Source: Cellulomonas fengjieae
Lineage (GTDB): Bacteria > Actinomycetota > Actinomycetes > Actinomycetales > Cellulomonadaceae
Reading direction: 5' to 3'
Assembly: GCF_018388465.1 (NCBI RefSeq)
Contig: NZ_CP074404.1
Location: forward strand, 372,001-436,000
Length of the DNA: 64,000 bases
A program made the translations under genes and the position numbers. A model generated the notes under the pieces. The model was not told the origin of the DNA. It saw only the letters and a program-made list of their open reading frames with translations, and ran no database searches. Shown here piece after piece: positions 1 to 64,000 of this stretch (position 1 is its first letter; every line of letters starts with the position of its first letter).

Positions 1-308
1 AGCTGGTGGCCGACGGGTTCCCGGTGATGGTCGGTGCTAGCCGCAAGCGCTTCCTCGGCCACCTGCTGGCGGGCCCCGACGGCGAGCCGGTGCCGCCCCT
101 GGCGCGCGACGGCGCCACGGCCGCGGTGACGGCGCTGGCCGCCGCCGCGGGAGCCTGGTGCGTGCGCGTGCACGAGGTGGCAAGCTCCGCGGACGCGGTG
201 CGTGTGGCGGCGGCGTGGCGGGGTGCGCGGGCGACCAGCACCGTGAGCACGGTCGAGGACGAGCTGCCCGTGGACGAGGACGCACGAACCGGATGGAGCA
301 CGCGGTGA
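1..308 (+). CDS. folP: Dihydropteroate synthase, C-terminal part (5' end outside the window)
   Basis: This is the tail of dihydropteroate synthase, which joins 7,8-dihydropterin pyrophosphate to p-aminobenzoate in cytosolic folate synthesis. The reading frame enters at base 3 and stays open to the TGA at 306-308. The visible segment contains the conserved SRKRFLG motif, which binds pterin/phosphate in this family, and the terminal V-R-V-H-E-V block of the last TIM-barrel strand. About 100 residues are present of a usual 270-290. A polar tail of about 25 residues (TSTVSTVEDELP...) follows the barrel. The stop lies against the start of the folB-folK gene, so the two are probably translated together. 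The assignment rests on these motifs plus the downstream folate genes. Confidence 0.93.
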   Translation, partial: LVADGFPVMVGASRKRFLGHLLAGPDGEPVPPLARDGATAAVTALAAAAGAWCVRVHEVASSADAVRVAAAWRGARATSTVSTVEDELPVDEDARTGWSTR

Positions 309-310
309 CC

Positions 311-1597
311 ATGAACGACGAGGGCCGGCAGGACGTGCTGGACACCAGCGGGCGTCGCCTCGACCAGATCAAGCTGTCGGGGATCACGGCGCGCGGCTAC
401 CACGGCGTGTTCGAGCACGAGCGGCGGGAGGGGCAGACGTTCGTCGCGGACGTCGTCGTCCACCTGGACACCCGGCGCGCCGCGGCGCGGGACGACCTCG
501 CGCACACCCTGGACTACGGCGCGCTGGCCGAGCAGGTGGCCACGGTGCTGGCCGGCGAGCCGGTGGACCTGGTCGAGACGGTGGCCGAGCGCATCGCCGC
601 GACCGTCATGGCGTCGAGCATCGTGCAGGCCGTCGACGTGGCCGTGCACAAGCCGCACGCGCCCATCGAGGTGCCGTTCGGCGACGTGGTGGTCGCCATC
701 CACCGCGACCGCACCAAGCTGCCGGCCGCCGAACCGTACGCGCCGCGGCCGACCGAGGCGCCCGCGCACCCGAGGTCCGTCCCGCCGTCGACCGCTACGC
801 TCCCGGTCACCCCCGCGCCCGGCGCACCCGCGGTCACCGCCGGCGTGGTCGCCTGGACCGAGGCGGGTGTCCCCGCGCCCGGCGGGCTGTCCGAGCAGGG
901 TCCCGACACCCCGTCGACCGAGCCGCCGGCGTCGTCGACGGACGCGACGGTGGTCGTCGGTGAGCTCGTCACGGACGTGCTCGACCAGGCGCCCGACGGT
1001 CCGGTCGACGTCGTGCTGGCCCTCGGCGCCAACCTCGGTCCGGCGCAGGAGACTCTGCGCGAGGCCGTGACCGAGCTCGCGAGCACGCCGGGCATCGAGG
1101 TGGTCGACGTCTCGCCGTTGGCGCGCACGTCCGCGGTCGGCGGTCCCGACCAGCCGGACTTCCTCAACGCGGTCGTGCTGGCCTCGACGACGCTCGCCCC
1201 GCGCGAGCTGCTGCGCGCCACGCAGGCGATCGAGCTGGCGCACGGGCGTGAGCGGCACGAGCACTGGGGACCGCGCACCCTGGACATCGACATCGTGGTG
1301 TACGGCTCGGTCCTGGCCGTGACGGACGACCTCGAGCTGCCGCACCCGCGAACGCACGAGCGCGCGTTCGTGCTGCAGCCGTGGGCGCAGGTGGACCCGG
1401 ACGCCGTCCTGCCGGGGCTGGGCGGGGGACCCGTCGGCGCGCTGGCCGCGACGGCGCCCGACCGCGACGGTGTCCGTTGGCTCGCGCTCGACTGGCTGAC
1501 CAACGCCATCCCGGCGGTAGGCAACGACACGGGCGCCGTTCCCGCCGGGCCGGCGTGGGACCGGGTCCGGACCGGGCCGGACGCCCCGGACGCCTGA
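311..1597 (+). CDS. folBK: Fused dihydroneopterin aldolase / HPPK (FolB-FolK)
   Basis: One 428-residue frame carries two consecutive folate enzymes. Residues about 18-134 are a dihydroneopterin aldolase domain (G-I-T-A-R-G-Y-H-G-V-F, E-x-x-x-G-Q-x-F). Residues about 232-395 are 6-hydroxymethyl-7,8-dihydropterin pyrophosphokinase (LALGANLG; GPRTLDIDI; LPHPRTHERAFVLQP). A Pro/Ala/Thr-rich linker of about 95 residues (135-231) joins them. I see no stop or internal start with a good ribosome site between the domains. The start is uncertain: ATG 311 is used here, but GTG 305 (overlapping the folP stop as GTGA) and ATG 293 are in frame. The last A of the stop is the first A of the next gene's ATG. 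In Mycobacterium folB and folK are separate adjacent genes. Confidence 0.92.
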   Translation: MNDEGRQDVLDTSGRRLDQIKLSGITARGYHGVFEHERREGQTFVADVVVHLDTRRAAARDDLAHTLDYGALAEQVATVLAGEPVDLVETVAERIAATVMASSIVQAVDVAVHKPHAPIEVPFGDVVVAIHRDRTKLPAAEPYAPRPTEAPAHPRSVPPSTATLPVTPAPGAPAVTAGVVAWTEAGVPAPGGLSEQGPDTPSTEPPASSTDATVVVGELVTDVLDQAPDGPVDVVLALGANLGPAQETLREAVTELASTPGIEVVDVSPLARTSAVGGPDQPDFLNAVVLASTTLAPRELLRATQAIELAHGRERHEHWGPRTLDIDIVVYGSVLAVTDDLELPHPRTHERAFVLQPWAQVDPDAVLPGLGGGPVGALAATAPDRDGVRWLALDWLTNAIPAVGNDTGAVPAGPAWDRVRTGPDAPDA

Positions 1598-2088
1598 TGC
1601 AGCGCACTCGCTGGCAGACGCTCCTGCTCGTGACGGTCGTCGCCGCCGCCGTCACGTGGATCCTGCTGCGCGCGATCGCGGGGCGAGGCGGGCTGCCGCC
1701 GTCGGTCCCGCCGCTCGTGGTGGTCGTGGAGCTGCTCATCGCTGCCGTGGTGTTCGGGCTGGGCTGGACGGTGCGTCAGTTCCTGCGCGGCAAGCGCCCG
1801 CTCCTCGACCCCATCCGGGCCGCCCGGACGGTGGTCCTGGCCAAGGCGTCGTGCTACACCGGCGCTCTGCTGGCCGGCTGGTACGGCGGGCAGGTGCTCG
1901 TCCTCGTCGGCGAGCTCGATGTGCCGGGCAACGGCGGCCGCGCGGTCGCGGCCGGCGTCGCCACCGGGGGGGCCGTCGTGCTGGCCGTGGTCGGCCTCGT
2001 GGTCGAGTGGTTCTGCCGGGTGCCCCCGCCGGAGGCCGGCGAGCAGAGTGCCGGTGAGCACTCCGCGACCGATCCCAGTGCAGGTTGA
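1597..2088 (+). CDS. DUF3180 family membrane protein
   Basis: A 163-residue integral membrane protein of unknown function. About four hydrophobic segments are visible: residues 8-27, a second around 40-60, a third around 83-103, and a fourth around 113-132. The C-terminal tail is polar (E-Q-S-A-G-E-H-S). The family occurs immediately after folK in many actinobacteria (Rv3605c in M. tuberculosis), and the same position is kept here. ATG 1597 overlaps the folB-folK stop by one base (TGATG), indicating translational coupling. No catalytic motif is visible and no function is inferred. Confidence 0.85.
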   Translation: MQRTRWQTLLLVTVVAAAVTWILLRAIAGRGGLPPSVPPLVVVVELLIAAVVFGLGWTVRQFLRGKRPLLDPIRAARTVVLAKASCYTGALLAGWYGGQVLVLVGELDVPGNGGRAVAAGVATGGAVVLAVVGLVVEWFCRVPPPEAGEQSAGEHSATDPSAG

Positions 2089-2107
2089 GCGGTGGGAAGA
2101 TGTCCGC

Positions 2108-2617
2108 ATGACATCCGACGCCGTGCCCGGCACGAGTGAGCCGTTCGACCCCGCCGACGTCACGTGGACGCCGGTCTCGCGTCGGCTCATCGGCGCCCGG
2201 CTGACGGTCACCGCGATCTGGCTGACACCGGTCCTCCTGCTGACGGTGCTGCTCGCGGTCCTCGTCGGCGGGGCGTGGCTGTGGGTGTTCCCGGCGCTCG
2301 TCGTGGTGCTCGGCGCCTGGATCGCCTGGGTGGTCCGCCGGCAGGTGGGCGCGATCGCGTACGCCGAGCGCGCCGACGACCTGCTGGTGCGGCGGGGGAT
2401 CGTGTTCCGCTCGCTCGTCGTGGTGCCCTACGGCCGGATGCAGTACGTCGACGTCAACGCCGGCCCGCTCGCTCGCCGGTTCGGGATCGCCTCCGTGCAG
2501 CTGCACACCGCGTCGCCGGCCACGAGCGCGTCCATCGACGGCCTGCCGCCGCGCGAGGCGGCCCGCCTGCGCGACCGCATGGCGTCGCGCGGCGAGGCGC
2601 GGCTGGCGGGGCTGTGA
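2108..2617 (+). CDS. Short PH-domain membrane protein (YdbS-like, bPH2)
   Basis: A 169-residue protein with two adjacent membrane segments (about 32-75), followed by one bacterial PH (bPH2/DUF304-type) domain. That domain includes the characteristic stretch R-R-G-I-V-F-R-S...P-Y-G-R-M-Q-Y-V-D-V, with QLHTAS near its end. It is the short partner of the larger three-domain PH protein that follows and overlaps it. Such pairs (YdbS/YdbT in Bacillus) are membrane proteins, linked in Bacillus to resistance to certain bacteriocins; the role here is unknown. Start ATG 2108 is preceded by a GGGAAG-type ribosome site. The pair is inserted in the folate-pantothenate unit, where Mycobacterium has a different gene. 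Confidence 0.85.
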   Translation: MTSDAVPGTSEPFDPADVTWTPVSRRLIGARLTVTAIWLTPVLLLTVLLAVLVGGAWLWVFPALVVVLGAWIAWVVRRQVGAIAYAERADDLLVRRGIVFRSLVVVPYGRMQYVDVNAGPLARRFGIASVQLHTASPATSASIDGLPPREAARLRDRMASRGEARLAGL

Positions 2618-4209
2618 ACGACGCGGCAGACCTGGACACCACCAGCGACGAGGAGATCACCGGCTGGCGGCGCATGCACCCGGTCACGCCGGCGCTCAAG
2701 GGCTGGAAGGTCCTGGTGGCGGTCCTGGCCGTCGCCTGGTTCCAGGTGGGGGAGAACCTCGACCAGGCCATCGACCTGCTGCAGGGCAGAGCGTTCCTGG
2801 TCCTGATCGGCGTCATCGTGCTGATCGCCCTCATCGGGTTCGGCTACTCGGCGATCGCGTGGCGCATGACGCGGTTCGCGGTCACCGACGAGGCCGTCCA
2901 CCTGCGCACCGGCATCCTGTTCCGCCAGCAGCGCCAGGCCCGGCTCGACCGGTTGCAGGCCGTCGACGTGGTCCAGCCGCTGCTCGCGCGGCTCGTCGGC
3001 CTCGCGGAGCTGCGGCTCGAGGTCGCCGGCGGTGCCGGGTCCGCGGTGTCGCTCGCGTTCCTGCGCGAGTCCGAGGCGGAGGCACTGCGTGCGGAGCTGC
3101 TGGCGCTCGCCGCGGGGCTGCGCCGGCCGGTCGCGGCACCGGTGACCCCGGCGTCGCCCGGGATCGAGCAGGCGCCCGGGGCCGAGCCGGACGTCGCAGC
3201 CCCGGCCCCGGTCGCGCCGCCGCAGCCCTTCGAGGTGGCTCCCGAGCGTCAGGTCTACGAGCTGCCCATGGGCAGGCTCGTCATGGCGACCCTGCGGTCG
3301 GGCACCGTGCCGATGCTGTTGCTGGTCGTGGCGGGCGCGGTCGCCACGGCGATCGCGGCGCAGGACCTCGGAGCCGCGTTCTTCCTCGTCGCTCCGCTCT
3401 TCGGCCTGGTCACGTTCCTGTGGAGCCGCATCAACCAGGGCGCCAACTTTCGCGCCGCGATCTCCCCGGACGGCATCCGGCTGCGGCACGGGCTCACGGA
3501 GGCCCGCGCCCAGACCGTGCCGCCGGGCCGCGTGCAGGCGATCCGCCTGCGGCAGGGCCCGCTGTGGCGCGGCCCGGACTGGTGGCGGGTCGAGATCAAC
3601 GTGGCCGGCTACGCCAGCGACACCGAGCGCGAGGAGCGCGGCACGGTGCTGCACCCGGTCGCCACGCGCGGCGAGGCGATGACCGCGCTGTGGCTCGTGC
3701 TCCCGGACCTCGGGGTCGACGACCCGACGGCCCTCGTCGAGGCGGCGATGAGCGGCTGGGACGACGACGGCGGCTTCACCCCGGCTCCGCGGCGAGCCCG
3801 CTGGGTGGACCCCGTCGGCTGGCGCCGGCACGGCGCCCGCGTGACGCAGCGGGCGCTCGTGACCCGCTCGGGTCGGTTCTGGCGCAGCATCGACGTGGTG
3901 CCGCACGAGCGGACCCAGTCGCTCGGGCTCGCGCAGGGACCGATCCAGCGCCGGCTGGGGCTGGCGTCGTTCGTGCTGCACTCCACCCCCGGACCGGTGT
4001 CCCCGCGCGTCCGGCACCTGGACGGCCGCGTCGCGGCCGCCCTGCTCGACGAGCAGGCCGAGCGCGCCCGCAGCGCGCGGGCGACCGCGACCCCGGAGCA
4101 GTGGATGCGCGCGGTCGGCGTGCCCGCGGCACCCGCGGTTCCCCGAGACCCAGAGACGCCCGCGGCTCCCGCCGTGCCCGCTGCGCCGGTCACCGGAGCG
4201 GACGCGTGA
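2614..4209 (+). CDS. Large PH-domain membrane protein (YdbT-like, several bPH2 repeats)
   Basis: A 531-residue membrane protein starting at GTG 2614, which overlaps the preceding stop by four bases. Hydrophobic pairs lie near residues 30-80 and 235-275. Each is followed by a bPH2 module (W-R-M-T-R-F-A-V-T-D-E...R-T-G-I-L-F-R-Q-Q-R-Q-A-R-L-D-R-L-Q-A; F-R-A-A-I-S-P-D-G-I-R-L-R-H-G). A third module near 415-490 contains R-S-I-D-V-V-P-H-E-R-T-Q-S-L. A Pro/Ala-rich loop of about 40 residues separates modules one and two, and the C-terminus is also Ala/Pro-rich. This is the YdbT architecture and it pairs with the short PH protein upstream. Biochemical function is unknown. Confidence 0.85.
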   Translation: MNDAADLDTTSDEEITGWRRMHPVTPALKGWKVLVAVLAVAWFQVGENLDQAIDLLQGRAFLVLIGVIVLIALIGFGYSAIAWRMTRFAVTDEAVHLRTGILFRQQRQARLDRLQAVDVVQPLLARLVGLAELRLEVAGGAGSAVSLAFLRESEAEALRAELLALAAGLRRPVAAPVTPASPGIEQAPGAEPDVAAPAPVAPPQPFEVAPERQVYELPMGRLVMATLRSGTVPMLLLVVAGAVATAIAAQDLGAAFFLVAPLFGLVTFLWSRINQGANFRAAISPDGIRLRHGLTEARAQTVPPGRVQAIRLRQGPLWRGPDWWRVEINVAGYASDTEREERGTVLHPVATRGEAMTALWLVLPDLGVDDPTALVEAAMSGWDDDGGFTPAPRRARWVDPVGWRRHGARVTQRALVTRSGRFWRSIDVVPHERTQSLGLAQGPIQRRLGLASFVLHSTPGPVSPRVRHLDGRVAAALLDEQAERARSARATATPEQWMRAVGVPAAPAVPRDPETPAAPAVPAAPVTGADA

Positions 4210-5174
4210 TCCCACCGGACCCGGCGAGCCGTCCGGGACGGCTGGGCGTGGGCGTGGTCGGACCCGGCCGCGTCGGCGCGGTGCTCGGCAGCGCCCTGCG
4301 CGCGGCCGGCCACCCGGTGGTGGCCGTCTCGGCCATCTCCGAGGCGTCGCGCGAGCGCGCGCAGACCCTGCTGCCCGGGGTGCCCGTGCTCGACGTCCCC
4401 GAGGTGGTCCGGCGCTCCGAGCTCGTCCTGCTGACGGTCCCGGACGACGCCCTGCCCGACCTCGTGCGCGGGCTGGCGGACCTCGGCGCGTGGCAGGTCG
4501 GCCAGATCGTCGTGCACACGTCGGGGCGGTTCGGCGTCGACGTGCTGGCGCCGGCGCGTGCCGCAGGGGTCATCCCGCTCGCGCTGCACCCCGCGATGAC
4601 GTTCACCGGTACGTCCCTCGACCTGTCCCGGCTGGTCGGCTGCTCGTTCGCGGTGACGGCGCCCGGCCCGGTGCTGCCCATCGGCCAGGCCCTGGTCGTG
4701 GAGATCGGCGGCGAGCCGGTGGTGCTGGCCGAGGAGGCCCGCGGGCTCTACCACGCGGCCCTCGCGCACGGCGCCAACCACCTCGTCGTGCTCGTCGCCC
4801 AGGCCGCCCAGGCGCTGGCGGCGGCCGGCGTGGCCGATCCCGGCCGCATGCTGGCTCCGCTGCTCGAGGCGGCGCTGGACGGGGCGCTGCGCGCGGAGTC
4901 GACAGGTTCGGGCGCGATCGCCGCCCTCACGGGTCCGGTGCGGCGGGGGGACGCCGGGACGGTCCGCGAGCACGACGCGGCGCTGACGGCGTTCGCCGCG
5001 CAGAGCGGGGCCGTCGACGTCGTCGCGGCCTACCGGGCCCTGTCCCGCTCCGCCACGGGGCGGGCGCTCGCGGCGGGCCTCATCTCGCCCACCGCCGCAC
5101 AGCAGCTGCTCGACGGCATCACCGACGACCCCGGCCCGGCACACGGCGGACCGGCCGCGCAGGAGGACGAATGA
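4206..5174 (+). CDS. Rossmann-fold / DUF2520 oxidoreductase-like protein next to panC
   Basis: A 322-residue predicted NAD(P)-binding protein. Residues about 13-40 contain the Rossmann glycine motif G-V-V-G-P-G-R-V-G followed by a hydrophobic strand. The second half is the all-helical DUF2520 domain ([12 protein letters not shown]), which resembles the dimerisation domain of 6-phosphogluconate/ketopantoate-type dehydrogenases. GTG 4206 overlaps the upstream stop, and the 3' end overlaps panC by four bases. Rv3603c occupies the same place next to panC-panD in Mycobacterium. That association suggests a role in pantoate supply, perhaps ketopantoate reduction, but this is inference from context and fold, not shown by the sequence. 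Confidence 0.85.
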
Positions 5175-6049
5175 CCACCCAGACCTCGACGCCCACGCTC
5201 GCGCACACGCGCGACGAGCTGGCTGCGGCGCTCGCGGAGCAGGACGGGCGCCCGGCACCGGGCTCGTCGCGGCCGTACCGGCGCGCGGTGGTCATGACGA
5301 TGGGTGCGCTGCACGCCGGCCACCTCTCGCTCGTCGCCCGGGCCCGCGAGCTGGCCGACGCGGTGGTCGTGACGATCTTCGTGAACCCGTTGCAGTTCTC
5401 CCCGTCGGAGGACCTCGCCCGCTACCCCCGGGACCTGGACCGCGACGTCGCGCTGCTGTCCGGCCCCGGGCTGCTGCGCCCCGAGGACGTCGTGTTCGCC
5501 CCCGACCCGCAGGTGGTCTACCCGGACGGAGACCCGGTGGTCCGCGTCAGCGCGGGGGCCATCGGCGACGTGCTCGAGGGCGTGAGCCGTCCCGGCCACC
5601 TCGACGGGGTGCTCACGGTGGTGCTCAAGCTGTTGCACCTGACCCGCCCGGACGTCGCCCTGTTCGGGGCCAAGGACGCGCAGCAGCTGGCCGCGGTGCG
5701 ACGGATGGTGCGCGACCTCGACGTGCCCGTCGCGGTGCACGGTGTGCCGATCGTCCGCGACGACGACGGGATCGCGCTGTCCAGCCGCAACGCCTACCTC
5801 GGCGGCGAGGAGCGCCGTCGGGCGCTCGCCCTGTCCCGCGCGCTGCGGGCCACCGGCACCGCCGAGCAGATCCGCGCCGCCGCACGCCAGGCCCTGCAGG
5901 AGACCGACGTCGACTACGTCGCCCTGGTCGACCCCGAGACGTTCGCCGAGGTGCCCGCGGACTTCGTGGGCGAGGCGCTGCTGCTCGTGGCGGCGACCGT
6001 CGGGACCACACGGCTCATCGACAACGCACTCGTGGAGGTGGGCGCGTGA
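5171..6049 (+). CDS. panC: Pantothenate synthetase
   Basis: Condenses pantoate and beta-alanine using ATP to make pantothenate. The 292-residue protein has the family signatures in order: [14 protein letters not shown] (nucleotide-binding HxGH, about 41-54), [23 protein letters not shown] and [14 protein letters not shown]. Length is typical. ATG 5171 overlaps the upstream stop (ATGA) and its own stop overlaps the panD start, so the DUF2520 gene, panC and panD are translationally coupled. The product is cytosolic. Confidence 0.97.
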
Positions 6050-6510
6050 CGGCGTCGAGGAGCACGCTCGTGCGGACGATGATGACCGGCAAGATCCACC
6101 GCGCCCGCGTCACGGCGGCCGACCTGCACTACGTCGGGTCCGTCACGGTCGATGCGGAGCTGCTCGCCGCCTCGGACATCCTGCCCGGCCAGCAGGTGGA
6201 CGTCGTCGACGTCACCAACGGCGCCCGCCTGACCACGTACGCGATCGCGGGCGAACCGGGGTCCGGGCAGGTCTGCATCAACGGCGCCGCCGCGCACCTG
6301 GTGCACCCGGGCGACGTCGTCATCCTCATCGCCTACGGCCAGCTGTCCGACGAGGAGGCGCGGACCTACCAGCCGCACGTCGTCCTGGTGGACGACGCCA
6401 ACCGGATCGCGGATGTCGGGGACGACCCCGGCCAGGTCCCGGACGGATGGGACGGGCTGGAGCCGAGCGGGCTCCCGCTGGCCGAGGGCCGCGCGACGGT
6501 CGGACGGTGA
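6046..6510 (+). CDS. panD: Aspartate 1-decarboxylase precursor
   Basis: Makes beta-alanine from aspartate for pantothenate synthesis. It is a self-cleaving pyruvoyl enzyme. The cleavage motif Y-V-G-S is at residues 29-32, so the predicted cut is between Gly31 and Ser32, with Ser32 becoming the pyruvoyl group. Further family motifs are [26 protein letters not shown] and D-V-V-I-L-I-A-Y. The protein is 154 residues, slightly longer than many homologues, because of a short N-terminal addition and a polar C-terminal tail. GTG 6046 overlaps the panC stop, and the panD stop overlaps the nadB start. Confidence 0.96.
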
Positions 6511-8201
6511 CGCGCCTCGCGTCCCGGCTGGCGGCACCGGAGCCCGGCTGGACGGTCGAGGCCGACGCGGTCGTCGTCGGCTCCGGCATCGCGGGGCTGA
6601 CGGCCGCGCTCGAGCTGCGCACCCGGGTGCCGCGGGTCCTCCTCGTCACCAAGGACGTCCTGGCCTCCGGGTCGACCGTCTGGGCGCAGGGGGGCATCGC
6701 CGCCGCGCTGCACCCGGAGGACTCCCCGGCCGCGCACCTGCAGGACACCCTGGTCGCCGGGGCGGGGCTGTGCGACCCGCGTGCGGTCGAGGTGCTCGTG
6801 ACCGAGGGCCCGGCCCGGGTGCGCGAGCTCGTGGCACGCGGCGCCGTCTTCGACACGGGCGCGGACGGCAGCATCTCGCTCACGCGCGAGGGTGGGCACC
6901 ACGCCGACCGGATCGCGCACGCCGGCGGGGACGCGACGGGCGCGGAGATCTCCCGGGCGCTGGTCGCCCAGATCGAGGCGGTGCGCGACGACCCGGGCAT
7001 CGAGGTGATCGAGCACGCGCTCGTGCTCGACGTGCTGACGGGTCCGCCGGGACCGGACGGTTCCCCCGGCCGCGCGTGCGGCGTGACGCTGCACGTGATC
7101 GGCGAGGGGCAGCGGGACGGCGTCGGTGCCGCGCTGGGCCGCGCGGTCGTGCTGGCGACCGGCGGCATCGGCCAGGTCTTCCGGTCGTCGACCAACCCGG
7201 TGCAGGCGACGGGCGACGGGATCGCCGCGGCCCTGCGCGCGGGAGCCGTGCTGGGCGACATCGAGTTCGTCCAGTTCCACCCCACGGTCCTGTGGCTCGG
7301 CTCGGGCGTGAAGGGCCAGCTCACGCTGGTGTCCGAGGCGGTGCGCGGCGAGGGTGCGCTGCTGGTGGACACGGACGGGTTCCGGTTCATGCCCGACGTG
7401 CACCCGATGGCCGAGCTGGCGCCGCGGGACGTCGTCGCCCACGCGATCGTGCGCAGCATGGCCCAGACGGGTTCGGACCACGTGTGGCTGGACGCGCGGC
7501 ACCTGGACGCGGAGTTCCTCCGGCTGCGGTTCCCGACGATCAACGACCGGCTGCTGGAGCACGGCATCGACATGGCCACCGACCTGGTCCCCGTCGCGCC
7601 CGCGCAGCACTACCACTCGGGCGGCGTCGTCACGGACCTGCTGGGGCGCAGCAGCGTGCCGGGCCTGTACGCCGTGGGGGAGGTGGCGTGCACGGGGGTG
7701 CACGGCGCCAACCGGCTGGCGTCGAACTCCCTGCTGGAGGGCCTCGTGTTCGCCACCCGCGCCGCGCGGCACATCGCCGCCCAGGTCACCGACGGCGCGC
7801 TGCCGCCGCTCGCGCCAGTGGCGCGGCCGGGTGCCGAGGCGCTCGTGGCCGCCGCGGCGCGTGCGCGGGTGCAGCGGATCGCGTCGGAGGGCCCCGGGCC
7901 GCTGCGCTCCGGCGACGGGCTCGGCCGCGCCATGACCGCGCTCGGGGCCGTGCCCACGGACGCGCACCTGCGCACCGACGACGGTCGCCGGCTCGCCGCG
8001 CCGCAGGTGGCCGAGTGGGAGACGACGAACGTGCACCAGGTGGCCACGGTCCTGACCGCAGCGGCGCTGGAGCGCGAGGAGAGCCGCGGCGGGCACGCGC
8101 GCAGCGACCACCCGCTCCCCGTCGACGCGTGGCAGGTCCGGCTGGACATGTCGCTGAGCCCGGACGGGACGCTGGTCTCGCGGCGGTCGTCGCCCGCCTG
8201 A
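6507..8201 (+). CDS. nadB: L-aspartate oxidase
   Basis: First enzyme of de novo NAD synthesis: FAD-dependent oxidation of L-aspartate to iminoaspartate. The 564-residue protein starts with an FAD-binding motif (V-V-G-S-G-I-A-G-L) and continues with [27 protein letters not shown] and [21 protein letters not shown]. These are family hallmarks that separate it from succinate dehydrogenase, together with the A-R-D-V motif variant P-R-D-V. GTG 6507 overlaps the panD stop. No nadA lies beside it in this window. nadC is about 4.5 kb downstream, past a xylanase gene. Confidence 0.95.
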
Positions 8202-8210
8202 GGCGTTCCC

Positions 8211-8227
8211 CGACACTATCGGTGTCG
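8211..8227. promoter_or_regulatory. Operator-like palindrome 1 upstream of the xylanase gene
   Basis: CGACACTATCGGTGTCG has six-base arms (CGACAC/GTGTCG) around TATCG and lies 9 bases after the nadB stop. A second, 15/17 identical copy occurs at 8373-8389 inside the xylanase coding start. Together with the palindrome at 8242-8259 it brackets the likely promoter, as expected for a repressor acting through several sites. The regulator is not identified here. Confidence 0.55.
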
Positions 8228-8241
8228 CCAGCGATATGTCC

Positions 8242-8259
8242 GGAACTTTCGATAGTTCC
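8242..8259. promoter_or_regulatory. Xylanase operator-like 18-bp palindrome
   Basis: GGAACTTTCGATAGTTCC is a palindrome with one mismatched pair and a central TCGA, the geometry of LacI-family operators. From memory it resembles the GAAACTTTCGAAAGTTTC-type element described upstream of actinomycete xylanase genes; that similarity needs checking. It lies 82 bases before the xylanase start codon. No other full copy was seen in the window. Confidence 0.6.
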
Positions 8260-8340
8260 AGGTCTGGTATTGCGCCCAGAGCGTGCTTAACCTGCTCAGG
8301 ATCCCAGAGCAGTGGTCCTCGCCCGCGCAAAGGAGCGTTC

Positions 8341-11300
8341 ATGAGGCACGCACGAGTTCGACGTCGGCCCCTCGAAACTATCGGGGTCGCGGTGACCGCG
8401 CTCGTGCTCGCCGCGGTCCCCGCCGTCGTGGTCAGCTCCGCGACGCCGGCGGCTGCGGTGGACACGACCCTGATCTCGACCGACTTCACCGACGGCACGC
8501 TCGGTGCCTGGGAGGCCAGCGGCCTCGGCGCCGAGCAGCTCACGGTGGTCGACGTGGAGGGCGACAACGCCCTCCAGGTGGCCGGCCGGTCCGAGGACTT
8601 CCACGGCATCCAGACCCCCGCCGGCCTGTTCACGGACGTGGAGCCGGGCACCGAGCTGACGTTGTCGATGCGCGCACGGCTGGCGCCGGGGACGGCCGGG
8701 TCCGCCGGGGTGCGCCTGGTGGTGAAGCCGGCGTACACGTGGGTGGGCAACACCACGATGACCGCGGACGCGTGGACGACCGTCACGGGCACGTACACCG
8801 TGGCCGCCGACGCGGACACCGCGGCGCTGCAGGTGTACGTCGGCACCGGCGCCCTCGACGCGCCGTACACCTACCTGCTCGACGACATCGTGATCACCGG
8901 CAGCACCGGTGAGGGCCCGGGCGAGACGCCGGACGTCCTGCCCGGTGGCGCGCTGAACCCGACGCCCACGCCCGTCACCGGGGCGCAGGGCACGGGCGAC
9001 CGGGCCGCGCTGACCTTCGACGACGGCCCCAACGGCGCCGACACCACCGCGCTGCTGGACTTCCTGGCGGAGCGGGAGCTGCAGGCGACGTTCTGCGTCA
9101 TCGGCCAGAACATCCAGGCCCCGGGCGGGGCCGACATCCTGAAGCGGATCGTGGCCGACGGGCACACCCTGTGCAACCACGGCACCTCGTACGAGCCCTT
9201 GGACGGCACGCAGGCCGAGGTCGCGGCCGACCTGGCCGACAACCTGACGATCATCCGGACCGCGCTGGGCGACCCGTCGGCGCAGGTCCCGTTCTTCCGG
9301 GCCGCCAACGGCGTCTGGACGACCGCCAACCAGAATGCGGCCGTCGCGCTCGGCATGCAGCCGCTGGCCGTCATCAACACGATCAGCGACTGGGAGACGC
9401 AGGACGAGGCGACGCTGACAGCCAACCTGCGCTCCGCGATGGTGAGCGGTCAGCTCGTGCTCGTGCACGACGGCGGGGGGAACCGCGCGGCCTCGGTCGC
9501 GGCCACCAGGACCGTGGTGCAGGAGCGTCTCGACGCGGGCTGGACGTTCACGCTGCCCGCCGTCACGCTCGCGCCCAGCCAGCCGCCGGGTACCGCCGTG
9601 ATCAGCGCCGACTTCGAGGACGGTCTGCAGGGCTGGGCCCCGCGGGCCACCGACACGGGCCAGGGCACCCTCGCCGTCACCGACGAGTACGCGCACGGCG
9701 GCGCGCAGGCCGCGCTGCTGACCGAGCGGACCTCCCAGGGCCACGGCATCGGCTTCGACGCGACCGGCGTGCTCATCCCCGGCACCCGCTACGAGTACTC
9801 GGCGTGGCTGCGGTTCGCGCCCGGGCAGACCGTCGACGACATCTGGCTGAGCATGGCCCGGACGGTCGGCGACAGCACGTCCTACGACACGATCGCGCAG
9901 TTCACCGGCATGTCGGACGGCGAGTGGGTCCAGGTCTCCGGGAACTTCCAGATGGCGGCGGCCGACTCGGCGCTGCTGTACTTCGAGACCGCGTACGACG
10001 GCGGGGACACCGGCAACACGTCCGACTTCCTCGTCGACGACATCGAGGTCAAGGTCCAGGACCCGCTGCAGGTCGAGGACCTGACGCCCATCAAGGACAC
10101 CGTCGACTTCGCGGTCGGCGCGGCGATCGACAGCCGTGAGCTGACCGGGGCGCCGTCGGAGCTGCTGCTCAGGCACTTCGACCAGGTCACCTCCGAGAAC
10201 TACATGAAGCCGGAGGCCTGGTACGACGCCGAGCAGACGTTCACCCCGCACCCCGAGGCCGACGCGCTCATGCAGTACGCGCAGGACAACGACGTGCGCG
10301 TCTACGGCCACACCCTCGTGTGGCACAGCCAGACCCCGGCCTGGTTCTTCCAGGACGCGGCCGGCGCGCCGCTGACCACGAGCGCGGCGGACCAGCAGGT
10401 GCTCAGGGACCGGCTGCGGACGCACATCTTCGACGTCGCGCAGCACCTGAGCGACACCTACGGCGAGTTCGGCAGCGACACCAACCCGCTGGTGGCCTTC
10501 GACGTGGTCAACGAGGTGGTCAACGACGGCGGCGAGTTCGCCGACGGGCTGCGCCGCAGCGAGTGGTTCCGCATCCTGGGCGAGGACTTCATCGACCTCG
10601 CCTTCCAGTACGCGGACGAGGCCTTCAACGACGAGTACGCCGCGGCGGGCACCGACCGGCCGATCACCCTGTTCATCAACGACTACAACACCGAGCAGGG
10701 CGGCAAGCAGGCCCGCCTGCACGCGCTGGTCGAGCGGCTGCTCGCCCGCGGCGTGCCGGTCGACGGCGTGGGCCACCAGTTCCACGTGAGCCTGGCCATG
10801 CCCGTCGAGGCGCTCGAGGCGGCGCTGGTCGCGTTCGAGGACCTCGGGCTGACGCAGGCGGTCACCGAGCTCGACGTCACGACCGGGACCCCGGTGACGG
10901 ACGGGAAGCTCATCGAGCAGGGGTACTACTACCGCGACGCGTTCCGGGTCTTCCGGGAGCACGCCGACGACCTGTTCTCGGTCACCGTCTGGGGCCTGAC
11001 CGACGGACGCAGCTGGCGTGCGGACGCCGGGGCACCCCTGGTCTTCGACGACCTCCTGCAGGCGAAGCCCGCCTACTACGGGATCGTCGATGCCGAGCTC
11101 CCGGCCCGGCAGCGTGCGGCCAACGTCTTCCAGGACGACGTCCCCCTGGACGACGACGTCACGACCGACCTGCGGTGGTCGCAGCTGCCGCTGCACACGA
11201 TCGACGCCGGGACCGCGTTCCAGCTCCGCTGGGCACCGGACCACCTGACGGCGTTCGTGCAGGTGGACGACGCCACCGTGGAGGCGTCCGACGGCATCGA

Positions 11301-12675
11301 GATCGAGTACGCCGGCCGGACCGTCACCTTCGCGCGGGACGGGTCGGGCGACGTCGAGGGGGTCGTCACGGAGCGCGAGGGCGGCTACTCGGCCGTCGTG
11401 CGGCTGCCGCTGGCCACCCCCGTGGCGGAGGGCGGCACGGTGCCCTTCGACATCCGGGTCACGGACGGCACCGAGACGACGCCGTGGAACACGCCGGGGG
11501 CCATCGGCAACCTCACGCTCGTCGAGCCGCTGTCGTACGCCGAGGTCACCGAGGCGGGCACGGCACCGGCGATCGACGGCGACGAGGACGCCGCCTGGGC
11601 CGACGCGGGCACCGTCCGCACGGAAAAGCAGACCAACGGCACCGGCGGCGCCGTGGCCGAGGTCCGCACGCTGTGGCAGGACAACACGCTGTTCGTGCTC
11701 GCCGAGGTCACCGACCCGGTCGTGGACGTCTCGGGCTCCGACCCGTGGATCCAGGACTCCGTCGAGATCTACGTCGACCCCGGCAACTACAAGAACGGCG
11801 CCTACCGGTACGACGACACCCAGATCCGGATCAGCGCCGCCAACGCGGTCTCGTTCGGCACCGGTGACGAGGCGTTCCAGCGCAACCGGGTGGTCAGCGC
11901 CACCCGGCTCACCGAGACCGGCTACGTGGTCGAGGCGTCCATCAGCCTGCTCGAGGACGGTGGCGCCGGGAGCTTCCACGGCGTGGACTTCCAGGTGAAC
12001 GACGCCAGTGGTGGCGCCCGCACCTCGATCCACAACTGGGCCGACCCCACCGGCGCGGGGTACCAGAGCACCGCGCGCTGGGGTGTCGTGCGGCTGGTCG
12101 AGGCCGAGCCGACCATCCCGTCGTCCACCACCACGCTGACGGCCTCCCGGTCGAGCCAGGTCTTCGGCTCCTCCAGCCGGGTGGTGCTCACCGCGACCGT
12201 GACGGCCGACGTGCCGGTCGCGGGGACGGTCGAGTTCGTCTCGGGCACCACGGTGCTCGGCACGGGGACGTTGCAGGGCGGCACGGCCACGCTGCGGCTA
12301 CCGGCCTCCACGCCGGCCGGTAGCTACCAGGTGGTCGCCCGGTTCGCCGGCGACGCCGGGGTGACGGGCTCGGAGTCGGCGCCGGTGACGGTCGTGGTGG
12401 CCAAGGTGACCACGACGACCGGTCTCACGGTGACCCCCGGCTTCCTGTTCATCCCGTCGTTCGCGGTGGTCACCGTCGCCGCGGACAACGGGAAGGCGCC
12501 GTCGGGCACCGTCGAGATCCGTGAGGGCGGCACGGTCGTCAAGCGCCTGAAGGTGGTGCTGGGGATCGCCGTCGGCACGGTCCCGTCGGGCCGGCACACG
12601 TACACGGCGACGTTCGTCCCCAGCGACGCCGCCAACGTCAGCGCCAGCACCAGCGCACCCGTGCGCACGCGCTGA
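8341..12675 (+). CDS. Secreted multidomain acetylxylan deacetylase / endo-beta-1,4-xylanase (CE4-GH10)
   Basis: A 1444-residue secreted enzyme that should remove acetyl groups from xylan and cut its backbone. Order: signal peptide (1-38, ending A-T-P-A-A-A); a CBM22/CBM4-9-like binding domain (about 39-190); a NodB/CE4 deacetylase (about 218-415) with T-F-D-D-G-P at 225-230 and the H-x-x-x-x-H pair near 275/280; a second CBM22-like domain (420-575); and a GH10 catalytic domain (about 580-918) with acid/base Glu725 (D-V-V-N-E) and nucleophile Glu843 (T-E-L-D). A degenerate and then a clear CBM9-like domain follow (about 1064-1254), then two Ig-like domains. No sorting signal is seen. ATG 8341 follows AAAGGAG. 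The gene splits nadB from nadC and has its own terminator. Confidence 0.93.
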   Translation: MRHARVRRRPLETIGVAVTALVLAAVPAVVVSSATPAAAVDTTLISTDFTDGTLGAWEASGLGAEQLTVVDVEGDNALQVAGRSEDFHGIQTPAGLFTDVEPGTELTLSMRARLAPGTAGSAGVRLVVKPAYTWVGNTTMTADAWTTVTGTYTVAADADTAALQVYVGTGALDAPYTYLLDDIVITGSTGEGPGETPDVLPGGALNPTPTPVTGAQGTGDRAALTFDDGPNGADTTALLDFLAERELQATFCVIGQNIQAPGGADILKRIVADGHTLCNHGTSYEPLDGTQAEVAADLADNLTIIRTALGDPSAQVPFFRAANGVWTTANQNAAVALGMQPLAVINTISDWETQDEATLTANLRSAMVSGQLVLVHDGGGNRAASVAATRTVVQERLDAGWTFTLPAVTLAPSQPPGTAVISADFEDGLQGWAPRATDTGQGTLAVTDEYAHGGAQAALLTERTSQGHGIGFDATGVLIPGTRYEYSAWLRFAPGQTVDDIWLSMARTVGDSTSYDTIAQFTGMSDGEWVQVSGNFQMAAADSALLYFETAYDGGDTGNTSDFLVDDIEVKVQDPLQVEDLTPIKDTVDFAVGAAIDSRELTGAPSELLLRHFDQVTSENYMKPEAWYDAEQTFTPHPEADALMQYAQDNDVRVYGHTLVWHSQTPAWFFQDAAGAPLTTSAADQQVLRDRLRTHIFDVAQHLSDTYGEFGSDTNPLVAFDVVNEVVNDGGEFADGLRRSEWFRILGEDFIDLAFQYADEAFNDEYAAAGTDRPITLFINDYNTEQGGKQARLHALVERLLARGVPVDGVGHQFHVSLAMPVEALEAALVAFEDLGLTQAVTELDVTTGTPVTDGKLIEQGYYYRDAFRVFREHADDLFSVTVWGLTDGRSWRADAGAPLVFDDLLQAKPAYYGIVDAELPARQRAANVFQDDVPLDDDVTTDLRWSQLPLHTIDAGTAFQLRWAPDHLTAFVQVDDATVEASDGIEIEYAGRTVTFARDGSGDVEGVVTEREGGYSAVVRLPLATPVAEGGTVPFDIRVTDGTETTPWNTPGAIGNLTLVEPLSYAEVTEAGTAPAIDGDEDAAWADAGTVRTEKQTNGTGGAVAEVRTLWQDNTLFVLAEVTDPVVDVSGSDPWIQDSVEIYVDPGNYKNGAYRYDDTQIRISAANAVSFGTGDEAFQRNRVVSATRLTETGYVVEASISLLEDGGAGSFHGVDFQVNDASGGARTSIHNWADPTGAGYQSTARWGVVRLVEAEPTIPSSTTTLTASRSSQVFGSSSRVVLTATVTADVPVAGTVEFVSGTTVLGTGTLQGGTATLRLPASTPAGSYQVVARFAGDAGVTGSESAPVTVVVAKVTTTTGLTVTPGFLFIPSFAVVTVAADNGKAPSGTVEIREGGTVVKRLKVVLGIAVGTVPSGRHTYTATFVPSDAANVSASTSAPVRTR
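8373..8389. promoter_or_regulatory. Third ACTATCG element, inside the xylanase coding start
   Basis: CGAAACTATCGGGGTCG matches the upstream element CGACACTATCGGTGTCG (8211-8227) at 15 of 17 positions, 162 bases away. It lies at codons 11-17 of the xylanase gene. An intragenic auxiliary operator is plausible but could be coincidence with the encoded signal-peptide residues. Confidence 0.4.
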
Positions 12676-12684
12676 CGGCCGGCA

Positions 12685-12721
12685 CCGAGGCCCGCGTCCC
12701 CCCTCCGGGCGCGGGCCTCGG
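12685..12721 (+). terminator. Terminator of the xylanase gene
   Basis: A 12-bp perfect stem, CCGAGGCCCGCG paired with CGCGGGCCTCGG around a 13-base loop, starts 9 bases after the xylanase stop. No T-run follows, as is usual at this GC content. It isolates the xylanase transcript from nadC. Confidence 0.8.
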
Positions 12722-12737
12722 TCGTGTCCGCGGCCGG

Positions 12738-12743
12738 TAGCGT
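12738..12743 (+). promoter_or_regulatory. Leaderless -10 box of nadC
   Basis: TAGCGT ends 6 bases before GTG 12750, the spacing that places the transcription start at the start codon. It is preceded by GG, as at lysS, xylR and cysS in this window. Confidence 0.6.
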
Positions 12744-12749
12744 GACGCC

Positions 12750-13655
12750 GTGATCGCGCCGACTGCTGCCCTGGACCCTGCCTGGATCGCCCGCACGGTC
12801 GCGGTGGCGCTCGACGAGGACCTGGGCCTGGAGCCCGGTCGGGACGTCACCACGCAGGCCACGATCCCGCCCGATGCGACCGGCGCCGCCGACCTCGTCG
12901 CGCGTCAGGACGGTGTGGTGGCGGGCCTCGTGGTGGTGCCCGAGGTCGTCGCGCAGGTGGCCGGCCGGCTCGGGCTGCCGGTCCCGACCGTGGACCAGCG
13001 CGTCCCCGACGGCACCCGCGTGGCCCGGGGAGACGTGCTGGCGGTGCTGCGCGGCCCCGTGCAGGTGCTGCTCGTCGCCGAGCGCACGCTGCTCAACCTG
13101 GCCTCCCGCGCCTCGGGCGTCGCCACCCACACCCGCCGCTGGGCCGACGCCCTCGACGGCACGGGCGCCCAGGTGCTCGACACCCGCAAGACGACCCCCG
13201 GCCTGCGCGCGCTGGAGAAGTACGCGGTGCGCTGTGGCGGTGGCACCAACAAGCGCATGGGCCTGTTCGACGTCGCGATGGTCAAGGACAACCACGTGGT
13301 GGCGGCGGGATCGGTGTCGGCGGCGATCGCGGCGGTCCGGGAACGGTTCCCCGACGTGACCGTCCAGGTCGAGGCGGACACCCTGGACCAGGCGCTCGAG
13401 GCGGTCGCCGCGGGCGCGCGGTTCCTGCTGCTGGACAACATGGCGACGCCGCTGCTGGCCCAGGTCGTCGCGGCGGTGCGCGCCACGGCGGACGGCGTCG
13501 AGCTGGAGGCGACCGGCAACCTCACGCTGGACCGCGCGCGGGAGGTGGCGCAGACGGGGGTCGACTACCTGTCCGTCGGCGGCCTCACGCACTCGTCGCC
13601 GATCCTCGACCTGGCCCTCGATCTGTCGCCGGGGCTCACAGGAGCGCGCCGGTAG
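12750..13655 (+). CDS. nadC: Nicotinate-nucleotide pyrophosphorylase (quinolinate phosphoribosyltransferase)
   Basis: Converts quinolinate and PRPP to nicotinate mononucleotide in NAD synthesis. The 301-residue protein shows the family blocks E-R-T-L-L-N-L, D-T-R-K-T-T-P-G-L-R, K-Y-A-V-R-C-G-G-G, H-R/K-M-G-L-F-D and K-D-N-H, with V-E-A-D and L-L-D-N-M phosphate-binding loops toward the C-terminus. Length is typical. GTG 12750 has no ribosome site but has a TANNNT box 7 bases before it, so translation is probably leaderless. It is separated from nadB by the xylanase gene and so is no longer transcribed with it. The stop TAG is also part of the next promoter box. Confidence 0.95.
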   Translation: MIAPTAALDPAWIARTVAVALDEDLGLEPGRDVTTQATIPPDATGAADLVARQDGVVAGLVVVPEVVAQVAGRLGLPVPTVDQRVPDGTRVARGDVLAVLRGPVQVLLVAERTLLNLASRASGVATHTRRWADALDGTGAQVLDTRKTTPGLRALEKYAVRCGGGTNKRMGLFDVAMVKDNHVVAAGSVSAAIAAVRERFPDVTVQVEADTLDQALEAVAAGARFLLLDNMATPLLAQVVAAVRATADGVELEATGNLTLDRAREVAQTGVDYLSVGGLTHSSPILDLALDLSPGLTGARR

Positions 13656-13658
13656 GAT
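13653..13658 (+). promoter_or_regulatory. Leaderless -10 box of lysS
   Basis: TAGGAT, whose first three bases are the nadC stop codon, ends 6 bases before GTG 13665. There is no purine-rich ribosome site, supporting a leaderless start. Confidence 0.6.
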
Positions 13659-13664
13659 CGTGGG

Positions 13665-15185
13665 GTGAGCGAGACGCCCGAGAGCACCCCTGCAGCCGAC
13701 GACGCCCCCGAGCAGATCCGGGTCCGGCGCGAGAAGCGGGACCGGCTCCTGGCGTCGGGCGTCGAGGCCTACCCGGTCGGCGTCCCGCGCACCCACACGA
13801 TCGCGCAGGTGCGCGCCGAGCACCCGGACCTCGAACCGGGCCAGGAGACGGACGACGAGGTCGGCGTGGCCGGCCGCGTCGTGTTCATCCGGATCGGCGG
13901 CAAGCTCTGCTTCGCCACGCTGCAGGACGGCGAGGGCAACCGGCTGCAGGCCATGTTCAGCCTGGACGCCGTGGGCCAGGAACGCCTCGCGGCGTTCAAG
14001 ACCGACGTCGACCTCGGCGACCACCTGTTCGTGCACGGCCGCGTCATCAGCTCGCGCCGCGGCGAGCTGTCCGTCCTCGCCGACTCGTGGCAGCTGGCCG
14101 CCAAGGCGCTGCGGCCGCTGCCCAACCTGTACGACGGCGTGGAGCTGTCCGAGGAGGCGCGCGTCCGGCAGCGCTACGTCGACCTCATCGTGCGCCCGAA
14201 GGCCCGCGAGACGGCCCGGCAGCGGCCCGCGGTGCTGCGCTCGCTGCGGGACAACTTCCACCGCCGCGACTTCATCGAGATCGAGACGCCGATGCTGCAG
14301 ACGCAGCCCGGCGGTGCGGCGGCCCGGCCGTTCGTCACGCACATGAACGCCTTCGACATCGACCTGTACCTGCGGATCGCGCCGGAGCTCTTCCTCAAGC
14401 GCGCGCTGGTGGGTGGGCTCGAGCGCGTCTTCGAGATCAACCGCAACTTCCGCAACGAGGGCGCGGACTCCACGCACTCGCCCGAGTTCGCGATGCTCGA
14501 GGCGTACGAGTCCTACGGGGACTACAACACCATGGCCGCGCTGACCAAGGACCTGGTGCAGACCGCCGCCCAGGACGTCCTGGGCACCACGGTCGTGGTG
14601 ATGCCCGACGGCGAGGAGTACGACCTCGGCGGCGACTGGACCGAGCTGACGATGTACGGCTCGCTGTCGGAGTCCCTGGGGGAGCAGATCACGCCGGAGA
14701 CCAGCCTGGACGCGCTGCTGGCCTACGCCGACAAGCTCGGCGTCGAGACCGACCCCGCGCGGGTGAGCCACGGCAAGCTGGTCGAGCAGCTGTGGGAGCA
14801 CCAGGTGGGCGACCATCTCTTTGCACCCACATTCGTGCGTGATTTCCCGGTGGAGACGAGCCCTCTCACGCGTGATCACCGCACTATCCCCGGAGTCGTC
14901 GAGAAGTGGGACCTGTATGTGCGCGGGTTCGAGCTCGCGACCGCCTATTCCGAGCTGGTCGACCCGGTCATCCAGCGCCGCCGGTTCGAGGCGCAGGCGC
15001 TGCTCGCCGCCGCCGGTGACGACGAGGCGATGCGCGTGGATGAGGACTTTCTCACGGCGGTCGAGTACGCCCTGCCACCCGCGGGTGGGCTCGGCCTCGG
15101 GATCGACAGGTTGCTCATGGCACTGACCGGCCTGGGTATCCGCGAGACCATCCTGTTCCCGCTCGTGAAGCCGCTGAGCTCATGA
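13665..15185 (+). CDS. lysS: Lysyl-tRNA synthetase, class II
   Basis: Charges tRNA-Lys. The 506-residue protein has an N-terminal OB-fold ([15 protein letters not shown]) and a class II catalytic core. Motif 1 is near E-T-P-M-L; motif 2 is [11 protein letters not shown] with the following T-H-S-P-E-F; motif 3 is [11 protein letters not shown]. These blocks are lysine-specific. Length is normal. From about 14814 to the end, codon choice becomes less GC-extreme than in the first 1.1 kb. The stop overlaps the start of the small membrane gene (CATGA). lysS followed by lsr2 is the conserved actinobacterial order. Confidence 0.97.
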
Positions 15186-15379
15186 ACACGCTGCTCACCG
15201 CGCTGATGGCGCTGCTGCCCTCGATCGGGGTCGGCCTGCTCTTCTGGTTCGCCATCCGGGCTCTCGTGAATGCAGACCGCACCGAGCGGGCTGCATTGGC
15301 CAAAATGGATGCCGAGGAACGCGAGGCAGAACGCGCCGCTTCGCGCAACAATGCCGAGGATTCTCGTCCCCCCGTTTGA
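15182..15379 (+). CDS. Small single-span membrane protein between lysS and lsr2
   Basis: A 65-residue protein with one hydrophobic segment (about 5-27: [13 protein letters not shown]...L-L-F-W-F). A charged Ala/Glu/Arg helix ([19 protein letters not shown]) that could form a coiled coil follows. ATG 15182 overlaps the lysS stop by four bases, so expression is coupled to lysS. The lsr2 -35 box overlaps its stop codon. Small proteins of this kind are common at this position in actinobacteria; no function is known to me. Confidence 0.72.
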
Positions 15380-15404
15380 CGGACATATCGCCTGGTGCGA
15401 TAGT
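15376..15404 (+). promoter_or_regulatory. Vegetative promoter of lsr2
   Basis: TTGACG (15376-15381) and GATAGT (15399-15404) are separated by exactly 17 bases, the best sigma-70 type match in the window. Expected initiation is near 15411, leaving a leader of about 36 bases before ATG 15447. Confidence 0.75.
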
Positions 15405-15446
15405 GAACGCGACAGCATTCCTCACATCTGCCAGATGGAGCACGCA

Positions 15447-15779
15447 ATGGCGCAGAAGGTTCAGGTCCTGCTGGTCGACGACATCGACGGCGGAACCGCC
15501 GACGAGACCGTGACGTTCGGGCTCGACGGTGTCACGTACGAGATCGACCTGACGACCGATCACGCGACCGAGCTGCGTGACGCGCTGGCTCAGTGGGTCG
15601 GGCACGCCCGCAAGGTGGGCGCCCGCACCGGTGCACGGTCGACCCCCAGCCGCGGGCGGCGTTCCTCCACGGGGGACGCGCAGGCGATCCGCGAGTGGGC
15701 CAAGGAGAACGGGCACCACGTCTCCGAGCGTGGGCGCATCTCCGCGGAGGTCAAGGCCGCGTACGACGCGTCGCACTGA
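15447..15779 (+). CDS. lsr2: Lsr2 nucleoid-associated protein
   Basis: An H-NS-like DNA bridging protein that silences AT-rich, often horizontally acquired DNA in actinobacteria. The 110-residue protein has the N-terminal dimerisation part (A-Q-K-V-Q-V-L-L-V-D-D-I-D-G, T-V-T-F-G-L-D-G-V-T-Y-E-I-D-L), a Ser/Arg/Gly-rich linker, and the C-terminal DNA-binding domain. That domain contains I-R-E-W-A-K-E-N-G and the AT-hook-like R-G-R-I. ATG 15447 is chosen because GGAG at 15437-15440 is 6 bases upstream; ATG 15435 is also in frame but has no such site. A strong promoter and a strong terminator make this a single-gene transcript. Confidence 0.96.
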   Translation: MAQKVQVLLVDDIDGGTADETVTFGLDGVTYEIDLTTDHATELRDALAQWVGHARKVGARTGARSTPSRGRRSSTGDAQAIREWAKENGHHVSERGRISAEVKAAYDASH

Positions 15780-15799
15780 CGCATACCCAGCACGCAGCA

Positions 15800-15832
15800 C
15801 GAGAGCCCGGCACCCACGGTGCCGGGCTCTCG
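15800..15832. terminator. Bidirectional terminator between lsr2 and xylB
   Basis: A perfect 15-bp stem (CGAGAGCCCGGCACC with its complement) around a 3-base loop lies between the convergent ends of lsr2 and xylB. It can serve both strands. Confidence 0.85.
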
Positions 15833-15838
15833 TCATGC

Positions 15839-17242
15839 TCAGGCGGGTCGGGTGCCCGTGAGCTCGCGCACGGCGGCGTACTGCTCACGGATCCGCGGCA
15901 CCGGGTCCCCGGTGCACGTGGTGGCCTCCGTGCCGGAGCTCCACGCGGGGGGCGTCGCGTCGCCGGAGAGCACCCAGGCCGCCTGTCGGGCGGCGCCGTC
16001 GGCGACGTACTCGCCCGGTGTGGGCACGCGGACGTCGAGGCCGAACACCGAGGGGGCGATCGCGCGCACGGCGGCCGACTGCGCACCGCCGCCGATCAGG
16101 AACAGCCGCTCGACCGCGACCCCCTGTGCGCGCAGCGCGTCGATGCCGTCGGCGAGCGCGCAGAGCATGCCCTCGACGGCTGCCCGCGCCAGGTGCGCCG
16201 GCGTGGTGTTGGCCAGCCGCATGCCGTGCAGGGCCCCCGTCGCGTCGGGCTTGTTCGGCGTGCGCTCGCCCTCCAGGTAGGGCACGAGGACGAGCCCGTC
16301 GGCACCGGCGGGTGCGGACAGCGCGAGCGCGGACAGTCCCGCGTGGTCCACGCCGAGCATCCGCGCCGCGGCATCCAGCACCCGCGACGCGTTGAGGGTG
16401 CACGCCAGCGGCAGGAACGCGCCGGTGGCGTCGGCGAAGCCGGTCACCAGGCCGGAGCCGTCGGCCGTGGCCCGCGACGCGATCGCGGAGACGACGCCGG
16501 AGGTGCCGATCGAGATCGCCACGTCGCCGGGCTGCAGCCCCAGGGCGAGAGCCGCGGCGGCGTTGTCCCCGGCACCCGGACCGAGCACGGCGCCGCCGGC
16601 GGTGCGGGGGCCGCGCTCGTACGGACCGAGCACCCGGGGGACCAGGGCGTCGTGGCCGAGGGCGAGCTGGAGCAGGTCCGGCCGGTAGTCCTCCGTGGCG
16701 GGGGACCAGTACCCGGTGCCGGAGGCGTCCGAGCGGTCGGTGACCAGGGCGTCGAGCCCGGTCGCGCCCGCCAGGCGCCAGGTCAGCCAGTCGTGGGGGA
16801 GCGCGACGGCCGCGACGCGCGCGGCGTTCTCGGGCTCGGCGTCCCGCAGCCAGCGCAGCTTGGTGACGGTGAGGGAGGCGACGGGCACGGAGCCGACGGC
16901 GTCGGCCCACGCCTGCGGGCCGCCCAGCTCACCGATCAGGTCCAGCGCGGCCTGGGCCGAGCGCGTGTCGTTCCACAGCAGCGCGTCACGGACCACCTCG
17001 CCCCGCGCGTCGAGAGCGACCATCCCGTGCTGCTGGCCGCCGACGGAGATCGCCTCGACGTCGTCGAGGCCCCCCGCCCGGACGATCGCCGACTGCAGGG
17101 CGTCCCACCAGTACCAGGGCGCCACCTCCGTGCCGTCCGGGTGGGCCGCGCGCCCGGAGCGCACGAGGGCTCCGGTCTGCGCGTCGCGGACGACGACCTT
17201 GCAGGACTGCGTCGACGAGTCGATGCCGGCGACGAGAGCCAT
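15839..17242 (-). CDS. xylB: Xylulokinase
   Basis: Phosphorylates D-xylulose to xylulose 5-phosphate for the pentose phosphate pathway. The 467-residue FGGY-family kinase begins [10 protein letters not shown] and includes [10 protein letters not shown] and L-W-N-D-T-R, which bind xylulose. Also present are [18 protein letters not shown] (catalytic Asp) and F-L-I-G-G-G-A-Q-S. The start ATG follows a GGAGGT ribosome site on the minus strand. It is the second gene of a xylA-xylB operon; the 97-base gap after xylA holds a long palindromic repeat. Confidence 0.96.
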
Positions 17243-17268
17243 GGTCTACCTCCAGGGTGAACCCGCAA

Positions 17269-17310
17269 CGTCCGAGCAGAGGAGGCCCAGGGCCTCCATC
17301 TGCTCGGACG
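17269..17310. repeat. Dispersed palindromic repeat, copy A (between xylA and xylB)
   Basis: Outer arms CGTCCGAGCAGA and TCTGCTCGGACG (12 bp, perfect) enclose a second perfect 7-bp stem (GGAGGCC/GGCCTCC, loop CAG) with a single bulged A. It belongs to a family of four copies in this window that share outer arms but differ inside. In the xylA-xylB transcript it would form a strong hairpin and could lower xylB expression. Confidence 0.85.
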
Positions 17311-17339
17311 CAGGGAGTGAGTGGTGCGGGTGGGACAGG

Positions 17340-18527
17340 TCAGCGGGCGCCGAGCGCGTGCTCGAGGGCCAGCTGGTTGAGGCGGACGAAGCCGAAGCCG
17401 CGCGCGCCGACCGCGTCGACGTCGAGGTCCTCGTACGCGGAGCGGTCGTTCAGCAGGTCGGACAGGGTCTCGCCCTCAGACAGCGTCGGCTGCGCGAGCT
17501 CGAGCACGCCGGCCTCCTCGAGCGCGGCCTGCACCTCGGGGTCGGCGCGGAAGGCCTGCGCGCGCTCCTTGAGCAGCAGGTACGTCGACATGTTCGCCGC
17601 GGCCGAGTCCCAGACGCCCTGGAAGTCCTCGGTGCGCGACGGCTTGTAGTCGAAGTGGCGCGGGCCGTCGTAGCGGGGGCCGCCCGACGGGAAGCCGTTC
17701 TCGACCAGGTCCACCGTGGCGAACGCGGAGAACAGGTCGCCGTGGCCGAACACCAGGTCCTGGTCGTACTTGATGGACCGCTGGCCGTTGAGGTCGATGT
17801 GGAAGAGCTTCTCCGCCCACAGCGCCTGCGCGATGCCCGACGTGTAGTTCAGGCCGGCCATCTGCTCGTGACCCGTCTCCGGGTTGAGGCCGACGATGTC
17901 GCCGTGCTCGAGCTTGGAGATGAACCCCAGCGCGTGCCCGACCGTGGGGAGCAGGATGTCGCCGCGGGGCTCGTTGGGCTTCGGCTCGATGGCGATCCGG
18001 AGGCCGTAGCCCTTCTCCTTGATGTACGCCGCGACGGTGTCGATGCCCTCGGCGTAGCGGTCGTGCGCGGCGTTGAGGTCCTTGGCGGAGTCGTACTCGG
18101 CGCCCTCGCGGCCGCCCCACATCACGAAGGTGTCGGCGCCGAGCTCGGCGGCCAGGTCGACGTTGCGGACGACCTTGCGCAGGCCGTAGCGGCGCACCCG
18201 GCGGTCGTTCGACGTGAACGCGCCGTCCTTGAAGATCGGGTGGCTGAACGTGTTGGTGGTGACCATCTCGACGGTGATGCCGGTCTCGTCGAGAGCGCCC
18301 TTGAAGCGGGCGAGGATCCGGTCACGCTCGGCGGCGTCCGAGCCGAACGGGACGACGTCGTCGTCGTGGAAGGTCACGTGCGCGGCGCCCAGCTCGGCCA
18401 GCTTGTGGACCGACTCGACCGGGTCCAGCCACGGGCGCGTGGCCGAGCCGAACTGGTCCTGGGCGTTCCAGCCGACCGTCCAGAGGCCGAACGAGAACTT
18501 GTCTGCACGGGTGGGCTGCGCTGCCAT
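17340..18527 (-). CDS. xylA: Xylose isomerase
   Basis: Interconverts D-xylose and D-xylulose. The 395-residue protein is the actinobacterial class I type, with W-T-V-G-W near the N-terminus, T-F-H-D-D-D-V-V-P (catalytic His), [16 protein letters not shown] (metal-binding Glu), G-H-E-Q-M, and F-H-I-D-L-N-G-Q with F-G-H-G-D (further metal ligands). The start at 18527 follows GAGGAG 7-9 bases upstream; an in-frame ATG 5 codons earlier lacks a site. It is the first gene of xylA-xylB, divergent from xylR. Its promoter and an adjoining inverted repeat fit control by that repressor. Confidence 0.97.
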
Positions 18528-18550
18528 CACGCGTCTCCTCATCGAGATGA

Positions 18551-18571
18551 ATCCGGTTTAGTTTGCCGGAT
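18551..18571. promoter_or_regulatory. Probable XylR operator
   Basis: An inverted repeat ATCCGG-N9-CCGGAT lies immediately downstream of the xylA -10 box, covering the expected start of transcription. The spacer TTTAGTTTG contains TTAGTTTG, which looks like a half-site of ROK-type xyl operators in Bacillus. Its position suggests repression by blocking initiation; the assignment to XylR is inference from adjacency. Confidence 0.6.
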
Positions 18572-18572
18572 G

Positions 18573-18601
18573 AATTTATCCCGTCCCGCCGGTAGGGTCA
18601 A
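18573..18601 (-). promoter_or_regulatory. xylA promoter
   Basis: On the minus strand TTGACC (18601-18596) and TAAATT (18578-18573) are 17 bases apart. The -35 box overlaps the -10 box of the divergent xylR gene, so the two promoters probably exclude each other. Confidence 0.75.
18593..18598 (+). promoter_or_regulatory. Leaderless -10 box of xylR
   Basis: GG-TAGGGT ends 6 bases before ATG 18605, and no ribosome site is present. It overlaps the -35 box of xylA. Confidence 0.6.
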
Positions 18602-18604
18602 GCC

Positions 18605-19819
18605 ATGCCGACGACCGAGCACCGCGACCCGTCGCGGGTGGCGCGGCAGGCGCAGATGCGCGACCAGAACCTCGGCGTGGCCCTGCGCGGCATCGTCGAC
18701 GCCCCCGCACCGGTGTCGCGCGCGCAGCTCGCCGCGGCGGAGGGGCTCGCCCGCGCCACCGTCTCCGGGCTCGTCGACCACCTCATCGAGGCGCGACTCG
18801 TGCGCGAGCTCGACCCCGCCCAGACGCAGCGCGCCGGGCGGCCCGCCGTCCCGCTCGCCCCCGCGCGGGGGACCGTCGCGGGCGTCGGGATGGAGATCAA
18901 CGTCGACTACCTCGGCGTCCGCGCGATCGACCTGTCCGGTGACGTCCTGGCCGAGCACGTGGAGCTGGACGACCTGCGGGGCGCCGACGCCGGCGCGGTC
19001 CTGGACCGGCTGGCCGCCCTGGCCGCCCCGGTGGTGCAGGACCTGCAGGCGCGGGGGATCCGCGTCGCCGGCACCGCGCTCGCGCTCCCCGGCCTGGTCG
19101 ACCGCGTCACCGGGCCGCTGCGCGTCGCCCCGAACCTCGGCTGGCGGGACGTCGACGTGGTGGCGGCCGTGTCCGCGCACCCCGCGCTGGCGGCCCTCCC
19201 GCCGCGCGTCGCCAACGAGGCCAACCTGGCCGCGCGCGCGGAGGCGCACGCCCGCGGCGGCTCGCCGAGCTTCGCCTACGTGTCCGGCGAGGTCGGCATC
19301 GGTGGCGCGATCGTGCTCGACGGCGAGATCGTCCCCGGCCGGCACGGCTGGAGCGGCGAGATCGGGCACATCGTCGTCGACGCCTTCCGCGGGCCGCGCG
19401 CGTCCGACGGCAGCCTGGAGGCGCTGGCCGGTCAGGACGCGATGCTGCGGGCGGCCGGGCTGCCGCAGACCGCCCGGCTCGACGCGCTGCTCGACGCGCT
19501 GGCCACCGGCGACGCACGCGCGTCCGCCGCCGTCGCCCAGGCTGCTCGGGCGCTCGGCGTCGCGCTCGCGTCGGTGGCCAACGTGGTCGACGTCGGCGAG
19601 GTGGTGCTCGGCGGCACCTTCGGCCAGCTGTTCGACCACGTGCACGACGAGGTGGCCGCCCGGCTCGACGAGCTGGTGATCTTCGCGCCCTGGTCGCCGC
19701 TGCAGGTCTCGCCCGCACGCGCCGGCCAGTACCCGGCGATGACCGGCGGCGCCCTCGCGGCCCTCGCCCGCCTCCTCGCCGACCCGGCCCAGTGGCTCCG
19801 CCAGCAACCCACCCCCTGA
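18605..19819 (+). CDS. xylR: ROK-family transcriptional repressor (probable XylR)
   Basis: A 404-residue regulator with an N-terminal winged helix-turn-helix (about 25-80: S-R-A-Q-L-A-A-A-E-G-L-A-R-A-T-V-S-G-L-V-D-H-L-I) and a C-terminal ROK sugar-kinase-like domain (about 95-390). The ROK part has V-G-I-G-G-A-I-V-L-D-G and G-W-S-G-E-I-G-H-I. The Cys-rich zinc motif that usually follows in ROK proteins is not evident. Divergent orientation to xylA-xylB and the shared 77-base control region support a role as xylose-responsive repressor. Ligand identity is inferred, not shown. Confidence 0.88.
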   Translation: MPTTEHRDPSRVARQAQMRDQNLGVALRGIVDAPAPVSRAQLAAAEGLARATVSGLVDHLIEARLVRELDPAQTQRAGRPAVPLAPARGTVAGVGMEINVDYLGVRAIDLSGDVLAEHVELDDLRGADAGAVLDRLAALAAPVVQDLQARGIRVAGTALALPGLVDRVTGPLRVAPNLGWRDVDVVAAVSAHPALAALPPRVANEANLAARAEAHARGGSPSFAYVSGEVGIGGAIVLDGEIVPGRHGWSGEIGHIVVDAFRGPRASDGSLEALAGQDAMLRAAGLPQTARLDALLDALATGDARASAAVAQAARALGVALASVANVVDVGEVVLGGTFGQLFDHVHDEVAARLDELVIFAPWSPLQVSPARAGQYPAMTGGALAALARLLADPAQWLRQQPTP

Positions 19820-19846
19820 CCCACCCACCCACGCGACGCTCGGCCG

Positions 19847-19852
19847 TAGGCT
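19847..19852 (+). promoter_or_regulatory. Leaderless -10 box of the lactonase gene
   Basis: TAGGCT lies 8 bases before GTG 19861, with no ribosome site between. The spacing is slightly longer than in the other leaderless genes here. Confidence 0.45.
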
Positions 19853-19860
19853 CCCTCGTC

Positions 19861-20928
19861 GTGAGCGCGCAGCAGAACCCCCTGTGGATCGGTACCTACC
19901 CCGCGGCCGGTGCCGGCACGCCCGTCGGCCAGGGGGAGGGGATCTGGCGGGTGGACCTCGACCCCGCGACCGGTGGGCTGAGCAGCGCGCGGCTGGTGGT
20001 CGAGACCCCGTCGCCGAGCTTCCTCGCGCAGCGCGGCTCGGTGCTGTACGCCGCCAACGAGCAGGCGGACGGCACGGTGAGCGCGTTCGACGTCGTCGGC
20101 GACTCGCTCCTGCACCGCGCCACTGTCCCGTCCGGCGGCGCCGACCCCTGCCACCTGCTGCTCGACGACGACGCGTCCGCGCTGCTCGTCGCCAACTACT
20201 CGTCGGGCACCCTCGCGGTCCTGCCGCTCGACGCGGACGGCGGGTTCGCGACGGGCGGCCCCGACCAGGTGCTCGGGCACACCGGCTCGGGTCCCGACGA
20301 GGGCCGTCAGGAGTCGTCGCACGCGCACTTCGTCGCCCTCGACCCCGGCGGGTTCGTGCTGGTGGTGGACCTGGGCACCGACGAGATCCGCCGCTACCGA
20401 CGCGCGGCCGGCCGGCTGGTCGAGGACGGCATCGCGGCCGTGCTGCCCGCCGGCACGGGCCCGCGTCACCTCGCGTTCGGCGCCGACGGCCGGTTCGCGT
20501 ACGTGGTGGGGGAGCTGGACGTGACGGTCCGCGTGCTGGCGTGGGCCGACGGCGCCGGCACGCTGGTGCAGACGCTGCCGGCCACCACGACGCCGGCCCG
20601 GTCGGGCGGCCGGGTGCTGCCGTCGCACGTCGCGCTGGACGGCGAGCGGCTGCTGGTGGGCGTGCGGGAGGCGGACGTGCTCGCACGGTTCACCGTCCGC
20701 GCCGACGGGCTGCTCGACCCGGTGGCAGACGACGCGTTGCCCGGCAGCTGGCCGCGGCACTTCGCGGTGGTCGACGGCTGGACGGTCGTCGCCGGGCAGA
20801 CGTCCGACGATCTCGCGGTGCTCGCCGCGGACGGCAGCGCCGTCGGTACGATCCCGATCCCCGCACCGGCCTGCATCGTCCTGGGCCACGGTGTCGGACA
20901 GGGGGAACGCCGTTCGTTGCAGGAGTGA
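19861..20928 (+). CDS. Lactonase family protein (6-phosphogluconolactonase-like beta-propeller)
   Basis: A 355-residue seven-bladed beta-propeller of the lactonase family (Pgl/YbhE type), which in E. coli hydrolyses 6-phosphogluconolactone. Recognisable blocks are W-I-G-T-Y, P-S-P-S-F-L-A, Y-A-A-N-E, G-G-A-D-P-C-H, L-L-V-A-N-Y-S-S-G-T, S-S-H-A-H-F-V, V-V-D-L-G-T-D, G-T-G-P-R-H-L-A-F and A-Y-V-V-G-E-L. No signal peptide is visible, so it should be cytosolic. It stands alone between xylR and the DGPF/sigma pair. The exact lactone is not determined; sugar-acid lactones from pentose oxidation are possible given the setting. Confidence 0.85.
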   Translation: MSAQQNPLWIGTYPAAGAGTPVGQGEGIWRVDLDPATGGLSSARLVVETPSPSFLAQRGSVLYAANEQADGTVSAFDVVGDSLLHRATVPSGGADPCHLLLDDDASALLVANYSSGTLAVLPLDADGGFATGGPDQVLGHTGSGPDEGRQESSHAHFVALDPGGFVLVVDLGTDEIRRYRRAAGRLVEDGIAAVLPAGTGPRHLAFGADGRFAYVVGELDVTVRVLAWADGAGTLVQTLPATTTPARSGGRVLPSHVALDGERLLVGVREADVLARFTVRADGLLDPVADDALPGSWPRHFAVVDGWTVVAGQTSDDLAVLAADGSAVGTIPIPAPACIVLGHGVGQGERRSLQE

Positions 20929-20968
20929 GCCGCCCACCAGGGGCGCCCCACCACAGGAGATGGTCCAC

Positions 20969-21298
20969 GTGCAGTACTTGTTCTCGGTGATCGACCACGC
21001 CACCGGCTCGGCCACCCCGGCCGAGATGGAGGCCATCGACGTGTTCAACGACCGGCTCGTGGCCGACGGCCACTGGGTGTTCGCGGCAGGGCTCGACGCG
21101 CCCGACACGGCCACGGTCGTGGACGGTCGGGGTGCGCAGGTGCTGGTCACCGACGGTCCCTTCGTGGAGACGAAGGAGCACGTCGCGGGCTTCTGGCTCA
21201 TCGAGGCTCCTGACCTCGACGTGGCGCTCGAGCTCGCCGCGGCGGGGTCGGCGGCGTGCAACCGCCGGGTCGAGGTCCGGCCGTTCCTGGCAAGGTGA
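20969..21298 (+). CDS. DGPF/YCII-family protein partnered with an ECF sigma factor
   Basis: A 109-residue YCII-related protein with the motif D-G-P-F-V-E-T-K-E (about 62-70), the DGPF signature. Such proteins are the standard genomic partner of ECF42-type sigma factors. The start is GTG 20969 because AGGAGA (20955-20960) lies 8 bases upstream; an ATG at 20960 is in frame but sits inside that ribosome site. The stop overlaps the start of the sigma-factor gene (GTGA). Biochemical role is unknown. The family is not an anti-sigma factor in sequence. Confidence 0.88.
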   Translation: MQYLFSVIDHATGSATPAEMEAIDVFNDRLVADGHWVFAAGLDAPDTATVVDGRGAQVLVTDGPFVETKEHVAGFWLIEAPDLDVALELAAAGSAACNRRVEVRPFLAR

Positions 21299-22560
21299 CC
21301 GCGATCGACGCCGCCCAGGCGATCTCCCGCGTCCACCGGGAGCAGTGGGCCCGGATCGTGGCGTCGCTGACGCGGCGGTTCGGTGACCTGGACATCGCCG
21401 AGGAGGCCGCCGCCGAGGCGTTCGCGAGCGCGGTCGAGCGGTGGCCCACCGACGGCGTGCCCCCGAACCCCGGCGCCTGGCTGACCACCACGGCCAACCG
21501 CAAGGCCATCGACCGGATCCGCCGCGAGAGCAAGCGCGAGGACAAGGAACGGGGGGCGCGGATGCTGTACGACGACGGCCCGCGCGAGCCCGTGGGTGCC
21601 GTCGACGACGAGCGCCTCCGGCTGATCTTCACGTGCTGCCACCCGGCGCTCGCGATGGAGAGCCGCGTGGCGCTGACGCTGCGCCTGGTCGGCGGGATGA
21701 CGGTGCCCGAGATCGCCCGGGCGTTCCTGGTGCGCGAGGCGGCGATGGGGCAGCGGATCACGCGCGCCAAGGCGAAGATCGCGGCGGCCGGCATCCCGTA
21801 CCGGGTGCCGCGGGCGCAGGACCTGCCGGCGCGGGTCACGGGCGTCCTGGCCGCACTGTTCCTCGTCTTCAACGAGGGCTACCTGGCCAGCGGCCCCGAC
21901 ACCGATCCCGTCCGCGCGGACCTGACCGCCGAGGCGATCCGGCTCACGAGGATGCTCCGGACGCTCCTGCCCCAGGACGGGGAGGTGGCCGGCCTGCTCG
22001 CGCTCATGCTGCTCACCGAGGCGCGGCGGCCGGCCCGGATCTCGGCGAGCGGCGAGCTGGTGACCCTCCATGAGCAGGATCGCGGCGCCTGGGACGCGGA
22101 GCTGATCGCCGAGGGGCACCGCCTGGTGCGCGAGCGGCTCGGCACCGGGGCGGCGCCGGGCCGCTACCAGGTCCTGGCCGCGATCAACGCGGTGCACACC
22201 TCCGCCCGCGACGCTCGCGACACCGACTGGTCGCAGGTCGTCGCCCTCTACGACCAGCTCGTCCGCATCGACCCGTCGCCGGTCGTCGCGCTCAACCGGG
22301 CGGTCGCGGTCGCGGAGCTGGACGGCCCGGACGTCGCGCTGGCCCTGGTCGACGGGCTGGGGACGCTGGTCGGGTACCACGCGTTCCACGCGACCCGCGC
22401 GGAGCTGCTGCGTCGGCTGGGCCGCGGCGCGGACGCCCGGGCGGCGTACGACGAGGCGATCGCGCTCGCGGGCAACACCGCGGAGATCGCGTACCTGAGG
22501 CGTCGCCGGGACCAGCTCGTACCGCCCGGCGCGCCCCGGAGGTCCGTTACGGAATCGTGA
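21295..22560 (+). CDS. ECF42-type RNA polymerase sigma factor with C-terminal TPR-like extension
   Basis: A 421-residue sigma-70 family protein. Region 2 covers about 10-80 (D-L-D-I-A-E-E-A-A-A-E-A-F-A-S-A, W-L-T-T-T-A-N-R-K-A-I-D-R-I-R-R-E). Region 4 covers about 120-175 (L-T-L-R-L-V-G-G-M-T-V-P-E-I-A-R-A-F-L-V, R-I-T-R-A-K). A helical extension of about 220 residues (F-N-E-G-Y-L-A-S-G, L-L-T-E-A-R-R-P-A-R, N-R-A-V-A-V-A-E-L-D-G-P) matches the tetratricopeptide-like C-terminus of ECF42 sigma factors, which is thought to regulate activity in place of an anti-sigma factor. It is translationally coupled to the DGPF gene. No target promoter could be identified. Confidence 0.9.
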   Translation: MTAIDAAQAISRVHREQWARIVASLTRRFGDLDIAEEAAAEAFASAVERWPTDGVPPNPGAWLTTTANRKAIDRIRRESKREDKERGARMLYDDGPREPVGAVDDERLRLIFTCCHPALAMESRVALTLRLVGGMTVPEIARAFLVREAAMGQRITRAKAKIAAAGIPYRVPRAQDLPARVTGVLAALFLVFNEGYLASGPDTDPVRADLTAEAIRLTRMLRTLLPQDGEVAGLLALMLLTEARRPARISASGELVTLHEQDRGAWDAELIAEGHRLVRERLGTGAAPGRYQVLAAINAVHTSARDARDTDWSQVVALYDQLVRIDPSPVVALNRAVAVAELDGPDVALALVDGLGTLVGYHAFHATRAELLRRLGRGADARAAYDEAIALAGNTAEIAYLRRRRDQLVPPGAPRRSVTES

Positions 22561-22568
22561 TCTAGGGG

Positions 22569-22586
22569 ACTTACCGCCCAGTAAGT
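22569..22586. promoter_or_regulatory. Inverted repeat upstream of the GH3 gene
   Basis: ACTTAC-N6-GTAAGT lies 86 bases before the GH3 start and 9 bases after the sigma-factor stop. The surrounding DNA is less GC-rich than average. It may be an operator for the GH3 gene; no similar element was found at the xylanase or xylA promoters. Confidence 0.4.
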
Positions 22587-22671
22587 GCTTGTGATTGTCT
22601 GGCGAGGCCGACCGCACGGAAAGGGCAACGAGGCCCGCGACCGAGGCCGGCCGCGTCTCGAGGGAGTGACC

Positions 22672-25600
22672 GTGCGCCGAGCCGACCGCCCGAACCCCGT
22701 CCCCGCCGGCCTCACCGCCCTGGCCCTGGTCATGCCGCTCGCGGTGGTCGCGCTCGCCACGCCGGCGCTCGCCGCACCGGGCGACCTCGCCCGGACGGGA
22801 ACGGCGACCGCCTCGCAGTTCCAGTCCGACGCCGACGGCACGTTCCCTCCGGACGCGGCCATCGACGGGGACCCGGCCACCCGGTGGGCCAGCGGCAACG
22901 GCCCCGACGAGGACGTCCCGTACGCCCAGTGGGTGCAGGTCGACCTCGGCGCGGAGGCGTCCGTCGACCACGTCGTGCTGGCGTGGGAGGCCGCGTTCGC
23001 CGCGGGCTACGAGGTACAGGTGGCGACGACGGCGCCCGACGACCCGGCGTCCTGGACCGCGGTGCACGCGGAGGAGGCGGGCGACGGCGGCACCGACGAC
23101 GTCACGTTCGCGGCCACCGACGCCCGGTACGTGCGGGTGCACATGACCCAGCGCACGAGCTTCGACTGGGACCCCGCCCGCCCCCACTGGTACGGCTACT
23201 CACTGTTCTCGTTCGAGGTCTACGGCACGGCGACGCAGACGGCGGTCGCCTTCGCCCGGTCCACCACCACCGTCCGCGCGGGTGAGACGGCCACCGTCCC
23301 GCTGATCCTGGCGTCCGCCGCGGAGGCCGACGCCACCGTCCGGGTGCGGTCCACCGGGGGCACGGGGGTGGCCGGGACCGACTACACCGCCGTCGACGAG
23401 ACCGTCACGTTCCCGGCCGGCAGCACCGAGGCGTCCGTGTCCGTGCCGACGGTCGACCACGGCCCGCTCGGCCAGGTGCGCACGGTCGAGCTGACCCTCT
23501 CCGAGCCGTCCGACGCCCTCGTGCTCGGCGGCCGGACCAGCACGTCGGTGACCATCGCGCCGCACGGCGAGCTGCCGGACGTCGGCGGCGTCACGGTGCT
23601 CGACGACTTCGAGTCCGGTGTCCCGGCCGGGTACACGACCTGGGGCGCCAGCGCGCCGGTCACCCCGGTGCTGAGCACCGGCCCGGTGGACCGGGGCGGC
23701 AACGGCCTGATCGCCACCGTCGGGGCTGAACCGGCCGCGGGGGACTGGTTCGGGTTCACGCACGACATCGCCGCCACCGACTGGTCGGCGCACGACGGCT
23801 TCACGTTCTGGTTCCTGGGCACCGGCGAGGGCGGAGAGCTCCGGTACGAGCTCAAGAGCGGCGGCCAGCTGTTCGAGCGGTCGGTCACGGACGACACCGC
23901 GGGCTGGCGCCAGGTCAGCGTGGCGTTCTCCCAGCTGCGCCTCAAGGGCACCCCGGCCTCGGACGCCCGGTTCGACCCGTCGGCGAGCACCGGCTTCGCG
24001 GTGACCCTGACCGACCTGGGCGCCGGGGCGTGGGCCTTCGACGACCTCGGGCTGTACGACCGCGTCAGCACGATCGAGGACGCCGAGGGCGAGGTGCCCC
24101 TGGCGGAGCCGGGCTCCACGGTCGGCATCTTCACGTGGGGCTCGGCGGCGGACCTGGTGCGCCTCGGGGTCACGGAGCAGGAGCGCGAGGGGCTACCGGC
24201 GGACAACCACGTGCTGTCCGGCGACTACCAGATCCCGTCGGGCGGGTGGGGCGGGTTCAGCCAGAACCTCGCGGCCGGCCAGGACTGGAGCTCGTTCCGC
24301 GGCATCCGGCTCGCCTGGTACGCGTCGCAGCCGACGCGCCCCGCGAGCCCGACCGCCGGCGACGACATCAAGGTCGAGCTCAAGGACGGCGGACCGGACG
24401 GCGAGCACTCCGAGGTGTGGGCCGCCACGTTCAAGGACAACTGGTCCAGCGACGGCAGCCGCTGGAAGATCGTCGACCTCCCGTTCTCGCAGTTCACGCT
24501 GAGCGGGTACCAGCCGGGTGACGCGGCGACGCGCAACGGCACCCTCGACCTGACGTCGGCCTGGGGCTACGCGATCACGATGGTGCCCGGCACGGCGACG
24601 ACCGTCTCCTGGGCCGTCGACGACGTCCAGCTGTACGGCTCCGCGGTCCCCGCGCCGACGGCCACGGTGGACTCCGACGACGTGGTCCTGGTCGACCCCG
24701 GCGCGACGGCGCAGGTCCCGGTGGTCCTGACGACGACCGACGGCCAGCCGCTTCCCGCGGACGTCACCGTCGACTACGCGAACGGTGCCGGCACCGCCGT
24801 GGCCGGCACGCACTACGACGCGTTCAGCGGCACGCTCACGTTCCCCGCGGGGGCCGCGTCCGGTTCGGCGCAGACGATCGAGGTGGTGACGCACGCGACC
24901 GACGCGGTCGACGACGCCCGCACGCTCACGGTCGACCTGAGCGCCTCGGGCGCCGCCGTCGGCACCACCCCGCGGGTCGTCCTCAACGCCGTGGGCGCCC
25001 CCTACCTGGACGCGTCCCGGCCCACCGACGAGCGCGTCGACGACCTGCTGGGCCGGATGACGCTCGCCGAGAAGGTCGGCCAGATGACCCAGGCGGAGCG
25101 CCTCGGCCTGCAGTCGCCCACGCAGATCGCGGACCTCGGCCTCGGCTCCGTGCTCTCGGGCGGCGGCTCCGTGCCGGCCCAGAACACGGCCGCCGGCTGG
25201 GCGGACATGGTGGACGCGTTCCAGCGCCAGGCCCTGTCCACGCGCCTCCAGATCCCGTTGATCTACGGCGTCGACGCGGTGCACGGCCACAACAACGTGG
25301 TCGGCGCGACGATCTTCCCGCACAACGAGGGGCTCGGGGCCGCGCGCGACGCCGACCTCGTCGAGCAGGTGCAGCGCACCACGGCGCAGGAGGTCCGCGC
25401 GACCGGCGTGCCGTGGACGTTCGCGCCGTGCCTGTGCGTCACGCGTGACGAGCGGTGGGGCCGGTCCTACGAGTCCTTCGGCGAGGACCCGGCGCTCGTG
25501 ACGGCGATGGCGGGCGCCGCGGTGGTCGGGCTGCAGGGCACGGACCCGAGCGACCTGTCCGGGCCGGACAAGGTGCTGGCCACCGCCAAGCACTGGGTGG

Positions 25601-27723
25601 GCGACGGCGGCACCACGTACGACCCCGCGCTCGCGGGCTCCGGCTACCCCATCGACCAGGGCGTCACCCACGTCGAGAGCCTCGACGAGCTCCGGCGGCT
25701 GCACGTCGACCCGTACGTGCCCGCGCTGGACGCGGGGGTCGGGTCGATCATGCCGTCGTACTCGGCGGTGTCGGTGGCGGGGGCGGACCCGATCCGGATG
25801 CACGAGCACGGCGCCCTCAACACCGACCTGCTCAAGGGTGAGCTCGGCTTCGACGGCTTCCTGATCAGCGACTGGGAGGGCATCGACAAGCTGCCCGGCG
25901 GCACCTACGCCGACAAGGCCGCGCGCTCGGTGAACGCGGGCCTCGACATGGCGATGGCGCCGTACAACTTCGGGGCGTTCATCACGGCCATCACCGACAA
26001 GATGGGCTCGGGCGACGTCGCCCAGGAGCGGGTCGACGACGCCGTCCGGCGGATCCTCACCCAGAAGTTCGCGCTCGGGCTCTTCGACGTCCCGTTCGCC
26101 GACCGCTCGCTGGCGGCGGACGTGGGCTCCGACGCGCACCGGGCGGTGGCGCGCGAGGCGGCGGGCAAGTCGCAGGTGCTGCTCAAGAACACGGCCGACC
26201 TGCTGCCGCTGGCGGCCGACACGAAGCTCTACGTGGCGGGTTCCAACGCCGACGACCTGGGCAACCAGGCCGGCGGCTGGACGATCTCCTGGCAGGGCGG
26301 CTCGGGCGACATCACGCCGGGCACGTCGATCCTCGAGGGCATCCAGGCCGCGAACTCGGCCGTCACGTACTCCGAGGACGCCTCGGCGCCCGTGGGAGAC
26401 GCGCAGGTCGGCGTCGTCGTGGTCGGCGAGACGCCGTACGCGGAGGGCCAGGGCGACGTCGGGAACAACGGCAAGTCGCTCAGCCTGAGCGCGGCCGACC
26501 GGGCCGCGATCGACACCGTCTGCGGCGCGCTCGAGTGCGTCGTGCTGGTCGTGTCGGGCCGCCCCCAGCTGGTCACCGACCAGCTCGGTGACATCGACGC
26601 CCTGGTCGCCTCGTGGCTGCCGGGCACCGAGGGCGCCGGCGTCGCCGACGTGCTGTTCGGCACCCGGCCGTTCACCGGCCGCCTCCCCGTCAGCTGGCCC
26701 GCAGCCGCGGACCAGGTCCCGGTCAACGTCGGCGACGAGACGTACGCGCCGCTGTACCCCTACGGCTGGGGGCTGCGCACGGACGCGCAGCGCGACCGGC
26801 TGACCGCGCTCGCCGGGACCCTGACGGGCGACGCACAGGCAGCGGTGCAGGCTGTCCTCGACGCGCCGATCTGGGCCGGCTCGGCGCTCGACCCGGCCCG
26901 GACGGCGCAGGCGGTCCGGCTGCTGTTCGCCGCGGCCGAGGAGCTGAACGGCACCGAGCGTGACACGGCGGCCGCTGCGGGCACCGTCGTCTCGCTGGTG
27001 CGCGATCTCGCGCAGGCCGCCTCGGGTCCCGACGACGCCGCCACCACCGCCGACGCGGAGCACGCGCTCATGTCCGGCGACGCGAGCGGCGCGGTCGACC
27101 TGCTGGCCGACGTGCTCGGCGTCTCGACCGCCCCGCCGGTCGCGTCGACGACCACGCTGTCGCTGAGCTCGCCGGTCGTGGCGTTCGGGAACCCGGTCAC
27201 CGCGCGCGTCACGGTCAAGGCATCCGGCGGCGCGCCGGCGGGGACCGTGCAGGTGCTCGTCGACGGCACGCCGGTGGCCACCGCGACCCTGACCGCCGCC
27301 GGCACGGCGAGCGTCCGCCTCCCCGCGGACGTCGCCACCGGACGGCACCGGGTCACCGCGGTCTACGCAGGTGCCCCCACCGCCGACCCGCCCGTCACGG
27401 GGTCGACGTCGGCGGCGGCGACGCTGACCGTGACCAAGACGCTGCCGTCGGTCCGCACCGACGGCACCGACTGGACCGTGGGCCGCAGTGACCCGAAGGT
27501 GGTCCTCGTCCAGGTGGCCGGGGTCGCGGGCTTCACGCCCACCGGAACGGTCGACGTCTGGGTCAACGGCTCGCGCAGGGGCTCGGCCACGCTCGACGCC
27601 CGAGGTGCCGCGGAGGTCACCCTGCCGGCCGGCACCCGGACCTCGCTCGTGCTCGTCACCTATGCGGGTGACCGGACCTACCTGCCGTGGATCGGAGCGC
27701 CGCGCCTGCTGGTCGTGCGGTGA
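22672..27723 (+). CDS. Secreted multidomain GH3 glycosidase (exo-beta-glucanase/beta-glucosidase type)
   Basis: A 1683-residue secreted enzyme. Order: signal peptide (1-38, ending A-T-P-A-L-A-A); a discoidin/F5-8C-type binding domain (about 42-185); a Calx-beta-like domain (190-300); two CBM11-like domains (about 305-460 and 480-650; F-E-S-G...D-W-S, F-R-G-I-R-L-A-W-Y); a second Calx-beta-like domain (660-770); and GH3 N- and C-terminal domains (778 to about 1368). The GH3 part has I-Y-G-V-D-A-V-H-G, W-G-R-S-Y-E-S-F-G-E-D, A-K-H-W-V-G-D and nucleophile Asp1067 in S-D-W-E-G. Two Ig-like domains end the protein (1490-1683). GTG 22672 follows AGGGAG; GTG 22666 is the alternative. Architecture resembles exo-1,3/1,4-beta-glucanases. 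Confidence 0.9.
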   Translation: MRRADRPNPVPAGLTALALVMPLAVVALATPALAAPGDLARTGTATASQFQSDADGTFPPDAAIDGDPATRWASGNGPDEDVPYAQWVQVDLGAEASVDHVVLAWEAAFAAGYEVQVATTAPDDPASWTAVHAEEAGDGGTDDVTFAATDARYVRVHMTQRTSFDWDPARPHWYGYSLFSFEVYGTATQTAVAFARSTTTVRAGETATVPLILASAAEADATVRVRSTGGTGVAGTDYTAVDETVTFPAGSTEASVSVPTVDHGPLGQVRTVELTLSEPSDALVLGGRTSTSVTIAPHGELPDVGGVTVLDDFESGVPAGYTTWGASAPVTPVLSTGPVDRGGNGLIATVGAEPAAGDWFGFTHDIAATDWSAHDGFTFWFLGTGEGGELRYELKSGGQLFERSVTDDTAGWRQVSVAFSQLRLKGTPASDARFDPSASTGFAVTLTDLGAGAWAFDDLGLYDRVSTIEDAEGEVPLAEPGSTVGIFTWGSAADLVRLGVTEQEREGLPADNHVLSGDYQIPSGGWGGFSQNLAAGQDWSSFRGIRLAWYASQPTRPASPTAGDDIKVELKDGGPDGEHSEVWAATFKDNWSSDGSRWKIVDLPFSQFTLSGYQPGDAATRNGTLDLTSAWGYAITMVPGTATTVSWAVDDVQLYGSAVPAPTATVDSDDVVLVDPGATAQVPVVLTTTDGQPLPADVTVDYANGAGTAVAGTHYDAFSGTLTFPAGAASGSAQTIEVVTHATDAVDDARTLTVDLSASGAAVGTTPRVVLNAVGAPYLDASRPTDERVDDLLGRMTLAEKVGQMTQAERLGLQSPTQIADLGLGSVLSGGGSVPAQNTAAGWADMVDAFQRQALSTRLQIPLIYGVDAVHGHNNVVGATIFPHNEGLGAARDADLVEQVQRTTAQEVRATGVPWTFAPCLCVTRDERWGRSYESFGEDPALVTAMAGAAVVGLQGTDPSDLSGPDKVLATAKHWVGDGGTTYDPALAGSGYPIDQGVTHVESLDELRRLHVDPYVPALDAGVGSIMPSYSAVSVAGADPIRMHEHGALNTDLLKGELGFDGFLISDWEGIDKLPGGTYADKAARSVNAGLDMAMAPYNFGAFITAITDKMGSGDVAQERVDDAVRRILTQKFALGLFDVPFADRSLAADVGSDAHRAVAREAAGKSQVLLKNTADLLPLAADTKLYVAGSNADDLGNQAGGWTISWQGGSGDITPGTSILEGIQAANSAVTYSEDASAPVGDAQVGVVVVGETPYAEGQGDVGNNGKSLSLSAADRAAIDTVCGALECVVLVVSGRPQLVTDQLGDIDALVASWLPGTEGAGVADVLFGTRPFTGRLPVSWPAAADQVPVNVGDETYAPLYPYGWGLRTDAQRDRLTALAGTLTGDAQAAVQAVLDAPIWAGSALDPARTAQAVRLLFAAAEELNGTERDTAAAAGTVVSLVRDLAQAASGPDDAATTADAEHALMSGDASGAVDLLADVLGVSTAPPVASTTTLSLSSPVVAFGNPVTARVTVKASGGAPAGTVQVLVDGTPVATATLTAAGTASVRLPADVATGRHRVTAVYAGAPTADPPVTGSTSAAATLTVTKTLPSVRTDGTDWTVGRSDPKVVLVQVAGVAGFTPTGTVDVWVNGSRRGSATLDARGAAEVTLPAGTRTSLVLVTYAGDRTYLPWIGAPRLLVVR

Positions 27724-27730
27724 GCCCGGA

Positions 27731-27764
27731 CGGGTGACCTGCGGGGGAGCCCCGCGCGCACCCG
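27731..27764 (+). terminator. Terminator of the GH3 gene
   Basis: CGGGTG and GCGGGG pair with CCCCGC and CACCCG across a small interior loop, with a 3-base top loop, 8 bases after the GH3 stop. Confidence 0.65.
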
Positions 27765-27827
27765 TGAGGTGAGCGTGCGTCCCGTGCGTGAGAATGGGTG
27801 CTGACCCGTCCGCGAACAGGAGCGCCC

Positions 27828-29168
27828 GTGACCCTCGAGCACGTCCCGCGCGTCGCCATGCTGTCGGTGCACACGTCGCCGCTCGACCAGCCGGGCACGG
27901 GCGACGCCGGCGGGATGAACGTGTACGTGCTCGAGCTGTCCCGCGCACTCGCCGCCCGCGGCGCGCGCGTGGAGATCTTCACGCGGGCGACGTCCTCCGA
28001 CCAGCCCGAGACGGTCGTCCTGCCCGGAACCGACGCCGACGGGCGGCCGATCGTCGGCGAGGACGTCCGCGCGGTCCTGCTCGCGCAGGACGTCGAGCCC
28101 GGCGTCGTGCCGCCGATCCTCGTGCACCACGTCGCCGCGGGACCGTTCGAGCGGCTGGACAAGAACGACCTGCCGGCCGTCCTGTGCGGCATGGCCGCGG
28201 GGGTGCTGCGCTGGGAGGCGGCACGCCGGCCGGGCTGGTACGACGTCGTGCACTCCCACTACTGGCTGTCGGGCCAGGTCGGCCAGATCGCGGCCGACCG
28301 CTGGGAGGTGCCCCTGGTGCACACCGCCCACACGCTGGCTCGCGTGAAGAACGCGTCCCTGGCGCCGGGCGACGACCCGGAGCCGACCCAGCGTGTGGTC
28401 GGGGAGGAGCAGCTCGTCGCCACGGCGGACGCGCTGGTGGCCAGCACGCCGGTGGAGGCGGAGGAGCTCGTCGAGCTCTACGGGGCCGACCCCGACCGCG
28501 TGCACGTGGTGGAGCCGGGCGTGGACCTCGACCGGTTCGTCCCGGGCGACAAGGCGTCCGCGCGGCGCGCGCTCGGCCTGCCCGCCGACCGCGAGATCGT
28601 GCTGTTCGCGGGCCGCGTGCAGGCGCTCAAGGCCCCGGACGTCCTGGTCCGCGCGCTCGGTGTGCTGCGGGCCACGGGCCGGCCCGTACCGCTGCTCGTC
28701 GTCCTGGGTGGCCCGTCCGGCCGGTCGAGCGCGGTCCGGGAGCTCCGGGCGCTCGCGACGGTGGTCGGCGTCCCCGACGACGTGGTCGTGCACCCGCCCG
28801 CCGACCGCGACACGCTGGCGACCTGGTACCACGCCGCCGACATCGTGGCGATGCCGTCGCGCAGCGAGTCCTTCGGGCTCGTCGCCGCCGAGGCCCAGGC
28901 CAGCGGCGTGCCGGTGATCGCCGCCTGCGTGGGTGGGCTGCGCACCATCGTCGACCACGACGTCTCCGGACGGCTGGTCCGCGGCCACGACCCGGTCGTC
29001 TGGGCCGACGTCATCGCCGACGTGCTGGCCTCCGCGGACGACCGCGCCAGGTACGCCGTCGGTGCCCGGCGGGTGGCCGAGCGGTTCGGCTGGGAGACCA
29101 CCGCCGACCAGATGCTCAAGGTGTACTCGGTCGCCGGAGAGGTGCGGGCGTCGCGCGTCTCGGCGTGA
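27828..29168 (+). CDS. mshA: D-inositol-3-phosphate glycosyltransferase (mycothiol synthesis)
   Basis: First enzyme of mycothiol synthesis: transfers N-acetylglucosamine from UDP-GlcNAc to inositol 3-phosphate. The 446-residue GT-B protein has [23 protein letters not shown] near the N-terminus and [10 protein letters not shown]. Later blocks are [24 protein letters not shown] and [21 protein letters not shown], all MshA-diagnostic. GTG 27828 follows CAGGAG 5-8 bases upstream. Mycothiol occurs only in actinobacteria, which supports the taxonomic call. mshA with gpm and senX3-regX3 nearby is a conserved order. Confidence 0.96.
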
Positions 29169-29221
29169 CCGTGGACCGGACGTCCCAGGCCGGTCGGCGC
29201 GCGCTGATGCAGGATGGACCC

Positions 29222-29962
29222 ATGACCTACACCCTCGTGCTGCTCCGCCACGGCGAGAGCGAGTGGAATGCGAAGAACCTCTTCACCGGCTGGGTCGACG
29301 TGCCCCTCTCGGAGAAGGGTGTCGCGGAGGCCAAGCGCGGCGGGACGCTGCTGACCGACGCGGGCGTGCTGCCCGACGTCGTCCACACGTCGCTGCTGCG
29401 CCGCGCCATCACCACCGCCAACCTCGCGCTCGACGCCGCCGACCGGCACTGGATCCCTGTCAAGCGCTCCTGGCGCCTGAACGAGCGGCACTACGGCGCT
29501 CTGCAGGGCAAGGACAAGAAGCAGACGCTCGAGGAGTACGGCGAGGAGCAGTTCATGCTCTGGCGCCGCTCCTACGACGTCCCGCCGCCGCCCATCGAGC
29601 TGGGCTCGGAGTACTCGCAGGACTCGGACCCGCGCTACGCCGGTGAGCCGATCCCGCGGGCGGAGGCCCTCGAGCAGGTCCTCGTCCGCGCGCTGCCGTA
29701 CTGGGAGTCGGAGATCGTCCCCGACCTGCAGTCCGGCAAGACCGTCCTGGTCGCGGCGCACGGCAACTCGATCCGCGCCCTGGTCAAGCACCTGGACGAC
29801 GTGGACAGCGCGACGATCGCCGGGATCAACATCCCCACCGGCATCCCGCTGCTCTACACGATCGACGAGGAGACGCTGAAGCCCACCAACCCGGGCGGCA
29901 CGTACCTCGACCCCGAGGCCGCCGCGGAGGCCATCAAGGCCGTCGCCAACCAGGGCCGCTGA
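29222..29962 (+). CDS. gpmA: 2,3-bisphosphoglycerate-dependent phosphoglycerate mutase
   Basis: Interconverts 3- and 2-phosphoglycerate in glycolysis. The 246-residue protein contains [10 protein letters not shown] (phospho-histidine), [25 protein letters not shown] and [10 protein letters not shown]. Length is normal. ATG 29222 is preceded by AGGA about 8 bases upstream; the same stretch reads CAGGAT-N6-ATG, so a leaderless start is also conceivable. It is followed by palindromic repeat copy B, which separates it from convergent phoU. Confidence 0.96.
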
Positions 29963-29976
29963 CCCGACACACCACG

Positions 29977-30020
29977 ACGTCCGAGCAGAAGTGGGCCGGG
30001 ACCCACATCTGCTCGGACGT
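29977..30020. repeat. Dispersed palindromic repeat, copy B (gpmA/phoU convergence)
   Basis: Arms ACGTCCGAGCAGA and TCTGCTCGGACGT (13 bp, perfect) enclose GTGGG/CCCAC and a 6-base loop, with opposed unpaired A residues. It sits 14 bases after the gpmA stop and 8 bases before the phoU stop, so it may work as a bidirectional terminator. It shares its outer arms with copies A, C and D. Confidence 0.85.
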
Positions 30021-30028
30021 TGCTGTCG

Positions 30029-30694
30029 TCAGGGGGCGGTGCGGTCCAGCTCCGGGCGGGGGGAGCCCGTCACCAGGTAGGTCACCCGTCGGGCGACCGA
30101 GACGGCGTGGTCGCCGAACCGCTCGTAGTACCGACCGAGCAGCGTGACGTCGATCGTCTCCTGCGTGGTGCCGGACCACGAGCCGCCGAGCAGCGCCGCG
30201 AAGGTGTCCTCGTGCAGCTCGTCGAGCAGGTCGTCGTCCTGCTCGATGCTCTCGGCCAGCAGGACGTCCCGGGTGCTCAGCAGGGTCGTCGTGCGGCGGC
30301 CGACCCGGACGGCGGCGTCGTGCATCTCCGCGAACGTGCCGGAGAGCGCCTGCGGCACGGCGTTGCGCGGGTAGCGGCCGCGCGCCACCTGCGCCACGTG
30401 CCGCGCCAGGTCGCCCATGCGCTCGAGCGAGGCGCTCATGCGCAGCGCAGACACCACGATCCGCAGGTCGGTGGCCACGGGCTGCTGCTGGGCCAGGAGC
30501 AGGACGCACCGCTCGTCGAGGTCCCGCTCGATCGCGTCGATGGCCAGGTCGTCGGCGATCACCGACTCCGCGAGCGCGAGGTCGGCCGTCAGCAGCGCGA
30601 TGCCGGCGTTGGAGATGGCGTGCTCGACCCGCCCGCTCATCGTGACCAGGTCCTCGCCCAGCTGGTGCAGCTCGGCGTCGAAGATCTCCCGCAT
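30029..30694 (-). CDS. phoU: PhoU phosphate-signalling protein
   Basis: A regulator linking the Pst transporter to the SenX3/PhoR sensor. The 221-residue all-helical protein has two PhoU repeats: M-R-E-I-F-D-A-E-L-H-Q-L-G-E-D, with L-R-I-V-V-S-A-L-R-M-S-A-S-L-E-R-M-G-D-L-A (about 77-97), and L-G-R-Y-Y-E-R-F-G-D-H-A-V (about 184-196). The E-R-M-G-D and E-R-F-G-D-H segments carry the metal-binding acidic residues. A GGGAG ribosome site precedes ATG 30694. It is transcribed away from the pst genes but has its own PHO box at 30750-30782. Confidence 0.95.
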   Translation of the reverse strand: MREIFDAELHQLGEDLVTMSGRVEHAISNAGIALLTADLALAESVIADDLAIDAIERDLDERCVLLLAQQQPVATDLRIVVSALRMSASLERMGDLARHVAQVARGRYPRNAVPQALSGTFAEMHDAAVRVGRRTTTLLSTRDVLLAESIEQDDDLLDELHEDTFAALLGGSWSGTTQETIDVTLLGRYYERFGDHAVSVARRVTYLVTGSPRPELDRTAP

Positions 30695-30749
30695 GTGCTC
30701 CCTCTCGTGCCGCGCCGGCAGGTGCCGCGCGCAGCGTCAGGCTGCCACC

Positions 30750-30782
30750 GGGAGGTGAACATCCGGGCGCGGCCAGGTGAAC
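30750..30782 (-). promoter_or_regulatory. PHO box upstream of phoU
   Basis: Read on the minus strand, GTTCACCTGGC and GTTCACCTCCC are separated by exactly 11 bases, giving three 11-bp registers with a degenerate middle unit. This matches the actinobacterial PHO-box layout and points toward phoU. Confidence 0.75.
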
Positions 30783-30904
30783 GGACGACGGCGGTTGAGG
30801 TCCCTGCGGGCAGGACAGGACGATTCGCGGTGGTTCGCCCTGTTCGGGGCGGGGCGGCAGCGCCAAGATGGGGTGCACGCTCGACCAGCAGGAGGGGAAC
30901 GACG

Positions 30905-31387
30905 ATGACGACGTTCACGGCATGGAAGTTCGACACGGCCGACGGGGCGCAGAAGGCGGCCAACGCCCTGCGGGCGGCGCAGGGCGACGGGCTGGTCAAG
31001 ATCGTGGACCACGCGGTGATCAGCTGGCCGCAGGGAGCCGACAAGCCCTCGATGCACCACTCGCACGAGGACCAGTGGCGGGGCACCGGCTGGGGCGCGT
31101 TCTGGGGGCTGCTCTTCGGAGGGCTGTTCTTCGTGCCACTGCTGGGGGCCGCGGTGGGTGCGGCCGCGGGTGCGGTCAGCAAGGCCGTCGCCGCGGTAGG
31201 GATCTCCGAGGACCAGATGGAGGCGATCCGGTCGCAGATCACGGTCGGCACGTCGCTGCTGTGCGCCGTCACGGAGAACGCCGACCTGGACCGGCTGGGC
31301 GAGCGGCTGCACGGCCTGCACAGCACCCTCGTGGCCACCAACCTCACGGACGCGGAGCGGTCCCTGCTGATGGAGACGTTCGACTGA
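30905..31387 (+). CDS. DUF1269-like protein with glycine-rich membrane segment
   Basis: A 160-residue protein. The N-terminal half resembles DUF1269 (T-A-W-K-F-D-T-A-D-G-A-Q-K-A-A, V-K-I-V-D-H-A-V-I-S-W). A G-W-G-A-F-W-G-L-L-F-G-G-L-F-F-V-P hydrophobic hairpin and an A-A-A-G-A-V-S-K-A stretch lie at about 62-100. The C-terminal part is soluble and charged. A strong GGAGGGG ribosome site precedes ATG 30905. The function of the family is unknown. It sits in the phosphate-control region and shares its upstream sequence with phoU, so phosphate regulation is possible. Confidence 0.82.
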   Translation: MTTFTAWKFDTADGAQKAANALRAAQGDGLVKIVDHAVISWPQGADKPSMHHSHEDQWRGTGWGAFWGLLFGGLFFVPLLGAAVGAAAGAVSKAVAAVGISEDQMEAIRSQITVGTSLLCAVTENADLDRLGERLHGLHSTLVATNLTDAERSLLMETFD

Positions 31388-31391
31388 ACCG

Positions 31392-31413
31392 TCCGGATGA
31401 ACGGGCGGTGAAC
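31392..31413 (-). promoter_or_regulatory. PHO box in front of senX3 (inverted orientation)
   Basis: The minus strand reads GTTCACCGCCC directly followed by GTTCATCCGGA, an 11-bp tandem pair. It lies 74 bases before senX3 but points away from it, toward the end of the DUF1269-like gene. Autoregulation of the sensor-regulator pair is likely. Confidence 0.65.
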
Positions 31414-31473
31414 GCTCGGCGGCGGGCCGGTCGCGGGGGAGCCCGGCGGCGCGTCGTGCCGTCGTGCGCGCCC

Positions 31474-31479
31474 TAGGGT
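31474..31479 (+). promoter_or_regulatory. Leaderless -10 box of senX3
   Basis: TAGGGT ends 7 bases before GTG 31487. This favours GTG 31487 over an upstream in-frame start three codons earlier, which lies inside the box. Confidence 0.55.
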
Positions 31480-31486
31480 GAGACGC

Positions 31487-32686
31487 GTGAGCGGGATCGA
31501 CGACGGGCTGATGCTCCTCCTCGCCGGCGGCCTGGGGCTCCTGGTGGGTGTCTGGGCGACCCTGGCGTTCCGGTGGAGCGAGCGGTCGCAGCGCGAGGTG
31601 CCGGCCCAGCCGGCGCCCGTGCTCGACGACGGCCTGGTGCGCGTGCTCACGGTGCTGCGCTCGGCCGCGGTGGTGCTCGACGAGTCCGACCGCGTGGTGC
31701 GGGCCAGCGCACCGGCCCACGCGATGGGCATCGTGCGCGACGGCCGGATCGCCCCCGCCGCGATCCGGGATCTCGTGGCCGCCGTGCGCCGCGACGGCGT
31801 GATCCGCGACGAGGTGCTCGAGGTGCCGCGCGGCCCCGTCGGGCCCGGGACGCTGATGGTGCAGGTGCGCGTCGCGCAGGTCAGCGCGGCGCACCTCGTC
31901 GTGCTCGCCGAGGACCTGACGCAGGCCCGCCGGCTGGAGGCGATCCGGCGCGACTTCGTCGTCAACGTCTCGCACGAGCTCAAGACGCCGGTGGGCGCGC
32001 TTGCGCTGCTGGCCGAGACGGTCCAGGACGCCGCCGACGACCCCGAGGCGGTGCGCCGGTTCGCCGGGCGCATGCAGACGGAGGCGACGCGGCTGTCGGC
32101 CCTGGTCCACGAGATCATCGAGCTGTCGCGGCTGCAGGTGGCCGGCGCGCTCGGCCAGGTGGGACTCGTGGACGTCGACCAGGTCGTCTCCGAGGCCGTC
32201 GACCGCGCGCGCACGACGGCCGAGGCCAAGAAGGTGCGCCTCGACATCGGCGGCGAGCGCGGCACGCGCGTGCTGGGGCAGCACGACCTGCTGGTGACCG
32301 CCGTGCGCAACCTGGTGGACAACGCGGTCGCGTACTCCGGCGAGGCGTCGCGCGTGGGCGTCGGCGTCCGCACCGACGGAGACCTGGTCGAGATCGCGGT
32401 GGTCGACGAGGGCATCGGGATCGCCCCGGCCGAGCAGGAGCGGGTGTTCGAGCGGTTCTACCGGGTGGACCAGGCGCGGTCGCGGGACACCGGGGGCACC
32501 GGTCTGGGCCTGTCGATCGTCAAGCACGTCGCCGCCGACCACGGTGGCGACGTCACCGTGTGGTCGCAGCCCGGTCGCGGGTCCACGTTCACCCTGCGCC
32601 TGCCGCGCGCGGAGGAGCACACGAGCGTGACGGCGCTGCCCGCCACCGACGACGAGGGAGCGCACGTGCGCCGGAGCGCCTCATGA
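31487..32686 (+). CDS. senX3: Phosphate-sensing histidine kinase SenX3/PhoR
   Basis: Membrane sensor kinase of the phosphate two-component system. The 399-residue protein has one clear N-terminal membrane span (about 8-26), a PAS-like region (about 45-140), and a HisKA domain with N-V-S-H-E-L-K-T-P-V-G (phospho-accepting His). The HATPase core has N-box L-V-D-N-A-V-A-Y-S, D-E-G-I-G-I and G-T-G-L-G-L-S-I-V-K-H. Start GTG 31487 is set by a leaderless promoter box. The stop overlaps the regX3 start by four bases, so the pair is coupled. The sequence family is SenX3 of actinobacteria. Confidence 0.94.
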   Translation: MSGIDDGLMLLLAGGLGLLVGVWATLAFRWSERSQREVPAQPAPVLDDGLVRVLTVLRSAAVVLDESDRVVRASAPAHAMGIVRDGRIAPAAIRDLVAAVRRDGVIRDEVLEVPRGPVGPGTLMVQVRVAQVSAAHLVVLAEDLTQARRLEAIRRDFVVNVSHELKTPVGALALLAETVQDAADDPEAVRRFAGRMQTEATRLSALVHEIIELSRLQVAGALGQVGLVDVDQVVSEAVDRARTTAEAKKVRLDIGGERGTRVLGQHDLLVTAVRNLVDNAVAYSGEASRVGVGVRTDGDLVEIAVVDEGIGIAPAEQERVFERFYRVDQARSRDTGGTGLGLSIVKHVAADHGGDVTVWSQPGRGSTFTLRLPRAEEHTSVTALPATDDEGAHVRRSAS

Positions 32687-33402
32687 CCCGGATCCTGCTG
32701 GTCGAGGACGAGGAGTCCTACCGTGACCCGCTGACCTACCAGCTGGAGCGCGAGGGCTTCGAGGTGGTGACCGCGGCGACGGGACCCGAGGCGCTGTCGA
32801 TGTTCGAGGAGCACGGCGCGGACCTGGTGCTCCTCGACCTCATGCTCCCGGGGCTGCCCGGCACCGAGGTGTGCCGCCGGCTGCGCCTGGTCAGCGACGT
32901 GCCCGTCATCATGCTCACGGCCAAGGACGACGAGATCGACAAGGTGGTCGGCCTCGAGCTGGGTGCCGACGACTACGTCACCAAGCCGTACTCGTCGCGC
33001 GAGCTCCTGGCCCGCGTCCGGGCGGTGCTGCGCCGCCGGGAGGCCTCGGTCGCCGCGGTCGGCCCGGCGCCCGCCGCGGACGCGGACGCCGACGAGCTCC
33101 TGGTGGCCGGTCCGGTGCGGATGGACGTGGAGCGGCACGTCGTGCGCGTGCGCGGCGAGGTCGTGGGGTTCCCGCTCAAGGAGTTCGAGCTGCTCGAGCT
33201 CCTGCTGCGCAACGCCGGCCGCGTGCTCACCCGCGGCCAGCTCATCGACCGGGTCTGGGGCTCTGACTACGTCGGCGACACCAAGACGCTCGACGTCCAC
33301 GTCAAGCGCATCCGCGCCAAGATCGAGGTCGACCCCGGCAACCCCACGCTGCTGCTCACGGTCCGGGGACTGGGCTACAAGCTCACCGACGACGGCGAGT
33401 AG
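32683..33402 (+). CDS. regX3: Phosphate response regulator RegX3/PhoP
   Basis: DNA-binding response regulator of the OmpR/PhoB family, 239 residues. The receiver domain (1-118) has E-D-E-E near the N-terminus, the phospho-accepting Asp in L-L-D-L-M-L-P-G, L-T-A-K and D-D-Y-V-T-K-P-Y. The winged-helix domain (about 150-235) ends with V-H-V-K-R-I-R-A-K-I-E, T-V-R-G-L-G-Y-K-L. A Pro/Ala/Asp-rich linker of about 25 residues joins them. It should bind the GTTCACC-type PHO boxes found upstream of phoU, senX3 and pstS in this window. Confidence 0.95.
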   Translation: MTRILLVEDEESYRDPLTYQLEREGFEVVTAATGPEALSMFEEHGADLVLLDLMLPGLPGTEVCRRLRLVSDVPVIMLTAKDDEIDKVVGLELGADDYVTKPYSSRELLARVRAVLRRREASVAAVGPAPAADADADELLVAGPVRMDVERHVVRVRGEVVGFPLKEFELLELLLRNAGRVLTRGQLIDRVWGSDYVGDTKTLDVHVKRIRAKIEVDPGNPTLLLTVRGLGYKLTDDGE

Positions 33403-33424
33403 CCCTCCGAGGAGTACGGCCACC

Positions 33425-33446
33425 GTTCACCTGGGGTTCACCCTCT
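33425..33446 (+). promoter_or_regulatory. PHO box of the pst operon
   Basis: Two contiguous 11-bp direct repeats, GTTCACCTGGG and GTTCACCCTCT, lie 83 bases before the pstS start. A further GTCCACC at 33450 is 3 bases out of register, and TACCGT at 33474-33479 is a possible -10 box. Confidence 0.82.
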
Positions 33447-33528
33447 GCCGTCCACCCGGTCACGTCGGCTTCCTACCGTCGGCATCGCCGCGCACACCGG
33501 TGCGCCCGATGGACAGGACGGAACACAC

Positions 33529-34638
33529 GTGAAGCTCTCCCTCCACGGCCGGACCGGCGCGATCGCCCTCACGGGCATCCTCGCGCTCACCCTCACGGCC
33601 TGCGGATCGGACGACCCCACCGGGTCCGGGAACGCCTCGACCACGCCCGAGCAGTCCACGCTGAGCGGCGAGCTGAACGGCGCCGGCGCCACGTCGCAGG
33701 AGAAGGCGATGGACGCCTGGCGCGCCGGGTTCCAGAGCGCCAACCCCGACGTCACCGTCAACTACGACCCCGTCGGTTCCGGCGGCGGGCGCACGCAGTT
33801 CCTCGACGGCTCGGTCGAGTTCGCCGGCTCCGACTCGGCGCTGAGCGAGGAGGAGCTCGAGTCCGCCACCGCCACGTGCGGCACCGAGGCGGTCGACCTG
33901 CCCGTGTACATCAGCCCGATCGCGGTCGTCTTCAACCTCGAGGGCATCAGCGAGCTGAACCTGTCGGCCGCCACCCTCGCGGGCATCTTCGACAACACGA
34001 TCACGACCTGGGACGCGCCGCAGATCGCGGCGGAGAACCCGGGTGTGACCCTCCCGGCGACGGCCATCACGCCGGTGCACCGCTCGGACGAGTCGGGCAC
34101 GACGAAGAACTTCACCGACTACCTGGCCGACGCGTCGGGTGGCGCGTGGGCGTACGAGGCGGACGGCAACTGGCCGGTCGAGGGTGGTGAGTCGGCGCAG
34201 GGCACCTCGGGCGTCATCCAGACGGTCCAGGGCGGCGAGGGCACCATCTCGTACGCCGACAACTCCGCGGTCGGCACGCTCGGCGTGGCCAGCATCCAGG
34301 TGGGCGAGGAGTGGGTCGCCCCGTCGGAGGAGGGCGCCGCGGCCGCGGTCGACGCCTCGCCGCGCGACGAGGAGCGTCCCGAGCACGACATCGTCATCGA
34401 GATCGACCGCGAGACGACCGCGGCCGGTGCGTACCCGCTGATCCTCATCTCCTACGGCCTGGCGTGCCTGCAGTACGACACCGCCGAGAAGGCCGACCTG
34501 GTGAAGGGCTTCTTCGGCTACGTCGTCAGCGCCGAGGGGCAGGCCGCCGCCGAGGAGGCCGCGGGCTCCGCGCCGCTGTCCGACACGCTGCGCGCCGACG
34601 TCCAGGCCGCGATCGACGCGATCACCGCGGCGGCCTGA
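33529..34638 (+). CDS. pstS: Phosphate-binding lipoprotein PstS
   Basis: Extracytoplasmic phosphate receptor of the Pst ABC transporter, 369 residues. A lipoprotein signal ends with the lipobox L-T-A-C (about residue 24), followed by a Ser/Asp/Thr-rich tether. Phosphate-binding blocks are visible: G-A-G-A-T-S-Q-E, N-Y-D-P-V-G-S-G-G-G, F-A-G-S-D-S-A-L and H-R-S-D-E-S-G-T-T-K-N-F. GTG 33529 follows AGGACGG. It leads the pst operon under a PHO box. Hairpins after it probably hold the downstream permease genes at lower expression. Confidence 0.95.
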   Translation: MKLSLHGRTGAIALTGILALTLTACGSDDPTGSGNASTTPEQSTLSGELNGAGATSQEKAMDAWRAGFQSANPDVTVNYDPVGSGGGRTQFLDGSVEFAGSDSALSEEELESATATCGTEAVDLPVYISPIAVVFNLEGISELNLSAATLAGIFDNTITTWDAPQIAAENPGVTLPATAITPVHRSDESGTTKNFTDYLADASGGAWAYEADGNWPVEGGESAQGTSGVIQTVQGGEGTISYADNSAVGTLGVASIQVGEEWVAPSEEGAAAAVDASPRDEERPEHDIVIEIDRETTAAGAYPLILISYGLACLQYDTAEKADLVKGFFGYVVSAEGQAAAEEAAGSAPLSDTLRADVQAAIDAITAAA

Positions 34639-34649
34639 CGCCCCTGAGC

Positions 34650-34726
34650 GGTGGGGGTGGTCACGCCGCCCCCACCACCCCGCCGGTGGCGGTCCGTCTC
34701 GGGGGGAGACGGGACGCCACCGGCGG
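34650..34726 (+). promoter_or_regulatory. Two hairpins between pstS and pstC
   Basis: GGTGGGGG pairs with CCCCCACC (34650-34676). CCGCCGGTGGC then pairs with its complement (34680-34726), with an inner GTCTC/GAGAC stem. These strong structures 12 bases after the pstS stop are well placed for partial termination or 3'-end protection of pstS mRNA. Confidence 0.65.
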
Positions 34727-34758
34727 ACGCACGACCCACGACGAGACGCAGGAGAGAC

Positions 34759-35760
34759 GTGACCAGCACCCAGAGCCCGCCGACGCCGAGCACGGCGCTC
34801 GAGCCGCCGGCCGTGCGGCGGCGCACCCGCGTGGTCGACCGCGGCGCCAGCAAGGCGTTCCGGTGGACCGCCACGGGGGCCGGTGCCCTCATCCTCCTGG
34901 TGCTCGTCGCGGTCGCCGCCTTCCTCGTGCTGCGTGCGTGGCCGGCGCTGACCACCCCGGCGGCCGAGCTGACCGAGAAGGTCAGCTGGATGGGCGACGC
35001 GACGTCGCTGGTCGCGTTCGTCGGACCCCTGATCTTCGGGACGATCCTCGCGGCGGCGCTGGCCCTGGTGATCGCCACGCCGGTCGCCCTGGGCATCGCG
35101 CTGTTCATCTCCCACTACGCACCGCGCCGGCTGGCCGCCGGCCTGGGCTACCTGGTCGACCTGCTCGCCGCCATCCCGTCCGTCGTCTACGGCCTGTGGG
35201 GGGCCTTGGTGCTGGCGCCGATGGTCAAGCCCGTCTGGGCGTGGCTGAACGAGTACCTGGGCTTCATCCCGTTCTTCGCGGGCACGGCCTCCCCGACCGC
35301 GCGGGTGCTCCTGACGGTGGGGATCGTGCTCGCGGTGATGATCCTGCCGATCATCACCGCGGTCAGCCGCGAGGTGTTCCTGCAGACCCCGCGCCTGCAC
35401 GAGGAGGCCGCGCTGGCGCTGGGCGCCACCCGCTGGGAGATGGTGCGGACGGCCGTGCTGCCCTTCGCGCGCTCCGGGATCGTGTCCGCCGCGATGCTGG
35501 GGCTCGGCCGTGCGCTCGGCGAGACCATGGCCGTCCTGATGATCCTGTCGCCCGGCTTCCTCTACTCGTTCGAGCTGCTCGCCGCGGGTCAGCAGCAGAC
35601 GATCGCCGCCAACATCGCGGCCCAGTTCCCCGAGGCGAACCCGCTCGGCGTCTCCGCCCTGATCGCCACGGGCCTCGCGCTGTTCGTCATCACGCTGCTC
35701 GTCAACATGGCCGCCCGCGCGATCGTCGCGCGCCGCAAGGACTTCTCGGGAGCCAACTGA
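34759..35760 (+). CDS. pstC: Phosphate ABC transporter permease PstC
   Basis: Membrane permease of the phosphate importer, 333 residues with about six spans. After a polar N-terminus of 35 residues come the first span (about 36-58) and the permease core. The cytoplasmic coupling loop [13 protein letters not shown] is present, followed by [10 protein letters not shown], diagnostic for PstC. GTG 34759 is chosen because GGAGAG lies 3-8 bases upstream. The stop overlaps the pstA ATG (TGATG). Confidence 0.94.
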
Positions 35761-36713
35761 TGACCGCCCCCGCCGTCGGCACCACCGACAACGTCGAGCT
35801 GCGCGCCCTGCTGCGCCAGGTGGACCCCCGCAGGCACCGCACGGACCGCGTCATGCGGGTCCTGATCACCGGCGCCTTCGTGGTGGCGATGCTGCCGCTG
35901 GTCTCGGTCACCTGGACCGTGCTCGCCAACGGCTTCGAGCGGTTCGACGTGTACTTCCTCACGCACTCGATGCGTGGGGTGTTCGGCGGCATGGACGCGG
36001 GCGGGATCTACCACGCCATCGTCGGCACCCTGGAGGTCACGCTCTTCGCGACGCTGATCTCGGTGCCCATCGGCCTGCTCACGGCGATCTACCTGGTGGA
36101 GTACGGGCGCGGCGCGCTGGCCCGCGCGGTGACGTTCTTCGTCGACGTGATGACCGGCATCCCGTCGATCGTCGCCGGCCTGTTCGCCTACGCGCTGTTC
36201 GCCGTGCTGCTCGGCCCGGGGATCCGGATGGGTGCCGTGGGCTCGGTCGCCCTGAGCGTGCTGATGATCCCGGTCGTCGTGCGCTCCTGCGAGGAGATGC
36301 TCCGGCTGGTCCCCAACGAGCTGCGGGAGGCGGCTCTCGCCCTGGGCGTCCCCCGCTGGCTGGTGGTCGTCAAGGTCGTGCTGCGCACCGCGGTGGCCGG
36401 CATCGGCACCGGCATCACCCTCGCCATCGCCCGCGTGATCGGGGAGACCGCCCCGCTGCTCATCACCGTCGGCGTCATCGACTCGATCAACTTCAACCTG
36501 TTCGAGGGCCGGATGATGACGCTCCCGGTCTACGTCTACCGGCAGTACTCGCAGGGCCTGGTGCCGTGCACCCCTGGCGCCGCCGACTGCATCACGACCA
36601 TCAACTACGACCGCGCCTGGGCTGCCGCGCTGACGCTGATCCTCATCGTCATGCTGCTCAACCTGCTCGGCCGCCTCATCACCCGCTTCTTCGCCCCCAA
36701 GAACCTCGGCTGA
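35760..36713 (+). CDS. pstA: Phosphate ABC transporter permease PstA
   Basis: Second permease subunit, 317 residues with about six spans. The family stretch [13 protein letters not shown], the coupling loop [11 protein letters not shown] and [10 protein letters not shown] are present. A loop with two cysteines (P-C-T-P-G-A-A-D-C) lies between the last two spans and probably faces outside. ATG 35760 shares its first base with the pstC stop, so the pair is translationally coupled. Confidence 0.94.
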
Positions 36714-36724
36714 AAGACACCCCC

Positions 36725-37504
36725 ATGGCACAGCGCATCGACGTCAAGGACCTGAACATCTACTACGGCGACTTCCGGGCCGTGGCCGACGTGGCGATGT
36801 CCGTCGAGCCCCGCTCGGTGACGGCGTTCATCGGCCCCTCCGGCTGCGGGAAGTCGACCTTCCTGCGCACGCTGAACCGGATGCACGAGGTCATCCCCGG
36901 GGCGCACGTGCAGGGCACCGTGGCGATGGACGGCGTGGACCTGTACGGCACCGACATCGACCCGGTGGCGGTCCGCCGCCAGGTGGGCATGGTGTTCCAG
37001 CGCCCCAACCCCTTCCCCACCATGTCGATCGCCGAGAACGTGCTGGCGGGCATCCGGCTGAACAACCGGCGCATCTCCAAGGGGGACGCGCAGGACGTCG
37101 TCGAGGCCTCGCTGCGCGGCGCCAACCTGTGGAACGAGGTCAAGGACCGCCTCGACCGCCCGGGCTCCGGGCTGTCGGGCGGTCAGCAGCAGCGGCTGTG
37201 CATCGCGCGCGCCATCGCGGTCAAGCCCCAGGTGCTCCTGATGGACGAGCCGTGCTCCGCCCTGGACCCGATCTCGACGCTGGCGATCGAGGACCTCATC
37301 GCCGAGCTCAAGTCGGACTACACGATCGTGATCGTCACGCACAACATGCAGCAGGCCGCGCGCGTCTCGGACCGGACGGCGTTCTTCAACCTCGCCGCGA
37401 CGGGGGAGCCGGGCCGGCTGGTCGAGATCGACGACACGTCGACCATCTTCTCCTCGCCGCGCGAGAAGGCGACGGAGGACTACATCTCGGGCCGCTTCGG
37501 CTGA
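36725..37504 (+). CDS. pstB: Phosphate ABC transporter ATPase PstB
   Basis: Cytoplasmic ATPase that drives phosphate import, 259 residues. Walker A is G-P-S-G-C-G-K-S-T. The Q-loop is in V-F-Q-R-P-N-P-F-P, a PstB-specific block. The signature is L-S-G-G-Q-Q-Q-R, Walker B is [13 protein letters not shown], and the H-loop is V-T-H-N-M-Q-Q-A. It lies 11 bases after pstA and ends the operon before a terminator. Confidence 0.97.
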
Positions 37505-37515
37505 GTGCGGGCACG

Positions 37516-37549
37516 CAGCAGGGGCCGTCCCGTGGGGCGGCCCCTGCTG
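37516..37549. terminator. Terminator of the pst operon
   Basis: A 12-bp perfect stem (CAGCAGGGGCCG with its complement) lies between pstB and the convergent lipoprotein gene. An outer GCAC/GTGC pairing is also possible. It may act on both strands. Confidence 0.8.
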
Positions 37550-37560
37550 GTGCGTGCGGG

Positions 37561-38064
37561 TCAGCTGGTGGGGCTGGGGACCGCCGTCGCGTACTCCGGG
37601 AGCGTGCCGTCGAGCACCGGCACCTCGACGGAGATCGAGCCGTCCTGAGGCGTCGACAGCGTCACGGACACGGTGGAACCCGGGGCGGCCTCGAGCACGG
37701 GGAACGTCACCTCGGCGAAGCCGTCCTCGGGGTTGCGGCCCACGCCGAGGAGCACGGTCTCCTTGGCACCGACCGTCACGATGGTCTCGTCGTCGCCGAT
37801 GGCGACGGTGACCAGGCGGTCCTCGGAACCGTCGTTGATCAGGCCGCCCTGCATCGCGCCCGGGTCGCCCTCGGCCGCGGAGAGCACCAGGAGGTTGCTG
37901 CCCACCACGTCGCCGAGCGTGACGCGCACGCCGTCGGACGCGGAGTACTTGGCCTGCGTGGTGATGGGGTTCGTCGCGGAGCAGCCCGCGAGCACCAGGC
38001 CGACGGCGGCGGCGCCGGCGACGAGGGCGGCAGCCCGGAGGGTGCGGGGGCGGGGCGAGGTCAC
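37561..38064 (-). CDS. LpqE-like lipoprotein
   Basis: A 167-residue putative lipoprotein: Arg-rich N-terminus, hydrophobic segment, and lipobox V-L-A-G-C-S (Cys at about 28), then a beta-rich domain ([30 protein letters not shown]). It is divergent from carD, the place occupied by lpqE next to carD in Mycobacterium, and the size and lipobox agree. LpqE function is not known. The surrounding phosphate genes do not obviously relate to it. Confidence 0.75.
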
Positions 38065-38235
38065 GGTGACTCCTCGGGACGTCGGGCGCGGCGGGCTGGT
38101 CGGCGGTGCTCCGCCGGTGCAAGCCTAGCCGCCGCCCGCGGGGCCGACCGGTCCGCCGGACGTGACGCGTGCCGGTGCGGGCGCCGTCCCCGCGGCTCGT
38201 CCGCCCGCTCGGGGCGCTCGCGGACGCGCCGGCGT

Positions 38236-38257
38236 CCTGCCGATGACCTGCCGATGA
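38236..38257. repeat. Tandem 11-bp repeat upstream of carD
   Basis: CCTGCCGATGA occurs twice in direct succession (38236-38246, 38247-38257) and a partial third unit begins with CCTGC. It lies about 84 bases before carD, upstream of the -10 box. It could be a regulator site; function unknown. Confidence 0.5.
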
Positions 38258-38306
38258 CCTGCGCAGATGGCGGTATTCACGCGGCAAACCGGGAAAATGG
38301 GCGTGG

Positions 38307-38312
38307 TAGGAT
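38307..38312 (+). promoter_or_regulatory. Probable -10 box of carD
   Basis: TAGGAT lies 28 bases before ATG 38341. No good -35 box is found 17 bases upstream. A GGGG ribosome site at 38327-38330 can pair with CCCCT at 38314-38318 if transcription begins early enough. Confidence 0.4.
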
Positions 38313-38340
38313 ACCCCTCTGCGAAAGGGGACACCTGCAG

Positions 38341-38823
38341 ATGACTTTCACTGTTGGGGAGACCGTTGTCTATCCGCACCATGGTGCGGCATTGATCGAA
38401 GAGATCAGGACCAGGACCATCCGCGGCGAGGACAAGCTCTACCTCAAGCTCAAGGTCGCTCAGGGAGATCTCACCATCGAGGTTCCCGCTGAGAACGTGG
38501 ACCTGGTCGGTGTGCGTGACGTCGTCGGTCAGGAAGGTCTCGACAAGGTGTTCGAGGTCCTCCGGGCGCCGTACACGGAGGAGCCGACCAACTGGTCGCG
38601 CCGCTACAAGGCGAACCTCGAGAAGCTCGCGTCGGGCGACGTCATCAAGGTGGCGGAGGTCGTCCGCGACCTGTCGCGCCGCGACGCCGACCGCGGCCTG
38701 TCCGCGGGAGAGAAGCGCATGCTCGCCAAGGCCCGCCAGATCCTCGTCTCGGAGCTCGCACTCGCCGAGCACACCGAGGAGGAGAAGGCCGAAGCGATCC
38801 TCGACGAGGTCCTCGCGTCCTGA
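38341..38823 (+). CDS. carD: CarD RNA-polymerase-binding regulator
   Basis: A global transcription factor that binds the RNA polymerase beta subunit and stabilises open complexes, notably at rRNA promoters. The 160-residue protein has the N-terminal CdnL/TRCF-interaction domain ([15 protein letters not shown], about 1-65). A helical C-terminal DNA-binding domain follows, with N-W-S-R-R-Y-K-A-N (the conserved Trp wedge at about 85), V-V-R-D-L-S-R-R-D and [15 protein letters not shown] 38341 is the family start. ispD follows one base after its stop. Confidence 0.96.
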
Positions 38824-38824
38824 C

Positions 38825-39571
38825 GTGAGCGTCGCTGCGGTCCTGACTGCCGCCGGGAGCGGCAGCAGGCTCGGTCATTCCCTCCCGAAGGCCCTCGTGC
38901 CTCTGGGAGGCCAGTCGCTCGTCGCGCACGCTGCCCGGAACCTGCTGGCAGCGCGCGCGGCGGGCGACGATCGCGTCCGGGTGCTTGTGGTCACGGCGCC
39001 CGCGTTCCACGTCGACGCCATCGCGCGCGAGCTCGCCGACCTGACGGACCAGGTCGCCCTGCTCGTCGTCGCCGGTGGGGCCACCCGGCAGGCGTCCGTC
39101 GCGGCCGGGCTGGCCGCCCTCGTGGCGGATCCGCGCGGCGCCGAGGCGGACGTCGTGCTCGTGCACGACGCGGCCCGACCCCTCGCGCCCGCGTCCCTGG
39201 TCGCCCGCGTCATCGACGCGGTGCGCGACGGTCACCCCGCGGTGGTCCCCGGCGTGCCGGTCACGGACACCATCAAGCGGGTCGCGCCCCACCGCGGCGT
39301 CACCGTCGAGCCGGTCCTGGAGACGGTTCCCCGCACGGTGCTGCGCGCCATCCAGACGCCGCAGGGGTTCACCACGGAGCTGTTGCTGCGGGCGCACGCG
39401 CACGGCGCCGAGGACGCGCACGACGAGGCCCTGTCCGCCTCCGACGACGCGGGACTGGTCGAGCGCCTGGGCGAGCCCGTGTGGGTGGTCGCGGGCGACG
39501 CGCGCGCGGCGAAGATCACGACCCTGCGCGACCTGCAGGTCGCGGACCTGCCGACGGAGAGCGACGAGTGA
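38825..39571 (+). CDS. ispD: 2-C-methyl-D-erythritol 4-phosphate cytidylyltransferase
   Basis: Third step of the non-mevalonate isoprenoid pathway. The 248-residue protein starts [14 protein letters not shown] with P-K-A-L, then [29 protein letters not shown] and I-Q-T-P-Q-G-F. Asp in S-D-D-A-G-L-V completes the signature. GTG 38825 lies one base after the carD stop. The stop overlaps the ispF GTG. The carD-ispD-ispF order is conserved in actinobacteria. Confidence 0.96.
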
Positions 39572-40074
39572 GCACACTGCCCCGCACGGGGATCGGCATC
39601 GACGTGCACGCGTACGCCCCCGAGCCTGCCTCGGGCGCCCCGTCGGAGCCCGTCCTGCACCTGGCGGGCCTCGCGTGGCCGGGGGAGCGGCCCCTGGCGG
39701 GACACTCCGACGCCGACGTCGCGGCGCACGCCGCCGCGGACGCGCTGCTGTCCGCCGCGGGCCTGGGCGACCTCGGGTCGAACTTCGGCACCTCCGAGCC
39801 GCGGTGGGCCGGAGCCTCCGGGGCGGTCCTGCTCGGTGAGGCCGCGCAGCGCGTGCGCGCGGCCGGGTTCGTCATCGGCAACGTCGCCGTCCAGGTGATC
39901 GGCAACCGGCCGAAGATCGGTCAGCGGCGGTCGGAGGCGGAGTCGGTGCTGTCCGCCGCCGTGGGTGCGCCGGTCAGCGTCTCGGCCACGACCACCGACG
40001 GGCTCGGGCTGACCGGACGCGGCGAGGGTGTCGCGGCCATCGCCACCGCGCTGGTCGTGGGCGCGTCGGACTGA
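39568..40074 (+). CDS. ispF: 2-C-methyl-D-erythritol 2,4-cyclodiphosphate synthase
   Basis: Cyclising enzyme of the non-mevalonate pathway. The 168-residue protein has G-I-D-V-H (metal-binding Asp-x-His), [26 protein letters not shown], and the closing [18 protein letters not shown] 39568 overlaps the ispD stop. Its 3' 154 bases overlap the end of a convergent EamA gene. cysS, which follows ispF in Mycobacterium, is 9.2 kb away here. Confidence 0.96.
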
Positions 40075-40976
40075 CTCGGCCCTGCCGTCGGCGTGCGCCG
40101 GCGCGTGCTGCCCAGCAGCACGCCCACGATCACCAGCGCGCCCCAGGCCAGCTCGGTCGGTGACGTCCGCTCCCGCAGCAGGAGCCACGACGCGCCGATG
40201 CCCACCACGGGCACGAGCATGGAGAACGGGGCCACCGTGCTCGACGGGTACCGGCCCATGAGCGCGGACCACAGGCCGGACCCGATCAGCGTCGCGACGA
40301 CGACCGTGAACGCGAGCCCGGCCACGGCGAGCAGCCCCTGAGCGCTGTCCAGCCCGCGGAACGACTCCGCGATCCGTGCCGGACCCTCGATCGTCAGCGA
40401 CAGCACCAGGAGGGGCAGCGGCGGGACGACGGACATCCAGAGCATGAGCCGGAACGGCTCGCCCGGGTCCGCCTGCATGGCGAGCCGGTTGCCGAGGTTG
40501 CCGACGGCCCAGCCGAGCCCGCCGCACAGGGTCAGCAGGACCGGCAGCAGCGCCGCGCCGCCGTCCAGGCTCGCGCGGTGCACCGCGATGCCTGCGAGGC
40601 CGGCGACGGCCAGCAGGATCCCGGCGACCTGCCGGGCCGTGAGCCGTTCGCGCAGGAACGCGCCGGCCAGCAGGACGGTGAAGGGCGCCGACGACTGGAG
40701 CACGAGCGACGCCAGGCCCGTCGGCATGCCGCTGGACATCGCCAGGTAGAGGAAGGCGAACTGGAGCACGCCGAACCCGAGGCCGTACAGGGTGATCCAC
40801 CGCCATGGCGCGGCGGGGCGGGACACCAGCAGCACGGTCGGGACGGCGATGAGCGTGAACCGGAGTGCGACCAGGAAGAAGGGCGGGAACTGCTCGAGCG
40901 ACACGTGGATCGCGGGGAAGTTCAGGCCCCAGCAGACGGCGACGAGGACGGCGAGCAGGCGGTCGCGGATCGGCAC
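39921..40976 (-). CDS. EamA-family (DMT) membrane exporter
   Basis: A 351-residue transporter with about ten membrane spans in two EamA repeats (about 5-135 and 145-285). It contains [28 protein letters not shown], the central G-G-L-G-W-A-V-G-N, and [12 protein letters not shown]. Substrate unknown; relatives export amino acids or metabolites. The start is GTG 40976, with CATGCT ending 6 bases before it, a possible leaderless -10 box. The last 51 residues, which are low-complexity Pro/Ser/Thr-rich, are encoded antisense to ispF, so the true end may be an extension. Confidence 0.85.
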
Positions 40977-41159
40977 GGACCGAGCATGCGCCGGTGGGGC
41001 GCCGGCGCACCAGCGTTTTGGCGCCGCGGGCCCGCACGCGGGTGCTCGGTGAGCTCCGCGCGACGGCTCCGCCCGGCGACACGGACCACTCCCGGCGTGT
41101 CTTCGGGGGGTCCCCGGCGCGTCCGAAATGGGGGGTAGCGTCCGGTCCTCCCGGGCAGG

Positions 41160-41165
41160 TACCGT
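41160..41165 (+). promoter_or_regulatory. Leaderless -10 box of the small ORF at 41172
   Basis: GG-TACCGT ends 6 bases before GTG 41172, matching the leaderless pattern of nadC, lysS and cysS. Confidence 0.45.
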
Positions 41166-41171
41166 CCCCGC

Positions 41172-41396
41172 GTGACACAGTCGTCGGAGGCCAGGACCGA
41201 GGCGCTCCCCGTCGTCGTGGGAGCGCTCACACACCGTCTGCCCGCCCGTCCGGCCGGGAACCACCCCGTCCGGGTCCGGGTCCGTGTCCCGCTCGACGTC
41301 CTCGAGGCGACGAGCGCCGGGCTGCGCGGGCTGGACGACAAGCGCCGCAGCGAGGCGGCAGAGAATCCGCCCTCGCCCCCGTCGCAGGGGGGCTGA
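41172..41396 (+). CDS. Small hypothetical protein
   Basis: A possible 74-residue protein with no recognised domain. It is Arg/Pro/Ala-rich, with V-R-V-R-V-R-V-P-L-D-V-L-E-A-T as its most ordered segment, and no signal peptide or membrane span. Support comes from context. A leaderless promoter box is correctly placed before the GTG. A 13-bp terminator starts 31 bases after the stop. No gene occupies the other strand here. A GC-rich region can produce such frames by chance, so confidence is modest. Confidence 0.4.
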   Translation: MTQSSEARTEALPVVVGALTHRLPARPAGNHPVRVRVRVPLDVLEATSAGLRGLDDKRRSEAAENPPSPPSQGG

Positions 41397-41426
41397 CCGA
41401 GGGCGGGACCGACGCGCCACGGCGCG

Positions 41427-41457
41427 CCGTGGCCGAGCCGGGGAGGCTCGGCCACGG
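41427..41457. terminator. Strong hairpin terminator between the small ORF and the oxidoreductase
   Basis: CCGTGGCCGAGCC pairs perfectly (13 bp) with GGCTCGGCCACGG around a 5-base loop. It can end the small plus-strand ORF and the minus-strand oxidoreductase operon. Confidence 0.8.
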
Positions 41458-41533
41458 AGGTGGTGCTCAAGCCCGCGCGGTCGGGGAGCCCCACGCGGAC
41501 ACCGTGTCAGGCAGTGGCGAGGCTGCCCGTCCC

Positions 41534-42499
41534 CTAGGGGATCAGGATGAGCTTGCCGGCGCTGTGCCCGGCCATGCCGTCGCGGTGCGCACGGGCCGCG
41601 TCCACGAGGGGGTAGGTGCGCGCCACGCGCACGTCGAGCGTGCCGTCGGAGGCGAGCTCCGCGAGCTGGGCACGCGCGGCCTCCCGCACGGCGGTGCCGG
41701 GGTCCGCGCCGGCCCCGCCACCGAGGGCCTTGATGCCGAGGTCGCGGGCGCGGGCGAAGCCGGCGATCGTCGCGACCCGGGCCCGGTCGGCCACCAGCTT
41801 CACGGAGGTGTCCAGCGCCTCGTCCGTGCCCACGGTGTCGATCGCCACGGTCACGGGGCCCGTCTGGCGGGCGGCCTCCTGGATCCGGTCGAGCAGACCC
41901 TCGCCGTACGCGACCGGCGTCGCACCCAGGTCACGCAGGTCGTCGTGGTGCCGCGGCGAGGCGGTCGCGATCACTCGTGCGCCCCGCAGGACCGCGAGCT
42001 GCACGACCATCCGGCCGACGCCGCCGGACCCGCCGTGCACGAGCACGACGTCGCCGTCCCGAGCCGCGGTCGCGGTCAGGGTGTGCACGGCCGTGGTCCC
42101 CGCCAGCAGGAGCCCGGCGGCCGCCGGCCAGTCGAGGGCGGGCGGTCGGCGGACGGTCACCTGCTCGGACACCACGATCTGGTCGGCGTAGCCGCCGCGC
42201 ACCCGCCAGGCGATGACCTCGTCACCGGGCGTCAGCCAGCGCACCGACGGGCCCACGGCGCTGACCACCCCGGACACCTCGTAGCCCAGGCGCATCGGCA
42301 GCTTGGCGGGGTCGGTGCCGTACACCCCGGCGTAGCCCTTCCAGTCGGTCGGGTTGACGCCCGCAGCGCGCACGTCGAGGAGGACGTTCCCCGGACCGGG
42401 CTCGCCGGGGTCGACGTCGATGACGCGCAGGACGTCCGGACCGCCGTACGCGCTCGCGACGACGGCTCTGCTGGTGAGGGCCACCGGCACACTCTGCAC
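41534..42499 (-). CDS. NADP-dependent quinone-type oxidoreductase (MDR superfamily)
   Basis: A 321-residue zinc-independent medium-chain reductase. The N-terminal GroES-like domain has A-A-G-V-N-P-T-D-W-K, G-Y-E-V-S-G-V-V-S-A-V-G and P-G-D-E-V. The nucleotide-binding half has V-L-V-H-G-G-S-G-G-V-G-R-M-V-V-Q-L-A, with D-T-V-G and G-K-L-I-L at the C-terminus. No zinc-ligand Cys set is present, consistent with quinone/enone reductases. Substrate unknown. It lies 72 bases after the GH127 gene on the same strand, so it may be the last gene of that operon, although a palindrome in the gap suggests separate control. GTG 42499 is the assumed start; a second GTG 3 codons later is possible. Confidence 0.85.
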   Translation of the reverse strand: MQSVPVALTSRAVVASAYGGPDVLRVIDVDPGEPGPGNVLLDVRAAGVNPTDWKGYAGVYGTDPAKLPMRLGYEVSGVVSAVGPSVRWLTPGDEVIAWRVRGGYADQIVVSEQVTVRRPPALDWPAAAGLLLAGTTAVHTLTATAARDGDVVLVHGGSGGVGRMVVQLAVLRGARVIATASPRHHDDLRDLGATPVAYGEGLLDRIQEAARQTGPVTVAIDTVGTDEALDTSVKLVADRARVATIAGFARARDLGIKALGGGAGADPGTAVREAARAQLAELASDGTLDVRVARTYPLVDAARAHRDGMAGHSAGKLILIP

Positions 42500-42557
42500 C
42501 GTTCGCCGGTCCAGGACCAGAGTGCAACCGACCCCAGCGGCCTCGTCACCCCGTCGA

Positions 42558-42575
42558 GTGAGCGCCTGCGCTCAC
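42558..42575. promoter_or_regulatory. Palindrome GTGAGCGC-CT-GCGCTCAC at the GH127 stop
   Basis: Perfect 8-bp arms around 2 bases cover the GH127 stop codon and lie about 60 bases upstream of the oxidoreductase start. The shape suits either a LacI-family operator or a tight hairpin. No second copy was found. Confidence 0.4.
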
Positions 42576-44464
42576 GCCACGGGCAGCCACACCCGCATCG
42601 TCGACGGCCCGCGGTTGGCCCAGTCGTGGTAGGCGGTCAGCGGGACGTCCGTGCGGGTCACGGGCTGCTCCGGGTGCGCCGACCCGTACGGCCAGGCGAC
42701 ATCGGCCGGTGCCGTCGTGCGCAGCGTCGCGAGGACCCGCCCGTCCACCTCCCGCAGCCCCGCGCCGACGTCGAGCCGCACACCCGAGACGTCGGCGTGC
42801 CCCGCCAGGTCGACGGACTCCAGGCACAGGACCTCCGGGCCGCGCTCGACGGCGACGCACCCGCGGACGGCGTCGATGCGCGGGTCGGGGTGGGAGATGC
42901 GGGGGTGCATCGGCAGGTGGAGCTCGACCACGTCGCCGGCGGCGAACCGCCGTCGGACGGACACGGTCCCCGGGGGTGCCGGCTGGGCGGCGTCGGGCGT
43001 GCGCAGGGTCGCTCCGCGCGCCCAGGCGGGGACGCGCAGCGTGAGCGTCCAGGGCCGGTCCTCTGCGCTGACCACCGTCGCCCGGACCACCCCCTCGCGG
43101 GGGTAGTCGGTCTCGACGTCGAGCTCGACGCGGCGACCGTCGGCCAGGCGGGTGCGGATGCGGGCGGGGGCGTACTGGTGCAGCTGGAGGCCGTCGTCGT
43201 CGGTGGTCGCCACGTACGCCGCGAGGCTCGCCAGCGTGCGGGCGACGTTGGGCGGGCAGCAGGAGACCGCGAACCACGGCGCCCGCAGCGACGACGACGC
43301 CCGGGGGCTCGGCGCGTCCGCGGGTGGCACCGTCCCCGGGACCCGCTGGTGCAGCGTGTTCGTGTAGTAGTACGCGGTTCCCTCGTGCGACGGCGAGGTG
43401 GCGACCACGTTGTAGAGCGTCCGCTCGATCAGGTCGGCGTACCGCGGCAGGCCCTGGGCCAGCAGCAGGCGCCACGAGAACATCACGGAGCCGACGCCCG
43501 CGCAGGTCTCGCTGTAGGCACGGTCGGCGGGCAGGACGAAGTCCTCGCCGAACGACTCGCCCTCGTGCTGCGAGCCCTGCCCGCCCGTGACGTAGGTGCG
43601 GCGGGCGACGGTGTTCTCCCACTGCGTCGTCAGCGCCGCGAGCAGCCCCTCGTCCGCGGTCTCCACGGCGACGTCGACCGCCCCCGCCGCCAGGTAGTTC
43701 GCCCGCACGGCATGCCCTCGCAGGACCGTCGCGTCCCGCACCGGCACGTCGTCCTGGTAGTACGCGCGGCCCAGGCCGACGTCCGCCAGCGTGCCCGTGC
43801 CGCGGCGCTCGACGAACAGCGCGGCCTGCTCGACGTAGCGGCGGGCGGTCGTCCGGCCCAGCTCGACCAGCGCGGGCTCGACCTCCGGGTGCCCGCAGAC
43901 CGACGCGACGCCGCCCGGCCCGAACGTCTCGACCACGTGGTCCGCCGCGCGCAGGGCGATCCCCAGCAGGCCGTCGTCGGCGTCGGGACGCGTCCGCGCC
44001 CGGGCCACCGCCGCCTGGAACAGGTGGCCGTAGCAGTAGAGCTCGTGGCCCCACTCGAGGTCGCTGTAGCGGGGGCGCTGACCGGGCCGGCCGAAGTTCG
44101 TGTTGAGGTAGCCGTCGGGCTCCTGGGCGGCGCCCACCCTGCCGACGATCGCGCGGAACCGGGCGTCGAGGACCTCGTCGTCGGTGCGGCCGACCTCCCA
44201 GGCCATGGCCTCGAGCAGCTTGTAGACCTCGGAGTCGGAGAACTCCCGTCCGGCGCGGCGACCGGCCGACGTCCCGGCCGCGGCCGCGTCGAAGTTGCCG
44301 ATCCAGCCCTCCCGCTCCATCCAGTGCTCGATGTGCCCGAGGCTCGCGGTGGCGTTGACGGCCTGCCGCTGCGCCCAGAAGCCACCGGTGATCTGCACCT
44401 CGTCGAGCCCGAGCGGACGCAGTGCGCCGCGTGAGGGGGCGACGGGCGTCGCGGTCCGGTCCAT
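42572..44464 (-). CDS. GH127-family beta-L-arabinofuranosidase
   Basis: A 630-residue cytosolic glycosidase expected to release L-arabinofuranose from beta-linked arabino-oligosaccharides. Family blocks: I-T-G-G-F-W-A-Q-R, D-G-Y-L-N-T, W-G-H-E-L-Y-C-Y-G-H-L, Y-V-T-G-G-Q-G-S, S-E-T-C-A (Glu and Cys) and F-A-V-S-C-C-P-P-N. The last two supply the Glu plus three Cys that bind zinc in this family, with one Cys as nucleophile. No signal peptide, so short oligosaccharides must be imported first. ATG 44464 follows AGGACGG; an upstream in-frame start at 44500 lacks a site. Lies 78 bases after the FAD oxidase gene on the same strand. Confidence 0.9.
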   Translation of the reverse strand: MDRTATPVAPSRGALRPLGLDEVQITGGFWAQRQAVNATASLGHIEHWMEREGWIGNFDAAAAGTSAGRRAGREFSDSEVYKLLEAMAWEVGRTDDEVLDARFRAIVGRVGAAQEPDGYLNTNFGRPGQRPRYSDLEWGHELYCYGHLFQAAVARARTRPDADDGLLGIALRAADHVVETFGPGGVASVCGHPEVEPALVELGRTTARRYVEQAALFVERRGTGTLADVGLGRAYYQDDVPVRDATVLRGHAVRANYLAAGAVDVAVETADEGLLAALTTQWENTVARRTYVTGGQGSQHEGESFGEDFVLPADRAYSETCAGVGSVMFSWRLLLAQGLPRYADLIERTLYNVVATSPSHEGTAYYYTNTLHQRVPGTVPPADAPSPRASSSLRAPWFAVSCCPPNVARTLASLAAYVATTDDDGLQLHQYAPARIRTRLADGRRVELDVETDYPREGVVRATVVSAEDRPWTLTLRVPAWARGATLRTPDAAQPAPPGTVSVRRRFAAGDVVELHLPMHPRISHPDPRIDAVRGCVAVERGPEVLCLESVDLAGHADVSGVRLDVGAGLREVDGRVLATLRTTAPADVAWPYGSAHPEQPVTRTDVPLTAYHDWANRGPSTMRVWLPVA

Positions 44465-44542
44465 CGTCCGTCCTGTCGGCAGGGGGAACGTCGTGCGCAC
44501 CAGCCTGCCGCCCGGGCGCGGGTTCCGCAGGTCGGTCCCGAG

Positions 44543-45892
44543 CTACCCCGCGTCGCGCGGACTGCCCAGCAGCCGGTCCAGGTAGGGGTTGCTGAAGACC
44601 CCGTCGGGGTCCGCCTGCGCCCGGACGCGCTGGGCGTCGGCGAACCGCGGGTACAGCTCGGCCAGCCGCTCGGCCTCGAGCCAGTGCATCTTGCCCCAGT
44701 GCGGGCGCCCGTCCACCTGGGCGACGATCCGCTCGACCGCGTCGAAGTAGCGCGCGTACGGCAGCCGGACGTACTGGTGCACCGCGATGTAGGCCGTGTC
44801 GCGACCGTGCGCCGTGGAGAGCCACAGGTCGTCCGCCGCGGCGAACCGCACCTCGAGGGGGAACGGGAGAAGCTCCCCGCTCGACTCGATCCAGGAGACG
44901 ATCTCGCGCAGCACCGGCGCCACCTGGTCACGTGGCAGTGCGTACTCCATCTCGCGGAACCGGACCCGGCGTGACGAGACGAAGACGGAGGCGGACGGCG
45001 CGGTGTACCGGCGCCGGCTGATCGTCCGGGTGGCGATGTCGTTGACCGACCGGGTGAGCGACGGCGCCAGGGTCGCGATCGAGTTGGCCAGCGCGAAGGC
45101 GCCGTTCGCGATCACCTCGTCCTCCAGCCACCCGCGCACCCGGGGCAGCGGCAGCTCGACGTCGTCGGCCACCCGGTTGTTGCGCTTGGTGAGCGTGCGG
45201 TCGGTGTGCGGGAACCAGTAGAACTCGAAGTGGTCGTTGGCCTCGACGAGCCCGTCCGGCCCGTCGAGCTGCTCCAGGACGTCGCCGAGCAGCCACGGCT
45301 CCTCGCGAGCCTCGAGGCGGTACGCCGGGACGACCTCGAGCGTCACGGTGCCGAGCACGCCGACGGTGCCCAGGCCGAGGCGGGCCAGCTCGAACAGCTC
45401 GGGCTCCTGCGTCGCGGAGGTCTGCACGACGTCGCCGGTCGCCGTCACCAGCTCGGCACCGACGACCTGCGTCGCGAGCCCGCCGAGACGCGCGCCGGTG
45501 CCGTGGGTCCCGGTCGAGATCGCCCCGGCCAGGGTCTGCTTGTCGATGTCCCCGAGGTTGCGCATGGCCAGGCCGCGCTCCGCGAGCAGCGCGTTGAGCG
45601 CACCCAGCCGGATGCCGGCGCCGACCGTGACGTGCGTCGAGCCGTCGGCCTGTGACACGACACGCTCAAGAACGTCCAAGGCGTCCACACGAATGTGCAC
45701 GCCGTCCGTCGTGGCCACCGGGGTGAAGGAGTGCCCGCTGCCGACCGCCCGTACGCGCAGCCCGTCGGCCACCGCCCGACGGACGTCCGCGGAGAGTTCG
45801 TGCAGGTCACGAGGGTGGCAGACGCGCTGCGGGGTGGCGGTGGCGGTGCGCGCCCAGTTGCGCCAGACACGGGTGGCCAGCGGTTGTCCCAT
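44543..45892 (-). CDS. FAD-linked D-arabinono-1,4-lactone oxidase / alditol oxidase family protein
   Basis: A 449-residue VAO-family flavoprotein. The N-terminal FAD domain (about 14-190) has V-R-A-V-G-S-G-H-S-F-T-P-V (His likely attaches FAD covalently) and T-L-A-G-A-I-S-T-G-T-H-G-T-G. The C-terminal ALO domain contains H-F-E-F-Y-W-F-P-H-T and ends H-W-G-K-M-H and D-P-D-G-V-F-S-N-P-Y-L. Relatives oxidise aldonolactones or alditols such as xylitol with O2; the substrate here is not determined. ATG 45892 begins opposite a tetR gene across a 167-base control region, so it is probably under that repressor. Confidence 0.87.
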   Translation of the reverse strand: MGQPLATRVWRNWARTATATPQRVCHPRDLHELSADVRRAVADGLRVRAVGSGHSFTPVATTDGVHIRVDALDVLERVVSQADGSTHVTVGAGIRLGALNALLAERGLAMRNLGDIDKQTLAGAISTGTHGTGARLGGLATQVVGAELVTATGDVVQTSATQEPELFELARLGLGTVGVLGTVTLEVVPAYRLEAREEPWLLGDVLEQLDGPDGLVEANDHFEFYWFPHTDRTLTKRNNRVADDVELPLPRVRGWLEDEVIANGAFALANSIATLAPSLTRSVNDIATRTISRRRYTAPSASVFVSSRRVRFREMEYALPRDQVAPVLREIVSWIESSGELLPFPLEVRFAAADDLWLSTAHGRDTAYIAVHQYVRLPYARYFDAVERIVAQVDGRPHWGKMHWLEAERLAELYPRFADAQRVRAQADPDGVFSNPYLDRLLGSPRDAG

Positions 45893-45948
45893 AATGCCGA
45901 ACCCTCGTCCTGGGCACTCGTCCAAGTCAAGTGCCACATTTCCTTGAC

Positions 45949-45977
45949 TATCGTGACAAGTGCTATTGAAATGTGCA
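45949..45977 (+). promoter_or_regulatory. tetR promoter with overlapping repeats in the divergent control region
   Basis: TTGACT and TGAAAT are 17 bases apart starting at 45953. Partial inverted repeats surround them: CTTG...CAAG across 45952-45969, and GTGCCACATTTC/GAAATGTGCAC around the whole region. These are candidate TetR binding sites; exact operator limits cannot be fixed by eye. Confidence 0.45.
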
Positions 45978-46059
45978 CCTGGGGGAGGCGGGGTCCTACC
46001 CATCGCGGCCGTGCCGGTCGCTGGTGGGAGGTCGTCGCCAAGAGGGAGGGATCGCCGTC

Positions 46060-46689
46060 ATGAACCGTTTGCCTGTGGCCGAGAGGCGCGAGCAGCTCAT
46101 CGAGGCTGCGCTCGCCGTCGCAAGCAGGGACGGCATCGACGCCGCCACCGTGCGTGCCATCGCCGCCGAGGCGGGGGTCTCGCTCGGGGTCGTGCACTAC
46201 TGCTTCCAGGACAAGGACGAGCTGCTGCGCGCGATGGCCCACGCCATCACGACCGCCAACCTGGAACGCAGCCTGGGCGAGGCGCTCGCCGAAGCCCAGA
46301 CCGCCGAGTCGGTGATCGAGCGCGCCCTGGACGCCCTCTGGACCGGGATCCGCGAGTCGCGCGGCCCGCAGCTGCTCAGCTACGAGCTGACCACGTCCTC
46401 GCTGCGCCACCCCGAGCTCAACCAGGTCGCCATCGAGCAGTACCGGGGCCAGTGGGCGGCCGCCGAGCACGTGCTGGAGCTCGTCGAGCGGTCGGCGCAG
46501 GTCAGCTGGTCCGTACCCCGCGGTGCCCTCGCACGGACCGTCGTCGCCATGATCGACGGCTACTCGCTGGCCTGGCTCGTGGACGGTGACAGCGAGGCGG
46601 CGCTGTCGGGCCTGCAGCGGATCGGTCGGTACCTGGCCACGGTCACGGTGCCGGCCCCGGTGGCGGACACCGCCGCGACCCCCGCGTGA
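46060..46689 (+). CDS. TetR-family transcriptional regulator
   Basis: A 209-residue regulator. The N-terminal HTH (about 8-55) has R-R-E-Q-L-I-E-A-A-L-A-V, A-T-V-R-A-I-A-A-E-A-G-V-S-L-G-V-V-H-Y-C-F-Q-D-K-D-E-L-L. The C-terminal part is a typical ligand-binding helical domain. A GAGGGAGGG ribosome site precedes ATG 46060. Its stop overlaps the start of the MFS gene, and it is divergent from the FAD oxidase gene. It therefore likely controls both the tetR-MFS-PLP operon and the oxidase. Ligand unknown. Confidence 0.92.
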   Translation: MNRLPVAERREQLIEAALAVASRDGIDAATVRAIAAEAGVSLGVVHYCFQDKDELLRAMAHAITTANLERSLGEALAEAQTAESVIERALDALWTGIRESRGPQLLSYELTTSSLRHPELNQVAIEQYRGQWAAAEHVLELVERSAQVSWSVPRGALARTVVAMIDGYSLAWLVDGDSEAALSGLQRIGRYLATVTVPAPVADTAATPA

Positions 46690-47936
46690 CCGCGACCCTG
46701 TCCGAGACGGCCCGACGGGCGCGCGTCGCGGCGTCGAGCGGGTTCGCCGCCCAGGGCTTCGTGTACGCCACGCTGCTGACCAACCTCAACAGGTTCAAGG
46801 ACCGGTACGGCGTCGACGACGGGCAGATCACGCTCGTGGTCCTCGGCGTCTGCGTCATGGCGGCGCTCGGCACCCTGGTGGCCGACCGGGTGGCACGGAC
46901 CGAGAGCGGGAGCCGCGCCGTGCTCGGTGTGGGGCTGCTCGTCATCGCGGCGGCGGTCGTCGTCGCCTCCGTCGCGCCGGGCTTCGGCGTGCTGGTGGCC
47001 GGGTTCCTGGTCTTCGGCGTCGGCATGGGCATGGTGGACGCGGGCACGAACATGCAGGCCGTGGCCATCCAGCACGAGTACGGGCGGTCGCTGCTCACCG
47101 GGTTCTACGCGTCGTGGTCGGTGGGCGGCATCATCGGCGCCGTGCTCGTCGCGGTCACCGCCGGTCGGGTGCCCGACGAGCCCGTCGCGGTGGCCACCCT
47201 GACCGGCGCGCTCGTCGCGGGCGCCGCGTCCGTGCTCGTCCTGGCTTCCGGATGGCGGGGCGCGACCGTCGCGGTGCGCGCGGACGGCGTCGCCAGGCCT
47301 GACGAGGCCCTCGCCTTCCCCGCCGCGGACGGGAGCAAGCCCCTGGTCCCGTGGGGAGCCGTGGTCCTGCTCGGGCTCGGCGTGGTCGCGTTCTACGTCG
47401 CCGACACCGCGATCTCCACGTGGAGCACGATCTACCTCGACGACGTCATGCTCGCCTCCGCATCCTTCGCGCCCCTCGGCTACGCCGCGTACCTCACCAC
47501 CACGCTCGGCTCCCGGCTCGCCGGGGACCCGCTGGTGCGCCGGTGGGGACGGGTCGTCGTCCTGCGCGGTGGCGCGCTCGTCGGTGCCGCCGGGCTGGTG
47601 CTCGTCGTCGCGGCGCCGGGACAGTGGGCCGCGCTCGCCGGCTTCGCGGTGGCCGGTGCGGGCCTCGGTGTCATCGCGCCGCTGTGCTTCTCCGCGGCGG
47701 GCGACGTCGCTCCGGGGCACGCGGACGCGGTGGTCGCGCGGCTCAACGTCTTCAACTATGTGGGCGCGGTGCTCGGTGGCGTGCTCGTGGGCGCGATCGG
47801 CAGCACGTCGTCGCTCGGGCTCGGGTTCATCGTCCCGATCGTCCTCGTGGTGGCCGTGGCGGTCCTGGCCGGCCGGTTCGGTGTGGCGCGACGGGTCGGG
47901 ACGCCCGCGACGGCCGGCTCAGGAGCAGGTGGGTGA
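46686..47936 (+). CDS. Major facilitator superfamily transporter
   Basis: A 416-residue transporter with about twelve membrane spans. Visible features include G-Q-I-T-L-V-V-L-G-V, A-D-R-V-A-R-T in the loop after span 2, the strongly conserved G-M-V-D-A-G-T-N-M-Q-A-V segment, a Gly-rich span F-Y-A-S-W-S-V-G-G-I-I-G, and a central cytoplasmic loop (about 175-220). The D-A-x-x-N pattern is common in FucP/YbjJ-like transporters. GTG 46686 overlaps the tetR stop, and its own stop overlaps the PLP-enzyme start. Substrate or direction is unknown. Confidence 0.88.
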   Translation: MTATLSETARRARVAASSGFAAQGFVYATLLTNLNRFKDRYGVDDGQITLVVLGVCVMAALGTLVADRVARTESGSRAVLGVGLLVIAAAVVVASVAPGFGVLVAGFLVFGVGMGMVDAGTNMQAVAIQHEYGRSLLTGFYASWSVGGIIGAVLVAVTAGRVPDEPVAVATLTGALVAGAASVLVLASGWRGATVAVRADGVARPDEALAFPAADGSKPLVPWGAVVLLGLGVVAFYVADTAISTWSTIYLDDVMLASASFAPLGYAAYLTTTLGSRLAGDPLVRRWGRVVVLRGGALVGAAGLVLVVAAPGQWAALAGFAVAGAGLGVIAPLCFSAAGDVAPGHADAVVARLNVFNYVGAVLGGVLVGAIGSTSSLGLGFIVPIVLVVAVAVLAGRFGVARRVGTPATAGSGAGG

Positions 47937-49117
47937 CGCGCACCCTGGGTGAGCGCCTCGACCAGGCGACACGGGGCCTGGCTGCGCCGCTGGCCGTCCT
48001 GGACGCCGACGCCCTGGACGCCAACGCCGCCGACCTCGTGCGGCGCGCCGCCGGCACGCCGATCCGGGTCGCCAGCAAGTCCGTCCGCGTGCGCGGCGTC
48101 CTCGAGCGGGTGCTGGAGCTGCCGGGGTTCGCCGGGGTGATGGGGTACTCGGTGCGCGAGGCGCTCTGGCTCGTCGGTCAGGGGTTCGACGACGTCCTCG
48201 TGGGCTACCCGAGCGTCGACACCGGCGCGCTGGACGCGCTCGCCGCGGACCCCGTCGCCGCCGCCGCGGTGACGCTGATGGTCGACGACCTGTCCCAGGT
48301 GGAGTTGGCCGCGCGCGCCGCCCGGGGCCACGGCACGACGCTGCGGCTGTGCCTCGACGTCGACGCGTCCCTGAGGCTGCGGCTCGGTCCGGTGACCGCG
48401 CACCTGGGTGTGCGGCGCTCGCCGGTCCACTCGGCCGTCGACGCCGCGCGGCTCGCCTCGGCGGTCGCCGACCGGCCCGGCGTCGACGTGGTCGGCGTCA
48501 TGTTCTACGAGGCCCAGGTGGCGGGGCTGCCCGACTCGTCACCGGCCGTGCGGGCGGTCAAGCGACTCTCCATCCGAGACCTGGCCGTCCGCCGCGCCGC
48601 GGTGGTGACCGCCGTACAGGACGCGGTGGGCCACGAGCTGTCGCTGATCAACTCCGGGGGCTCCGGCTCGGTGGGCACGAGCGCTGCCGACCCCGTGGTC
48701 ACCGAGGTCACCGCGGGCTCCGGACTGTTCGTCCCCACGCTGTTCGACGCGTACCGCTCCTTCACGCCCCGGCCGGCCGCGTTCTTCGGGCTCGACGTCG
48801 TGCGCGTCCCCGGCCCCGGGTTCGCGACCGTCTTCGGCGGCGGGTACATCGCCTCCGGTCCGGCCACCACGTCTCGTCAGCCGAGGCCGGTGTGGCCGTC
48901 CGGGTTGGCGCTGACGGGCCGCGAGGGTGCCGGGGAGGTGCAGACGCCGCTGCGGCTGTCCGGTGGAGCGGACCTGCGCGTCGGGGACCGGGTCTGGTTC
49001 CGGCACGCCAAGTCGGGCGAGGTCATGGAGCGCTTCGAGCAGGTGCACCTGGTCCGCGGCACCACGATCGAGGCCACGTTCCCCACCTACCGCGGCGAGC
49101 ACCAGACCTTCGGCTGA
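47933..49117 (+). CDS. Type-III PLP enzyme (alanine racemase N-terminal / D-threonine aldolase-like)
   Basis: A 394-residue fold-III PLP enzyme. The N-terminal barrel begins P-L-A-V-L-D-A-D-A-L-D-A-N with the PLP lysine in R-V-A-S-K-S-V-R. Later blocks are D-V-D-A-S-L-R, V-G-V-M-F-Y-E-A-Q-V and N-S-G-G-S-G-S-V. A D-serine-dehydratase-like C-terminal domain follows (P-A-A-F-F-G-L-D-V, G-G-G-Y-I-A-S-G, V-W-F-R-H-A-K-S-G-E). Relatives cleave or deaminate beta-hydroxy D-amino acids; the exact reaction is unknown. GTG 47933 follows AGGAG and overlaps the MFS stop. Together with tetR, MFS and the divergent FAD oxidase it forms a compact cluster. Confidence 0.82.
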   Translation: MTRTLGERLDQATRGLAAPLAVLDADALDANAADLVRRAAGTPIRVASKSVRVRGVLERVLELPGFAGVMGYSVREALWLVGQGFDDVLVGYPSVDTGALDALAADPVAAAAVTLMVDDLSQVELAARAARGHGTTLRLCLDVDASLRLRLGPVTAHLGVRRSPVHSAVDAARLASAVADRPGVDVVGVMFYEAQVAGLPDSSPAVRAVKRLSIRDLAVRRAAVVTAVQDAVGHELSLINSGGSGSVGTSAADPVVTEVTAGSGLFVPTLFDAYRSFTPRPAAFFGLDVVRVPGPGFATVFGGGYIASGPATTSRQPRPVWPSGLALTGREGAGEVQTPLRLSGGADLRVGDRVWFRHAKSGEVMERFEQVHLVRGTTIEATFPTYRGEHQTFG

Positions 49118-49153
49118 CCTCGACCCAGCCGTGCGCCGCGCGGAACCCCGTAG

Positions 49154-49195
49154 CGTCCGAGCAGATGGAGGTCATGGCCTACCTCTGCTCGGACG
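49154..49195. repeat. Dispersed palindromic repeat, copy C
   Basis: Arms CGTCCGAGCAGA/TCTGCTCGGACG enclose GGAGG paired with CCT(A)CC, one A bulged, around a 6-base loop. It starts 37 bases after the PLP-enzyme stop and is followed 63 bases later by identical copy D. Confidence 0.85.
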
Positions 49196-49216
49196 TTGCG
49201 CATGGGGCTCCCGTAG

Positions 49217-49258
49217 CGTCCGAGCAGATGGAGGTCATGGCCTACCTCTGCTCGGACG
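49217..49258. repeat. Dispersed palindromic repeat, copy D
   Basis: Identical to copy C over 49 bases (49211-49259 versus 49148-49196), including the flanking CCGTAG. It ends 37 bases before cysS and 25 bases before the cysS -10 box, so it borders the cysS promoter. Confidence 0.85.
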
Positions 49259-49282
49259 TCCGGTGGTGGAGTGGGTGCCCGG

Positions 49283-49288
49283 TAGCCT
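49283..49288 (+). promoter_or_regulatory. Leaderless -10 box of cysS
   Basis: GG-TAGCCT ends 6 bases before GTG 49295. No ribosome site is present. Confidence 0.6.
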
Positions 49289-49294
49289 TGACTG

Positions 49295-50740
49295 GTGACC
49301 CTGCGCCTCTTCGACACCGCGACCCGGACGGTGCGTGACTTCGTCCCGCTCGTACCGAACGAGGTGGGCATCTACCTGTGCGGTGCCACGGTGCAGGCAC
49401 CCCCGCACATCGGGCACCTCCGCTCGGCGATCGCGTTCGACGTGCTGGTGCGCTGGCTGCGCCGCACGGGCCACCGCGTGACGCTGGTGCGCAACGTGAC
49501 CGACATCGACGACAAGATCCTCGCCAAGGCCGCCGACGCGGGGGAGCCGTGGTGGGCCTGGGCGACCGCGAACGAGCGGGCGTTCAGCGCGGCCTACGAC
49601 GCGCTCGGAGTGCTGCCGCCCAGCCACGAGCCGCGCGCGACGGGCCACGTGCCGTCGATGGTCGAGCTCATGGACCGGCTCGTCCAGACCGGCCACGCCT
49701 ACACGACCGGCCTCGGCGACGTGTGGTTCGACGTCCGCAGCTACCCCGAGTACGGCGCCCTGACCAACCAGCGGGTGGACGACATGGTGCCCGCGCCGGA
49801 CGGCACGGTGGACGACTCGATGAAGCGGGACCCCCGCGACTTCGCGCTCTGGAAGGCCGCCAAGCCGGGCGAGCCGGCGACCGCCTCCTGGGACACGCCC
49901 TACGGGCGGGGTCGGCCGGGCTGGCACCTCGAGTGCTCGGCGATGGCGCAGCGGTACCTCGGCGAGTCGTTCGACATCCACGGTGGCGGCCTGGACCTGC
50001 GGTTCCCGCACCACGAGAACGAGCAGGCGCAGTCGCGGGCGGCCGGCTACGGGTTCGCGCAGTACTGGCTGCACAACGGCTGGGTCACCCAGGGCGGCAC
50101 CAAGATGAGCAAGTCGCTCGGCAACGGGCTGCTGGTCACCGCGGTGCTCGCCAAGGAGCGGCCGGCCGTGCTGCGGTACGCGATGACGGCGGTCCAGTAC
50201 AGCTCGATGCTGGAGTGGACCGACGACACCCTGCGCGAGGCCGAGGCCACGTGGGACCGGCTGGCGGGCTTCGTCGAGCGCGCCGCGGAGAAGGTGGGCG
50301 TGGTCGACGACGCCGAGGTGGCGGCCGTCGAGCTGCCCGCCGACTTCGTGGCGGCGATGAACGACGACCTCAACGTGCCCGCCGCGCTCGCCGTGGTGCA
50401 CGAGCACCTGCGCACCGGCAACTCCGCCCTCGCGGTCGGCAACCTCGGCGGGACCCGCAATGTCCTGGTCAAGCTCCGGGCGATGCTCGACGTCCTCGGG
50501 CTGGACCCGGGCGGGTCGCAGTGGCGCGCGCACGGGAGCGACGCCCGCTACGCCCGGGCGCTCGAGGCCGTCGTCGCCGCCGAGCTGGAGGCGCGCGCCC
50601 AGGCGCGGGCCGCCCGTGACTTCGCCACGTCCGACGCGATCCGCGACCGCCTGGCAGCCGCCGGCATCGTCGTCGAGGACTCACCTTCCGGAGCGCGCTG
50701 GTCGCTGGCCGCGCGCGCCGACACTTCTGAGGAGAACTGA
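49295..50740 (+). CDS. cysS: Cysteinyl-tRNA synthetase
   Basis: Charges tRNA-Cys. The 481-residue class I synthetase has zinc-ligand Cys in Y-L-C-G-A-T-V-Q, the nucleotide motif [22 protein letters not shown] with D-I-H-G-G-G-L-D-L and H-H-E-N-E (remaining zinc ligands), and T-K-M-S-K-S-L-G-N. Its T-V-Q instead of the usual T-V-Y, and full length, distinguish it from mshC, the related mycothiol ligase. The start is the leaderless GTG. rlmB follows 2 bases after the stop. Confidence 0.96.
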
Positions 50741-50742
50741 AC

Positions 50743-51750
50743 ATGGCCGGAAACTCTGAGCGCCGCGGAGCCGTCCGCAAGGGCGCGTCCAAGAAGGTTG
50801 CCAGCGCGGGCACGGGTGGCAAGAACCGTCGGGCCCTCGAGGGCAGGGGGCCGACGCCCAAGGCGGAGGACCGCGAGTACCACCCCGCGCACAAGGCGAA
50901 GCTCGCTGCCGAGCGGCGCGCGGTCGCAGGCACCCGCGGCACGTCGGGACGCCAGTCGGCCGGCGCGAGCCGGAGCGCGGGCGGCGCCAAGGGCGGCCGC
51001 AAGAGCTCGACGCACGAGATCGTCTCCGGCCGGAACTCCGTGGTCGAGGCGATCCGCGCGGGCATCCCCGTGTCCACGGTCTACATCGCCTCGCGGCTGG
51101 AGGCCGACGACCGCACGCGCGAGATCATCAGCGCCGCGGGGAACTCGAACTACCCGCTGCTCGAGGTGAGCCGCGCGGAGCTCGACCGGCTGACCGACGG
51201 CTCCGTCCACCAGGGCGTGGCCATCCAGGTGCCGCCGTACGAGTACGCGGACGACGACGACCTGCTGGACGCGGCCGCGGAGTCCGACCGCCCGGCGCTC
51301 ATCGTCGCGCTCGACGGCGTCACCGACCCGCGCAACCTCGGGGCCGTGCTCCGGTCGGCGGGCGCGTTCGGTGCGCACGGCGTGCTGGTGCCCGAGCGCC
51401 GCGCGGCCGGCGTGACCGCGTCGGCGTGGAAGGTCTCCGCGGGTGCCGCGGCGCGCGTGCCGGTGGCCCGCGTGACCAACCTGGTGCGGACCCTGCAGGG
51501 CCTCAAGGCGGCCGGCGTGTTCGTCGTCGGGCTGGACGGCGGCGGGGACGTCTCGATCACCGACCTGCCGTACGCCAACGACCCGCTGGTGCTCGTCGTC
51601 GGCTCCGAGGGCAAGGGGCTCTCGCGGCTGGTCCGCGAGCAGTGCGACGCGATCGCGTCGATCCCGATCGCCTCGGCCGTGGAGTCGCTGAACGCCGGAG
51701 TGGCCGCAGGCATCGCCCTGTTCGAGGTGGCCCGCCAGCGGTCGAGCTAG
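50743..51750 (+). CDS. rlmB: 23S rRNA (guanosine-2'-O-)-methyltransferase, TrmH/SpoU family
   Basis: Methylates ribose of G2251 in 23S rRNA. The 335-residue protein has an unusually long basic, Gly/Ala/Arg/Lys-rich N-terminus (about 1-88), then the substrate-binding domain (E-I-V-S-G-R-N-S-V-V-E-A-I). The knotted catalytic domain has N-L-G-A-V-L-R-S-A, L-V-V-G-S-E-G-K-G-L-S and I-P-I-A-S-A-V-E-S-L-N-A-G-V-A-A. ATG 50743 lies 2 bases after cysS and after GAGGAG. Its stop overlaps the convergent DUF4032 gene stop in CTAG. Confidence 0.94.
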   Translation: MAGNSERRGAVRKGASKKVASAGTGGKNRRALEGRGPTPKAEDREYHPAHKAKLAAERRAVAGTRGTSGRQSAGASRSAGGAKGGRKSSTHEIVSGRNSVVEAIRAGIPVSTVYIASRLEADDRTREIISAAGNSNYPLLEVSRAELDRLTDGSVHQGVAIQVPPYEYADDDDLLDAAAESDRPALIVALDGVTDPRNLGAVLRSAGAFGAHGVLVPERRAAGVTASAWKVSAGAAARVPVARVTNLVRTLQGLKAAGVFVVGLDGGGDVSITDLPYANDPLVLVVGSEGKGLSRLVREQCDAIASIPIASAVESLNAGVAAGIALFEVARQRSS

Positions 51751-53054
51751 CCGATGAGCTGGTCGCCGTCGATCTCGTCGTCGGCACCGTCCCGGGCCCC
51801 CGGGCCGTCGTTCTCCGGGATCTCGCCGGCCTGCACGCCGAGGACCGCCCGCTCGTCCGGGCGGGACGGCAGGATGTTCTTCACGTAGCTCTTCACGGCC
51901 TGCTGCATGGGCACGTCGCGGCCCTCCTGCTCCGACAGGAACCAGCGGTGGTCCAGCAGCTCGTGGTAGATCTGCGCGGGCTCGAGCTTGCCGCGCAGCT
52001 CCCGCGGGACGGCGCGGACGGCCGGCTCGAAGATGTCGGTGAGCCAGTCGTGCGCGACGAACGACTCGTCCTCGCGCTGCCGGTCGGTGGCCGCCCGGTA
52101 CTCGTCGAGGTCGTTGAGCAGCCGGCGCGCCTGGTTCTCCTGCACGTCGAGCCCCGTGAGCCGCATGAGGCGGCGGGAGTGGTGCCCGGCATCGACGACC
52201 ATCGGCTGGATCCGCACGCTGGTCCCGTCGACGTCCGTGGTGATGTTGAGCTCGCCCACGTCGAAGCCGAGGTCGTTGAGGCGGTCGATGCGGGCCTGCA
52301 CGCGCCAGCGGTCCCCGAACGTGAACGACTCGGACTCCGTCAGGGCGCGCCACAGCTCGCCGTACCGCTCGGCCAGGGCGTCCCCGATGGCCACGGCGTC
52401 GACGTCCTCCTCGAGGAACTCGCCTGCCTGCAGGTCCATGAGCTCGCCGATGATGTTCACGCGCGCAACCTCGAGGTCGTAGCCGCGCTGACCGTCGGAC
52501 AGCTTGTCGTGCAGGTCGCCCGTCTCGGCGTCGACCAGGTACGCGGCGAACGTCTCGGCGTCCCGGCGGAACAGGGTGTTGGACAGCGACACGTCACCCC
52601 AGTAGAAGCCGACCAGGTGCAGACGGACCAGGAGCACCGCGAGGGCGTCGATGAGACGGGTGGCCGTGTCGGGGCGCAGCGACTGGTTGAACAGCGCCCG
52701 GTAGGGCAGCGAGAACTGCAGGTGCTGGGTGATCAGCACGGCCTCGAGCGGCTCGCCGTCGGGGGAGCGGCGCCCCGTGATGACCCCGACCGGCTCCACG
52801 CTCGGCACGTCGAGCCGGCGCAGCTGCCGCAGCAGCTCGTACTCGCGGTAGGCGACCGTCTCGCCGATCTCCTTGACCGCGATGACCCGCCCGGACATCT
52901 TGGCGAAGCGCACGATGTGGCGGGAGATACCGCGGGGGAGCGCTGCCAGGGTCTCGGCCGGCCATTCCTCGAGGGGGACGTCCCACGGCAGGTCCAGCAG
53001 TGCCGGGTCCGGCGAGGCCGCGGTGATCCGGAGGCGCTGCGACGTCGGGCTCAT
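51747..53054 (-). CDS. DUF4032 protein with kinase-like fold
   Basis: A 435-residue actinobacterial protein of unknown function. Residues about 45-205 look like a small-molecule or protein kinase core: A-V-K-E-I-G-E (possible ATP-binding Lys, with a Glu in the next helix), Y-W-G-D-V-S-L-S-N-T-L-F (catalytic-loop-like) and Y-L-V-D-A-E-T-G (metal-binding-loop-like). The DUF4032 region follows (about 230-400: V-V-D-A-G-H-H-S-R-R-L, D-E-Y-R-A, Y-H-E-L-L-D-H-R-W-F-L-S-E). The C-terminus is acidic. No signal peptide. Activity and substrate are not established. Confidence 0.82.
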   Translation of the reverse strand: MSPTSQRLRITAASPDPALLDLPWDVPLEEWPAETLAALPRGISRHIVRFAKMSGRVIAVKEIGETVAYREYELLRQLRRLDVPSVEPVGVITGRRSPDGEPLEAVLITQHLQFSLPYRALFNQSLRPDTATRLIDALAVLLVRLHLVGFYWGDVSLSNTLFRRDAETFAAYLVDAETGDLHDKLSDGQRGYDLEVARVNIIGELMDLQAGEFLEEDVDAVAIGDALAERYGELWRALTESESFTFGDRWRVQARIDRLNDLGFDVGELNITTDVDGTSVRIQPMVVDAGHHSRRLMRLTGLDVQENQARRLLNDLDEYRAATDRQREDESFVAHDWLTDIFEPAVRAVPRELRGKLEPAQIYHELLDHRWFLSEQEGRDVPMQQAVKSYVKNILPSRPDERAVLGVQAGEIPENDGPGARDGADDEIDGDQLIG

Positions 53055-53100
53055 GGGAACGATCCTCTCAGAGTGGGCCGACAGGTCGTGCCCACGACAA

Positions 53101-53138
53101 GACAGGGCGGTCCCGGCCGGAGCCGGGACCGCCCTGTC
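53101..53138 (-). terminator. Terminator of the MsiK/UgpC-type ATPase gene
   Basis: A 17-bp perfect stem (GACAGGGCGGTCCCGGC and complement, 4-base loop) lies 14 bases beyond the ATPase stop. It is the strongest hairpin in the window. Confidence 0.88.
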
Positions 53139-53152
53139 GGGTGGTGCAGAGG

Positions 53153-54280
<1,128 letters not shown>

Positions 54281-54329
54281 GGCTGATCAATCCCTTCACC
54301 GGCAGGTACGTGCCGGACGATCCGTCGTG

Positions 54330-54347
54330 AAGAGTGTCAAGAGTGTC
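54330..54347. repeat. Tandem 9-bp repeat in the msiK upstream region
   Basis: AAGAGTGTC occurs twice in direct succession. On the minus strand the repeats read GACACTCTT and their junction creates TTGACA, a good -35 sequence for the ATPase gene. A nearby GGCA...TGCC repeat (54301-54314) is a further control candidate. Confidence 0.5.
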
Positions 54348-54465
54348 CTCGATGACACGGGCTAGGTGGGAGGTCGCCCTCTGGTTCGCCCGCCGTCATC
54401 ATGCCATATGGCCACGGCCGCACCCGCCGGGGCGTGACTCATCCCACACCTGCGCAGCACGGGGT

Positions 54466-56088
54466 TCAGCCCAGCACCGCGACCGTGCCGCTGTTCATCC
54501 ACACGTACAGCCGCGGGTCGCGCCACCCGGCCTGGAAGCCCTGGACGAAGACGGGCGAGCGGTCCCCGGCGACCTCCTGCGCCAGGTCGGCCGTCCACGC
54601 GAGCGCCCCGTCGTGCAGGGCGAACGCGTCCAGCGTGATGTCGGGCCCGGGGACCAGCAGGTAGCGGCCGTCGGTCGACATCTGCTCCGGCTCGTGGTCG
54701 AGCTCCGTGCGCCACAGCGCCTCGCCCGTGGCGGCGTCGACCGCGCTCAGCGCGTCCGTGGTGGCGACGTACACGGTCCCGTCGAGCAGCAGGGAGCTCA
54801 CCACGATCCCGGGCACGTGCCAGAGCCGCTCGCCCGTGCGGGCGGACCGGCCGTTGATCCCGTCGGGGCCGCCGGCCGTCAGACCGGCGGTGAGCACGAC
54901 CTCGGGCGCGGAGCCGTCGTCGACGGAGAGCCAGCTCGCGGTCTCGTCGACGCGCACCCGGTCGCCGTCCGGCAGCACGAGCGTCCCGCGGTACAGGCTC
55001 GACGGCGCCCACGTGCTCTCGATGAAGACGCCGGCCCGCGCCACCTGCAGCCAGGAGGCGGACCCCAGCGGGGCGTCGAGGACGGGCTCGCCCGCCGTGC
55101 TCAGCACCCACGCGCGGGTGTCCACCGCGAGCAGCAGGTGGCCCTGGTGGGCCTCCAGGGTCGGGGCGCCGGCCGGGTCCGACTCGCGTGCGAAGTCGTC
55201 GTCACCGTTGTCGCCGTCCACGACGGCCGTCGACGGCGTGGTCCACGTCCACAGCGGCGCGTCGGTGACGACGTCGTGCGCGGTGAGCGTCCACCGCGCG
55301 GAGCGGGCGCCGCCCAGCGTGGAGGTCCCGTCGTCCGGGAGTCGTTCGGCGACAACCAGCGCGTCGTCGGTGAACACCATCACCGTCCGGCCGTCGAGCC
55401 GCCGGTCGGACAGCACCCGGCCGTCGTCGGGGTCGAGGACCCACACCGAGGACGGCGGGACGCCCCCGACACCCTCGCCGAACTCGTGCGAGGTGCAGCC
55501 GACGACCGGATCGGAGCCCCGCGGCACGGTGGTGCAGGTGATCCACAGCTCCGGTGCCGAGGTGGTCCACGCCGGCTGCGGCGCCGGGAGGTCGACGGGG
55601 GTGCGCCAGGCCACGGTCCCCGTGTCGGGGTCGAGGCCGACGATCTGTGCGGCGCCCGCGTCGTCCTGCGTCCCGCCGACCAGGAGCCCGTCGACCAGGG
55701 TGCCCGACCGCAGCACCGACCCGAGGCCCGGGTCGGCACGCCACAGGACGCCGATGGACGGGTCGGCCGGCGGGACGACCCCGGGGATGGCGGCGAGCTC
55801 GGCGAGCCGGGTGGCCTCCCGCTGGTTCACGACGAGCTGGGTGGCGAGGAGCGCGCCGAGGGTCACGGCGACGGCCGGCAGGAGCCACCGGGCCCGCCGG
55901 CGCAGCCAGGTCCGGGCGGCTCGCACGGCGTCGCGCTGCTCGTCCGGGCCGTCCTCGTCGAGCTCGACGTCCACCACGCGACCGGACCGGCGCAGCGGCG
56001 GGCGCCGGTCGGTCGGGGGACCGGGGCGCGCCGGGGCGCGCTCGTCCCTGTCCTCGACGAGCTCGACCTCGTGCATCCGGCCGGGCAT
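54466..56088 (-). CDS. Membrane-anchored PQQ-binding-like beta-propeller protein
   Basis: A 540-residue protein: acidic/Arg-rich cytoplasmic N-terminus, one membrane span (about 67-88, W-L-L-P-A-V-A-V-T-L-G-A-L-L-A), then an extracytoplasmic beta-propeller with repeats of the type G-L-D-P-D-T-G-T-V-A-W-R, D-P-D-D-G-R-V-L, D-A-A-T-G-E-A-L-W-R and H-D-G-A-L-A-W. These resemble PQQ-like/BamB blades and usually scaffold other proteins. No catalytic residues are recognised. ATG 56088 is chosen because TAGCGT ends 7 bases upstream (leaderless); GTG 56097 overlaps that box. Confidence 0.8.
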   Translation of the reverse strand: MPGRMHEVELVEDRDERAPARPGPPTDRRPPLRRSGRVVDVELDEDGPDEQRDAVRAARTWLRRRARWLLPAVAVTLGALLATQLVVNQREATRLAELAAIPGVVPPADPSIGVLWRADPGLGSVLRSGTLVDGLLVGGTQDDAGAAQIVGLDPDTGTVAWRTPVDLPAPQPAWTTSAPELWITCTTVPRGSDPVVGCTSHEFGEGVGGVPPSSVWVLDPDDGRVLSDRRLDGRTVMVFTDDALVVAERLPDDGTSTLGGARSARWTLTAHDVVTDAPLWTWTTPSTAVVDGDNGDDDFARESDPAGAPTLEAHQGHLLLAVDTRAWVLSTAGEPVLDAPLGSASWLQVARAGVFIESTWAPSSLYRGTLVLPDGDRVRVDETASWLSVDDGSAPEVVLTAGLTAGGPDGINGRSARTGERLWHVPGIVVSSLLLDGTVYVATTDALSAVDAATGEALWRTELDHEPEQMSTDGRYLLVPGPDITLDAFALHDGALAWTADLAQEVAGDRSPVFVQGFQAGWRDPRLYVWMNSGTVAVLG

Positions 56089-56095
56089 GACTGGC

Positions 56096-56101
56096 ACGCT
56101 A
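56096..56101 (-). promoter_or_regulatory. Leaderless -10 box of the propeller gene
   Basis: Minus strand TAGCGT ends 7 bases before ATG 56088, matching the other leaderless starts in the window. Confidence 0.45.
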
Positions 56102-56142
56102 CGCCTGGACCCTGCGGGCCGACAGCGGTGCGGGAGGGTTCC

Positions 56143-56908
56143 TCAGAGCCGGTCGGCGAGCGCCGTCAGGGCCGCGACGACCTCGTCCGGACCGGCCACG
56201 CGGTACCGGGCGACCGTCGCGCCGGGGCCCACCTTGACCGTCACGTCGTCCTCGCGCAGCGCCTCGAAGGCGTGCTCGTCGGTGACGTCGTCGCCGGCGT
56301 ACAGGACCACCGGCGCGCCCAGCTCGTCGCGCAGCGCGGTGAGCGCCTCGCCCTTGCTGGCCCGCAGCACCGAGATCTCGACGACGTCCTTGCCGTGCAG
56401 GACGCCCGAGCCGAGCCGGGCCCCGAGCGCGATCGCCTCGCGCACGGCGGGCTCGGCGTCCCCCGCCTGCGCGAGCCGCGTGTGCACGACGACGGCCGTG
56501 GGCTTGGTCTCCACCCACACGCCGTCGCGGCCGCTGGCGATCCGCGCCGCCTCGGCGCCCAGGGACGCGAGCCGGTCCGCCTGCTCGTCGGTGAGCTGGA
56601 CGACGTCGCGGTCCAGGCCGAACGTGGTGACGCGTGCCCGCTCGGCGCCGTGGCTGCCGATGAGGAACGTGCCCGGGGGGACCTGCGCCAGGTCGTGCAG
56701 GTCGTGCATCGCCCGACCGGACACGAGCGCGAGAGCGACGCCGTCGGTGCCGGCCAGCCGGGCGAGCGCGTCGACGCCCGCGGGCAGGATGCGGGATGCC
56801 GACGGGTCGTCCTGCAGCGGCGCCAGCGTGCCGTCGAAGTCCAGGGCCACCAGCAGCGGTCGACGGTCCGCGTCGGCGGCCAGCTGCGCGAGCGCGTCGG
56901 TGAGCTGC

Positions 56909-56916
<8 letters not shown>
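56143..56916 (-). CDS. otsB: Trehalose-6-phosphate phosphatase
   Basis: Removes phosphate from trehalose 6-phosphate. The 257-residue HAD-family enzyme has [10 protein letters not shown] (nucleophile Asp), V-S-G-R, G-S-H-G-A-E, E-I-S-V/K-G-E-A-L, and [15 protein letters not shown] 56916 lies inside the end of otsA, an 8-base overlap, so the two are translationally coupled and act consecutively. Trehalose is an osmolyte and storage sugar in actinobacteria. Confidence 0.95.
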
Positions 56917-58357
<1,441 letters not shown>

Positions 58358-58440
58358 GTGATCAACTCCTCGGGTCGGTTCGACCCTATCCGGGCAGGTG
58401 GCCCAGCGCGTTGTGGGGCGGTCCGGCGAGGCCCGGCGGA

Positions 58441-58446
58441 TACGGT
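58441..58446 (+). promoter_or_regulatory. Leaderless -10 box of the Ser/Thr kinase gene
   Basis: TACGGT ends 6 bases before ATG 58453. It selects this ATG over an earlier in-frame ATG at 58411. Confidence 0.5.
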
Positions 58447-58452
58447 GCGGGG

Positions 58453-60180
58453 ATGGAGCGGATCGGTCTGACACCCGGGTCGGAGATCGGTGGCTACACG
58501 GTGGTCGCGCCGCTCGGCTCGGGCGGCATGGGCACCGTGTACCGCGCGGTCGACGGCGGCGGCGACGCGGTCGCGCTCAAGCTGCTGCACCCGCACATCG
58601 GCTCGGACGCCGCCGCGCGCGACCGCCTGCGCCGCGAGGTGCACGCGCTGCAGCGGCTCCGGCACCCGGGCGTCGCGGCGATCCTCGACGCCGAGGCGGA
58701 CTCCACGGAGGCCTTCCTGGTCACCGAGCTGGTGGCGGGCGACAACCTCGAGGAGCACGTGCGCGAGCGCGGGACGCTGGACACCGAGGAGCTCCTGGAG
58801 CTGGCCGAGGGGCTGCGCGACGCGCTCGTGGCGGTGCACGGCGCGGGGGTGGTGCACCGCGACCTCAAGCCGTCGAACGTCATCGTCGGCGACGACGGCC
58901 CGGTGCTGATCGACTTCGGCATCGCGCAGGCGGCCGACGACTCGCGCCTGACCGCCGAGGGCCTGGTGCTGGGGACCCCGGGGTACCTCGCCCCTGAGCT
59001 GCTCGACGGTGCCGAGCCGGACGCGGCGTCCGACTTCTGGGGCTGGGCCGCGATCCTGGCGTTCGCCGCCACGGGGCGCCCCCCGTTCGGCAGGCGCCCG
59101 CTGGAGGCGGTGCTGGCCCGGGCCCGGTCCGGGGAGGTGGATCTCGACGGGGTGGGGCCGCTCACGGCCGCGACGCTGCGGCGCGCGCTGGCCCCCGCCG
59201 TGGCCGAGCGCACGTCCCCGGACGACGTCATCGCCGCGCTGACGCTGGTGGTCGCGGAGGGTGAGCCGATCGCCGACGAGACCGACACCGCCGTGCTCGT
59301 CGCGGACACGACCGTGCTGGGAGCCGAGACCACCGTCCTGGACCCGGAGCCGTCGACCGCGGCGGTGGCGCCCGCCGGGCCGCGCGCCCCGCTGACCCCG
59401 CCCCTCGTCGTGGCGAACGACGGGCACACCCGCGCGTTCGATCCGCAGGCGGACGCCGTCGTCGGCACGGACGCCGACGACGGGTGGGACGACGACCCCG
59501 AGGGCGTCGACTGGATCGAGGACGACCTCGACGCGTCCGAGGAGCCCGAGCCCGAGGGGTCGGGGTATGTCCGCCCGCCCGCCCGGCGACGGTGGGGGAC
59601 CCTGCTGGCCGCCGCCCTGGTGCTGGCTTCGGCGGGTGCGCTGTACCCGGGCGTCACGCTGCTCGTGTTCACGGTGCTCGTGGTGCTGGTGCGCGCGGTC
59701 GGCTCGACGGTCGAGGCGATGCACGGCCGCCGGGAGCGCTCGGGCGTCCGCCGCTCCGACCACGCCGTCGCCGTGGCCACCGGGCCGTGGCACCTGCTGC
59801 GCGCCCTGGTCGGCCTCGTGCCCTCGCTCGTGGTCGGCGCCAGCGTGGTCGTCATCGCGCTGGGCGTGTCCTGGTGGCTCATAGGTGACGGGCACTGGGT
59901 GGTCGGCGACTCGCCCTCGGGCCAGGCGCCGCAGGGGGTGACCGCCTCGATCCTCGTCGGGCTGATCGTCCTGCTGGGGGCGGCCGTCGTGTGGTGGGGA
60001 CCGCTGTCGCTCATGACCAGGACCGGGGCCCGCCGCGTGCTGGCGGTCGTCGCTCCCGGGCGCACCGGTGCGCTCGTCGCCACCGTGCTGCTCCTGGCCG
60101 TGGCCGCGGTGCTCGTGGCACAGGTGCTCACGGGCTCCCCGATCACGTGGGCCCCCCTGCCCACGCCCGTGCTGCCCTGA
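58453..60180 (+). CDS. Membrane Ser/Thr protein kinase with polytopic C-terminus
   Basis: A 575-residue PknB-type kinase. The kinase domain (about 14-265) has the Gly loop [10 protein letters not shown], catalytic Lys in [31 protein letters not shown], and D-F-W-G-W-A instead of the usual D-V-Y-S-L. A juxtamembrane segment has three T-x-V-L units (T279-L282, T286-L289, T293-L296), possible phospho-Thr sites, followed by an acidic linker. About four spans (381-417, 450-478, 496-517, 539-560) replace the usual single span and PASTA repeats. Cytosolic kinase, no extracellular sensor. Confidence 0.9.
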
Positions 60181-60230
60181 CGGGTGCGATCCGGCACCCC
60201 GTGCGCGCCCTGATCCCCAGGCCGGGCCCC

Positions 60231-60236
60231 TACGCT
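60231..60236 (+). promoter_or_regulatory. Leaderless -10 box of the membrane protein at 60243
   Basis: TACGCT ends 6 bases before ATG 60243, with no ribosome site. Confidence 0.5.
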
Positions 60237-60242
60237 GGGCGG

Positions 60243-60740
60243 ATGACCACCCGACGAGGACAGCACGGCGCCGCCGCGCGCCTGTCCCTCGTCGTCCCGC
60301 TCGTCCTGGCCGGGCTCGCCGCCGTGGTCGCCGGGCAGGGGCGGGTCCTGCTGCACGACTGCGTCAGCGCCGGGGGCGCTCTCGGCCCCCTGGGGCTGCG
60401 CCTCGCGGTGCTGCGCGACGCCGCGGACTGCCCCGAGGGCGCCTACGGCCTGGGCCCGATGTCGCAGGGCGCCGTCGTGCTGCTGAGCGTCGCGGTGCCG
60501 GTCGCCGCCCTCTACCTGGTGCTGACCGCGTGCGGCATCGGCCTCGGCGCGCTGCTCGTGCGTGCGGCGCGCCAGGTGCGCCTGCTGGTCGGCCGCGCCC
60601 TGCGCGGTGCGCTGCGCCCCGCGCGACCACTGCCGGTCGACACCCGTGTCCGCCTGGTGCCGCGGGCGTTCGTCGCGTCCTGGACCGAGCGGGTCCTCCT
60701 GGGCAGCATCGCGCGACGGGGTCCGCCGACGCCGGCCTGA
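60243..60740 (+). CDS. Hypothetical membrane protein
   Basis: A 165-residue protein with two clear hydrophobic segments (about 14-32 and 75-104). Between them an exported loop carries two cysteines (H-D-C-V, A-D-C-P) that could form a disulfide. The C-terminal 60 residues are Arg-rich and presumably cytoplasmic. No family recognised. It follows the kinase gene by 62 bases with its own promoter box and precedes a DsbA-like oxidoreductase. The neighbouring disulfide enzyme makes a disulfide in the loop plausible, but this is speculation. Confidence 0.7.
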
Positions 60741-60781
60741 CCCCCGCCGCCCGCCCGACCCTCGTCCCACCAGGAGCACGC

Positions 60782-61687
60782 ATGCCCACCAACGACCCAC
60801 GTCCCACCAAGGCCGTCCGACGCGACGAGGCCCGCGCCAAGGCCGCGCTCATGCGCAAGGAGCAGGAGCGCAAGGCCAAGCGCAACCGGATCCTCGCGAT
60901 CAGCGGTCTCGTCGTCGCCGTGGCCGCGCTCGTCGCCGTCGCCTTCACGATCGTCAACCAGAACAAGGCCAACCAGGTGGCCAACGCGGACGTCGTCTAC
61001 GGCCAGGACGCCGAGAACGTCGTCGCGCCGGCCCTGGCCGACGTCACGTCGCCCGCCCCGGCCGACGAGCAGGGTGGCATCCCGGTCAGCGGCACCACCG
61101 CCGAGGACGTCGGGGTCGTCGGCGAGGGCGACGTCGACCTCACCGTCTACTTCGACTACATGTGCCCCTACTGCGGCGAGTTCGACGAGATCAACGCCGA
61201 CGACATGGACGCGATGCTCGAGGAGGGCGGCGTGACCATCACGTACCACCCGGTCTCGATCCTCGACCGCCTCGCCGCGGGCAGCTCGTTCTCCACCCGC
61301 GCGGTCAACGCGACGGCCATCGTCGCGGACAAGTCCCCGGAGCACTTCACCGACTTCGTCAACGCGATGTTCGACGAGCAGCCGGAGGAGGGCACCTCGG
61401 GTCTGTCGGACGCCGAGATCGCGAAGATCGCGCAGGACGTCGGCGTCCCCGCCGAGGTCACCGACACCTTCACGGACACGGTCAGCGGCACGTTCGACAC
61501 CGACTCCGAGCAGGGTGTCGAGGGCACGTGGCGGACGTTCGCACCGTGGTCGGCCGCGACCACCAACCAGGCCGGCACCGACATCCCGGAGTTCTCGACG
61601 CCGACGGTGCTGATCAACGGTCAGCCGTTCACGGGCTGGCAGCAGCCGGGTGCCCTCAAGCAGGCGGTCGACGCCGCCAGGTCCTGA
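60782..61687 (+). CDS. Membrane-anchored DsbA-like thiol-disulfide oxidoreductase
   Basis: A 301-residue protein: Lys/Arg-rich cytoplasmic N-terminus (about 1-36), one membrane span (about 37-60), a 45-residue tether, then a thioredoxin-fold DsbA domain (about 118-295). The active site is F-D-Y-M-C-P-Y-C-G, and the cis-Pro loop is [10 protein letters not shown]. The helical insertion is typical of DsbA_4-type proteins in actinobacteria. It should introduce disulfides in secreted proteins, which may include the alkaline phosphatase downstream. ATG 60782 follows a GGAG-type site. Confidence 0.92.
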
Positions 61688-61697
61688 CCCTCGGACG

Positions 61698-61726
61698 ACC
61701 GGGCGCCCCTCACCGGGGCGCCCGGT
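61698..61726 (+). terminator. Terminator after the DsbA-like gene
   Basis: ACCGGGCGCCCC pairs perfectly with GGGGCGCCCGGT around 5 bases, 11 bases after the stop and 17 bases before the tRNA. Confidence 0.85.
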
Positions 61727-61742
61727 TATCCTGGGCGCGCCC

Positions 61743-61816
61743 GCCTCCTTAGCTCAGTCGGCCAGAGCACCTGTCTTGTAAACAGGGGGTCATCGGTTCG
61801 AATCCGATAGGGGGCT
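61743..61816 (+). tRNA. tRNA-Thr (anticodon TGT)
   Basis: A complete 74-base cloverleaf: acceptor GCCTCCT/AGGGGGC, D arm GCTC/GAGC, anticodon stem CCTGT/ACAGG with loop CTTGTAA (anticodon TGT at 61777-61779, reading ACA), and a T arm with GGTTCGAATCC. The 3' CCA is encoded at 61817-61819. No attachment-site duplication or integrase is present. Confidence 0.97.
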
Positions 61817-61841
61817 CCACGTCGGACGAGCGGTCCGCGGG

Positions 61842-62462
61842 TCAGTCGACCCGCACGTCCAGGCCCATCGCCTCCACCAGCGTGACTGCCTGCGGCAGCG
61901 TGATGATCGCGCCGGTCAGCGTCACGGTCGCCGGGTCGATGCCGGCCAGGTTGCTGCCGCGCAGGTCGCAGCCGGTCAGGTCCGCGCGCTCGAGCCACGC
62001 GCCGGACAGGTCGCAGTCGCGCAGGGTGCCACCGGCGGCGCGGACGCCCGTCAGGTCGGCCTCGCGCAGGCGGACCCCGGTGAACGTCGCGGTCTGCAGG
62101 TCCGCCTTCGACATCCCGCAGAAGGACCAGTTGCCGCCCTCGACCTTGGCGATGTCCCAGGTGCAGTCCTCGAACCTGGAGCCGATCAGCTTGCAGCGCT
62201 CGAAGCGCACGTCGAAGAACGTGCACCGGACGAACGTGCAGTTGATGAACGCGGCGTCCGTGTGCACGGAGGCGTTGAACCGCACGCCGCGGAGCACGCA
62301 CTCCTCGAACACGGCGCCGACGCCGGACGACTCCGTGAGGTCCAGGTCGATCAGCTCGACGTTGCGGAGCTCCTGACCGGACAGGTCCCGGGCGTACCAG
62401 TCCTCGCCGCGGAGGGTCGAGGTGGTGCTCGGGACGGCGTTGCCGCCGCGCTGCTCTGCCAT
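61842..62462 (-). CDS. Pentapeptide-repeat protein
   Basis: A 206-residue protein made almost entirely of A(D/N)LXX-type pentapeptides (L-I-D-L-D-L-T-E, F-I-N-C-T-F-V-R-C-T-F-F-D-V-R-F, A-D-L-T-G-V-R-A, R-A-D-L-T-G-C-D-L-R-G-S-N-L), which fold as a right-handed quadrilateral beta-helix. A short break near 118-125 (G-G-N-W-S-F-C-G-M-S) resembles the interruption between the two coils of Qnr/MfpA-type DNA mimics. Length suits that group. Gyrase protection is therefore possible but unproven. ATG 62462 lacks a strong ribosome site; a GTG six codons upstream is possible. Confidence 0.88.
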   Translation of the reverse strand: MAEQRGGNAVPSTTSTLRGEDWYARDLSGQELRNVELIDLDLTESSGVGAVFEECVLRGVRFNASVHTDAAFINCTFVRCTFFDVRFERCKLIGSRFEDCTWDIAKVEGGNWSFCGMSKADLQTATFTGVRLREADLTGVRAAGGTLRDCDLSGAWLERADLTGCDLRGSNLAGIDPATVTLTGAIITLPQAVTLVEAMGLDVRVD

Positions 62463-62478
62463 GCGTCGATCATGGTGC

Positions 62479-62518
62479 ACGCCGACGCCCCGGGAGACCT
62501 TCCCCGGGGCGCCGGCGT
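62479..62518 (-). terminator. Terminator of the alkaline phosphatase gene
   Basis: A 16-bp stem (one G-T pair) around 8 bases, just beyond the alkaline phosphatase stop, reading ACGCCGGCGCCCCGGG on the minus strand with its near-complement. It separates phoA from the pentapeptide gene. Confidence 0.8.
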
Positions 62519-62524
62519 CGGTGC

Positions 62525-64000
62525 TCAGCGGTTCGCGATGGTGATCGCGACCAGCTTCTGGGTCGTCTGCCCGTCGATGCCGACGGCGTCGATCTTGAGC
62601 GTGTAGGACCCGTTCGGGTAGTCCCGGGTGTCCAGCACGAGGGTGGGTCGCTTGCCGGCCTGGCTGCTGCCGGGTGCCTTGGTGTTGTCCGTGATCCAGG
62701 TGCCACCCTGGTTGAGCTCGATGTAGGTGTAGCGCGGCTCGGTGTCGAGCGTGACCTTGACCGTCTGGCGGCCGCGCAGGATCGCGCCCTCGGTCACGTT
62801 GACGTTCTGGATCACCGGTGCCGCGGGAGACGGCGCGGCCGGGTCGAGCCGGAGCGCGTCCCGGATGGTGAAGAACACGTCCGTCTGGTCGGTGAGGCCC
62901 ACGACGTTGGCCGCCCGCGGGCCGTAGGCGGCGATGCGCACCTGGGACCCCGTGTGGTCCTGCGAGCCGCCGGCCTCGGAGGTCCCGTAGGCGACCGTCA
63001 TCGGCTTGCCGTCGGCGGTGAGCAGGGTGCGCGTCAGGCCCGGGGTGGTCGTGTTCGGGTAGACGATCTGGCTGGAGTGCGCGTGGTCCGCCGTGACGAT
63101 GACCAGCGTGTTGCCGTCCTTCTTCGCGAAGGCCAGGGCCGCCTGCACGGCCTCGTCGAGGTCGACGGTCTCGCCGATCTGCCCGCACGGGTTGGCGGCG
63201 TGGTCCTGCTTGTCGATGCTCGCGCCCTCGACCTGCAGGAAGAAGCCCTTGCGGTCTCCCGTGAGCAGGTCGATCGCCTTCGTCGTCATCGCGGCGAGCG
63301 TGGGGCTCGTCGCGACGTAGGCCGGGTTCGGCGTGCACGTGACCGCGGGCTCGGTGCCGCCCGTGCGGGTGGCGAGAGGGCCCACCCAGCGGGTGGCCAT
63401 GTTCCCCGGTGCGAACAGGCCCAGCACCGGCGTGGACTGGTTCGCCTGGGTGACCGCGCTCAACCCCGCCGCGTCGGTGACCACCTGGTAGCCGCGGTCC
63501 TTGGCCTGCTGGAGGAGGGTCTTGCCGGCCCACGGACCGGCCACGGCCGACTCGTTGAACGACGTGGCGCCGCCGCCCAGCGTCACGTCGGCGCGGTTGC
63601 CGATGAGCTGCTCGGTGATCGAGCCGAGCCCGCCGTTCTGGAGCGCGTTCGCCGGGCACTTCGCGGTCGTCGACGACGGTGCGTAGCAGCCGCGGTCGGT
63701 GACGTGCGCGACCTGCACCGCGGGCGTCGCGTCCTGCAGCTCGGCCGTGCTCACGTTCCCCGTGCGCAGCCCGTTGGCCCGCGCGATCTCGAGCAGGGTC
63801 CGCTGCGGTGTCCCCGCGATGTCCACCGAGATCGCGCCGTTGTAGGTCTTGGTGCCGGTCGCCCACCCGGAGCCCGAGGCCGCGGAGTCGGTGACGTAGT
63901 CGGGCAGCCCGTCCGCCCTGTCCAACGCGTACGTCGTGTACTGCCCGGTCAGCGGCAGGGCGTCCAGACCGGCGAACCGGCCCGCCGCGCCGAGCGCGTA
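62525..64000 (-). CDS. phoA: Alkaline phosphatase, N-terminus outside the window
   Basis: Partial gene, 491 residues visible, continuing past base 64000. It matches the PhoA superfamily: [12 protein letters not shown] (nucleophile Ser region, first visible block), [23 protein letters not shown] (metal-binding Glu/Asp/His) and [10 protein letters not shown] (metal Asp/His). A C-terminal beta-sandwich of about 95 residues (from [12 protein letters not shown]) is added to the core. It should be secreted and release phosphate from organic esters, fitting the SenX3-RegX3/Pst genes at 30-37 kb. Any PHO box would lie outside this window. Confidence 0.9.

Follow-up and report, generated by a model that had tools for sequence, protein, structure and literature searches.

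Dispersed REP-like palindromes of Cellulomonas and the probable exchange of their subfamilies at fixed sites

Four palindromes and their neighbouring genes

The window analysed here is a stretch of 64 kb (positions 372001-436000) of a Cellulomonas genome that consists of one contig of 3,989,908 bases, hereafter the reference genome (G000). It contains four palindromic elements of 42 bp, which share the frame CGTCCGAGCAGA-N18-TCTGCTCGGACG (Table 1). All four have the same 12-base arms, with three versions of the 18 bases between the arms, and the last two elements are identical. This bears out a first-pass annotation of the window, which had described four such palindromes with identical arms and three inner sequences; its coordinates also hold for three of the elements, the second being one base narrower at each end than the 29977-30020 assigned there.

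Table 1. Palindromic elements of the window and the genes that flank them. The names xylA and xylB follow the first-pass annotation, which gave them from the sequence alone.
Feature	Window position	Genome position	Strand	Description
Element 1	17269..17310	C1:389269-389310	.	Subfamily A; single copy between FGGY kinase (xylB) and xylose-isomerase-like (xylA) genes
Element 2	29978..30019	C1:401978-402019	.	Subfamily A; single copy in the gap where the histidine-phosphatase-family (gpmA) and phoU genes converge
Element 3	49154..49195	C1:421154-421195	.	Subfamily A; first of tandem pair upstream of cysS
Spacer of cysS pair	49196..49216		.	21 bp; start-to-start pitch 63 bp
Element 4	49217..49258	C1:421217-421258	.	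Subfamily A; identical to element 3
FGGY carbohydrate kinase gene, flank	15839..17242		-	PF00370, PF02782
Xylose-isomerase-like TIM barrel gene, flank	17340..18542		-	PF01261
Histidine phosphatase family gene, flank	29216..29962		+	PF00300; start assumed
phoU gene, flank	30029..30694		-	PF01895
Cysteinyl-tRNA synthetase gene, flank	49295..50740		+	PF01406

All eight exact arm 12-mers of the window lie inside these palindromes and the arm word was not found singly there, which argues against pairs of DNA uptake sequences. No Rfam family reaches its gathering score at the elements, the only matches being sub-threshold ones at the cysS pair. Elsewhere the window holds an msiK RNA (RF01747, 64.9 bits; 54284-54342, minus strand) and a tRNA gene (61743-61816, plus strand), both unrelated to the palindromes.

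Distribution, placement, pairing and spacing

In the reference genome the 11-base arms are exact in 16 copies, and the number rises to 30 when up to three mismatches are allowed and the inner length is fixed at 18, as compared with 0 for a reversed-pattern control; the genome-wide count, which the first-pass annotation had set as a check, is above chance. The flanks of these 30 copies often lengthen the palindrome with GCAAC...GTTGC ends. The exact arm family is nearly confined to this genome: a match with at most two mismatches occurs in two of the 58 relatives searched (the reference genome counted), and exact 10-base arms occur in two of 396 genomes of the order.

A wider superfamily has the fixed frame CGTCCG-N30-CGGACG, which matches 41 places in the reference genome and 81 places, listed in part, in its relative G437 (control, one place each). 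Arms that pair by eye are present in 35 of the 41 matches, the six with unpaired arms having been set aside; together with two degenerate copies (207324 and 352880) this gives about 37 elements at 25 sites. Subfamilies, which we defined by regular expressions, differ in their inner sequence and are termed A (AGCAGATG), B (CACTCG) and C (CACATTCGGTCG, AGGAAGTGAGCGC and kin); several of them coexist within single genomes. Across 221 genomes of the family, the extended frame ACGTCCG-N30-CGGACGT occurs at least nine times in 13 genomes and at most four times in the other 208. As far as searched, the superfamily is specific to one Cellulomonas group (12 of the 13 genomes) and one genome of another genus of the same family (G178). 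The latter holds 24 frame copies, four other listed genomes of its genus having 0 or 1, and its copies were possibly transferred or arose independently.

Most copies are imperfect palindromes just behind genes, with dozens per genome in some Cellulomonas. Placement was examined in 400 kb each of the reference genome and G437, with gene calls from a home-made codon-usage script that missed ppa in the reference genome. Measured from a stop codon, the closest copy is about 10-40 bp away at the majority of sites. Convergent gaps are enriched (11 of 28 sites as against 52 of 348 gaps, P 0.0009) and divergent gaps depleted (2 of 28 as against 98 of 348, P 0.008), the 28 sites including three chance one-mismatch hits and one of the divergent assignments reflecting a gene missed by the script. 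The four elements of the window lie outside predicted genes, as the first-pass annotation had stated, but this is not general: another pair of the reference genome (C1:352880-352984, copies 352880 and 352943) lies in frame within an FAD-linked oxidase ORF of 1013 aa, where it occupies a linker that joins conserved parts and is itself poorly conserved relative to G437. This arrangement recalls the palindromic elements of Rickettsia. On the scale of the chromosome, the 1.34 Mb (C1:1324650-2664911) opposite dnaA, a gene that we take from its sequence to lie at position 292, hold none of the 25 sites (P 0.0013 for an empty stretch this large if placement were uniform). Eight loci were inspected for a mobile gene enclosed by two neighbouring elements; the intervening genes there look ordinary, going by the names that we presume for them from their sequences. 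Judged by eye, the asymmetric halves are of mixed orientation with respect to the upstream gene.

Folding of three window elements on both strands gave stable hairpins in all six folds (-29.6 to -40.4 kcal/mol, z -6.0 to -8.2). The first-pass annotation had further claimed that the changing centres remain self-complementary and had taken such covarying inner stems as proof of selection on the hairpin, a view that is mostly rejected here; one of its own inner pairs, GGAGG/CCTACC, contains a mismatch. When covariation is tabulated over 29 distinct copies, mainly of subfamily A, the two most variable inner positions are complementary in seven copies each, where shuffling expects 11.1 and 10.3, and one position, beside the loop, pairs above expectation (22 of 29 as against 17.4, P 0.03).

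A larger set comprised 27, 21 and 34 elements of subfamilies A, B and C (82 of 103 rows, the 21 mixed, unclassified or background rows being left out), with positions numbered from CGTCCG; its P values are optimistic, since the elements are related to each other. Here subfamily C is anti-complementary at the variable positions 15 (7 of 34, P 0.005) and 16 (6 of 34, P 0.002), and pairing is enriched at its arm positions 7, 8, 12 and 13 (P 0.0004, 0.04, 0.007 and 0.0001). In subfamily A the mismatch signal at positions 15 and 16 is weak (P 0.07 and 0.45) and pairing is enriched at positions 12, 14 and 20 (P 0.008, 0.005 and 0.008); in subfamily B the signal at positions 15-16 is absent. The central position is depleted of pairing in all three subfamilies (P 0.012, 0.032 and 0.018). 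From the sequences, a hairpin that carries a mid-stem mismatch is suggested, not proven.

Neighbouring elements keep a narrow spacing. Among 43 distinct neighbouring pairs within 200 bp, which were taken from loci fetched around elements and include orthologous pairs of different genomes, 38 have a pitch of 61-63 bp (63 bp, n=25; 62 bp, n=11; 61 bp, n=2); the others stand at 40 bp (n=3, one of them with a poorly pairing copy), 102 bp (n=1) and 124 bp (n=1). The pitch is held despite spacer sequences that differ between loci, and pairs can mix subfamilies, as at 3381264/3381327/3381389 of the reference genome. At the cysS site of seven genomes, the first element listed lies 8 to 54 bp from the upstream gene, and the pitch is still 61-63 bp; in G437 a distance of 124 bp separates the listed copies of this site, which have degenerate copies around them, and in G022 four copies follow each other at 62, 61 and 62 bp. 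Some pairs look like recent tandem duplications that include the flank. The pitch of about six helical turns might perhaps reflect protein contact between neighbours at the DNA level, and as a pitch held over differing spacers it predicts a complex that can be tested. At the ppx sites (L169, L170 and L182) elements abut at 40 bp pitch with common CGGACGTCCG ends, and the neighbour always belongs to a different subfamily.

Turnover at fixed sites

Of the 11 sites that the reference genome has between 330 and 730 kb, nine have an element at the matching position in G437, a relative of about 90% identity. Both flanks are in order at seven of the shared sites; the other two (350611 and 401978) share the same upstream gene only, the other flank lying about 0.7 kb away. 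None of the nine carries the same subfamily in both genomes. The best identity over the inner 30 bases averages 0.42 (0.33-0.60) at the same site, which is no better than the 0.43 obtained for different sites of the two genomes; the averages within one genome are 0.74 for the sites of the reference genome and 0.55 for those of G437. Four sites compared across 13 genomes, with flanking genes 84-90% identical to those of G000, give a similar picture: G000 and the others agree at the same site by 0.42 (26 comparisons), the background being 0.49 (298 comparisons) and the identity within G000 0.70-0.83.

At the xylose site seven genomes (G438, G030, G022, G442, G018, G024 and G437) retain almost the same sequence as far as CGTCCG; six of them carry subfamily B and one, G438, a shortened palindrome, where G000 carries A; G095 and G005 have subfamily B with other flanks. 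Subfamily B thus persists at this site in eight other genomes, with inner identities of 0.53-0.93 among them, which indicates that turnover is uneven; replacement in place is clearest in the reference genome. The shortened palindrome of G438 (L199) has AGCAGAG arms like those of subfamily A, a subfamily that is otherwise absent from this genome among the matches listed.

We consider concerted evolution of a REP/REPIN-like family, in which sites are kept and each palindrome is replaced as a whole, including both of its arms, by the subfamily of the resident genome, the best explanation, with a probability of about 0.6. The copying process would leave the flanks alone and spread one subfamily over the existing sites of a genome; candidate routes are ectopic gene conversion or an equivalent process, transposase- or ssDNA-templated, that uses the shared outer ends. 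Higgins and colleagues are said to have proposed gene conversion of REPs and homogenisation of dispersed palindromes in 1988. The recognised unit could conceivably be the folded hairpin with its mid-stem mismatch, and the position behind genes hints at a REP-like effect on the host at transcript ends. We speculate, more tentatively, that an active, homing-like and RAYT-independent process overwrites the palindromes of fixed sites with the sequence of a resident template that is anchored on their common outer ends, the subfamily switching within about 10% divergence and the six-turn paired sites serving as the substrate of a nucleoprotein complex.

The exchange of subfamilies at fixed sites, which was not visible to the first-pass annotation, is the main point. 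It has long been asked whether transposition, selection or gene conversion keeps REP-like repeats alike within a genome; since sites, flanks and pair spacing are kept while the palindrome is exchanged, the copying step can here be told apart from insertion and located on a tree.

The main alternative to copying in place is that ordinary non-autonomous mobile elements are repeatedly lost and re-inserted at preferred spots behind genes, with no conversion. Patchy presence speaks for it: the cysS site is empty in G030 and G005, the ppx1 site in G030, G438, G005, G020 and others, and the sites 352943 and 462355 of the reference genome have no element at the corresponding place in G437. These empty sites indicate that gain and loss also occur, and the abundance of a different subfamily in each genome would likewise follow from re-insertion. 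This account is nevertheless improbable in view of the unchanged flanks of the xylose site, which reach to the element edge across subfamilies, and of the high share of sites common to the reference genome and G437. Moreover, genome pairs with a flank identity of at least 0.925 still have similar elements at the same site (0.72, n=30), as expected from inheritance in place, inspection by eye showed no evident target duplication and the reference genome has no match to the Y1 transposase profile PF01797.

Less likely still are double-stranded, operator-like sites of a dimeric DNA-binding protein, either a regulator or a nucleoid protein, with half-sites that vary independently. The lack of complementarity at positions 15-16, the pitch of about six turns and the empty arc opposite dnaA would all suit such sites, yet a single genome, and even a single pair, can contain subfamilies whose half-sites are unrelated, the elements lie behind genes and not before them, and the arms of subfamily C pair more than chance allows. 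An equally small chance is given to intrinsic terminators that act in both directions in a GC-rich organism and are copied on account of that function, a reading that the strong hairpins, the sites behind stop codons and the enriched convergent gaps recommend and that is unlikely given the absence of a T-run after the hairpin (0 sites in two stretches scanned, elements included, a weak test as the scan was empty throughout both), a pitch held to 1-2 bp that is useless to a terminator, conserved outer letters and a subfamily structure that termination does not require, one element between the genes of a presumed single operon (xylA-xylB) and one pair inside a gene.

Comparison with known repeat systems

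A literature search of titles and the beginnings of abstracts, with arm strings included and few subscription journals covered, returned no paper on this palindrome family. The comparisons below draw on parts of the papers cited. The description of REPs as dispersed, extragenic, imperfect palindromes in many copies applies to the elements and sites of the reference genome, with the exception of the intragenic pair. From the first-pass annotation the dispersed REP-like family, the 3'-intergenic position and the stable hairpins are retained, and most of the covarying stems are given up; the REP-associated tyrosine transposase (RAYT) that it had named as something to look for was not found in the reference genome, nor, in the weak test described above, was a terminator with a T-run found at the elements. 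A search of the reference genome with the RAYT profile PF01797 found 0 matches, and five of 14 control genomes were positive. In the flanks of the 30 copies GTAG is not a constant foot, standing directly before the palindrome only at the cysS pair and being replaced elsewhere by GCAAC or similar. Given that neither a Y1 transposase in the reference genome nor a constant GTAG or a T-run at the elements was found, the family corresponds to no classical REP system and to no intrinsic terminator of the ordinary type. Since a REP-like system occurs here in an actinobacterial group, with no RAYT in the genome tested, the missing mover becomes a concrete target.

The GTAG REPs, BIMEs and REPINs that are associated with RAYTs are alike in being short imperfect palindromes in many copies behind genes, with tandem clusters that include flanks (PMC8266576; PMC3116915). 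The enzyme of E. coli requires a conserved stem mismatch (PMC8266576; PMC3116915), and a signal of this type (group 2) is significant in subfamily C, weak in A and absent in B. Unlike these systems, the Cellulomonas palindromes have no constant GTAG foot and no PF01797 match in the reference genome, and the whole palindrome is exchanged at fixed sites.

REPs in general lie mostly between co-directional and convergent genes (PMC3733652). The CGTC REPs likewise begin with CGTC and are reported, in the part of the study drawn on here, to lack a dedicated transposase (Di Nocera et al., 2013; PMC3733652). Their CGTC is unpaired, with stems of 8-9 bp and loops of 4-5, whereas in Cellulomonas CGTC pairs with GACG in a stem of at least 12 bp; Actinobacteria are not among the five phyla given for CGTC REPs in that part of the study (PMC3733652). 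Changes of REP class in related genomes are known as orthoswitch (Nunvar et al., 2013; PMC3686654). In that model, as far as the sections used here describe it, the old REPs persist and degenerate during the spread of new ones, partial replacement being only mentioned, and Cellulomonas differs in showing replacement at corresponding sites (PMC3686654). Altogether, the palindromes would add to this known kind a further REP-like system, the mover and function of which we infer.
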